Source: a virus
Reading direction: 5' to 3' (one strand)
Virus record (IMG/VR): IMGVR_UViG_3300035670_001097
Coordinates: 1-26,547 of that record
Length of the DNA stretch: 26,547 bases
Shown here: positions 1-26,547 of the stretch, in pieces
Numbering within the stretch: the first letter of the stretch is position 1
Layout of the letters: every line of letters begins with the position of its first letter
Translations under genes and position numbers: made by a program
Notes under the pieces: generated by a model
Seen by the model: the letters and a program-made list of their open reading frames with translations, nothing else
Database searches by the model: none
Told to the model about the DNA's origin: nothing

Positions 1-78
1 GGCTACAAGACGGGTTGCCACGGCAGAGGAAACCCCAGCAGAAAACCAAGATACGGAATGGCGAACAAGAGCCTGCAC
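1..78 (-). CDS. PAPS-reductase / adenine-nucleotide alpha-hydrolase-like protein (N-terminal fragment)
   Basis: Only the first 26 codons are inside the window; the gene runs off the left edge. Translation from the GTG at 76-78 contains SVSWFSAGVSSAVATRLVA, which resembles the N-terminal PP-loop (S-x-G-x-x-S-S) of phage PAPS-reductase-like proteins. This family uses ATP chemistry in sulfur transfer or nucleotide modification. The start is supported by GGAGGG seven bases upstream, located in the last codons of the preceding gene, whose stop is one base before the GTG. Family assignment rests on this short motif alone. Substrate and function cannot be told; roles in DNA or RNA thio-modification or in sulfur metabolism are both possible. 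Confidence 0.55.
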   Translation of the reverse strand, partial: MQALVRHSVSWFSAGVSSAVATRLVA

Positions 79-79
79 G

Positions 80-469
80 TTACAGCCCTCCCGCTTCGCG
101 TCCGGTCTGAACGTGAGTCTTTGTGTTCACCGGAAGGAACTTGTTATTGCAACCAGAGTCATAAGATGTCATCGCCCGTTCGTGCTGATCGCACGCGCCA
201 CGCTTCGACCAAGAACGGTCGCCTTGTGGCCTCCAGTTCGCACAGTCCATGCACCGACCGAAACGGTGAACAACGCCATGACCCATCGCCGTCGCCTGTT
301 CTCCGGACAATTCCGCCCCATAACGATCGGCCAGTTTAAGCAAATCGTTGCGGCGCCAATCAGCCCCTATTAAAACCGGCCCAGCCTGTTTAAATGTATG
401 CACAGATTCCCCAGGTGTCAAAAGCTTTGCCGCTTCGTCCCGTGTCAATTTTACTCTTTCTTCACTCAT
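80..469 (-). CDS. Small phage protein with a C-terminal four-cysteine zinc-ribbon-like motif
   Basis: 129 residues. The longer open frame begins at 499, but I chose the ATG at 469 because AGGAGG sits six bases in front of it. The N-terminal half (around residues 20-68, with PVLIGADWRR and TAMGHGVV) resembles a small conserved phage protein type of unknown function that I recall only loosely. The C-terminal half has Cys73, Cys76, Cys93 and Cys107 in a C-x2-C...C...C pattern, which suggests one bound zinc. No catalytic motif is visible. It lies between the portal gene and the PAPS-reductase-like gene in the leftward operon. The zinc-binding reading is an inference from cysteine spacing. Confidence 0.65.
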   Translation of the reverse strand: MSEERVKLTRDEAAKLLTPGESVHTFKQAGPVLIGADWRRNDLLKLADRYGAELSGEQATAMGHGVVHRFGRCMDCANWRPQGDRSWSKRGACDQHERAMTSYDSGCNNKFLPVNTKTHVQTGREAGGL

Positions 470-495
470 CCCATTCCTCCTATCAACTCCCATCA

Positions 496-2673
496 TCATC
501 CCATAACCGGTTCCGCCCCCACCCGCCCGATCATCGCATTCCGCGCCTGCTGCATCATGAACCCGTGATGCTGCATCCGCCGGTCCAGCATCTCCGTGAT
601 GATCTTCTCCTGGGGCGGCGCCGGATCCGTCTGAAACGACCGTTGCAAAACCTGCATCCGGAGCTGGTGGTTTTGTCCCTCCACCATCGGCGGCTCGATC
701 CCGTTCTTGATCTTCACGTAATTGAGCTGTTCGTCTTCCACCTCGCGCACCTCCGCCCCGGCCTGGTCGCTCAGCGTCTCGTCGGCCAGCTCGGGCGCCA
801 GGGCCCGCAGCAGCACCCGCACCATTTTCTCGCGGTTGATTACCGCCGTGGTGTCCATCGGCGCGATCGTCTTCGAAATAATTTCAGCGATCTGCACCAG
901 AAACTCCATATCCAGGTCCCGAGCGTCGCAGTACAGGATGAAATCAAACATCCCCGTGCGGTCCTCCATCGACCCATACGGTCGCAATTCCTTCTTGCTC
1001 CCGGTCACCCGCTCGATCAGCCCCGGCGTGGCGTAATTGGCCAGCCAGTTATAGCAAAGCGTGTACACCTTCCGGAGATTGTCGGTGAAATCGTCGATCA
1101 TCTGCTGCTGCGCCTGGATCGTCACCGCTTGCGGAACGCTCTCATGGGGCAGCCCAAAATACTCCGCCACCCAGGCCATTTCCGTAACCTGATAGTGCTC
1201 ATTCGCCGCGGGAAACTGCCCGAACTGCATCGCGGTAATGCTGTTGGGCCGCTCCTCGGGCACCTGTCCCAGCGGCGCCAGCGCCAGCTGAATCTTTGCG
1301 CTGGCCCTGGGCACCTTAATGGGCGGCACCGTATTCAATTCCACGTGCGCCAGGAACGCATCCCGGCACCGTTTTAGCGCAAATTGAGAAGTCGCCACCA
1401 CTTCCGGAACCCCCCGCGTCTCCACGATCAAATTTCCCAGCACTTCCCGCCCGAACCACACGAACGGAAACTCCTCCAGCCCGTCCCCGACCGGTTCCAC
1501 GTCCTTGGACGCCTCGTCCGTGAACATGGAAAACGGGTATGAAACCACCTGCGAAATCCCGTCGTCGTTGATCCACCGCCAATACGCCGTCAACACCTCG
1601 TAATACCCCTTCATCGTGTCCTTGTCGTGATTGGCCAGCGCCACATCATAATCGAAATCACTGATTGACCCGCGCACCGCCACCTCCGGAAACCCGGTTT
1701 CCCCTTCGTGGCGCAACACCTCATCAAGAAACTCCCGCGAAACCCCGCGCTCCTCCTCCAGCGCCTCCACCTCCGCCCGAGTCAGCATCTCGCGCTCCAC
1801 GATTACCGGCGCCTCGTCCAGATCGGTCGTATTCCAGGGCACGAACACATCCTCATACAGCCGCAGCGCCCGGATCTTCGGATATTCCCCCTTCAACACC
1901 CGCTCCGGCCAACTGGTGGCCCCGGTAGTGCGCAGCTCGCGCACCATTTTCCGCACCATCTTCTTGCTCAGGTCCGGGAAATAGGTCCGGAACAACCCGA
2001 TAGCCTCCTCCTCGTTCCCCTCCATCAGCAAATCCCGGAGCAATGACTCCGCTTCCTCCACCGCCTGCGGCTCCGGCATGCCGGCCTGGACGAACTTCGT
2101 GGCGAACTCCAGCAGAATCTCATTCTGCGAAATCGGGCGTTGCCGAATCCCCCACTTCTGGCACCAGAACACCTTCATAATCCCCGCGCCCGGGCTGTCG
2201 GCCTCCTGGTACGTCGCGATCTTCCGAATCTCCCGGCGAAAAGTCCGGTCCATGTGGTTCCGTTTCAGCCACTTCATAACCTGGGTAAGCCGGTTTGCCG
2301 TCTCCAGGTCCGCGGTCCCCACCGCCTGGATTTTCGGAGTCGCCCGATGGGCCGCCGCGCACAGGATCCCCACCCGGTAATTCACGATCCCGTCCGCCAG
2401 CCGCACCCGGGTATCCGGCGCCCCCTCGTAGGGAAACGCCTCCTTGCCTCCGAGATTCTTCTTATGACGGCGCCCGTCCAGGTCCTGCCCGTCCCACCGG
2501 CAAAACCGCACGTCTTGCGCGTGCTCCTTGCGTTCCCACACCCGGCACGCCGCCTCCGAGCAAATCGTGCGCACCTGGTCTTTCAGCTCCTTTAACTCCT
2601 CCGCGCCGATCGCCCGCGGCTCCCCGTCGTTCTTCGAATACTGGTAATCCCATTCCACTTTCGGTTCCGTCAT
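496..2673 (-). CDS. Portal protein (head-tail connector)
   Basis: 725 residues, in the size range of podovirus portals. The N-terminal part contains KEAFPYEGAPDTRVRLADG, a pattern common near the start of podoviral portals, followed by a largely helical protein with acidic and aromatic stretches and a glutamine/methionine-rich C-terminus. Portals form the dodecameric ring at one capsid vertex through which DNA is packaged and ejected. The ATG is preceded by AAAGGA with a seven-base spacer. It lies directly downstream of the terminase genes and one HTH gene, the usual packaging-module order. A 15-bp palindromic operator copy (2689-2703) lies just upstream of its RBS, so its expression may be regulated apart from the terminase genes. 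The family call comes from motif, size and context. Confidence 0.85.
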   Translation of the reverse strand: MTEPKVEWDYQYSKNDGEPRAIGAEELKELKDQVRTICSEAACRVWERKEHAQDVRFCRWDGQDLDGRRHKKNLGGKEAFPYEGAPDTRVRLADGIVNYRVGILCAAAHRATPKIQAVGTADLETANRLTQVMKWLKRNHMDRTFRREIRKIATYQEADSPGAGIMKVFWCQKWGIRQRPISQNEILLEFATKFVQAGMPEPQAVEEAESLLRDLLMEGNEEEAIGLFRTYFPDLSKKMVRKMVRELRTTGATSWPERVLKGEYPKIRALRLYEDVFVPWNTTDLDEAPVIVEREMLTRAEVEALEEERGVSREFLDEVLRHEGETGFPEVAVRGSISDFDYDVALANHDKDTMKGYYEVLTAYWRWINDDGISQVVSYPFSMFTDEASKDVEPVGDGLEEFPFVWFGREVLGNLIVETRGVPEVVATSQFALKRCRDAFLAHVELNTVPPIKVPRASAKIQLALAPLGQVPEERPNSITAMQFGQFPAANEHYQVTEMAWVAEYFGLPHESVPQAVTIQAQQQMIDDFTDNLRKVYTLCYNWLANYATPGLIERVTGSKKELRPYGSMEDRTGMFDFILYCDARDLDMEFLVQIAEIISKTIAPMDTTAVINREKMVRVLLRALAPELADETLSDQAGAEVREVEDEQLNYVKIKNGIEPPMVEGQNHQLRMQVLQRSFQTDPAPPQEKIITEMLDRRMQHHGFMMQQARNAMIGRVGAEPVMG

Positions 2674-2688
2674 AAAACGATCCTTTCC

Positions 2689-2703
2689 GGGTGTATTACA
2701 CCC
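2689..2703. promoter_or_regulatory. Palindromic operator copy 1 (upstream of portal)
   Basis: GGGTGTATTACACCC is a 15-bp perfect palindrome around one central base. It lies 16 bases upstream of the portal start and carries the 13-bp core GGTGTANTACACC found at seven other places in the window. The one-base centre makes it a poor RNA hairpin, so a dimeric protein site is more likely. Confidence 0.75.
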
Positions 2704-2724
2704 TAAGAACTACTCCCTTTCCAA
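2695..2724 (-). promoter_or_regulatory. Possible promoter for portal overlapping operator 1
   Basis: On the minus strand TTGGAA (2719-2724) and TGTAAT (2695-2700) are separated by 18 bases. The -10-like hexamer is the left part of the palindrome, so a bound repressor would block it. The -35 match is only moderate. Confidence 0.35.
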
Positions 2725-2901
2725 ATCCTTGTCCAGCGATTTCCCGACACTTTCTATCGTCGTCCGAATCCAATACCGCACCTTCCCGGGCCGCACCGAC
2801 CGGATCAACCCCGCTTCTTCCAGCGCCGCCAGCGCCCGCTTGTCCACCCCCAGCATCGCCATCGCTTCCCCGCTTTTAATCAATATCGGCTTATTTTCCA
2901 T
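2710..2901 (-). CDS. Small helix-turn-helix DNA-binding protein (AlpA/excisionase type)
   Basis: 63 residues. The layout is that of the MerR-like HTH_17 fold: ILIKSGEAMAMLGVDKRAL forms the HTH, followed by EEAGLIRSV and a basic, tyrosine/tryptophan-containing wing. The start ATG has GGAGG five bases upstream; this RBS is the last unit of a nonamer array (2908-2935). It lies between the terminase nuclease gene and portal. That position would suit a small packaging protein as well as a regulator; no terminase small subunit is otherwise evident beside the large subunit. The DNA-binding fold is fairly secure and the role is open. Confidence 0.65.
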   Translation of the reverse strand: MENKPILIKSGEAMAMLGVDKRALAALEEAGLIRSVRPGKVRYWIRTTIESVGKSLDKDLERE

Positions 2902-2907
2902 TCAGAC

Positions 2908-2935
2908 CTCCGTTCTCTCCGTTAACTCCTGTTCA
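2908..2935. repeat. Nonamer array a (TCCGTT type)
   Basis: Units TCCGTTCTC, TCCGTTAAC and a degenerate TCCTGTTCA. Read on the minus strand, the last unit becomes the GGAGG RBS of the HTH gene starting at 2901. Confidence 0.6.
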
Positions 2936-3811
2936 AAAGCACCCACCACCCACCACCTCCAGATCCTCCGGGTCCTCCCACTCGCACCCGGAAACCGCCC
3001 ACATCCGCAAGCAGTCAATCGGGTCCTTTGCCGCGCCCTTCCCGCCATCGAGCCCCGTCCAATTCTCCAGGCTGTAAATCAGATTCGCGCAGTCCTCGCA
3101 AATGAACAGCCTGGGCTTGTTGAAAAAATCCACCGGCTTACCCGGATCGTAGGCCAGCCGGTCCGTGATGATCGTCACCCCCTCGCCGCCGGCATTAACC
3201 GACGGATCATACAGCACCCGAAACTCCGCCTTGGCTGGTTCGAACACCAACCCGATTTCAAGAAACTCAAGGATCAACGTCGTCGGCATGTCCGCGTTCT
3301 CCTTTTTCGCGCTGGCATAGCGCGAATCGATAAATCGCGTCCGCACGTTTTCCACGCTCCCAAGCGACTCACTGAGGCGAATATACCAAGCCTTTTCCCC
3401 CTCGTCCTCCTGCCGGGGCTGCTGCGTAATCGCCTTCCACTGTTCCAGCCGTGCCATCTCGAACTTAATCTGAGCCAGCCCGAACCCGAACGACTGCTGA
3501 GCCGGCCCGGGCCGCCCGTCCTTCTTCTTCCCGTCGGGCAGCGTCCAGGGCCCAGGCACATCCTGCCCGGGAATCTCATAATTTCCGGGCCATTCCCGGT
3601 ACACCCAGCTCGCCCCCGGCGTTTCCCGCACCCAAATGAAAAACGGATTTCGACCCCCGCACGGATCCATGAACAAATTATTCATACCCCGCGCCGGAAT
3701 CTGCGCCTTCTTGATTACATGCACATCCCGGTTGAACAGCGGAAACCGTTGCGCAATGGCCTTATTTGCCACCCCATACCACCGTTCCAAAACATAATCC
3801 GCCGATCCCAT
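2933..3811 (-). CDS. Terminase large subunit, nuclease (RNase H-like) part, as a separate gene
   Basis: 292 residues. It matches the C-terminal nuclease half of large terminases: DPCGGRNPFFIWV with catalytic Asp49 on the first strand, a following REWP, then RFIDSRYAS with Asp162, and near the C-terminus KDPIDCLRM with Asp263/Asp266. These acids would bind the two metal ions that cut concatemeric DNA. The start is firm: AAGGAGG lies four bases before the ATG, and an in-frame TAA lies just upstream, so it cannot be continuous with the ATPase gene. The ATPase gene ends 46 bases upstream in a different frame. The two products must act together during packaging. In most phages they are one polypeptide. 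Confidence 0.8.
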   Translation of the reverse strand: MGSADYVLERWYGVANKAIAQRFPLFNRDVHVIKKAQIPARGMNNLFMDPCGGRNPFFIWVRETPGASWVYREWPGNYEIPGQDVPGPWTLPDGKKKDGRPGPAQQSFGFGLAQIKFEMARLEQWKAITQQPRQEDEGEKAWYIRLSESLGSVENVRTRFIDSRYASAKKENADMPTTLILEFLEIGLVFEPAKAEFRVLYDPSVNAGGEGVTIITDRLAYDPGKPVDFFNKPRLFICEDCANLIYSLENWTGLDGGKGAAKDPIDCLRMWAVSGCEWEDPEDLEVVGGGCF

Positions 3812-3835
3812 TATTCCTCCTTAGCACTCCAAAAA

Positions 3836-3860
3836 CCCATACATCCCATACGTCCCATCA
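3836..3860. repeat. Nonamer array b (TCCCAT type), between the terminase halves
   Basis: Units CCCATACAT, CCCATACGT, CCCATCA. It overlaps the stop codon of the ATPase gene and lies 24 bases upstream of the nuclease gene start. Confidence 0.6.
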
Positions 3861-4856
3861 CGCCACCTTCTGCAACACACTGGCCGGATTCCCGAACGGA
3901 TTATCCGACGTATGGAAAAAGATCACCGCCCGGTCATGCACCAACCGCCCGCCCAACACCCGGGGCGCGCACCGCATCACCCTGGGGACCTTCTTAAACT
4001 TCCGACCCGCCGAAACCACCGGTTGACCCGTTTCCCCTTCCAGCCACTTATCGCAGTCCTCCGGCACCAGGGCCAAATCATGCAGCGCCTCTTTACCGTC
4101 CACCGGCACCAGGAACGCGGTTGAGAACCGGACCGGCACCGCCCCATCCTGGAACAGCTTCACCGTTTGCGAATAGCCCAGGATCGGCGTAAACGTAATG
4201 ATGATTTTCCCCTCCCGGGTAGCGGTACGAAATTCGAGCGTCTCCACCCAATCCGGCGGCACCAGTTCATCCGGCCAGGCATAATCAATCTCGCCGCCCT
4301 CAATCGTCGTCCGGTCCATCTCGTAATTCCAGAAGGAGCAATCCGAAAGATTCGGCAGCGTGAACTTATCCCCTGAAAAACCCGTTTGCGCCTTGTAGTG
4401 GATATACGCCGTTTCGCTCATGATTTTTTTATGCTGCAGCGCGGCCGGCAGGTACTTGTGGACAATCGGCATCTGGTAATCCACCGACATTGCTCGCTTC
4501 GAGTGAAACGCCCAGGCGCGCCGGCCTGGAGCCCGCGCCAATATCTGAACCAGCCGCTTCGCTGCATACTCCGACTTCGAGCCGCGGTTGCCCCCATTGA
4601 TCAGCAACGTGGAAACAGGCGCCTCAAACCCCAAAAGCTGACGCATCGCCTTCCCATACTCCGGATCTCCCCACCCCAGCAAAGCATCCGCCACCTTCCA
4701 TATTTTTGGCTCCCACCCATGATTGAGAGGGTCCATCCTTTCAAGCCGGATAATCTCCTCCCGTTGCTCCACCAACTCCTTCCACCGATCAAACCCAAGC
4801 GCCCGCGCTTGCCCCGCGGAAATCATCGGCAAAATAGGGTGTGGCGTCTGCTTCAA
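3858..4856 (-). CDS. Terminase large subunit, ATPase part, as a separate gene
   Basis: 332 residues, close to the length of the ATPase half alone. The Walker A-like loop is NGGNRGSKS (residues 87-95, Lys94). The Walker B/catalytic motif is IDYAWPDE (residues 190-197, Glu197). The coupling motif is TFTPILGYS (about 221-229). The protein ends just after HTSDNPFGNP, where single-chain terminases continue into the nuclease domain. Start codon is TTG at 4854-4856, chosen because GGAG lies seven to eight bases upstream and no ATG is nearby; it follows the preceding stop after one base. The packaging motor uses ATP to drive DNA through the portal encoded downstream. The nuclease domain is the separate gene at 2933-3811. 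Confidence 0.82.
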   Translation of the reverse strand: MKQTPHPILPMISAGQARALGFDRWKELVEQREEIIRLERMDPLNHGWEPKIWKVADALLGWGDPEYGKAMRQLLGFEAPVSTLLINGGNRGSKSEYAAKRLVQILARAPGRRAWAFHSKRAMSVDYQMPIVHKYLPAALQHKKIMSETAYIHYKAQTGFSGDKFTLPNLSDCSFWNYEMDRTTIEGGEIDYAWPDELVPPDWVETLEFRTATREGKIIITFTPILGYSQTVKLFQDGAVPVRFSTAFLVPVDGKEALHDLALVPEDCDKWLEGETGQPVVSAGRKFKKVPRVMRCAPRVLGGRLVHDRAVIFFHTSDNPFGNPASVLQKVA

Positions 4857-4857
4857 T

Positions 4858-5745
4858 TCAAAACTCCGTTATGTCCGTTTCGTCCGATACGGCCGTAGGC
4901 GAACAACGTTTTTCATCTGGAAATTCCCGAATCAAAAGGTCATGCGGAATAGGTCTAACCTTGTCCACCTGCTTGAAGAAAAACGGCGTTCCTGCTGTTT
5001 TGCACTCGTCGCGAAGATTACGAGCCCATTGCAAATTAAACGGCCTCTTGCGCGGACCTGACTCCCCGCCGCATATTACCCAGTCCACGCAATGAAGTTT
5101 TCCCACGATCTCGCGGAAGCGTTCGTTTACTTCATCTAACAACACATTTTCAACGACGCTGGTAGGGAACCTAACAGTCCTGAGTGTAATAGGCTCAAGC
5201 ATTGGCTCGACTGACAGGAAACGAATGGCCGCAGGAATCTTTAACAGTGCATGAATGCGCTCCTCGGCCCGGCGTTGGTCCTCAACGGTAGTTCCGATCC
5301 ATACGTTTAGAGGTGGTAAACCATCGTACCAAGCGCCGACAAAGTTTTTAAGCCGTTCGCTTATAGTAACGTCCCACACATCGCCGATTCTTCCGCTCCA
5401 CAACTTTGGACGCTTCGTAAGCAACAACCATTTCAAATCTGGCGTTTCCATAATGTGGTAAAGAAGATCCTCCAGCCATGCCAACGGCACTTCTGGATCG
5501 AGCCAATCGGAAAGAGACGCGCAAAACACCTTGCTTCCTGGGTTTGTCCTGTTCAGTTTCAGAACATTTTCCCAGTTCGCGTCCGACGTGCGTACCCGCT
5601 TTTCCCCGGCTCCCCATTTGACTCTTTTCCATCGCGTATCCATCAACGCCTCGGCGTAGCAGTTCTTACACCCAGGCGAAACGTGCGTACACCCGATCCA
5701 AGGATTAAACGTGTGGTCGCACCATTCTATTTTACTGTTTTCCAT
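4858..5745 (-). CDS. Phage Gp37/Gp68-family (DUF5131) radical-SAM-like protein
   Basis: 295 residues. The N-terminus IEWCDHTFNPWIGCTHVSPG, followed by CKNCYAE, is the family hallmark. Cys19, Cys26 and Cys29 (C-x6-C-x2-C) would hold a 4Fe-4S cluster as in radical-SAM enzymes. Further family-like blocks are LLLTKRP (about 107-113), IGTTVEDQ, RFLSVEPML and ICGGESGP. The reaction and substrate of this family are not known to me. The gene is visibly more A/T-rich than its neighbours and sits between replication and packaging genes, which suggests an acquired accessory gene (moron). Its last codons (SDETDITEF) are encoded by a nonamer array that also supplies the RBS of the terminase ATPase gene. 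Upstream is only a weak RBS (GGAAG). Confidence 0.8.
   Translation of the reverse strand: MENSKIEWCDHTFNPWIGCTHVSPGCKNCYAEALMDTRWKRVKWGAGEKRVRTSDANWENVLKLNRTNPGSKVFCASLSDWLDPEVPLAWLEDLLYHIMETPDLKWLLLTKRPKLWSGRIGDVWDVTISERLKNFVGAWYDGLPPLNVWIGTTVEDQRRAEERIHALLKIPAAIRFLSVEPMLEPITLRTVRFPTSVVENVLLDEVNERFREIVGKLHCVDWVICGGESGPRKRPFNLQWARNLRDECKTAGTPFFFKQVDKVRPIPHDLLIREFPDEKRCSPTAVSDETDITEF
4865..4899. repeat. Nonamer array c (TCCGTT type)
   Basis: Units TCCGTTATG, TCCGTTTCG, TCCGATACG and a degenerate GCCGTAGG. It is inside the 3' end of the DUF5131 gene and ends eight bases from the TTG start of the terminase ATPase gene. Confidence 0.65.
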
Positions 5746-5746
5746 A

Positions 5747-5977
5747 TTAGTTACTTCCGTTTAATTCCTTGTTCGGATACATCGCTCGCGCCCATTCTTC
5801 CGGCAGTCCGGTCCAGTGGTACAACGATTTAACAATGCGCCACGTCCAGTATCGCGGCCAATATCCAGCGATCCACCACCACGGACGCGGTGAGAAAGGA
5901 CCGTAGCCCAGCGGAGGGCGGATGCTCCCTCGCAATCCGATAGTCATAAGGAACAAAATCCGAACCAGCCGCTTCAC
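5747..5977 (-). CDS. Tryptophan-rich small protein of unknown function
   Basis: 76 residues from the GTG at 5975-5977, chosen because GGAGG is five bases upstream; the longer frame back to 6082 lacks an RBS. It overlaps the preceding stop by four bases (GTGA), indicating translational coupling. The N-terminal part is basic and hydrophobic (VKRLVRILFLMTIGL), followed by a proline/aromatic segment with eight tryptophans. That composition suggests a peptide lying at the membrane interface, but no clear transmembrane pair or known domain is seen. I do not recognise the family. Confidence 0.5.
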   Translation of the reverse strand: MKRLVRILFLMTIGLRGSIRPPLGYGPFSPRPWWWIAGYWPRYWTWRIVKSLYHWTGLPEEWARAMYPNKELNGSN

Positions 5978-6228
5978 TTTATCCTCCGTTCGCTGCCGCT
6001 CACTTCGGAAAAGTGAGCTTTGTCGTTGGAAATACGATGCTCCCGTCGCAGCTTGCGGCACAGCAGCCGGATTTCCCTGCACTTATCCACAACGCCACGC
6101 GCCTCGGCTTGCGCCCCCTTCATGACAGACCCTTTGTCGCCGCGCCAGCGAGGCGCATAGCCTTTAAGAGCGGCCATATCTTCCCGGCACTCGCGTTCGA
6201 TCCTTCTCAAGACCTGTTCAACTGTCAT
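5974..6228 (-). CDS. Small basic helical protein, unknown
   Basis: 84 residues starting at the ATG 6226-6228, which has AGGAGG six bases upstream; the open frame extends to 6468 but that extension is arginine/glycine-rich and has no RBS. The protein is charged and probably helical (VEQVLRRIERECREDMAAL; later VVDKCREIRLLCRKLRRE). Four-base overlap with the next gene indicates coupling. Its position after the replication genes suggests an early accessory function. No family recognised. Confidence 0.55.
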   Translation of the reverse strand: MTVEQVLRRIERECREDMAALKGYAPRWRGDKGSVMKGAQAEARGVVDKCREIRLLCRKLRREHRISNDKAHFSEVSGSERRIK

Positions 6229-6322
6229 CTCGTTCCTCCTGATTTTAATTTCCAACCACTGGCTTCTGAGTATCGCTCCGCTCACCCAGAGCCGGGGCGT
6301 TCCCGGCCGCTCAACCGCGCCA

Positions 6323-6610
6323 TTATTCCTCCCCCTCCACTTCCTTGCTCCGAACCGCCTCCGAAATCCTCCCCCGCAGCCGGACCAGCGCCGCCATCCC
6401 CCCGGCCGCCCCATCCCGGACCGGCGCCGGCAGTTCCAGCCCCATCGTGATATTCGCCTCGTCGGCAATCCCCATCAAAATCAGCGAATCCACCGCCTTC
6501 ATCACCGGCATGGCTTCCGCCCCGCGCAGCAAAGCGAAGGCCTGCTCATCCGACATCCCAGGAGCCTCAAATTTCGTCACACGTTCTTTCGATACCGTTT
6601 TCTGTGTCAT
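6323..6610 (-). CDS. Hypothetical protein
   Basis: 95 residues. AGAGGA lies eight bases before the ATG. The middle (SDEQAFALLRGAEAMPVMKA and following) looks helical; the end is acidic. It overlaps the upstream gene by 44 bases in another frame. The 94 bases after its stop, up to the next gene's start, hold only that gene's RBS. No family recognised. Confidence 0.45.
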   Translation of the reverse strand: MTQKTVSKERVTKFEAPGMSDEQAFALLRGAEAMPVMKAVDSLILMGIADEANITMGLELPAPVRDGAAGGMAALVRLRGRISEAVRSKEVEGEE

Positions 6611-6848
6611 CGTCGCGTTCCTCTCGTTGTTGTTTAGCGGCCTCTTTCCAGGCCTTAACCCGTCTCGTCTTGAACCCCTCCGCCTCGGCCAGCGTAGGGA
6701 AAATCCCCATCAGCGTGTATTCCGACGACTCCCGACGGCTCACCGCCTGCACATTGCGAACCAGCATATCGCGGTACGTCCGGATCGACAGAGATGCCGT
6801 CGGGTGCCATTCCACAACCCACTGATCAAGTATGTCCGTGGAACTCAT
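6567..6848 (-). CDS. Hypothetical protein downstream of the helicase
   Basis: 93 residues. It starts inside the 3' end of the helicase gene (23-base overlap), with AGGA in front of the ATG. The N-terminal half (QWVVEWHPTASLSIRTYRDM) looks beta-rich; the C-terminal part is a charged helix (FKTRRVKAWKEAAKQQREER). The tight packing suggests co-translation with the helicase. Function unknown. Confidence 0.5.
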   Translation of the reverse strand: MSSTDILDQWVVEWHPTASLSIRTYRDMLVRNVQAVSRRESSEYTLMGIFPTLAEAEGFKTRRVKAWKEAAKQQREERDDDTENGIERTCDEI

Positions 6849-8304
6849 GAATCAATTCCTGCTCGTCAACCTGCCCGGGCTTACCGTCGCCATCCTCCCC
6901 GTGGCATCCCCGGTTCATGTACGCATCCAGATTGGGTTGATTGTTTTTGTCATACTCATCCCACCAGTCATTGACCGTCTCGAACCTGAAATACCGCTTC
7001 AACATCACAACCGGAATCGCACCCAGCTTCCCGTTCTGGTGCTTCTGCACATCGAACCAACTGGCCCGAACCTTGTCGTTATCCGGGACATTGTAAGCGC
7101 GGTAAACCATGATTACCTTGGAAGCGTCTTGCTCGATGTACCCGCTCCCGCGCAAATCGCGCAGCGTCGGGGGCTTTTCCTTTTTGTCCTCCGGACGACT
7201 CAACTGGCACAGAATTAACCCGGGCAACTCCAATTCGCCCAGCAGGTTTTTCAAGCCGCCGCTTACCGCGGTCACCCTGGAGTATTCATGCTGATCGACT
7301 TTCGAATCCCCCGTGTTCACCAGTTGCAGATAATCCAACGTCACCAGCTTTATCCCATACCGCCTCTTAAAACTCCGAACCGTGCTGCAGATCCGCCCCA
7401 GGGAAGTCATCCCGTCCTCGAGCCCCATAACCCACATCGGCAACTTCCCAATTTCCTTCCCGGCATTTTCCAGCGCGGCGAGCTGGTTTTGTTTGGCAAA
7501 CCCGGCTTTCGCCTTGGAAATGGATACCCCGGCCATCCTCCCTTGCATCCTCATCAACAAATCGGTCTTGTTCATATCCAGGCAAATTCGCAGCACGGGG
7601 ATACCAGCGAAAGCGTTATACTCAGCTATCATATCCTCCACGATAGTCTTTCCCTCGCTTGGCCGCCCCGCCGCGATGGTAATCCCCTTTTCCAACCCGA
7701 TGATGATTTCATTCAGTTTTTGCCACGGCGTGCTCGCATCGCAAATCGGCGCACCCTTCTCCTTGGCCTGTCTAAACGACTCGACATTGCTCAAACAAAT
7801 ATCCGCGTTGCTACGAACCTCGAAAACTGACTCCGCCAAATCGTAGAACGTTTCCGGAGCCGACTTCAAAAGCTTTTCCCCGTCGCCGGATTTTTCAAAG
7901 CCCTCCTCAACCAACCTCCGCGCCCCGGTAATAACCTGACGCAGCAACCACCGATTGCGCACCATCTCCAGGTAATAACCCGCATGCACGGAGGTGGGCG
8001 CCGCGTCCATCGCGTCCTGCAGAAACTTATCCCAATCCGAATAAGCACCGTCAGACTTCGAAATCCAATCCCCGATGGTCAACAGGTCAATCGGCTTTCC
8101 GGCGGCGTGCATCTCCACCGCCGCCTTAAACGCCATGCCGGTACGCGGCATATAGAACGCCGAGTGATCGATCTTGAAATGCTTCTCCGCCATATCCAGC
8201 ACCCGGTCCGAATCAAGCACCACACATCCAATCACCGCCATCTCAGCCTCCTCGGAAAATGGAGGTTGCCGATCCGAGGGCGCGCTGTATTTTTTTTCAG
8301 TCAT
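6826..8304 (-). CDS. Replicative DNA helicase, DnaB type
   Basis: About 492 residues. N-terminal DnaB domain (EEAEMAVIGCVVLDSDRVLD and following, roughly residues 15-115), a linker, then the RecA-like ATPase domain. Walker A is GRPSEGKT (about 213-220), Walker B is LVTLDYLQLVN, followed by QLSRP and LRDLRGSGYIEQDA, all DnaB signatures. It unwinds DNA as a hexameric ring at the phage replication fork. I chose the ATG at 8304, which overlaps the stop of the upstream initiator gene; a longer frame begins at 8349. Directly downstream of the initiator gene, which probably loads it. Confidence 0.9.
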   Translation of the reverse strand: MTEKKYSAPSDRQPPFSEEAEMAVIGCVVLDSDRVLDMAEKHFKIDHSAFYMPRTGMAFKAAVEMHAAGKPIDLLTIGDWISKSDGAYSDWDKFLQDAMDAAPTSVHAGYYLEMVRNRWLLRQVITGARRLVEEGFEKSGDGEKLLKSAPETFYDLAESVFEVRSNADICLSNVESFRQAKEKGAPICDASTPWQKLNEIIIGLEKGITIAAGRPSEGKTIVEDMIAEYNAFAGIPVLRICLDMNKTDLLMRMQGRMAGVSISKAKAGFAKQNQLAALENAGKEIGKLPMWVMGLEDGMTSLGRICSTVRSFKRRYGIKLVTLDYLQLVNTGDSKVDQHEYSRVTAVSGGLKNLLGELELPGLILCQLSRPEDKKEKPPTLRDLRGSGYIEQDASKVIMVYRAYNVPDNDKVRASWFDVQKHQNGKLGAIPVVMLKRYFRFETVNDWWDEYDKNNQPNLDAYMNRGCHGEDGDGKPGQVDEQELIHEFHGHT

Positions 8305-9061
8305 TTTCAAGCCCCGCAAATCTCCTGGGTCGGTACTCCTCCTGTTCATCGCTACTCGACTTCAGCGCGTCCACCTCCGCACGACTCATCCAGGAATACC
8401 ACGTCCGGCCTGGCTCTTTTTCAGCGTTCAGGTTGCAGCCATACTTGTCGGCGAATTTTTTTGCCTCGGCGTTTGCATCGGCCTTGGGAAACGCTCTGAT
8501 CGCCCGGATGAACGCCTCAAACGACATGTGCCGAACCGGGGCGGAATCCTGGATGGCCTCCCACCCTTCTTTCCATTTTCCGGGATCAACCTCCTCAGTC
8601 GAGAGAGAGCCCTCTCCCTCTGGCTTTGGTTCTGGCTCTGGCTCTGGCTCTGGCTGACGCGACTCGGAATTTATTTTTGGCTTTCCAGTCGCGACAAGTC
8701 GCGACTTTGTTCCTCGTCTTGGTTTGTCTCCATTCCAATATAGCAACCCTTTGTCATTCAAATACTTATCAACAGCATCATCCGAATGCTCAGACCAACC
8801 GTGAATAACAAGTCGCGACTTGTCGTTTTTTTCGAGCCATCCAGTCGCGACAAATGCTTGTATAAGTCGCGACTGGTCTTCTCTCCAATCGAGGCGATTA
8901 GCTATTACAGAATCAGACCATTTCCCAATATCTCCAATAGGTGCATATCTGGCAGTAAAATGCCAAAGCATTTCAAGCAGGCCAACCGCTTGGTGAATAG
9001 GGATGTCAAGGGCGCTTGCCAGGGCAAGCATTTTTGGGTGATCCGGTGTTCCTCTTTTCAT
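8297..9061 (-). CDS. Phage replication initiator / helicase-loader-like protein
   Basis: 254 residues from the ATG at 9061, which has GGAGG five bases upstream and overlaps the preceding TAA. The N-terminus (MKRGTPDHPKMLALASALD through about residue 100) resembles the winged-helix domain of phage replication proteins that bind the origin. A linker of repeated Glu-Pro (about residues 135-150, from a 6-bp DNA repeat) leads to a C-terminal helical part (SFEAFIRAIRAFPKADANAE..., WYSWM) that may bind the helicase. It is followed immediately by the DnaB helicase gene, the same order as O-P in lambda-like phages. The coding sequence contains clustered GTCGCGAC palindromes that may be the origin. Function is inferred from context and fold impression. 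Confidence 0.65.
   Translation of the reverse strand: MKRGTPDHPKMLALASALDIPIHQAVGLLEMLWHFTARYAPIGDIGKWSDSVIANRLDWREDQSRLIQAFVATGWLEKNDKSRLVIHGWSEHSDDAVDKYLNDKGLLYWNGDKPRRGTKSRLVATGKPKINSESRQPEPEPEPEPKPEGEGSLSTEEVDPGKWKEGWEAIQDSAPVRHMSFEAFIRAIRAFPKADANAEAKKFADKYGCNLNAEKEPGRTWYSWMSRAEVDALKSSSDEQEEYRPRRFAGLEND
8628..8654. repeat. 6-bp tandem repeat (GGCTCT) encoding a Glu-Pro linker
   Basis: Repeated GGCTCT units on the plus strand give alternating Glu-Pro in the initiator protein. It separates the putative DNA-binding and helicase-contact parts. Confidence 0.7.
8687..8874. other. Candidate replication origin: five GTCGCGAC iterons inside the initiator gene
   Basis: The 8-bp palindrome GTCGCGAC, mostly as AGTCGCGACT or AGTCGCGACA, occurs at 8687-8696, 8697-8706, 8811-8820, 8843-8852 and 8865-8874; a degenerate copy is near 8655. 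Start-to-start distances are 10, 114, 32 and 22, close to whole helical turns. The copies fall in two reading frames (encoding Ser-Arg-Leu or Val-Ala-Thr), so they are conserved as DNA rather than as peptide. A/T-rich stretches lie between and beside them. Lambda-like phages keep their origin iterons within the initiator gene in the same way. Confidence 0.55.
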
Positions 9062-9507
9062 TACCACCTCCCCCTTGCGCGCGGGCAGGCACCCACCAGG
9101 CGGTAAATCCCGCCGCGTCCGACCGTGGCCTTGAACGGCGCCATGCCGGCCCGGAAGTTTTTTGAAGTCCGAACCGCCACCCTGACTTTCCGACCGTCTT
9201 GGGTAACCGCCTCGATCAGCTTCGGATTCCGTCCAAACGCCCTGGAGAACGAAAGCTCCTCCACCGACCCCTCAGCCATCGCGGCCATGATGGAACTGAA
9301 AGAAACGGGCATGCCGATTTTTTTTATGACCTCCTGTACCCCTTCATCAGAGTACCGAATCTCACGCTGAACGATGTCCCAATGCGTCCCCTTGTCGATA
9401 CCCATACCATCGCCACCCTGGCGCAACCGCGTAATTTCAGCCCTATCCACGCCTATTTTTTCGGCAATACGAGCTTCGCTCCATTTGAACACTGATTTTT
9501 CATCCAT
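9061..9507 (-). CDS. HTH-containing early phage protein
   Basis: 148 residues. The N-terminus has a helix-turn-helix-like segment (WSEARIAEKIGVDRAEITRL, about residues 9-28), followed by an unrecognised C-terminal part (TQDGRKVRVAVRTSKNF). A strong RBS, AAAGGAGG, lies five bases before the ATG. It is the first gene of the leftward replication operon and its stop overlaps the initiator start. A regulator or a partner in replication initiation would both fit. Confidence 0.55.
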   Translation of the reverse strand: MDEKSVFKWSEARIAEKIGVDRAEITRLRQGGDGMGIDKGTHWDIVQREIRYSDEGVQEVIKKIGMPVSFSSIMAAMAEGSVEELSFSRAFGRNPKLIEAVTQDGRKVRVAVRTSKNFRAGMAPFKATVGRGGIYRLVGACPRARGRW

Positions 9508-9663
9508 GAGAACCTCCTTTGTATGAAATTTTCTGAGAGCAGACCCGATAGGTGGAGCGACGGCCCGCCGCGCACAAGACCCCCCCCGCCCCCCCTCGCG
9601 CGCGTCCGCTCCGGTCCGCGCGCCGCGCTCCAGGGTCCGAAATCAACGCTGTCTTGGGCCGCG

Positions 9664-9704
9664 GATTGCGTCCCGATTGCGTCCCGATTGCGTCCCGATT
9701 GCGT
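9664..9704. repeat. 11-bp tandem repeat GATTGCGTCCC
   Basis: Three full copies (9664-9674, 9675-9685, 9686-9696) and eight bases of a fourth. The 11-bp period puts each copy on the same face of the DNA helix, as in iterons or clustered operators. Confidence 0.8.
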
Positions 9705-9740
9705 ATTGACGAAATGCCCAGCGATAACCCCGGCAACGGT

Positions 9741-9780
9741 CCGCAAACCGCATAAACAAACCCGCAAAGAGTACCGCAAA
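9741..9780. repeat. CCGCAAA motif cluster with an AAAGAGTACCGCAAA copy
   Basis: CCGCAAA occurs at 9741, 9762 and 9774. The 15-mer at 9766-9780 differs by one base from two exact AAAAAGTACCGCAAA copies flanking attP (12239-12253 and 12503-12517). Confidence 0.55.
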
Positions 9781-9799
9781 ACACAATAAACCCGCGAAA

Positions 9800-10513
9800 T
9801 CATGGCAAAACCTCACCAGAAACAAGGGATGCAGAATCGTTTGCGTCGCCCGCGGGCGGGCCCTCGAGGTGGGCGCCGGGCTCCTGGCCGGCCGGGCCCA
9901 GGTCGCCGCCGTCCGCCTGCAGGTCCGGGCCCGGGGCCCCTTTTGCGGCCGGGGCGCCGCCGTCCAGACTCATCACCGGGCCCGCGGGCAGGTCCCCGGG
10001 CTCCTGGGTCACGTCGGAAACGTCGGCTGTGATGTCCTTAACTTCCCGAAGCCAATCCTCATGCGTCGGTCCGGTGCGCTTGTGGTCGATGATCAATCCA
10101 GCCTCGCCGCGGAGAACCAGATATTTGTCGGTCATGATACCCGCGACGGTCGCCTTGGCGGCGGTTGGTATTTTTGAAACTGTGTCTTCGTCCGACAGGT
10201 CTTCAATGACTCGTTCGAATGCCAGGACGGCGCCGGTGTACGCCAGGCCGGCCGCGGCTTTCTTTTCCTGATCTACTGCGCCGGCTGCGTTTGTTTCTAC
10301 CGCGCGAACAGTATTTACGGATACGTGCAAAACCCGCGCAATCCTGATCCGGGGCATACCCTGGGCGAGCATTGCGATAATAGCCGCGTACCTCTCCGGG
10401 TCGCGGACCTGCAGGCGCTCGCCAGAAAAAACGCCGCGCCCCTGCGAATCCAAAAAAACCCCGTCGGGTATCTCACCCGGGGCGAATAGTTCAGGTTGTT
10501 GGTTGTCTTCCAT
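9800..10513 (-). CDS. HTH protein with disordered C-terminus (regulator or terminase small-subunit-like)
   Basis: 237 residues. A helix-turn-helix lies around residues 41-72 (YAAIIAMLAQGMPRIRIARV, then LHVSVNTVRAVE). Helices follow (LAYTGAVLAFERVIEDLSDE; GIMTDKYLVLRGEAG), then a Pro/Ala/Gly-rich disordered tail of about 80 residues. This plan resembles terminase small subunits, but the gene is far from the large subunit and sits in the control region, so a regulator is equally possible. QPELF at residues 6-10 resembles a beta-clamp-binding motif. An operator copy abuts the ATG directly, in the place of a normal RBS; no other RBS is evident, so a bound repressor or an unusual start is likely. 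Confidence 0.6.
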   Translation of the reverse strand: MEDNQQPELFAPGEIPDGVFLDSQGRGVFSGERLQVRDPERYAAIIAMLAQGMPRIRIARVLHVSVNTVRAVETNAAGAVDQEKKAAAGLAYTGAVLAFERVIEDLSDEDTVSKIPTAAKATVAGIMTDKYLVLRGEAGLIIDHKRTGPTHEDWLREVKDITADVSDVTQEPGDLPAGPVMSLDGGAPAAKGAPGPDLQADGGDLGPAGQEPGAHLEGPPAGDANDSASLVSGEVLP

Positions 10514-10526
10514 GGTGTATTACACC
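10514..10526. promoter_or_regulatory. Palindromic operator copy 2 (abuts the 10513 start)
   Basis: GGTGTATTACACC ends at the base next to the ATG of the leftward HTH gene, so it occupies the RBS position. Binding there would block translation-region transcription or elongation. Confidence 0.75.
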
Positions 10527-10539
10527 CGGCACAAAAAAT

Positions 10540-10713
10540 TTAATCCGCCGCCCGGCGCTGCAGGCGATCGATTGAGCTTACGGGCACGCGGACGCACCGC
10601 GGGCCCAGGCGGACCACTCCGAGCCGTCCGGCCCGGATCCACCGTTCGACCTGGCGGACCGACACCGACAACAGGTCCGCGGTGGCCGCCTTGGTTAAAA
10701 GCCGCGCCGTCAT
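10540..10713 (-). CDS. Excisionase-like small HTH protein
   Basis: 57 residues. It has the AlpA/excisionase HTH_17 layout: LLTKAATADLLSVSVRQVE as the HTH, then RWIRAGRLGVVRLGPRCVRV as the wing with RVPVSSIDRL at the end. Such proteins bind near attP and direct the integrase toward excision, or act as regulators. The ATG at 10711-10713 overlaps the end of the upstream RHH gene by four bases, so translation is probably coupled. An alternative frame (10520-10747) is longer but has no domain. It lies between the RHH genes and the HTH gene, downstream of the integrase, with an operator copy 21 bases upstream of its start. Confidence 0.75.
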   Translation of the reverse strand: MTARLLTKAATADLLSVSVRQVERWIRAGRLGVVRLGPRCVRVPVSSIDRLQRRAAD

Positions 10714-10892
10714 CGCGCAGCCGCCTTGCTTTCAAGGTGTAATACACCTTCTAAAATAAGACTCTCAACCTGATTGCTCAGGGTCCGGTTGTTTTGGGCG
10801 GCCAACTCCTCGAGCCTTGCCCGCAGCTCAGGCGCGACGAGTACGGAAACGTGTCGCTTTATCCGTCTCTTTTTTACACTCCCTGATTGCAT
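10710..10892 (-). CDS. Ribbon-helix-helix (Arc-like) DNA-binding protein 1
   Basis: 60 residues. The RHH fold is clear: beta strand RHVSVLVAP, helix ELRARLEELAAQNN, then helix TLSNQVESLILEGV. RHH proteins bind palindromic DNA as paired dimers and often repress their own genes. The start at 10892 lies 65 bases inside the preceding RHH gene in another frame, with GGGAG about ten bases upstream. The operator copy at 10734-10750 lies within its 3' end and encodes Gly-Val-Leu-His-Leu. It is a leading candidate reader of the GGTGTANTACACC sites. Confidence 0.8.
   Translation of the reverse strand: MQSGSVKKRRIKRHVSVLVAPELRARLEELAAQNNRTLSNQVESLILEGVLHLESKAAAR
10734..10750. promoter_or_regulatory. 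Palindromic operator copy 3 (in front of the excisionase-like gene)
   Basis: AAGGTGTAATACACCTT is a 17-bp perfect palindrome around one base. It lies in the RHH1 coding region, 21 bases upstream of the excisionase-like start. Confidence 0.8.
10741..10768 (-). promoter_or_regulatory. Possible promoter for the excisionase-like gene, overlapped by operator 3
   Basis: Minus strand TTGAGA (10763-10768), 16-base spacer, TGTATT (10741-10746). The -10-like hexamer lies in the operator. Confidence 0.4.
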
Positions 10893-11025
10893 GCTCTACG
10901 CACTCCCTGATTATATCCGTTTTCGTTTTTCCGGTTGAGCTTGCCAGCTTTTCAAGCCGCTTGCTCAAATCCTCATCAATCCAAGCACTCAACAACACCA
11001 ACCCAGCCTTGCGCTTGTTTGGCAT
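10828..11025 (-). CDS. Ribbon-helix-helix (Arc-like) DNA-binding protein 2
   Basis: 65 residues from the ATG at 11023-11025, chosen because GGAGG is five bases upstream; a TTG at 11037 in the same frame lacks support. RHH layout: strand LVLLSAWI, helix DEDLSKRLEKLASSTG, helix TKTDIIRECVEHAI, then a basic tail. It is the first gene of the leftward control operon, under a strong promoter whose spacer contains the longest operator copy, so autoregulation is likely. It overlaps RHH1 by 65 bases. Confidence 0.8.
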   Translation of the reverse strand: MPNKRKAGLVLLSAWIDEDLSKRLEKLASSTGKTKTDIIRECVEHAIRECKKETDKATRFRTRRA

Positions 11026-11036
11026 TTCAACCTCCA

Positions 11037-11065
11037 ATCTAACACGGTGTAATACACCGTGTCAA
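11037..11065 (-). promoter_or_regulatory. Strong sigma-70 promoter of the RHH operon
   Basis: Minus strand TTGACA (11060-11065), exactly 17 bases, TTAGAT (11037-11042). It lies just downstream of the integrase stop. The palindrome fills the spacer, so occupancy would exclude RNA polymerase. Confidence 0.8.
11042..11062. promoter_or_regulatory. Palindromic operator copy 4 (longest, 21 bp)
   Basis: A perfect 21-bp palindrome around one base, with the core GGTGTAATACACC extended by ACAC on the left and GTGT on the right. It lies between the -35 and -10 elements of the RHH promoter and is the best candidate for the primary operator. Confidence 0.85.
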
Positions 11066-11079
11066 CCATCAAAAAAAAA

Positions 11080-12177
11080 TTAAATATCCAACGGCTCCGG
11101 CGCTTCCGCCAGGTCGGCGTAATACTGACAGGTAACAGCCGCGGACCGATGCCGGAGCCAGCGCTGAGCCACCGCAACGCCGTACTTCGTGAACCAGGCC
11201 GCGCCCGCCAACTTGCGCAATTCGTGAACCGTGGAGGGCCCGGACCAGCCAAGGCCACGCATCCACGCCGAAAAATCACGCGTCACCCGGTCATATCGCG
11301 CGGTTTTGCTGGCGCCCACCACAAAAAAAACACGGTCCCCCAGGGCCCGCACCAGAGCGGCGCCCACCGTGCGGGAAACGGGAATGGTCCCCTCGCTATC
11401 TTTTTTAGGTCTGAAACCCTCCTCCGGCCGGGTACAAACCCGCAACGCGTAGCGATCGCCGACCGGCTCGATCCAGCCGCGGCGGCACCCCGCGATTTCG
11501 CCGGCCCGCAGGCCAACGTCAAAGGCGAGCGAAAAAATACAGTACATATCCGGGCAGGTATCCGCCAGAGCCCGGCCGGCCTCGACCGTGCGAGCCACCA
11601 GGCCGGCATCCGGGTAAACCCAGCGCTTACGCGGCGCCGTGCAGGGCGTACGCCGCAAAAATTCCGATAAATCAGGCAATTCTAATCCAGCCTCTTTATA
11701 TGCATCGATCGCCCACCGTGAAAAAATACTGCGCGCCTTGGTTGCGGCGCTTTGGACGGATCGCCGCCTTGATGCGTCATCGCTGGGCCCCACTCCGGCA
11801 AGCGCCCGCTCAGCGTATCGCGTCAGCACGGCGCCGCGCAGCTCCGCCGCGCTCGATTCCGGGCCCAGCCCGGACGCGTCCAACACGCGCAACAAAGCCG
11901 CGGTGTTAGCCTGTATGGTTGACTCAACCAGCCCGCGGAGCGCCGCGGCCCGGGCATACTCGCTCAGTATCTCCTCGATTTTTGAGGCGGAACGGCGCAG
12001 GCTGACCGCATCCAAAACCCGGCGCCGGTCTGTTTCGCTCGCCTCGCGCAGCGACCTTTTCAACGCCACCTCAAAACGGCGCGCTTCGCGTTCGTCCCCC
12101 GTTCGGGTCGATCTGGATACGCGTCGCCCTTGCATCCGCACAACCGCATGATACACATTTCCTCGTTTTTCCAACAT
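11080..12177 (-). CDS. int: Tyrosine-recombinase integrase
   Basis: 365 residues, normal for phage integrases. N-terminal arm-binding part (NVYHAVVRMQGRRVSRSTRT), core-binding SAM-like domain (about 60-185), catalytic domain to the end. Catalytic residues: Arg224 in DVGLRAGEI, a lysine in RPKKDSEGTIPV, His318 and Arg321 in VHELRK, His343 in WLRHRS, and the nucleophile Tyr352 (TCQYYADL). It joins attP to the host tRNA-Leu gene. The RBS AGGGAG lies five bases before the ATG. attP lies about 135 bases upstream of its start. Transcription comes from a good promoter with an operator copy at the start point, so integration is probably repressed with the other control genes. Confidence 0.92.
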   Translation of the reverse strand: MLEKRGNVYHAVVRMQGRRVSRSTRTGDEREARRFEVALKRSLREASETDRRRVLDAVSLRRSASKIEEILSEYARAAALRGLVESTIQANTAALLRVLDASGLGPESSAAELRGAVLTRYAERALAGVGPSDDASRRRSVQSAATKARSIFSRWAIDAYKEAGLELPDLSEFLRRTPCTAPRKRWVYPDAGLVARTVEAGRALADTCPDMYCIFSLAFDVGLRAGEIAGCRRGWIEPVGDRYALRVCTRPEEGFRPKKDSEGTIPVSRTVGAALVRALGDRVFFVVGASKTARYDRVTRDFSAWMRGLGWSGPSTVHELRKLAGAAWFTKYGVAVAQRWLRHRSAAVTCQYYADLAEAPEPLDI

Positions 12178-12189
12178 AGAATCTCCCTT

Positions 12190-12202
12190 GGTGTACTACA
12201 CC
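12190..12202. promoter_or_regulatory. Palindromic operator copy 5 (integrase promoter)
   Basis: GGTGTACTACACC differs from the others only at the central base. It begins three bases downstream of the -10 element of the integrase promoter, at the expected transcription start. Confidence 0.75.
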
Positions 12203-12205
12203 TGA

Positions 12206-12234
12206 AGCATAAGGCCGGCATTTCGAGCCGTCAA
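12206..12234 (-). promoter_or_regulatory. Integrase promoter
   Basis: Minus strand TTGACG (12229-12234), 17-base spacer, TATGCT (12206-12211), close to the sigma-70 consensus. Leads into the integrase gene at 12177. Confidence 0.75.
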
Positions 12235-12238
12235 CCGT

Positions 12239-12253
12239 AAAAAGTACCGCAAA
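12239..12253 (+). other. Possible integrase arm-type site, left of the attP core
   Basis: AAAAAGTACCGCAAA, repeated exactly at 12503-12517 in the same orientation on the other side of the core, as expected for P and P' arm sites. Confidence 0.5.
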
Positions 12254-12311
12254 TTTAACACGTAATCACAAGGCGTTGAGCAAGAAACACCTAGTGTTAA
12301 AAACCGCACCT

Positions 12312-12363
12312 CTTAAAATCCCTCGACCGCAAGGTCATGCGGGTTCAACTCCCGCCCCGGGCA
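12312..12363 (+). other. attP: attP core: 3' part of a tRNA-Leu(UAA)
   Basis: 52 bases equal to a tRNA from the anticodon loop (CTTAAAA, anticodon TAA) to the discriminator base. A long variable arm (GACC, loop GCAA, GGTC) marks a class II tRNA. The T arm has a GCGGG/CCCGC stem with loop TTCAACT. Then comes acceptor strand CCCGGGC and A. The 5' half is absent: the bases before the loop do not pair with TCCCT. No CCA follows. On integration this segment would restore the host tRNA gene. Phage genes on both sides show this is attP in a free genome. Confidence 0.85.
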
Positions 12364-12396
12364 TTTCCAAAAAATAACAGAAAATCGATTATAAAA

Positions 12397-12432
12397 CGCT
12401 GGCTATAAACTGTTTGCAAACATTAGCCAGCG
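12397..12432 (-). terminator. Inverted repeat, possible leftward terminator or att-arm structure
   Basis: CGCTGGCTA (12397-12405) pairs with TAGCCAGCG (12424-12432); the loop holds a second palindrome, GTTTGCAAAC (12412-12421). On the minus strand the stem is followed by TTTTAT, so it could end leftward transcription before the integrase. The large loop makes this uncertain. Confidence 0.35.
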
Positions 12433-12452
12433 AATCATATGCGGCAGTTAAT

Positions 12453-12517
12453 GCGACAATGAGCGACAGTGCAAGACAGTAATCGACGCAAAGATTGACC
12501 GCAAAAAGTACCGCAAA
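12453..12517 (+). other. Right attP arm: direct repeats including a second arm-type site
   Basis: GCGACAATGA, GCGACAGTGC and AAGACAGTAA are 10-bp spaced related motifs (12453-12482). They are followed by three ACGCAAA/CCGCAAA motifs at 12-13 bp spacing ending in AAAAAGTACCGCAAA (12503-12517). This clustering suits integrase, Xis or host-factor binding. Confidence 0.45.
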
Positions 12518-12519
12518 AA

Positions 12520-12858
12520 TCACGGGGCGCCGCTTCGGTTGTACTCTTGTACTATCGGCTCCGGGTCGGGTTTGTCGGTGATCTCCTCCCAGCCCTCCAG
12601 GCGCGCTAGGCCAGTTTCCGAAAACTTTGTCCGGAAACTCCTGATCTTGTAAACCCACACGCGGCCGGTTGCCGTGTCCATCCTGAACACGCGAGGTTCG
12701 CGCGCAATCGCGTCCACCCCGTAAACCGTCACCTCACCTTGAAACAGTGTCCACCGCCCCACCGCGGGCGCTGCATTGTCCGGCCCCGGCTGCACCGGGA
12801 GCCGCGGCGCCGGGACCGTTCCAAGCGCCGCAACCATGCAAATAATTGCCGTTTTCAT
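12520..12858 (-). CDS. Small secreted protein beside attP, possible lysogenic-conversion gene
   Basis: 112 residues. The N-terminus MKTAIICMVAALGTVPAP is a typical Sec signal (Lys3, hydrophobic core, small residues near 15-17); the cysteine is not in a lipobox, so a soluble periplasmic or exported product is likely. The mature part contains FRMDTATGRVWVYK, a short beta-type pattern often seen in small exported proteins. No RBS is evident before the ATG. It lies between the late genes and attP, the usual place for genes expressed from a prophage. Function is not known. Confidence 0.6.
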   Translation of the reverse strand: MKTAIICMVAALGTVPAPRLPVQPGPDNAAPAVGRWTLFQGEVTVYGVDAIAREPRVFRMDTATGRVWVYKIRSFRTKFSETGLARLEGWEEITDKPDPEPIVQEYNRSGAP

Positions 12859-12898
12859 GGGTAAAACTTACCACCGAAAAAAAAATAGTCAATACCAC

Positions 12899-12927
12899 TT
12901 GACAGGGTGTAATACACCGGATATATT
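12899..12927 (+). promoter_or_regulatory. Strong rightward sigma-70 promoter
   Basis: TTGACA (12899-12904), exactly 17 bases, TATATT (12922-12927). It drives the only rightward genes of the window. The operator core lies inside the spacer, as in the RHH promoter. Confidence 0.85.
12906..12918. promoter_or_regulatory. Palindromic operator copy 6 (rightward promoter)
   Basis: GGTGTAATACACC centred in the spacer of the rightward promoter; a bound protein would shut off the rightward genes. Confidence 0.85.
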
Positions 12928-12984
12928 GACCGCGACGATTAAATAATCGTCCGCACCCGGGCGGACCGGTAAAGGATGCTTGAA

Positions 12985-13194
12985 ATGAAAAAGATAGTTG
13001 CAAGGATTTTTGAGGACGTCGGCGGTTATTATGTGTGTGGTGATAACCTCGATTTCTTGGATACTCGCGGGCACGCCTATGGCCGAAAGATTGACGCTAT
13101 GCGCGCCGCCGTTAATGCCGGCTATACCCACGCCATCGGGTCCGGCACGTATTGGGGCAACGAGGTGCGCAGCTTGGCCAAGTACTCCGACTGA
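12985..13194 (+). CDS. Small protein from the rightward promoter, unknown function
   Basis: 69 residues from the ATG at 12985-12987, which has AAAGGA eight bases upstream (an ATG at 12976 is in frame but overlaps that RBS). It begins MKKIVARIFEDVGGYYV; the rest (KIDAMRAAVNAGYTHAIGSG and TYWGNEVRSLAKYSD) looks like a small alpha/beta protein. No family recognised. It follows a strong promoter with an operator inside it, and its stop overlaps the ATG of an RHH gene (TGATG). By position it could belong to the lysis-lysogeny decision or be an early anti-host gene. Confidence 0.7.
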   Translation: MKKIVARIFEDVGGYYVCGDNLDFLDTRGHAYGRKIDAMRAAVNAGYTHAIGSGTYWGNEVRSLAKYSD

Positions 13195-13352
13195 TGAAAC
13201 AAATGCAAAAAACGAAACCAGAACCATGAAAAACCCGGATAGTCGTTGAGGGCATCGACCCGCGCGATAAAGCCGGCTGGGTGAAAGCGGCCCAGCGGGC
13301 CGGGTTGAAGCTCCGGGAGTGGATCATTGCGCGCCTCAACGGCCAGCTTTAG
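13194..13352 (+). pseudogene. Third RHH gene interrupted by an in-frame TGA
   Basis: The frame starts at ATG 13194-13196, overlapping the stop of the previous gene. It reads 11 codons, meets TGA at 13227-13229, and continues open for 40 codons to TAG at 13350-13352. The downstream part has RHH layout: strand KTRIVVEGI, helix DPRDKAGWVKAAQRAG, helix KLREWIIARLNG. CGA to TGA is the simplest explanation: a C-to-T nonsense change would restore Pro-Arg-Lys-Thr. No in-frame start with an RBS lies after the TGA. Its last 17 bases overlap the end of the giant gene on the other strand. A sequencing error is possible. Confidence 0.6.
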
Positions 13353-16300
13353 CCTTTTCCATGGCTTCCTCGATAGCCACCTTTTCCGCGGTGCTTTGCG
13401 CGTTCATTAAAGCCCGCACGTCCGGCGGCATGTATCCGCCCCCTTTGCTGGCCTGGTTCATCAGGTACGGGGCCGCGGCCGGGTATTTCTTTACCGCCCC
13501 CTGCAGCGCGGCGCCGCGGGTGGCGTCCGGCTCCGCCAGCGCCTTTTGCACCTCCAGGCGCCCGGCCGCGCCCTGGGCCCGGGCGTCCATGATCGGCCCC
13601 TTGACTGAATCGTACAGCCCGCGGTCGGAAATCTTGATCCATCGCCCGATTGAGTTGCTGACGATAGGGAGATTCAGAAACTTCTCCATGGGCGGCGCCT
13701 TCGCGTCGCGCATATACCAGTTGTCCGCCTGCAACCGGGTGACGATCCCACCCCCGAGGCTGTTCCAGGCATACCGCGCCATGGCACCATCCGCATCCTT
13801 GGACAGATCCCGGGCGGCGAAAACGTCATCTCGTAACAAAAGCTCCCCACGGAAACGGTCGTAGGGGTTACGGTCGAGAAGCTTGTACGCGTACCAATCC
13901 ACCGCCACCTTGGAAATCGGGTTTTGCGTGGGCACCTGCCCGCCGGCATAGCTCCCGATACCCTGGGCCCCGCGGCCCGTGTCGGACAGTCTGTTCAGCA
14001 TCAGCCAGAACGCGCCGCCCATCATCCGTTGCCCCTCGTCCAGGGGCATCCGGTGATACACCAGTTTCTTAGGCCCGGCCGGGGTTTCCTCCCAAATCCA
14101 TGAGAATTTCCCGGACTTCATGTCCTGCCACCCCAGCGGGGTGTTCACATAGTTGGTTTGGTCATAATCCCCGATGTATCGCCCCGCCTCCTCCATCTTG
14201 TCCGACAGCCATTTCCCGAGGATCATCCGCAGCCCGCCCGTGAACAGCGCGAACTGTATAGCTTTCGGCAAAAACGCATATTTAAGCTGGTGCCAAATAT
14301 ACGATGCCCAGCCTTCTTTGAAGGCCTTGACCTCCGAGCGAACGCTTTGTTTCCAGGGGTTGTAGTACATCGCGGAAAACAGCTCGATCACCGGGTTAAA
14401 CGCCGGCTTGTCCAGGAAGTCCGGCGACCCGGCCAGGTTATGCACCATGTTTTGCTTTTTCCACTCCGGGAGGTTTGAAAAATGCTCGTCCAGGTACAGC
14501 ATGCCGGCAATCTTGAACGTGCGTTCAGATATTTGACCGATCTGCGTCCACTTATCCCACAGCCTCAGCAGGCGCGCCCCGGGCGACACCGCCGACCGGC
14601 GCCACAAAACCGGGTTTTGATGCCAGTTGTTTAGTAATCGTTCGTATACCGTATCCACGTCGGAAAGCCCTTGCGGATTTGCTACGGAAATAAGGTCATT
14701 CCGCATCAGCGCATCCTTGGCGATTTCGTTCGGACGCCCATGGATGCCCGACCTCGAGGCCGCCCAGGATCGCGCGAAATACTTCCAGAACCCCCGCCGC
14801 CCGAACAGCGCCGCCTTCGGCATCTTGCGCGCGAACGCAAACATATCCCTTACGAACGCCACCGGCCAGAACCCGTAATTGATTTCCGTCATCACCCCCT
14901 TGATCGGCCGGTTCAAATACTTCGCCATCCCGGCCATCATCCGATTTTCGATCGTGTCCCCGTGCTGCAGGCCGGCATAGATCGACCGCGGCACATACAC
15001 CCCATGCAGCTTACCCTTGTGCAGATAGGTCAAGGTCTGGACGTTCTCCGACTGCTCCACTTTCGGGATTTGGCGCGTACCGTCCCACACGTTGGGCGCC
15101 CGGGCCACCATCGGATCCTTGATTTCCAGCAGCGCCTCGGCGGACAGCCGCTTCGCGTGCTCCCTGTGCGCCATGTTGATTAGCGATAGCGCCTTGGCCG
15201 CCAGCGCCGAGGCCGGATTCATGATGTCCTGCAGCGTCCCCACCTGACGGTAAATCTGCGAACCCGCTGCATCCCCATACATTCGGGCCAGTTCAAACTC
15301 GATGGTGCCCTCCTTGGCCGACACATCCCCGCGCACCACCGCAAACGTCGCGTAATACACCCGTTCCTCAAGCACCGCCTGCAGCTCTGGGGTCAGAATC
15401 TCGAAATCGCGCAGCGTCCCCAGCACATACTTCTCGTAAATTGCCCGGAACTCCAGCCGGGCCCGCTCCAGAGCGTCGAACCGTTGCCGGCCCAGCGATT
15501 CCAGCATGGATTCCAGACCGTCCGCGGCCGCCTTCGGATCGGTGGCGCCCGGGTTGGCCACGTCGGCCCGGTTGTGAAGAATATGCTGGTAAAACATGTA
15601 TTCCCCGAGGTTGGCCATGTCCAGCCCGTGCTCCAGTAACACCCCACCCACCCGCTGGTTCAACTCCGCCATGACCAGCTCGCTTTGAGCCGCCTTGTAT
15701 CGAAAATCCGCAAGCGCCTTCATCACCTGTCCCCGCCGCTCCTCCGGCAGCTTCGGCAGCCGACGGTAAATCGGCCCCAGGGTCCGATCGAACCCGTAAA
15801 TCAGCATGTCCGCCGCCATCTCAGCCTTCGCCTTGGCCGCCGAGGTATCGCCCCCGGCGAGCGACTTCCAGAACGACGGCGTGAATTTCAGGTCCATCCA
15901 ATCGGCGTCCGACTTCTGGAACCCTTCCAGCAGCCGGAGCCGCCGGTTCTTGTGCGCGGCCCCGGTCTTCAGCTCATTCTGAATTCGCTGCCATTGCGCC
16001 CGCACCAGAGGCTTCCGGTCCAGCCAGGCATTGAACGCGTTCCAGAACTGCGGGGCCCTGGTCGCCATGGCGGCCGGGTTCGTGAGGATCACCGAGAACG
16101 CTTCCGCATACATCTCATGCCCCTGCAAAAAATATTCCGGCACCTGTCCCCCCGGCTCGATCCCGCGCCACCAGGCAATCAAATCCTCCAACTCCTGCCG
16201 CACCTTATCCCGGTTAAGCAGGCCTCGCATTTCCTCTTGCTCGTCGCGCAGCTCCGCGTACTGCTTGCGCACCGCATCTTGCCAGGCCGCCAGGTCCGCC

Positions 16301-19300
16301 TCCTCATCCTTGGGCGGGCGGGGCCCTACCATCTTCTCCGCATCGCGCCGGAGCTTCTGCAGCTCTTTCTTGGTAAAAACATTCCCCTGCTTCGCCGGCG
16401 TCTCCCCCAGCCACCGCCGGAAATACTGCTGGAACGTGGCAATACGGGCCAGGATATTACCACGCCCGCGGATTATCCCTTCCGGATTAAAGTCAGCCAT
16501 GTGCCCGATCTCATGGGAAAGCGTCCGCGCGGCCTGTCGGGTGGTTTCCTGCATCCGCTTTTCCCGCGTCGTATCCCAAAAGAATTCAAAGCGGCGCTGG
16601 GCCACCCCGCCCACAAAATCAGCCTGTTCTTTCGTCATGTTCTCCGGGTCAAACCCCTCACCAAACTCGATGGACGCCTGGGCCAGCGCATCCTTGTTGG
16701 CCTGGGTCTGCATCTTTTCCAGCTCGTCCGGCATGATCAGTTGAAAAATATCCGCCCGCAGTCGGATCTTCCCGCTGTCGAGCTGCCCGGGGATGTGCCG
16801 GAAGTGTCCGTAAGCATTGCGCAAGAACTTGCGCACCTCCGGCGTTTCCCGCCCGTTGATCGCCCGGGCCAGCTCCAGCAGCTCCGGCAACTCCATCGCA
16901 TACGGCGCCGGGTTTGGGTCATCGCCGGGCTTCGGCACCCGCGGCGCCGGGGTCCCCAGGTCCGGCCGCGGGTCCCACCGCTCCACCGGCTTTTCGAACA
17001 CCCACCCCCCGGGGGCCTCGCGGACCGTCTCCATACGCCCCTCATGAAATGCAATAACGCCTTGTTCCCGCGCGCTCCATACTTCACCGTTTGCACCATC
17101 CAGCGTAAGCACATCTAAAATTTTCGCATGCGGGCTCGATTCTGCCAGTCGCTTGATCTGCTGCACTAACCCGGTATATTGAATAGCCTTTCCCGGTATT
17201 TCAATCACCATACCCACCCCGCTATTTCTCGAAACGATTTTCGCCAAAAGCGGGCCTACCTCGTTTTGCGGAATATCAATCGGAATACGCTCCAAAGCGT
17301 TCACTCGGTTTTTTGTGTCGAGCACCATCACGTGCCCATAACCCGGGTCCGCTTGACGCAATGCGCCAATAATTGGCCTTGCGTTTTCTGGAGTTCTTAC
17401 AATCCACTTTTTACTGGACTCCACCGCTTCCCATGGCGCTAAACTTTTGTTAGATATTTCACCTGCATTATAATCAATTTCCGGAGTAATTTCGACAAAG
17501 TTTTCCCCGTTTGTAACGACATGACCAAGCAATTTGATTCCGGATCTATCCAGTTCCTGCTTCATTTTCTTTGTCAGCAAAATATCTTCTGAGCTTGGTG
17601 CGGGATCTCCGCTTGGGTGATTATGCGATATCCACACCCCATCGACAGGTCCTTCGATTTTGTTCATAACGCGCATGACCATATCGGAAGACATCAATGT
17701 GGCGTTTAATTCGCCCATGCTCACCAACTCGCACGCCACCACCCGCCCATCCCGCACCGCCACCACCTTCGAACTCTCGAAATCCGGCGACCGGGCCGGT
17801 ATCATCATCGCCGCCACGTCCGCGGCGTCGCGCACCACCTGCCCCGCCACATTGAAAGCCGGAATCCGCCCGTCCACCAGATCCCGGAGCACCCAGCGCA
17901 CCCCCTGGGACATCCGGAACGCCTCCCGCAGCGCCCGCGCATTGCGCGGATTGGCGATCGCCGCCGCGTTGGCCTCCTCCGCGGTCATGGGAGGAGGCGC
18001 CGGAGCCCGGTAGGGCTCATGCAGCCCCGGCAATTCGAGCTGCGCCAGCGTATCCGCCAGCGCCTGCCCGGCCCTGGCAGGATTCTTCACCCCGTTCTTG
18101 GCCGCGAACGCCGCCACCGGCTCAAACAGCGATCCTTGCGACTCCGGCGCCGCAAACAAATCCGTCTGCCGTCCGGCGCCCCGGGCTGCCGCCGCCTTCG
18201 CCCGCATCGTATCCCGCCGGGCCACCGCCGCGCCGATCCGGGTCCACTTCGCTTGCGCTTCGTCTTCCGTCATCCGGCCGGCCGCCAGGTCTTCCAGCAG
18301 GTTCACCGCCTGCCGCTGCATCTCCCGGCTCTCCAACACCTGCACCGCGGTGGACGCCGTGGGCATCGGCTTTGCCGCCACGTCTTGCAGCAGCCGACGA
18401 AACGGGCTGGGCCCCGCCGCCATGCCGAACAGGTCTTGCTGCTCCTTTAATAGATTGGCCCCGGGCGCGCCGCCTGGTGTGGTCTTCTCATGGTTTCCCA
18501 TGAACGGAGCTGCCGCCGATGGCGGGCTTGGTGTGTCGATAAGGCCGGCGCGCGCCGAGGCCAAAGCTACTTTTGCGGGGTCGCTCCCCCAATGCTCCCA
18601 ATCCGCGATTTCCGCACGGAGACGGTCTATCTCCGCCAACGTTTCCTTCTCGTCCTTAAAATTTACCCCCATCTCCGCCGCCGCCTCCGGACGCTTCAGC
18701 GCCCCGATGGCCGCCCGGATCTTGTTCTTCATCTCCTCCACGAATTTTTGCGCCGCATTTGCCCGCGCGATCGAGTCATTCAGCGCCTGATCGCTGGTCC
18801 CAAACAGATCCCCCTGGGCGCCCGCCTTCTTCGCGGTCGGAAACGCTTTGCGGCTCTGAATAAAATGCTTCGGGCTCAACTTTGAATCCCGGCCCAGCAT
18901 GTAGACCGCCTCGCGCTGCAGGTCCGTATCCAAAGGCGCCGCTTCCGCTATTTCCGCGGCCGCATCCGTATTAAGCTTACCACTTTGCCAAAGGGCAAAG
19001 GAGTCGGGCGATAAATAGCTGGCGATGGCGAAGGACTTCCGGCCAAGGGCTCTTGCAAGGAGTCCTTTGTCCCGGGCTTCAGGCTCTGAGATGTTTGACC
19101 CTTTGAAGAATTGAACGTAGTCATCGAGATCGCCCTTTCCGTCTAAAATGTTCTTTTCTGCGTCCATCACCGCCGCGTCTTCCGCGGTGAACCCATCTTC
19201 CTCCCTGAAAACCTCGGCCAGCATCTTAGGGTATCCCGTGCGAACCGCCAAATCCCGCCGATGCCGCCCGGAAATCACTTCCAGGTCCCCATTCTTCCGC

Positions 19301-20985
19301 TCCCATACCTGGATAATCCCCGCCGCGCCCACGTCATACTCCCCGCCAAGCTTTTGCCCTTCCACAACCCCCGTTCGTGGGTCGGCCCCTCGCTTAAAGT
19401 TTGGCACATCCTTGGAAAGTTTCAAGCTGTCCGTATCCAGCCAGCGAATATTCTCCGCCCCAGGCGGCGCCATCCTCACCCACGCATCCGCATGGGCCTG
19501 GTAGCTCTCCACAAACCCCTCCGGCAACCCCTCCAGGTCCGCGGGTCCGGCCTCCGTTACGTCCGTTAAGTCCGCTTCCCCCACTGGCACCCCCTGCACC
19601 GGCCCTTCCTCAATCTTACCCGTATCCGGCAACTGATCTTCCAAAGGTTGGAAATCCGGCTCCTCCTTCTTTCCAACCTTTGGAACCCGGCCGCGCTCGC
19701 GCATCCCGGACGCCTGCAGCATCGCCCCGCCGGCCGTTTCCGCCGCGCCGCTCCCCACCTCCGCCAGCCCTTCCGCGAAAACCGCCACCGGGTTAAACCG
19801 CTCCCCGGCCGCCACCTGCCCGGCCGCCTCCCCGGCCATCCCCATTCCGGCCTGCTTCCCCGCCTCCTTGCCGGCAGCCGCCAGCTTGTTGAACAACCCG
19901 ATTGCCGGCTTTTCTACCACCTTCGCCCCGATCAACACCGACGCCGCGTCGAACATTCCCACCGTCAACCCGCGCCGCCAGGCCAGGCTTCGCGCCTTGC
20001 TCATGATCTTCGGATCCGTAAATCCGCGCTGTACGTCCTTGGGGTCGTCCAGATTCACCCCGGCTTTTTCCAGGCTTTCCAGCAGCTTCCCGGCATACTC
20101 CACCGAAAGCGACGCCCCGCCGGTCCCCGCCGCCAGGCCGGCCAGTGCCCCCGCCGAGGTCCCCACCAGCGGGATAACCGACCCCGCGCCCGCACCCGCC
20201 GCCACCCCCGCCGGTACGTTCTGCACCACCGCCGGCAACAGGTTGCCGAGGCTTTCCGCAATCAACTCCGAGGTCACCGCCAGCGGATTCTTAGCAAACG
20301 CCTTGGCCGCCTGGGCAAAATCGTCCGTCTGAAACGCCGCATACTCCGGGCTGGTCGGAACATCGCCCGACTCTTTCCGCAACTCCACCAGGGCCCAAGC
20401 TGCCTCCTGATTGGCCGGGTTATATTCCAATTGCTGCGAGGCAATCATCTGCTGCCCCTGATTGGCCCCCCGCCTCCAGGCCGCCTTGATCTGGTCAGCG
20501 CTTGGTATCTGGTCGTCAAGCGCCTCGTTGGCCCCAAGGAACGCCCGCATGATCCCTTCCGAAAGATTCACCCTGCCCAGCACCTCCCCCACCGTAGGCG
20601 CCTGCCACTCCGGGACCTGCAAATTCCCCTGGGCGAACACCCGTTGAAACCCGGGCGGATCCGGAACCGGGTCATATTTCAACGTCTGGTACTTCGAGAA
20701 ATCAGGAAAAGCCAGCTCGTCCTCCACCTCCTGCTCCAGCTTCGCCGCCGCGGCCGGCACGGGAAACGCATCCGGGTACTTCTTCCGCACCCGCCGGAAA
20801 AATTCCTGCCGGGTCGCCTCCTGCTTCTCCGGCTCCATTTCCTCAAACGCCTGCAGGTTGCCCGGGGAATTGGCCTGCCACGTATCGAACAGCCGCCCCA
20901 TGGCCGCATTGAGCGCGTCGGGATTCTGCGCCACCTTCTGCCAGCGCGGATCGCCCAGCACCTCGCTGATGTCGAACCCGGTCAC
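13336..20985 (-). CDS. Giant polyvalent virion protein (ParB-like, RadC/JAB, zincin, LPD-like C-terminus)
   Basis: 2549 residues. From the N-terminus: a helical region; Gly/Ala-rich hydrophobic stretches (about 245-295 and 365-430); a ParB-like domain with SGRHRRDLA (His575) and a following helical part; linkers with Q-x-D/S-L-F motifs (724-982); a RadC/JAB domain with HNHPSGDP (His1121, His1123, Asp1127); a second, degenerate JAB-like segment (about 1188-1275); a zinc-protease HEIGH (1491-1495); and a long helical C-terminus with WDKWTQIGQISERTFKIAG, resembling LPD-type domains of phage polyvalent proteins. Such proteins are packaged and ejected with the DNA to protect or process it in the host. 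The start is GTG, overlapping the previous stop (GTGA), with AAGGG upstream. Confidence 0.85.
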   Translation of the reverse strand: MTGFDISEVLGDPRWQKVAQNPDALNAAMGRLFDTWQANSPGNLQAFEEMEPEKQEATRQEFFRRVRKKYPDAFPVPAAAAKLEQEVEDELAFPDFSKYQTLKYDPVPDPPGFQRVFAQGNLQVPEWQAPTVGEVLGRVNLSEGIMRAFLGANEALDDQIPSADQIKAAWRRGANQGQQMIASQQLEYNPANQEAAWALVELRKESGDVPTSPEYAAFQTDDFAQAAKAFAKNPLAVTSELIAESLGNLLPAVVQNVPAGVAAGAGAGSVIPLVGTSAGALAGLAAGTGGASLSVEYAGKLLESLEKAGVNLDDPKDVQRGFTDPKIMSKARSLAWRRGLTVGMFDAASVLIGAKVVEKPAIGLFNKLAAAGKEAGKQAGMGMAGEAAGQVAAGERFNPVAVFAEGLAEVGSGAAETAGGAMLQASGMRERGRVPKVGKKEEPDFQPLEDQLPDTGKIEEGPVQGVPVGEADLTDVTEAGPADLEGLPEGFVESYQAHADAWVRMAPPGAENIRWLDTDSLKLSKDVPNFKRGADPRTGVVEGQKLGGEYDVGAAGIIQVWERKNGDLEVISGRHRRDLAVRTGYPKMLAEVFREEDGFTAEDAAVMDAEKNILDGKGDLDDYVQFFKGSNISEPEARDKGLLARALGRKSFAIASYLSPDSFALWQSGKLNTDAAAEIAEAAPLDTDLQREAVYMLGRDSKLSPKHFIQSRKAFPTAKKAGAQGDLFGTSDQALNDSIARANAAQKFVEEMKNKIRAAIGALKRPEAAAEMGVNFKDEKETLAEIDRLRAEIADWEHWGSDPAKVALASARAGLIDTPSPPSAAAPFMGNHEKTTPGGAPGANLLKEQQDLFGMAAGPSPFRRLLQDVAAKPMPTASTAVQVLESREMQRQAVNLLEDLAAGRMTEDEAQAKWTRIGAAVARRDTMRAKAAAARGAGRQTDLFAAPESQGSLFEPVAAFAAKNGVKNPARAGQALADTLAQLELPGLHEPYRAPAPPPMTAEEANAAAIANPRNARALREAFRMSQGVRWVLRDLVDGRIPAFNVAGQVVRDAADVAAMMIPARSPDFESSKVVAVRDGRVVACELVSMGELNATLMSSDMVMRVMNKIEGPVDGVWISHNHPSGDPAPSSEDILLTKKMKQELDRSGIKLLGHVVTNGENFVEITPEIDYNAGEISNKSLAPWEAVESSKKWIVRTPENARPIIGALRQADPGYGHVMVLDTKNRVNALERIPIDIPQNEVGPLLAKIVSRNSGVGMVIEIPGKAIQYTGLVQQIKRLAESSPHAKILDVLTLDGANGEVWSAREQGVIAFHEGRMETVREAPGGWVFEKPVERWDPRPDLGTPAPRVPKPGDDPNPAPYAMELPELLELARAINGRETPEVRKFLRNAYGHFRHIPGQLDSGKIRLRADIFQLIMPDELEKMQTQANKDALAQASIEFGEGFDPENMTKEQADFVGGVAQRRFEFFWDTTREKRMQETTRQAARTLSHEIGHMADFNPEGIIRGRGNILARIATFQQYFRRWLGETPAKQGNVFTKKELQKLRRDAEKMVGPRPPKDEEADLAAWQDAVRKQYAELRDEQEEMRGLLNRDKVRQELEDLIAWWRGIEPGGQVPEYFLQGHEMYAEAFSVILTNPAAMATRAPQFWNAFNAWLDRKPLVRAQWQRIQNELKTGAAHKNRRLRLLEGFQKSDADWMDLKFTPSFWKSLAGGDTSAAKAKAEMAADMLIYGFDRTLGPIYRRLPKLPEERRGQVMKALADFRYKAAQSELVMAELNQRVGGVLLEHGLDMANLGEYMFYQHILHNRADVANPGATDPKAAADGLESMLESLGRQRFDALERARLEFRAIYEKYVLGTLRDFEILTPELQAVLEERVYYATFAVVRGDVSAKEGTIEFELARMYGDAAGSQIYRQVGTLQDIMNPASALAAKALSLINMAHREHAKRLSAEALLEIKDPMVARAPNVWDGTRQIPKVEQSENVQTLTYLHKGKLHGVYVPRSIYAGLQHGDTIENRMMAGMAKYLNRPIKGVMTEINYGFWPVAFVRDMFAFARKMPKAALFGRRGFWKYFARSWAASRSGIHGRPNEIAKDALMRNDLISVANPQGLSDVDTVYERLLNNWHQNPVLWRRSAVSPGARLLRLWDKWTQIGQISERTFKIAGMLYLDEHFSNLPEWKKQNMVHNLAGSPDFLDKPAFNPVIELFSAMYYNPWKQSVRSEVKAFKEGWASYIWHQLKYAFLPKAIQFALFTGGLRMILGKWLSDKMEEAGRYIGDYDQTNYVNTPLGWQDMKSGKFSWIWEETPAGPKKLVYHRMPLDEGQRMMGGAFWLMLNRLSDTGRGAQGIGSYAGGQVPTQNPISKVAVDWYAYKLLDRNPYDRFRGELLLRDDVFAARDLSKDADGAMARYAWNSLGGGIVTRLQADNWYMRDAKAPPMEKFLNLPIVSNSIGRWIKISDRGLYDSVKGPIMDARAQGAAGRLEVQKALAEPDATRGAALQGAVKKYPAAAPYLMNQASKGGGYMPPDVRALMNAQSTAEKVAIEEAMEKAKAGR
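17090..17720 (-). other. A/T-rich island within the giant gene covering the two JAB-like segments
   Basis: By eye this stretch is much richer in A and T than the flanking coding sequence and uses different third positions. It covers the catalytic end of the RadC/JAB domain and the degenerate copy, which suggests later acquisition by domain exchange. Confidence 0.5.
19553..19579. repeat. Nonamer array e inside the giant gene
   Basis: TCCGTTACG, TCCGTTAAG, TCCGCTTCC, encoding Glu-Ala-Asp-Leu-Thr-Asp-Val-Thr-Glu in a linker. It is the same unit as the arrays in front of genes, without a start codon nearby. Confidence 0.6.
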
Positions 20986-22001
20986 TCCTCGAGCCCTTCC
21001 CAGGAAAATCCTTTTGCCCCGGCCTTCCCCGCCCGCGCCGACGGCGCCAGCGCTTGCCGGTATTCATTCAACTCCTTCGGGTCGATCTGCATGGTGCGCA
21101 GCATGATAATGTCGGACAGCTTGAAGTTATCTTGTGGAGCGCTTTCGTAAATTGGATTTCCGTTTGAATCAGACCTGCCCTGAAACACCAGCGGAATACC
21201 GATTTCCGAATTTATCACATGTCCGATCGGAGGCAGCGCCCCTTGCGTCGGCACGCTCTGAACAATCTGCCCGCTTTGCCTGCTCACCGGCACAAACACC
21301 GCGTTTGGCATCCCGGGAATCGGCTTAGGTACACCCATCTCCTGCGTGCTGAAACCCGCCTCCGCCTGGTTCCCGGCCAGAAGCTTCACCATTTCCGCAT
21401 CCCCGCCGCCCATCGCCGCGTATCGCTGCTCCGGACGCATCGCCTGAACCTCGGGCGCCAGCGGACCGGTAGGGTTAACCGCCTGCTGCATCGCCATCCG
21501 GTCCTGCATCATCATCCGCCGCGCCAGCGCGTCCTTCCGGGCTGCCCGGTCGGCCCCTTCCCGGGAAAGCGCCAGGTGCTCCCTTTGCATCTCCAGCCCG
21601 CCCATACCCACCATAGCCCCCACCGCCGAGGGGTCCCCGCCGCCGCTCCGCAGATATGCCGCCGGGTCCCCGCCCGATAGCTGCAGCGCTTTCCGGTCGG
21701 CGGTCTGGTTCTGCATCTCCGCCCGAAACTGATCCAGCTTCGCCTGGTGGATTTCCCCGGCGCGTTTCAACGTCAGATTATCCACCTCCCCCATCATCTC
21801 CCCGAGGCTCATCGCCGCCACCCGCCCCGCCGGCACCCCGGCGCCTTTAAGGATCGAAGCATACCGGTCCGCCTCGCGCTTCAACTGGCGATCCTCCTCC
21901 GCTTTCTTCTTCATCGCGTCCGAAATCGACCCCGCCGCGGTCAATATACCCTGCGCGATGTACTCCCCACCGTGGTAACTGATTCCCGGGTTGTAAGGCA
22001 T
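20982..22001 (-). CDS. Putative internal virion protein, methionine/glutamine-rich
   Basis: 339 residues from the ATG at 21999-22001, chosen because GGAG lies eight bases upstream; the longer frame to 22193 is Gly/Arg-rich and runs through the nonamer array. It starts MPYNPGISYHGGEYIAQGIL, followed by a charged coiled-coil-like part (SDAMKKKAEEDRQLKREADR), then Met/Gln/Ala-rich helices (MMMQDRMAMQQAV) and a C-terminal beta-like part. This composition suits ejection or internal virion proteins. It lies between two other virion-type genes and overlaps the giant gene start by four bases. No named family recognised. Confidence 0.6.
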   Translation of the reverse strand: MPYNPGISYHGGEYIAQGILTAAGSISDAMKKKAEEDRQLKREADRYASILKGAGVPAGRVAAMSLGEMMGEVDNLTLKRAGEIHQAKLDQFRAEMQNQTADRKALQLSGGDPAAYLRSGGGDPSAVGAMVGMGGLEMQREHLALSREGADRAARKDALARRMMMQDRMAMQQAVNPTGPLAPEVQAMRPEQRYAAMGGGDAEMVKLLAGNQAEAGFSTQEMGVPKPIPGMPNAVFVPVSRQSGQIVQSVPTQGALPPIGHVINSEIGIPLVFQGRSDSNGNPIYESAPQDNFKLSDIIMLRTMQIDPKELNEYRQALAPSARAGKAGAKGFSWEGLEE

Positions 22002-22010
22002 GGCTAAATC

Positions 22011-22037
22011 TCCGTTATGTCCGTTTCGTCCGTTTAA
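22011..22037. repeat. Nonamer array f (TCCGTT type)
   Basis: TCCGTTATG, TCCGTTTCG, TCCGTTTAA. Nine bases upstream of the 22001 start; the last unit on the coding strand supplies GGAG. It also overlaps the stop of the upstream gene. Confidence 0.65.
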
Positions 22038-22978
22038 AGGCTGCTCAAAAACCCGCCCCCCAAACTCCCCAGCGCCCCGATCCCTGCCCCCATCAACGAT
22101 CCCCGGTTGTTGGCCGTGGCAATCCCCGCCGCCGCCTGCGCGTTGTACTGCGTCATGGCCTGGTCTTGCAAAGATGCCGCCTGGGTCCCCCATATATTCA
22201 GCGCCCCCCCGTAATTCTGCCCGTACAGATTACCCGCATACCCGCTTTCCGGGTTAAACAGCGCGTTTCCTTGGTTCCATCCCGCGTTTGCCGCCTGGGT
22301 TCCCAGCGCCTGCTGAGGCGCAGACGACTGCCGGCCAAGCACGCTCATAAACGGATCTCCGTACACCGTGATGTTCTCGCGCAACACCTGATCCGCGAAC
22401 GCCCGGGCCCTGTCCTCCCGGCTCTTGCGCATCATCTCATTGTTGACCAACTCCGCGAGCACCGCCCCGTCCGACCGCACCAGCCCCCGGTCCTCCCACC
22501 CCTGCCGGGCCTGCTGGGTCGCATAGCGCTCCTCGTCGGGGGTCAACCGCCCCCGCGCCGCCAGGTCCTGGGTCGCCTGCTGGGTCATCATATCGAGCAA
22601 AGCCCGCTGGCTGGGGTCCACCGCCTGCTTCATCGCCTCCCTCACCTGGGGCCCAAGGGTCGCAATGTCCGCCACGTCCGACTCGCGCAAGCTCCGATTG
22701 CTCGAAGTCTGCATCCGGGTCTGGGCCGGAATAAGGATATTCTCGTAATAGTCCAGCATCCCCCCGCTTCCCGGCGAACCCAGCACATTCCGGAAAATGC
22801 TCGCGTCCAGCTCCGCATACCGCGGGCGATAGGTCGATTCCGCCCGGTACACATCCGGGGCCAGGTCGATCTGCGCCTGCAACGTATCCCGCGTTTCCTC
22901 CGCGTAGCTCCGGGGCTCCGGGGCCTCCGGGAAATTGATCACCGGCGCCGGCGGCGCCTCAACGTGCGTGCTGCCCAT
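22034..22978 (-). CDS. Putative virion/ejection protein with Gly/Ala-rich C-terminus
   Basis: 314 residues from the ATG at 22976-22978 with AAAGGA eight bases upstream. The in-frame ATG at 23026 would add residues encoded wholly by a nonamer array (VDLVDLVDE), so it is less likely. The protein is helical and Gln/Ala-rich (QQATQDLAARGRLTPDEERY) and ends in NNRGSLMGAGIGALGSLGGG, a small-residue hydrophobic tail often seen in podoviral internal proteins that insert into membranes. Neighbours are a gp13-like internal protein and the ejection-type proteins, so a role in DNA ejection is inferred. Confidence 0.6.
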   Translation of the reverse strand: MGSTHVEAPPAPVINFPEAPEPRSYAEETRDTLQAQIDLAPDVYRAESTYRPRYAELDASIFRNVLGSPGSGGMLDYYENILIPAQTRMQTSSNRSLRESDVADIATLGPQVREAMKQAVDPSQRALLDMMTQQATQDLAARGRLTPDEERYATQQARQGWEDRGLVRSDGAVLAELVNNEMMRKSREDRARAFADQVLRENITVYGDPFMSVLGRQSSAPQQALGTQAANAGWNQGNALFNPESGYAGNLYGQNYGGALNIWGTQAASLQDQAMTQYNAQAAAGIATANNRGSLMGAGIGALGSLGGGFLSSL

Positions 22979-23372
22979 AACGTTTGTCCTTTCGTCCACC
23001 AAGTCCACCAGGTCCACAACGTCCACCCACCCGCCGCCTCAGCGAGTGAAACCCAAAAACTGCCCTGCGCCGTCCATCCTTCCGGTCGAAAATCACCCAT
23101 GGCAAATCAACCGGCGCCAGCTCAAAAAACCGTTTCAGGTATCCCCGCCCGATCGCCATCCAAACGAACCACGCATCCGCCCCGAACAGCTCCGCGCGTC
23201 GCACATCGTGGAACATATCCGGCCAGTCCTTCCGCACCGGCCGGGCCATCAGCAGGCAATCCGGACCCGCGTAGAAAATACCGTTCTTGGTGTGCCACAG
23301 CACATCCTCCAGAAAATCCCGCTTCCCCTGTTCCCGGTACAGCCGCAAACATTCTACCGCCGGAGTCGTCAT
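22959..23372 (-). CDS. T7 gp13-like internal virion protein (DUF2833-type)
   Basis: 137 residues from the ATG at 23370-23372, with GGAGG eight bases upstream. Segments such as RKDWPDMFHDVRRAELFGAD and WVIFDRKDGRR fit my impression of the T7 gene 13-like family of small acetyltransferase-fold proteins needed for virion assembly. The last part is Arg/Gly-rich. It begins within the stop of the membrane-peptide gene (ATGA overlap) and ends 20 bases inside the next gene. The family call is moderate; the position among ejection genes supports it. Confidence 0.55.
   Translation of the reverse strand: MTTPAVECLRLYREQGKRDFLEDVLWHTKNGIFYAGPDCLLMARPVRKDWPDMFHDVRRAELFGADAWFVWMAIGRGYLKRFFELAPVDLPWVIFDRKDGRRRAVFGFHSLRRRVGGRCGPGGLGGRKDKRYGQHAR
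22987..23030. repeat. Nonamer array g (TCCACC type)
   Basis: TCCTTTCG, TCCACCAAG, TCCACCAGG, TCCACAACG, TCCACCCAC. Eight bases upstream of the 22978 start; on the coding strand the last unit becomes the AAAGGA RBS. Confidence 0.7.
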
Positions 23373-23479
23373 TGGCTTTTCCTCCGAAGATCCCGCCAGT
23401 TCTCCCCGCAAAGCACCCACAGCAGCACATCCAGCAGAAGCACCACCGCCCAGGCCAAAACCCAGACAACGGTTTTCAT
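23369..23479 (-). CDS. 36-residue single-span membrane peptide
   Basis: Starts MKTVVWVLAWAVVLLLDVLL: one hydrophobic span of about 22 residues, followed by a charged tail ending DLRRKSQ. The stop overlaps the next start (ATGA), showing coupling to the gp13-like gene. The only upstream RBS-like bases come from a nonamer array (GGGAC). Its place right after the tail fibre is where T7-like phages carry a holin, so a lysis or pore role is conceivable. It is shorter than usual holins, and an ejection-related membrane peptide is equally possible. Confidence 0.6.
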   Translation of the reverse strand: MKTVVWVLAWAVVLLLDVLLWVLCGENWRDLRRKSQ

Positions 23480-23482
23480 ATG

Positions 23483-23509
23483 TCCCACAAGTCCCATGAG
23501 TCCCATCAC
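23483..23509. repeat. Nonamer array h (TCCCAT type)
   Basis: TCCCACAAG, TCCCATGAG, TCCCATCAC, three bases upstream of the membrane-peptide start and overlapping the tail-fibre stop. Confidence 0.65.
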
Positions 23510-24306
23510 GTCTTGATACATACCAACACCGACTTATTAGCCGGAATCACTTCCTCGCCCGAGTGAATGTCCCCGCGATCCGGCCGACACCGCAAATCGC
23601 CAAGGATCACCGTACCGCTTTCCGCGGACCGGGCCGGGTAGGTCCCGCCGGTCCCCGCCGCCCGGAGCTGAATATCGTGCTTGTGCTCCCGGTAGTAATC
23701 CATCTGGTAGGTCCCCACCTTATCCCCGGTTTCCCCGTCGCCCCGGTCCGTGCGCGCCGTAACGTGCTTGTCATTCCCCGCCCCCGCGTCCCAGCCCCGC
23801 CGGAACATCCCCCGGTAATCCGGCAGCGTGAAATTTGCCGCCGTCTCGCCGTAAATGCAGGCGGACCCCCCGTCGCACAGAAACGCGTACAGGTCCGGGT
23901 AATCCGCCTTGGCCACGGAAGCCCCGTTGCAATGCAGAAACCCGCTCGGCACCGTACTGCGCGGAAACTCAATGATCGCCCCCGTCGGCACGAACTCAAT
24001 CGAGCTGGAAAGGTGCTGCGGCAGAACCGCCCCATCCTGGATATGCTGGCTCCCCACCGAATCGTCCGCCAGTTTCGACGACGTTACCGACCCATCGGCA
24101 AGCCCAAGCTGGGCCTCGATCGCCGCGTCCAGCTTATCCGCCGTAATCGACCCATCCGCCAGTTCCCGGGCCGTGACCGCCCCGGCCTGGATCCGGAGAA
24201 TCGCCTCCGCGGGCATCTTATTCAGCTTCGCATAGGTCAGGGTTTCCCCCGAGTCATCCTCGTTGAACAGATACCCCGGAGTAATATCAACCGCGCCGCT
24301 GGACAT
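23506..24306 (-). CDS. Tail fibre protein with collar domain
   Basis: 266 residues from the ATG at 24304-24306 with AAAGGA seven bases upstream (an in-frame GTG at 24312 overlaps that region). The N-terminal half has repeats of the type DGSIT..KL (LADGSITADKL, LADGSVTSSKL, IQDGAVLPQHL) that form trimeric beta structure. GAIIEFPRSTVPSGFLHCNG begins a phage tail collar domain, followed by FTLPDYRGMFRRGWDAG and a C-terminal EVIPANKSVLVCIKT, all typical of collar-type fibres. It is the probable host-recognition protein. Confidence 0.88.
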   Translation of the reverse strand: MSSGAVDITPGYLFNEDDSGETLTYAKLNKMPAEAILRIQAGAVTARELADGSITADKLDAAIEAQLGLADGSVTSSKLADDSVGSQHIQDGAVLPQHLSSSIEFVPTGAIIEFPRSTVPSGFLHCNGASVAKADYPDLYAFLCDGGSACIYGETAANFTLPDYRGMFRRGWDAGAGNDKHVTARTDRGDGETGDKVGTYQMDYYREHKHDIQLRAAGTGGTYPARSAESGTVILGDLRCRPDRGDIHSGEEVIPANKSVLVCIKT

Positions 24307-24331
24307 GATCACATCCTTTCAAAAAAAATCA

Positions 24332-24892
24332 TCAAGTAATCGGTAACGCACTCCAAAGCACAAACACATCCACCTCGCCCGCGGTGGCCGCGTCCAGGTC
24401 GTCATCGGTGGACACCGCCGCCACCCTCACGCTGGTAACCGACCCGAAATTCTCCAGCCCGTCCGGGGAAGTCCCCTCATTGCCCGAGTGCTGGAACACC
24501 GTATCCCCCACCGTCTGGAACGCATCGAACGCCCCGGCGTAGGCTGTCAGATCCCCCGCCTTCCCCACGCTCACCGTGTAGGCCGAAATCGATCCCCCGG
24601 CAAACGCCGTACCGTGCTTGATCACCACCCGGTGTATTACACCCCCCGCCGGCAGCTCGAAAAGCTGAATATCGTTGGTGGTTGCCGCCGCCGCCAGGTC
24701 CTCAAAGTCCACCGTGTACTTCCGCCACCGGGGCACCGCCTGGGTAGCCTGGATTTTGCTGTTGGCGATCTCCAGCGAAGTCCCGTCCACCAGGTACTCC
24801 GTGGGGTTCATGGTCTGGATGAGCTGGTAAATCAGCTCCCGGGTAACATTCTTTTCCGGGAGGTCCACCGATCTAAGCATAGTCTGAGGCAT
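24332..24892 (-). CDS. Beta-rich tail-associated structural protein
   Basis: 186 residues. The N-terminal part (ELIYQLIQTMNPTEYLVDG) is helical. The rest is beta-rich and ends GEVDVFVLWSALPIT, a style common in phage tail or fibre-adaptor proteins. It lies between tail nozzle and tail fibre, which supports a tail role. Its start is preceded by a nonamer array and no better RBS. The operator copy at 24631-24643 is inside the gene and encodes Gly-Val-Ile-His. No named family recognised. Confidence 0.6.
   Translation of the reverse strand: MPQTMLRSVDLPEKNVTRELIYQLIQTMNPTEYLVDGTSLEIANSKIQATQAVPRWRKYTVDFEDLAAAATTNDIQLFELPAGGVIHRVVIKHGTAFAGGSISAYTVSVGKAGDLTAYAGAFDAFQTVGDTVFQHSGNEGTSPDGLENFGSVTSVRVAAVSTDDDLDAATAGEVDVFVLWSALPIT
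24631..24643. promoter_or_regulatory. Palindromic operator copy 7, within a late gene
   Basis: GGTGTATTACACC, exact core, inside the beta-rich tail gene. No good -35 element lies in front of it, so it would act as a roadblock-type site, or it is a relic. Confidence 0.6.
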
Positions 24893-24894
24893 AA

Positions 24895-24927
24895 TCCACG
24901 TCCGTTTCGTCCGTTAAGTCCGTTCTC
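24895..24927. repeat. Nonamer array i (TCCGTT type)
   Basis: TCCACG, TCCGTTTCG, TCCGTTAAG, TCCGTTCTC, filling the whole gap between the tail-nozzle stop and the 24892 start. Confidence 0.65.
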
Positions 24928-26547
24928 ACACCTTCACCCCATACCCCCGCTTCCCCGCCTTCGCCTCCATCTCCACCGAATGCACATTGCATCGCCCCTG
25001 CGCGTTCTCGATCCGGGCCTGGGCATACTGCCCCCGCGCCTTGATCTTCCACCGCAAATCCGCCCGCTGGTGCAGGTGCAGGTTGACCCCGCTCCCCACG
25101 TACAGCTCCGGATTCCCCCCGTCCAGCTCCACCGAATAATCCTGCCGGTGAGGCCTCCCGTGATCGTCGTTGACATTGCTGGGGTCATAATCCGTCTCGC
25201 TCCAGGTGTAATACACCGTCCGACCCCGTGTCGTCAACGTTTCCAGCGCCTTGATTTCAGCGATCCCGTCCGTCTGCACCGCCACCGAAAACGTCGGCCG
25301 CCAGCTCGCCATGTTCACCTTCAGGGTTTGTGCATCCTTCGAATCCAGCACCCCCATGGCATACCCCCGGGTCAGCAGCATGTCCGCAATCTCGTACCGG
25401 TCGCTCCACAGCCGGTCCTCATACCCCGTATTCATCATCATCACCGCCCCCGCCGCCCGGTCATACGGTCGCGAGGCCCCGTTCACCAGAAACAGCCGGT
25501 ACTGTCCGCTGTACTCCGCCGTCAGAAAATGCCGCACGTCCAGAAAGTCCGGCGCCTCCCACTTCCCGCTCCAGGCCCGGTTGAGAAAATCGAAAACCAG
25601 AATCGTATTGTTGTAATTCGCTTCCCCCGTCGGCACCGCCAAATACAGCTTGTTTGCGTGCGACGCCATCACCGCCGCGTCCACCCGGTCCCACTTGATC
25701 GACCGGAACAAAGGCTCCAGGGGCGCGCTTGCCGGCTCCGCCACCGCCTGCAGCTTATTATCGATCGCCTGGGAAATCGCATAAATCCCGTGATCGCTGA
25801 GGAACCAGACATCCTTCCCCACCCCCGCCACCGCGTCCCGGGCCACCAGCCCATAGGTCGGGGTCAGCTTCCGCGCGTTCACCGCCGACAAATCCCCATA
25901 CACACCCGCCAGCGCCCAAATGCTTTGATCCTTGAAAACCAGAATCGTCGTCTCGTCCCACGCCCACAGCCTCACGATCCGGTCATTATCCCCGGAATTG
26001 ATCGTAAACCGGCTCGTCGCCGCGTTGAACCGGGTATAGTCCATAATATCGCTCACCACGATTTCATCCCGCCCGCTTACCACCCACACCCGGTTTTTGA
26101 AAAACATCGCCTCCGAGGCATTGGGAATCTGCAACGTCCCGTCCCCGTATGAATTATCATCGTCCGTATTCCGGTTAGCGGTCTGAGAAATAAACTCCCA
26201 TTCCCCCACCCCGTCCTGGAAGTCCAGCGCGGGGTCCCACACCAACGGCTCTTTGTCCGTGCCCCGGAACATCAACACCCGGTCAAAACACTGAATCATC
26301 CGCACAGGCTCCTCGATGATCTCCCCCACCGGCAGATTGATCAACGTCGGGCTCTGATGCTGGGCCACCAGGTAAACCGCCGTACGCACCGCAAACAGCA
26401 TCATCTCATTCCCGTGCGGATCCGAAAACACCCCCGCCCCAAAAATCTCCCCAAAGCCAATCTCCTTATCGAACGAAAACCCGCCCGCGGAATACCCCTC
26501 CTGATCCACCGCCACCGTCGCCCCGCCCCCCCCCCGCCAGATAGAAA
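24926..26547 (-). CDS. Tail nozzle / stabilisation protein (beta-propeller), 5' end outside the window
   Basis: At least 540 residues; the frame stays open to the right edge through a glycine run encoded by ten C bases (26526-26535), so the GTG at 26515 is probably not the start. Repeated blade-like segments (AVYLVAQHQSPTLINL, QCFDRVLMFRGTDKEPLVWD, KDVWFLSDHGIYAIS, HANKLYLAVPTGEANYNNTI) fit the propeller fold of the T7 gp12-like tail nozzle. WDETTILVFKDQSIWALAG is typical of the family. It forms the tube end of the short tail. An operator copy with a promoter-like sequence lies inside it. Confidence 0.75.
   Translation of the reverse strand, partial: SIWRGGGGATVAVDQEGYSAGGFSFDKEIGFGEIFGAGVFSDPHGNEMMLFAVRTAVYLVAQHQSPTLINLPVGEIIEEPVRMIQCFDRVLMFRGTDKEPLVWDPALDFQDGVGEWEFISQTANRNTDDDNSYGDGTLQIPNASEAMFFKNRVWVVSGRDEIVVSDIMDYTRFNAATSRFTINSGDNDRIVRLWAWDETTILVFKDQSIWALAGVYGDLSAVNARKLTPTYGLVARDAVAGVGKDVWFLSDHGIYAISQAIDNKLQAVAEPASAPLEPLFRSIKWDRVDAAVMASHANKLYLAVPTGEANYNNTILVFDFLNRAWSGKWEAPDFLDVRHFLTAEYSGQYRLFLVNGASRPYDRAAGAVMMMNTGYEDRLWSDRYEIADMLLTRGYAMGVLDSKDAQTLKVNMASWRPTFSVAVQTDGIAEIKALETLTTRGRTVYYTWSETDYDPSNVNDDHGRPHRQDYSVELDGGNPELYVGSGVNLHLHQRADLRWKIKARGQYAQARIENAQGRCNVHSVEMEAKAGKRGYGVKV
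25205..25217. promoter_or_regulatory. Palindromic operator copy 8, within the tail-nozzle gene
   Basis: GGTGTAATACACC, exact core, encoding Thr-Val-Tyr-Tyr-Thr on the coding strand. Confidence 0.65.
25210..25237 (-). promoter_or_regulatory. Possible internal late promoter overlapped by operator 8
   Basis: Minus strand TTGACG (25232-25237), 16-base spacer, TGTATT (25210-25215), the same arrangement as at 10741-10768. It would drive the downstream tail genes. Confidence 0.4.

Follow-up and report, generated by a model that had tools for sequence, protein, structure and literature searches.

A repeated palindrome as the putative operator of a small ribbon-helix-helix repressor in a phage record and its relatives

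The phage sequence studied here (IMG/VR record IMGVR_UViG_3300035670_001097, taken as one window of 26,547 nucleotides that is the entire virus record) carries eight exact copies of the palindrome GGTGTANTACACC, and this repetition is non-chance. The palindrome is associated with promoters, recurs in relatives of this phage and stands before genes of small ribbon-helix-helix (RHH) proteins that start with MPN[QK]R. Our best explanation, which we consider probable from this arrangement of sites and genes, is that a small RHH repressor encoded by the phage, here the protein RHH1, uses GGTGTANTACACC as its operator. An RHH dimer, or two dimers, would occupy the symmetric site; most copies lie over a promoter, in the spacer between -35 and -10, on the -10, near the start site, or abutting the start codon, so that the bound repressor would block transcription initiation. 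The RHH1 gene itself, the HTH_17 gene, the integrase, the rightward promoter, a TerS-like gene and the portal transcript would thereby be restrained jointly. That RHH1 binds the site, and that binding represses, is what we infer from these associations; the purpose would be lysogeny or the timing of the lytic programme, and the presence of an integrase with a tRNA-like stretch next to it, and of an excisionase-like protein, suggests that a prophage is silenced.

The palindrome and its setting in the window

The sequence-only reading of this DNA had listed eight copies and expected about 0.002 by chance. We recovered the eight exactly, found none in 100 dinucleotide shuffles, and obtained 0.0016 by our own arithmetic (26,547 x 4^-12); three of the spans first given were longer (15, 17 and 21 bp) because palindromic flanks had been included. 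Elsewhere in the window there is no site with one mismatch and there are two with two mismatches, while the reversed pattern does not occur in it. In a census of exact 6+6 palindromes with gaps of 0-4 bases, the window's eight copies were the top count among 192 sequences, many of them overlapping loci from the same records and partly gathered by the motif itself. The label "genome-wide" that the network had been given holds for the contig, over which the copies are spread, rather than for a whole genome, which the record need not be. The copies, and the genes nearest to the question of their reader, are as follows.

2690..2702, operator copy 1, flanked by a 63-aa HTH_17-like gene on one side and by the Shine-Dalgarno of a 725-aa portal-like gene on the other
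10514..10526, operator copy 2, adjoining the start codon (ATG) of a 237-aa HTH gene
10736..10748, operator copy 3, at the 3' end of RHH2 and 22 nt ahead of the gene for the HTH_17 (excisionase-like) protein
11042..11062, operator copy 4, a 21-bp palindrome within the RHH1 promoter spacer, its core starting at 11046
12190..12202, operator copy 5, on the minus strand between TTGACG-17-TATGCT, which it closely follows, and the integrase Shine-Dalgarno
12906..12918, operator copy 6, within the 17-bp spacer of the rightward promoter TTGACA-17-TATATT
24631..24643, operator copy 7, inside a 186-aa late gene, with no clear promoter
25205..25217, operator copy 8, inside a 529-aa late gene, with TTGACG-18-TATTAC on the minus strand
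10540..10713, minus strand, HTH_17 / excisionase-like protein, 57 aa (Pfam PF12728 1e-8; phrog_66 3.4e-7)
10710..10892, minus strand, RHH2, alternative reader, Arc-like, 60 aa
10831..11025, minus strand, RHH1, proposed reader, 65 aa, MPNKRKAGLVLLSAWIDED..., start MPNKR
11080..12177, minus strand, tyrosine integrase (PF00589 27.7 bits, cut-off 27.1; phrog_1 5.5e-17)

Copy 1 contains a possible -10, TGTAAT, in the minus-strand pair TTGGAA-18-TGTAAT, and the 725-aa gene is called portal-like from a weak profile match and a tblastn match to Phage C75C1. The GGTG half of copy 2 may double as a Shine-Dalgarno for the 237-aa HTH gene, which from its position before the terminase would be TerS-like; a related gene is found in L003/L101 (blastp 3e-7), and homologues in L101, G030 and G031 have the motif upstream too. 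At copy 3 a minus-strand pair, TTGAGA-18-TATTAC, scores slightly below a promoter-like pair on the plus strand, and at copy 4 a TTGACA lies 1 bp upstream of the core on the minus strand.

Promoters, start codons and late genes

Across 34 sites from seven multi-copy records, TTGAC occurs 0-24 bp upstream on either strand at 21, against 5.6% of random positions (binomial p 2e-18). The count is 19 of 32 without G003, which had been fetched with a TTGACA pattern, and 3 of 8 in the window alone. At 27 of the 34 sites an ATG frame of 45 aa or more begins no further than 40 nt away, against 36% at random (p 3e-7), this number including some unlikely genes such as the frame at 25205. Left out of the 34 were L057 and L087, which resemble the G019 and G022 records, the single copy of G040, L025/G006 (83 kb, A+T rich, five copies), because its GGTGTA half-sites belong to dense repeats, and L092, because its copies sit in a repeat about 60 bp apart.

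The distance from the end of the TTGAC hexamer to the site varies by phage, being 0/1, 10, 13/14 or 22 bp, and a movable operator therefore fits better than a fixed promoter element. It is quite unlikely that the motif is itself a promoter element, or an activator site for a phage transcription factor, instead of a repressor site, even though exact sites lie 10 bp after TTGAC[AGT] in 5 of 7 cases in L099 and 3 of 4 in L100, the best-scoring -10 of such sites is the motif's own TACACC (4 of 5 and 3 of 3, respectively), and the variant at the RHH gene keeps the identical 10-bp spacing. A fixed element would not tolerate the spacings of 0/1, 13/14 or 22 bp seen elsewhere, and autoregulated RHH proteins of the size of RHH1 are usually repressors. 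That the palindrome acts at the RNA level, by forming a small hairpin or as an element carrying a Shine-Dalgarno ahead of start codons, is barely credible to us. Such action would suit the copies that end 0-2 nt before an ATG with GGTG at Shine-Dalgarno distance (10514 in the window; 14013 and 15080 in L099; 10086 in L100; 3721 in L115), but the motif begins 0-1 bp after TTGACA at 11046 and 12906 in the window and in L101, L001, L004, L005 and L104, where it would therefore be upstream of the transcript, and no Rfam family reached its cut-off in the window.

The copies inside genes can be judged by codon choice. When synonymous codons were shuffled in 23 window frames, 947 of 1000 runs gave no in-gene copy and 53 gave one, whereas three are observed, counting 10736 within RHH2. 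The probability of the motif given the peptide is 0.00025 at 24631, 0.052 at 25205 and 0.0001 at 10736. Codon choice by chance is thus an unlikely source of copy 24631, while 25205 may be a protein-driven chance hit and, at 0.052, is weak evidence by itself. The earlier remark that two copies lie in late genes is accordingly right as to both positions, with the qualification that one of them is possibly fortuitous; only 24631 gives the impression of a genuine site within a gene and apart from any promoter, where the repressor would act, perhaps, as a roadblock or at an internal operator.

These late copies, and the one before the portal gene, are what would favour true stoperators as in mycobacteriophage L5, at which elongating polymerase is stopped across the prophage, the comparison drawn in the sequence-only reading. 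As described in PMC9283540, the L5 sites are asymmetric and lose function on reversal, and the L5 repressor is a monomer of two domains, an HTH and a second DNA-binding domain, with more than twenty scattered sites. That paper and PMC6550527 support a likeness to L5 and cluster A phages in the scattered short site, the copies at promoters and the site at the repressor's own gene. However, the window sites are symmetric, all eight being perfect inverted repeats without orientation, and most lie at promoters or starts, with 25205 possibly a chance copy. The comparison in its original form is thus not supported, and we judge L5-type stoperators improbable. Pfam and PHROGs scans of 10 window proteins showed no recognisable cluster A repressor. 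The closest working model would be a master repressor with palindromic operators, for which the best reading is a parallel to MrpR and its element SPBRE in the Bacillus subtilis prophage SPbeta. According to PMC10516654, MrpR reads a short repeated element at many promoters and so holds lysogeny; the likeness is in one phage repressor and one short element repeated at many promoters of the same phage, as found here across records (TTGAC at 3 of the 8 window sites). The two differ in that MrpR has a tyrosine-recombinase fold and a 15-bp SPBRE, whereas the candidate here is an RHH protein of about 50-75 aa with a 13-bp palindrome. The only recombinase-like protein among the 10 scanned from the window is the integrase. 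Our literature search found no work joining "ribbon-helix-helix" with "stoperator", and the matches listed for the motif, its 11-bp core or its 9-bp core concerned other subjects, judging by title.

Recurrence in other phages

The palindrome was found seven times in G022, six in G031, four each in G019 and G030 and three in G025. One set of whole-record counts covered 24 chosen loci among 98 collected by then, and most single-copy loci look chance-like. The sequence-only reading had staked its network on enrichment of the motif in related phages, and this withstood comparison: in 76 loci (717 kb) chosen by terminase similarity only, the motif occurs 13 times in 8 loci, and eight control patterns (seven other palindromes and the reversed motif) occur not once each. 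The 8 loci form four near-identical pairs, one of which (L110/L114) comes from records already found by the motif, and most of the 76 are without it. With permuted half-sites (h-N3-h') in the same loci, GGTGT gave 15 sites and the next, ACCCA, four, 13 of 20 half-sites giving none. Together with the link to promoters, this recurrence supports the view that the sites form one palindromic operator network.

Megablast of positions 1-25000 of the window against phages gave no match, single-protein queries with the portal and RHH1 found no relative in viral contigs, and a search with one L099 protein returned two already known records only. Matches to the integrase profile PF00589 exceed the cut-off in G030 and G031 and fall short of it in G022, while the pieces G019, G003 and G025 have none; a temperate life can therefore not be claimed for every multi-copy record. 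In a collection of bacterial and archaeal genomes, TTGACAN followed by the motif was found in only three stretches, one of them before an RHH gene, and there is therefore no obvious host regulon. We think it very unlikely that the palindrome serves partition, packaging or recombination, or that a host regulator reads it. Such sites may be palindromic and scattered as well, and ParG is among the profile matches, RHH proteins being also centromere-binding; against this are the association with promoters, the spread of the copies in place of one array, the presence of an integrase and, for a host regulator, the few genome matches to the one form scanned.

RHH genes and their own sites

RHH1 passes the Pfam RHH_1 cut-off (24.8 bits against 20.5, in a longer frame), which argues for the RHH fold. 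Its AlphaFold monomer has two helices and no strand at modest confidence (pLDDT 79, pTM 0.51). The best Foldseek matches of this model are RHH proteins, none reaching E 0.001, and the RHH1-family profile finds solved RHH proteins at E 0.015 (CopG), 0.017 (NikA), 0.03 (ParG) and 0.5 (Arc). RHH1 is predicted to have a hydrophobic strand, whereas those of Arc and CopG are polar. Ten RHH relatives were all below Pfam cut-offs, four of them without any match, and RHH2 matches phrog_3431 (3.5e-11) and, below the cut-off of 26, Pfam RHH_5 (24.9 bits).

In 232 collected sequences there are 22 MPN[QK]R-W genes, and a palindrome with at most one mismatch lies within 60 nt upstream of 19. This supports the earlier suggestion that a small RHH protein is the likely reader, binding itself being predicted. 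The three genes without a palindrome come from three loci of the G022 lineage and represent a single, second RHH gene there. Six genes, that of the window and those of five loci of the G022 lineage, have the exact palindrome, and the remaining 13 carry GGTGTAAGACACC itself, placed 10 bp downstream of TTGAC in every case and 9-13 nt short of the ATG. Beyond these 13 genes (13 loci, 12 records) there is no further occurrence of GGTGTAAGACACC in the 232 sequences. Since these loci were fetched for exact copies elsewhere, the variant was not selected for; many of the 12 records have near-identical RHH proteins (three groups by eye) and are therefore not 12 independent events. GGTGTAAGACACC is apparently a weakened self-operator, to which binding would be weaker; a one-base variant at the repressor's own promoter, in a large group of relatives, is to be expected if its own gene is less tightly repressed than the targets.

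The palindrome also precedes RHH genes in L098, L001, L005 and the Pseudarthrobacter locus L104; the RHH gene of L004 starts about 240 bp downstream of the site, and in G031 the motif is missing from the position immediately ahead of the RHH gene. A further 25 records were found by DNA pattern only, and 14 of them match the RHH profile at E <= 3.2e-7, with starts of the type MPNQR (ten, and L198), MANQPKT (L223) and SPNQPK (L219, L221). The profile matched 15 of 36 loci (E <= 4.3e-6), 11 of the 36 belonging to records already counted; for single-copy loci the figure was 4 of 86 (E 7e-4 to 5e-3). For the five positive multi-copy records the E-values of profile A3 are circular, because it was built from their own proteins. 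Two of the seven, G003 (a 17-kb piece) and G030 (44 kb), gave no RHH match at E <= 0.01, the weak candidate in G030 starting with MPGVRK (E 0.32). RHH matches (E 1.9e-8 to 1.2e-7) were also found in five of ten terminase relatives that lack the motif, three having a GGTGT..ACACC-like site before the gene and two not. The motif was absent, within one mismatch, from the five examined of 20 Gordonia phage records with related RHH proteins, four of the five being of the [MV]PNQPKT type.

Another phage DNA-binding protein could be the reader, RHH2, which is Arc-like and adjoins RHH1, or the HTH_17 excisionase-like protein, whose gene is preceded by the motif in the window, L099 and L098. We give this little chance and rank both proteins below RHH1, as HTH_17 is present in three of the seven multi-copy records and RHH1-like proteins in five, G019 and G031 combine many copies with an RHH1-like protein and show no HTH_17 match, and it is MPN[QK]R genes that the palindrome precedes in the 19 cases out of 22. 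P22 Arc and Mnt and plasmid CopG are RHH repressors that are likewise small and control their own genes through symmetric operators at promoters, and a palindrome is also found at the repressor's own promoter here, at 11046 in the RHH1 promoter spacer as at the 19 MPN[QK]R genes, autoregulation being predicted. Arc, Mnt and CopG are each known from one or few operators, whereas up to eight copies per record lie here at many transcription units.

Sites and proteins also covary. Three terminase relatives without the exact motif encode RHH proteins of an MPSIRA type, and 4 nt before the start codon stands GGTGTCAAACACC in L128 and L153, with one mismatch from it in L127. The site centre is ANT in targets, AAG in the self-operator and CAA in the MPSIRA group. 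It is conceivable, although we doubt it, that distantly related phages, with hosts as unlike as actinobacteria and the host of this phage, share a common word, GGTGT-N3-ACACC, and have small RHH proteins with an MPNQ-type arm as its readers, by which a prophage could silence, and immunise against, otherwise unrelated phages. An immunity group would in that case be set by a tiny common repressor and not by genome kinship. An MPNQR protein would be expected to bind GGTGTAATACACC more tightly than its own-gene site GGTGTAAGACACC. If our main reading is true, a repressor of about 50-75 residues coordinates a whole phage. The family would then be recognisable from sequence by operator and MPN[QK]R start, so that lysogeny and immunity groups of uncultured phages could be predicted from their operators, and the three centres would offer a simple test system for the tuning of RHH specificity and self-repression.

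The palindrome in the window and its promoters

The sequence-only reading had proposed as operators eight copies of a 13-bp palindrome, GGTGT-N3-ACACC, and all eight were recovered, exact and in the places it gave, with none in shuffled sequences. The reversed pattern was absent from the window, as were one-mismatch copies of the kind that a decaying repeat would leave. In a census of exact 6+6 palindromes over 192 sequences, a set with many overlapping loci that had been gathered in part through the motif itself, the motif ranked first, with 8 copies in the window, 7 in the related virus record G022 (locus L099) and 4 in another, G019 (locus L100). When 23 window frames were shuffled among synonymous codons, 947 of 1000 runs contained no motif and the other 53 contained one each. 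The chance of the motif given the peptide was 0.0001 for the copy at 10736, 0.00025 for that at 24631 and 0.052 for that at 25205, so that only the first of the two copies assigned to late genes (24631 and 25205) is strongly non-random.

Palindrome copies in the window, named by start, with adjoining elements (p values unadjusted)
2690: palindrome TGTAAT 18 bp from TTGGAA; p about 0.03
10514: directly adjoins the start codon of the TerS-like gene (237-aa HTH gene before the terminase, named from its place)
10736: palindrome TATTAC 18 bp from TTGAGA; p about 0.03
11046: one base after TTGACA, before RHH1 (10831-11025, minus, small ribbon-helix-helix protein); p 0.008
12190: after TTGACG-17-TATGCT, before the integrase; p 0.016
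12906: one base after TTGACA, three bases before TATATT of the rightward promoter; p 0.007
24631: no convincing promoter
25205: palindrome TATTAC 18 bp from TTGACG; p about 0.03

The promoter calls at 2690, 10736 and 25205 are weaker because the motif itself holds -10-like letters, and at 10736 a promoter-like pair on the opposite strand scores better (p 0.012). Across seven multi-copy records (the window, G022, G019, G003, G031, G030 and G025), TTGAC lay within 24 bp, on either strand, of 21 of the 34 sites, against 5.6% of random positions, and the distances cluster at 0/1, 10, 13/14 and 22 bp. An ATG frame of at least 45 aa started within 40 nt of 27 of the 34 sites, compared with 36% at random.

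Distribution among related viruses

The palindrome observation is solid, and it is wider than could have been known from the window. Scans of viral contigs with TTGACANGGTGTANTACACC and CGGTGTANTACACCG returned 5 and 93 stretches, respectively, and many of the single copies among the 93 look like chance. The multi-copy records were G022 (7 in 18.4 kb), G019 (4 in 17.1 kb), G025 (3) and G003 (2); G006, with 5 copies, was set aside because these belong to repeats. Two more scans required TTGAC ahead of the motif, at 10-11 bp in one (24 stretches) and directly adjoining it in the other (16 stretches); together they added 25 further records, 11 of which carry two to four copies. Two loci found by the promoter form of the motif, L002 and L003, have terminases 35% identical to that of the window, and the L003 portal is 30% identical to its portal.

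Enrichment in relatives was borne out by a terminase alignment search, in which the motif occurred 13 times in 8 of 76 loci (four near-identical pairs, one already known from the motif) versus no occurrence for 8 control patterns. Whole-record counts in 21 terminase relatives were 6 in G031, 4 in G030 and 1 in G040, with none in the remaining 18; therefore, the network is a property of some members of the terminase-related group, not all. A site lies upstream of the TerS-like gene in the window, L101/L003, G030 and G031. Dense GGTGTA/TACACC half-site repeats in L025 (1-11809), from an A+T-rich 83-kb virus record, are apparently a separate phenomenon, and another repeated palindrome, CAACCGNNNCGGTTG, has four copies in L085 (611-12601) and three in L054.

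The ribbon-helix-helix family and its own site

RHH1 begins with MPNKRKAG, and MPN[QK]R-type proteins are present in L099 (two), L100, L200 and others. Variant RHH starts are MANQRKAG in G031, MPGQRRKG in L098, MSKGTTPH in Pseudarthrobacter (L104) and MPNQPKT in L001, L004 and L005, whose proteins resemble the RHH of Gordonia phages (the L001 protein was compared). M1, R5 and W15 are invariant in a six-sequence alignment, which suggests the N-terminal arm and the strand tryptophan as candidate key features. The RHH profile matched at E <= 3.2e-7 in 14 of the 25 further records. These are 14 of the 17 that reach 15 kb or more, and they include 9 of the 11 with several copies, the multi-copy exceptions G070 and G072 both being small. 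Eleven of these 14 have the start MPNQR, one MANQPKT, and two an SPNQPK stretch. The prediction of a small RHH protein as the reader has gained strong correlative support.

Among 232 sequences, the palindrome, with at most one mismatch, lies within 60 nt upstream of 19 of the 22 MPN[QK]R genes that encode the strand tryptophan, the three without the palindrome being the second G022-lineage RHH gene at three loci. It is exact before six (the window and five G022-lineage loci). Before the other 13, in 12 records, it is exactly GGTGTAAGACACC, with one half-site altered, and sits 10 bp downstream of TTGAC and 9-13 nt ahead of the ATG. The variant, which was in no search pattern used, was found only at those 13 genes. 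By eye, these 12 records hold three groups of RHH proteins, implying fewer than twelve events. We read GGTGTAAGACACC as a putative weakened self-operator, at which binding would be less strong.

Five of 10 terminase relatives that lack the motif also gave RHH matches. In three of the five, L127, L128 and L153, the ATG of an MPSIRA-type RHH gene is preceded at 4 nt by GGTGTCAAACACC or a word differing from it at one base, a putative operator that covaries with the protein; the remaining two, L117 and L194 (the latter from G037), show no palindrome of this kind. Five of the 20 Gordonia records that encode a related RHH were examined, and none carried the motif, even with one mismatch allowed; the Phistory RHH gene has GGTGTGGGCACACC upstream.

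Setting of the virus and known systems

A megablast of the first 25 kb of the 26,547-base record against the phage collection gave no match, and its portal and terminase are distantly similar to those of Phage C75C1 (24.6% and 27.7% identity). A temperate life is likely, since the window encodes a tyrosine integrase, an HTH_17 excisionase-like protein, the Arc-like RHH2 (10710-10892, minus), RHH1 and a portal-like protein. Among multi-copy relatives, integrase matches exceed the cut-off in G030 and G031, fall below it in G022, and are absent from G019, G003 and G025, which are pieces.

The scattered sites had been likened to the stoperators of phage L5; membership in that family is not supported, because the L5 sites differ in symmetry and placement (PMC9283540). 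The closest working analogue is the SPbeta repressor with its element (MrpR/SPBRE; PMC10516654).

Other features of the window
2710-2901 (minus): 63-aa HTH_17-like protein upstream of the portal; 15.7 bits, under the Pfam cut-off
2933-3811 and 3858-4856 (minus): large terminase, split in two frames; L003/L101 has a single 558-aa frame matching both
9665-9705: short tandem repeat, unit about 11 bp (GATTGCGTCCC), near a C-rich run
About 12320-12370: tRNA T-arm/3'-end-like stretch adjoining the integrase, a possible phage attachment site; no window tRNA by ARAGORN
13336-20985 (minus): protein of 2549 aa, carrying a JAB domain of RadC-like type

Words close to AAAAAGTACCGCAAA recur at about 9770, 12240 and 12500, and two of them flank the presumed attachment site, perhaps as integrase arm sites.

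Follow-up and report, generated by a model that had tools for sequence, protein, structure and literature searches.

A phage large terminase divided into separate ATPase and nuclease genes, with a nonamer array at the domain hinge

In most Arthrobacter cluster AY phages, the ATPase and nuclease of the large terminase (TerL) are encoded by consecutive genes, as in genes 2 and 3 of BillyTP and genes 2 and 3 of BlueShadow, which together make up a two-gene large terminase (PMC11920828, PMC12820723). Cluster AY phages form plaques, indicating that a split arrangement is viable. In the comparison record for BillyTP the two coding sequences overlap by 17 nt (600-1679 and 1663-2259), so a frameshift product is conceivable there. 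When T4 gp17 was split at its linker, ATPase and nuclease activities were kept, but translocation was lost (PMC3012670). TAACTGA-type short tandem arrays, described from marine Beggiatoaceae, Cyanobacteria, and Bacteroidetes, lie mostly just upstream of start codons, with some placed over the stop codons of upstream genes, and the author suggested that such an insertion might be fixed if it divided one protein into two that both function (MacGregor 2015, PMC4679880). The locus described here lies in a 26,547-nt stretch of viral DNA (IMG/VR record IMGVR_UViG_3300035670_001097), the whole of which is referred to as the window. It resembles the cluster AY arrangement in that the ATPase and nuclease genes are consecutive and placed between the small terminase and the portal side of the packaging module. 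The likeness to BillyTP is one of gene layout alone, with the two halves in the window parted by a 49-nt segment that is closed in all three frames and holds a nonamer array. Split TerLs are therefore already known from cluster AY, and the window presents a new variant with an inserted array segment.

The two TerL domains are not carried on one chain in the window; an intact ATPase and an intact nuclease are instead encoded by consecutive, separate genes (Table 1). None of the three frames stays open from one gene to the other, and the nuclease frame is shifted by 1 relative to that of the ATPase. The locus is therefore filed as a split TerL and not as a single-chain TerL. Each gene has its own ribosome-binding site: a GGAG motif lies 7 nt upstream of the TTG start of the ATPase gene, and few genes of the window have an upstream motif as strong as the AAGGAGG ahead of the nuclease ATG. 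On the coding strand, the junction reads GCG TGA TGGGACGTATGGGATGTATGGGTTTTTGGAGTGCTAAGGAGGAATA ATG. The first bases of the stops that close the three frames across it lie at 3860 (TGA 3860-3858, ending the ATPase frame), 3823 (TAA 3823-3821, in the nuclease frame and ahead of its ATG), and 3813 (TAA 3813-3811, in the third frame). The first-pass annotation, which was made from the sequence alone, had placed both ORFs at the coordinates given here and had reported the different frames, a ribosome-binding site for each part, and an in-frame stop before the nuclease ATG; all of its statements about the sequence proved correct.

Table 1. Features of the split terminase locus and its flanking junctions (window coordinates)
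Feature	Position	Strand	Details	Basis
TerL ATPase gene	3858..4856	minus	332 aa, TTG start	
TerL nuclease gene	2933..3811	minus	292 aa, ATG start	
Net 49-nt insertion relative to fused relatives	3812..3860	minus	closed in 3 frames	hinge alignment
Degenerate nonamer array	3836..3860	minus	ATGGGACGT ATGGGATGT ATGGG	Tandem Repeats Finder, period-9 scan
Third-frame mini-ORF	3811..3858	minus	MGRMGCMGFWSAKEE; 15 codons	computed
Shine-Dalgarno AAGGAGG	3816..3822	minus	4 nt before nuclease ATG	sequence
Nonamer array at DUF5131/ATPase junction	4865..4891	minus	CGGACGAAA CGGACATAA CGGAG	period-9 scan
Short nonamer array	2908..2929	minus	AACGGAGAG AACGGAGG	Tandem Repeats Finder

Neither half matched a Pfam family, and the PHROGs database returned at most one weak, unnamed match for them, so they were identified from relatives, catalytic motifs, and structure. 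Relatives of the ATPase as well as of the nuclease occur in phage C75C1 and in viral contigs. In the ATPase, the Walker A motif is GGNRGSKS, with K94 as its lysine, and the Walker B/catalytic pair is D196-E197; K94 and D196-E197 are invariant in an alignment of 28 sequences (the window and 27 relatives). In the window ATPase, serine takes the place of the glycine that precedes the Walker A lysine, and since the same serine occurs in several relatives, this represents variation within the family. The RNase H-type catalytic acids of the nuclease, D49, D162, and D266, are conserved as well, with D49 and D162 invariant in the nuclease alignments and D266 invariant or nearly so. AlphaFold2 models were obtained with mean pLDDT values of 94 for the ATPase and 84 for the nuclease. 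Foldseek searches with the ATPase model gave as top matches the TerL ATPase structures of P74-26, HK97, T4 gp17, D6E, and Sf6, and those with the nuclease model gave D6E TerL and the nuclease domain of P22 TerL; the TM-scores were modest, and the matches are thus to be read at the level of fold. Together, these data confirm that the first ORF encodes a terminase-type ATPase and the second an RNase H-type terminase nuclease, and both halves, judged by their sequences, still look functional.

Relatives were collected by searching viral contigs and genomes of Lentisphaerota, Verrucomicrobia, and Opitutia with the nuclease alone as the query, so that split relatives would have been found too. In every one of the 81 distinct relative TerLs holding both halves, the two are encoded by a single ORF, as in C75C1 (CDS 24034-25689), and the TerL of L125, a distant relative found later, is also fused. 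Between the GNP and YG motifs, the hinge of the closest relatives reads GNPASVWRKVKGQPVAKVRERWYG (L101) and GNPSGVLEKIAGKSQAFIRERFYG (L103), 24 residues in each case, and that of the window reads GNPASVLQKVA, followed by the segment and then MGSADYVLERWYG, giving 11 + 13 = 24 residues. The number of hinge residues equals that of the closest relatives and none is missing, and thus the break is a net insertion of 49 nt, comprising stops in three frames, the nonamer array, and a new ATG preceded by a strong Shine-Dalgarno sequence. That the break falls at the natural hinge between the domains, as had been claimed from the sequence, was borne out by the structural model, in which nuclease residues 1-18 form the linker, or hinge, and are the low-confidence part, and by the relatives, which read straight through this position. 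The first-pass annotation had named close relatives with a fused gene, together with reads showing an error, as the evidence that would speak against its reading. Fused relatives do exist, and all relatives are fused, but none exceeds about 56% identity. This dates the split to the window lineage and does not refute it; the dating is coarse, and relatives at this distance give no before-and-after view of the insertion. By these comparisons, the split is particular to the lineage of the window phage.

Based on these data, it is likely that a single-chain TerL was split by the ~49-nt hinge insertion and that a two-protein motor resulted. The ancestral protein would have consisted of an N-terminal ATPase, a hinge, and a C-terminal RNase H-type nuclease, and in the window lineage the net insertion would have entered the hinge codons, bringing with it a degenerate nonamer array of the type that recurs at gene junctions across the genome. 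As a result, the ATPase would end at the TGA, the three frames would be closed, and the far edge of the segment would provide the strong Shine-Dalgarno sequence and the ATG of the nuclease. Two proteins would then be made, with the nuclease produced by its own initiation, possibly aided by reinitiation via the third-frame mini-ORF. This mini-ORF shares TGATG with the ATPase stop and TAATG with the nuclease start, and termination-reinitiation coupling of the two genes is therefore possible. Both proteins would presumably assemble at the portal, held by the ATPase-nuclease interface in place of the covalent hinge. The split in the window is notable because T4 gp17, with the same two domains and the same linker break point, loses translocation when cut there, with the T4 split being artificial and that of the window natural. 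The loss of translocation by divided gp17 has been taken to mean that force transmission requires a covalent hinge. A motor naturally divided at this point, with no frame for a fused product, would allow a direct test of that requirement.

The nonamer array that had been noted exactly at the junction is real and begins at the ATPase stop codon (TGATG), but it is one of a genome-wide set and not unique to this position. Eight period-9 arrays were observed in the window compared to 0.1 expected under an order-2 Markov model; a GGA-type core, read on the coding strand, is common to seven of the eight. Six of these seven GGA-type arrays are no more than 40 bp away from a gene end (binomial p about 8e-6, with genes as called in this analysis), and one lies in frame within a 2549-aa ORF. 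The array ahead of the ATPase gene supplies the GGAG upstream of its TTG, and the one behind the nuclease gene sits between the nuclease stop and the ATG of the next gene (2901). In L125, many nonamer and heptamer arrays lie directly before start codons, including that of TerL. The short-unit arrays of the window (6/7) and of L125 are thus placed mostly directly upstream of starts, like the TAACTGA arrays, which share with those of the window degenerate short units and, in some instances, a position on stop codons. The arrays described here differ in being GGAC-type nonamers in the window and heptamers in relatives, in being found in phage, and in offering a concrete candidate for gene splitting.

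The relatives carry arrays too, with unit lengths between 7 and 10 nt. Within their fused TerLs, heptamer arrays far exceeded the number expected from codon shuffling (16 observed versus 0.4 expected), whereas nonamer arrays were not above expectation (4 versus 4.1). The arrays in fused TerLs lie near ATPase residues 63-67 and 265-280, nuclease residues 126-144, and the C-terminus, all of them in frame, and these sites correspond to variable surface loops and tails. Individual examples of heptamer or octamer arrays in frame in intact fused TerLs are L026 4434-4496, L030 4393-4434, L095 4043-4093, and L105 4405-4449, which fall at a few recurring loop positions.

Given that short arrays are common near starts and occur in frame in fused TerLs, it is plausible that an array caused the split. 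The first-pass annotation had raised this idea; the in-frame arrays of the relatives' fused TerLs support it, and the hinges of the unsplit TerLs, none of which contained an array, do not. We tentatively extend the favored reading to propose that a spreading short tandem array acted as a portable gene boundary, entering the hinge and giving a stop, a ribosome-binding site, and a start, so that two unlinked working proteins were formed; this is possible, but less likely than the split itself. The locus is in this respect a concrete candidate for short tandem arrays splitting one protein gene into two working genes. The data fit both an array that caused the split and one that was acquired afterwards at the newly formed gene junction. 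In the latter case, which we consider rather unlikely, a small mutation would first have made a TGATG overlap at the hinge, with the array expanding between stop and start afterwards. Consistent with such an order, ATGGGA is present at both edges of the segment (in the first array unit and at the nuclease start codon), and arrays abut other start codons, both in the window and in L125, where no gene was split. However, the in-frame arrays in fused TerLs indicate that arrays enter coding sequence, and a prior split is thus unneeded.

Some phage genes are split by homing elements, and the window resembles these in that a phage gene is found in two parts, but the insertion carries no intron or homing endonuclease. 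We also considered that the terminase might belong to a decaying prophage, with the insertion disabling it and the nuclease ORF being a remnant. An ORF that by its sequence reads as an integrase (12177-11080) makes a prophage state possible, and the nuclease has one of the longest terminal branches (0.815, rank 75 of 78), compared to 0.427 (rank 61) for the ATPase. Since only the nuclease branch is long, constraint on this half may be somewhat relaxed. Measured from root to tip, however, both halves lie near the family median, so neither looks decayed. The ORFs remain open over 332 and 292 codons and keep all catalytic residues, a strong Shine-Dalgarno sequence is present, and the portal (725 aa) and the 2549-aa ORF are intact too. 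We therefore regard decay as improbable.

T4 gene 60 contains a 50-nt translational bypass, and the segment at the terminase junction is of similar size. If the ribosome bypassed it in the same programmed manner, the two ORFs would be joined and one chain would still be made, with the GCG before the TGA and the GCG that forms the fourth nuclease codon as possible take-off and landing sites. Folding compared to shuffles revealed no RNA structure at the junction beyond chance and no stable hairpin in the segment (z = 0.26, -0.62, and -0.72), in which it differs from gene 60. Moreover, the strong Shine-Dalgarno sequence and ATG are more simply explained by initiation, and by our rough estimate a nearby matching GCG is likely to arise by chance in GC-rich sequence, making bypassing highly improbable.

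An assembly or sequencing error is no more credible: the record is a 26,547-base virus contig of metagenomic origin, classed as linear, and tandem repeats are error-prone, but miscounting 9-nt units preserves the frame, the TGA lies ahead of the array and is independent of unit number, and several independent errors that also made a Shine-Dalgarno sequence and an ATG would be needed. The fused gene is not restored by any single frameshift, readthrough, or miscounted repeat unit, and readthrough of the TGA continues in the wrong frame for the nuclease. Closure of all three frames arises by chance in 41% of shuffles for a segment of this size (3812-3860) and is thus unremarkable alone; its weight lies in the fact that no single error undoes it. 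The earlier contention that this is no sequencing frameshift, founded on the differing frames and separate ribosome-binding sites and here joined by the three closed frames, is upheld, and an error behind the split appears very unlikely from the sequence.

The distribution of the arrays beyond the window and the relatives' TerLs was also surveyed. The phage host is of the Verrucomicrobia/Lentisphaerota type. The exact nonamer pattern of the window does not occur in the four host genomes from which relatives came, and of 145 genomes of those hosts' phylum 3 contain it; the arrays consequently give no host assignment. Similar nonamers occur in a few bacterial genomes of the same phylum. In the literature searched, whose coverage is incomplete, no report of nonamer arrays from phages of Lentisphaerota or Verrucomicrobia was found. 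A search with the junction pattern AAGGAGGAATAATGGGATC returned one viral contig, L022, without terminase similarity, and patterns beginning TGATGGGAC occurred in ten viral contigs that followed no common gene-end rule and included no terminase relatives. L125 is a viral contig that was recovered only via the nonamer pattern, and it has portal, TerL, and DnaB homologues.

Several further repeats were observed in the window. Directly upstream of the terminase lies a gene for a DUF5131 protein (4858-5745; Pfam E 4.6e-72, PHROG 2045), the last codons of which are formed by a nonamer array. At 19550-19577, an array of the same family runs in frame through a low-complexity, linker-like stretch of the 2549-aa ORF (ADLTDVTEA). 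As at the terminase junction, an array beginning CGTGATGGGAC (23509-23477) is located at the stop of a tail-collar-like gene, and it runs on into a short ORF whose sequence, KTVVWVLAWAVVLLLDVLLWVL, resembles a membrane helix and may represent a holin or a protein of that sort. Finally, a perfect 11-nt tandem repeat, GATTGCGTCCC, is present in 3.7 copies at 9659-9710 and is unrelated to the GGA-type nonamers.

Follow-up and report, generated by a model that had tools for sequence, protein, structure and literature searches.

The window, a virus record analysed over its whole length of 26,547 bp, carries a replication-initiator gene at positions 8297-9067 of the minus strand, encoding 256 aa from a GTG at 9067 or 254 aa from an ATG at 9061. 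The whole protein matches phrog_9474, a family annotated as replication initiation protein, with an E-value of 2.5e-20. A gene for a DnaB-type replicative helicase (6826-8349, minus strand; Pfam DnaB_C E 7.9e-47, DnaB E 5.2e-15) lies downstream and overlaps the end of the initiator gene. The record also encodes integrase, tail-fibre, head-closure and weak portal matches, which mark its source as a tailed phage, possibly a temperate one. Elsewhere, a DUF5131 gene of phrog_2045, function unknown, is found at 4858-5745, and positions 13336-20985 hold an ORF of 2549 residues, a giant gene for a phage record, one stretch of which weakly matches a DNA-repair protein.

The initiator is composed of a predicted winged-helix-like N-domain, an acidic Pro-Glu linker and a C-domain. 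In the AlphaFold2 model of the N-domain (pLDDT 93.5), helices lead into a wing of two strands, and the model resembles a predicted phage replisome organizer in BFVD (TMq 0.69, rmsd 2.1, E 8.3e-4). The model has no match in the PDB at E<=0.001, Pfam and solved-structure searches with the N-domain yield nothing usable, and an Rfam search of the window gives no match. By sequence the protein belongs to phrog_9474, which is matched by 49 of 49 aligned relatives; phrog_13246, phrog_2509 and phrog_3926 are more distant relatives, as is the initiator of Faecalibacterium phage FP_Lagaffe, which likewise carries significant in-gene repeats. Upstream of the initiator of Synechococcus phage Sc-Yong805-2 (L007) lies a gene whose annotation reads bacteriophage protein gp37.

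The palindrome GTCGCGAC occurs in five exact copies in the window against 0.63 expected, a count that none of 100 shuffles reaches. All five lie inside 186 bp (8688-8873), and none is found elsewhere in the 26.5-kb virus record. The original prediction had placed five palindromes in fewer than 190 bases, embedded in the initiator gene; both statements hold, the initiator being the phrog_9474 member at 8297-9067. The copies, located by exact word count and without strand assignment, are iteron 1 at 8688-8695 (context AGTCGCGACA), iteron 2 at 8698-8705 (context AAGTCGCGACTT), iteron 3 at 8812-8819 (context ACAAGTCGCGACTTGT), iteron 4 at 8844-8851 and iteron 5 at 8866-8873. A degenerate sixth copy with one mismatch, GACGCGAC, also unstranded, lies at 8656-8663, 32 bp from iteron 1, a distance equal to that between iterons 3 and 4. 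The iterons share the context AGTCGCGACW, with longer palindromes at iterons 2, 3 and 5, and AGTCGCGACT is the candidate target DNA of the initiator N-domain.

The iterons are distributed over two reading frames, as had been claimed: gene positions 188, 242 and 356 are in frame 2, and 210 and 366 are in frame 0, so that the same word is translated as K/Q-SRL in some copies and as VAT in others. Among 20,000 synonymous-codon shuffles of the initiator gene, five copies never arise and the maximum, four, is reached once. Frame usage and shuffles together speak strongly against a peptide repeat as the source of the palindromes, in agreement with the earlier assertion that no repeated peptide explains them. 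The spacing is, as claimed, close to whole turns. At 10.5 bp per turn the successive spacings are 0.95, 10.86, 3.05 and 2.10 turns, and phase coherence is 0.91 (0.935 at the best period between 10 and 11 bp). Random placements match this in 2.6% of cases if the period is left free over 10-11 bp, and the helical phasing of the window iterons is thus suggestive only.

Between the two iteron groups lies a relatively AT-rich spacer of 39.6% GC (8706-8811, no strand assigned), which is a candidate unwinding region. A second stretch, 8874-9000, has 44.1% GC, and most of the window is at about 55-60%. The A/T-rich surroundings originally described are real in relative terms only: parts of the window elsewhere have a higher A/T content, and averaged over the initiator family the GC dip amounts to only 3-6%. 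GC skew runs monotonically, without a switch at the iteron site; because the main genes all lie on one strand, it is uninformative on the origin.

Directly after the iterons in the coding direction comes a hexamer repeat, (GAGCCA)n on the coding strand (8616-8668, minus strand; TRF core 8618-8655), which encodes PEPEPEPEPKP. By a strict test, 38 of 66 initiator genes have a period-6 array but only 1 of 166 neighbouring ORFs does, and iterons precede the array in the coding direction in all 19 relatives in which the order can be judged. The common hexamer is RCCNNN on the coding strand. It mostly encodes EP, and otherwise SH/SR, HT, NQ/NH, TE, AI or AL; across the family the arrays are read in three frames, with frame switches inside a single array in L018, L031 and L047. 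RCC is kept in 8 of 11 independent non-proline arrays against 19% expected, with a binomial tail of 1.7e-4 for what is a hand-picked list compared post hoc. Since one DNA word is retained across three frames and chemically unlike dipeptides, the (RCCNNN)n array could itself serve the origin as DNA, perhaps as a strand-specific site of unwinding or helicase loading in place of the usual AT-rich element, although we regard this as rather doubtful. In viral contigs, (GCCAGA)n and (GCCWTA)n arrays turn up frequently and in many genes, and with such arrays so widespread in unrelated viral genes, an ordinary disordered linker made by slippage is the likelier reading. The hexamer array is not supported as an origin-specific marker, given that only 6 of about 91 GCCAGA-array loci are initiators.

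An alignment-based scan of viral contigs returned 70 loci related to the initiator, which together with loci from other searches give 66 distinct genes. Repeated 8-mers within 300 bp, direct and inverted, were counted in each gene against synonymous-codon shuffles, after masking of the hexamer arrays and removal of direct pairs whose distance was a multiple of six, up to 60. By this test 35 of the 66 initiator genes are significant at p<=0.01, with 2569 repeat pairs observed against 834 expected; about half of the relatives fail it. Neighbouring ORFs, taken as controls, are significant in 15 of 166 cases and also exceed expectation (2890 pairs against 2102), so the shuffle null errs a little towards leniency and the proper comparison is between 53% and 9%. 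When the relatives are clustered at 60% identity, 25 of 36 clusters hold at least one significant member. Lambda gene O, used as a positive control, gives 45 pairs where 7.9 are expected; the same test is negative for lambda P. Four further initiators met incidentally have p values of 0.005, 0.015, 0.13 and 0.65, two of the four passing at 0.05.

The arrangement of these repeats follows the DNA helix. Direct-repeat spacings in the 66 relatives peak at 10/11, 20-22, 33 and 44 bp and are spread evenly modulo 3 (691/657/600); being helix-like and indifferent to the codon register, they indicate that the repeats act at the DNA level. The repeats peak 300-450 nt into the initiator gene, where the DNA-binding domain ends and the linker is encoded. 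Initiator genes, 58.7 kb in all, contain 52 tandem arrays with periods of 10, 11, 20-22 or 33, and 288.8 kb of flanks contain 6, so that the density is about 43 times higher in the genes. The sequence comparisons thus support in-gene, helically spaced and frame-independent repeats as a property of the initiator family. Within the DNA-binding domain of the L073 initiator, at codons ~70-115, large in-frame 24-bp repeats (TTETPDKL) are inserted.

The repeated word itself mostly differs between relatives. It is TGTCGAGACA in L025, GGAAAAGTCG in L011 and ACAGAAACTCA in L040, GTGCGCAC-like in L010, L031 and L035, and ATTCGCGA in L075 and L076. The closest relative of the window initiator, L012, whose N-domain is 61% identical, retains GTCGCGAC in six copies, of which part correspond in position to those of the window and part fall within a 13-residue insert that the window protein lacks. 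Repeat similarity follows protein similarity weakly (Mantel p 0.001, r 0.22), and a few close pairs carry most of the correlation. GTCGCGAC-type repeats are also found in L061 and L074, whose proteins are more distant, so this core word has either recurred or persisted.

Taken together, these features make it likely that the palindromes are iterons of the phage's own initiator and that the replication origin lies within the gene, with its core at ~8650-8880, the five copies very probably being landing sites of the initiator encoded around them. Several lines of evidence point this way. Firstly, the five sites are explained neither by peptide repeats nor by codon use. The second is the identity of the genes, a phrog_9474 initiator beside a DnaB helicase. 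The third and strongest is that relatives carry DNA-level repeats in the same region of the same gene. Finally, L012 keeps the palindrome and has extra copies in its insert. The locus combines two features expected of an in-gene origin, namely clustered, DNA-constrained repeats in an initiator gene and a helicase gene in the same module, and the origin candidate originally proposed there gains support from family identity, the DnaB gene and the repeats across the 66 relatives. Counting against it are the lack of a strong AT-rich unwinding element, a rival repeat array at 9664-9704 and the roughly half of relatives that do not pass the repeat test.

The architecture is already known from phages lambda and SPP1, and the initiator family, like lambda, apparently has its replication origin tucked away within the gene for the initiator. 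In lambda, too, initiator sites lie mid-gene where a domain meets the linker, at intervals of roughly one to two helical turns, a helicase-related gene is next in line after the initiator, and the repeats of gene O are recovered by the same test. The parallel that was originally drawn with lambda thus stands for architecture but not for protein homology: the initiator looks unrelated to lambda O, with no detectable homology between O and the N-domain family (hhalign probability 0.2%, E 0.33). The window has perfect palindromes of ~10 bp whereas lambda has 18-bp iterons, its next gene encodes a DnaB helicase rather than a loader, and, unlike lambda, it carries a hexamer array but lacks a marked AT-rich region. 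In Stx phages, two extra iterons add 13 residues to O (PMC7466680), a gain that resembles the 13-residue insert of L012 with its extra GTCGCGAC copies. In SPP1, oriL lies inside gene 38, its direct repeats are bound by the initiator gp38, and the module includes a DnaB-type helicase (PMC6316719). SPP1 thus shares with the window an origin within the initiator gene, predicted in the case of the window, and a DnaB-type helicase in the same module; SPP1 (gp38/gp39/gp40) differs from the window in its separate loader and in possessing a second origin, oriR. The iteron plasmids RK2 and F also pair helix-phased, repeated initiator sites with winged-helix initiators, the N-domain of the window protein being predicted to be winged-helix-like. 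Plasmid iterons are located outside coding sequence. They adjoin an AT-rich unwinding element (PMC4081077, PMC5043065). In the literature searched, which took in few subscription journals, we found no description of the origins of phrog_9474 members, and iteron turnover in this initiator family likewise appears undescribed there.

Lambda O and SPP1 gp38 bind in-gene repeats, destabilise adjacent DNA and bring in the helicase (PMC7466680, PMC6316719, PMC5043065). By analogy, we infer initiator binding, melting, helicase loading and origin activity at the window site. N-domain dimers of the initiator would sit on the phased palindromes and wrap the DNA, and an adjacent stretch, either the 40% GC spacer or the DNA beside the hexamer repeats, would be destabilised. 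The C-terminal part of the initiator may then bring in the DnaB helicase encoded next door. The putative origin core at ~8650-8880 also codes for the last part of the DNA-binding domain and for the linker.

The alternative that survives best is that the palindromes bind the initiator mainly for autoregulation of the operon or for fork control and that replication starts elsewhere, for example at 9664-9704. A perfect 11-bp tandem repeat, GATTGCGTCCC, is present there in 3.7 copies and scores highest among the tandem repeats of the window. It lies in the non-coding gap that precedes a 148-aa gene and the initiator, and it could be an operator or the true origin. A comparable array is found in L072, in which four ACGCAAT words 10-11 bp apart lie ~185 bp upstream of the initiator. 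However, most relatives have phased arrays inside the initiator gene, with only the six mentioned across all flanks, and L012 keeps GTCGCGAC while a pattern scan found no ACGCAAT array there; we judge a start elsewhere unlikely. Lower still is the probability that the palindromes are sites of some other protein, such as a host factor, a phage repressor or a methyltransferase, and lie in the initiator gene by chance. A handful of unrelated viral contigs do contain pairs of GTCGCGAC, for the most part within or close to gaps that precede packaging genes, so the word is not confined to initiators. Among relatives, however, the motif varies and tracks the initiator, a pattern not to be expected if a fixed protein, of the host or of a third party, were the binder, and this makes the reading very improbable. 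Least credible, with hardly any weight, are repeats with no DNA-site function that arose by slippage or as a by-product of protein-level selection on SRL/VATG peptides in the wing and linker: SRL and VAT do recur in the initiator protein and phage linkers commonly hold simple repeats, but the DNA word is shared between two frames, synonymous shuffling fails to produce five copies, family spacings follow the helix rather than the reading frame, and inverted and dispersed copies are also present.

Arrays of GTCGCGAC were also considered as an origin marker across the collection and rejected, as the five viral contigs with close pairs have them near terminase and other genes and not in initiators; by itself the palindrome is thus not diagnostic. 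In the near-identical viral contigs L081, L082 and L084, a 32-bp repeat containing GTCGCGAC is present in two copies in the gap just upstream of terminase; it is probably unrelated to origins.

If the palindromes are indeed iterons of an in-gene origin, the window would represent an uncharacterised phage replicon family in which the iterons have changed often while their position and spacing have been kept. The family would then offer dozens of initiator-iteron pairs, with signal in 25 of 36 clusters, as a data set for how the N-domain chooses its DNA site, and origins could be located in unannotated phage contigs by sequence alone. A fast-changing DNA signal and the protein that reads it would be overlaid in one gene, a clean case of overlapping constraint.
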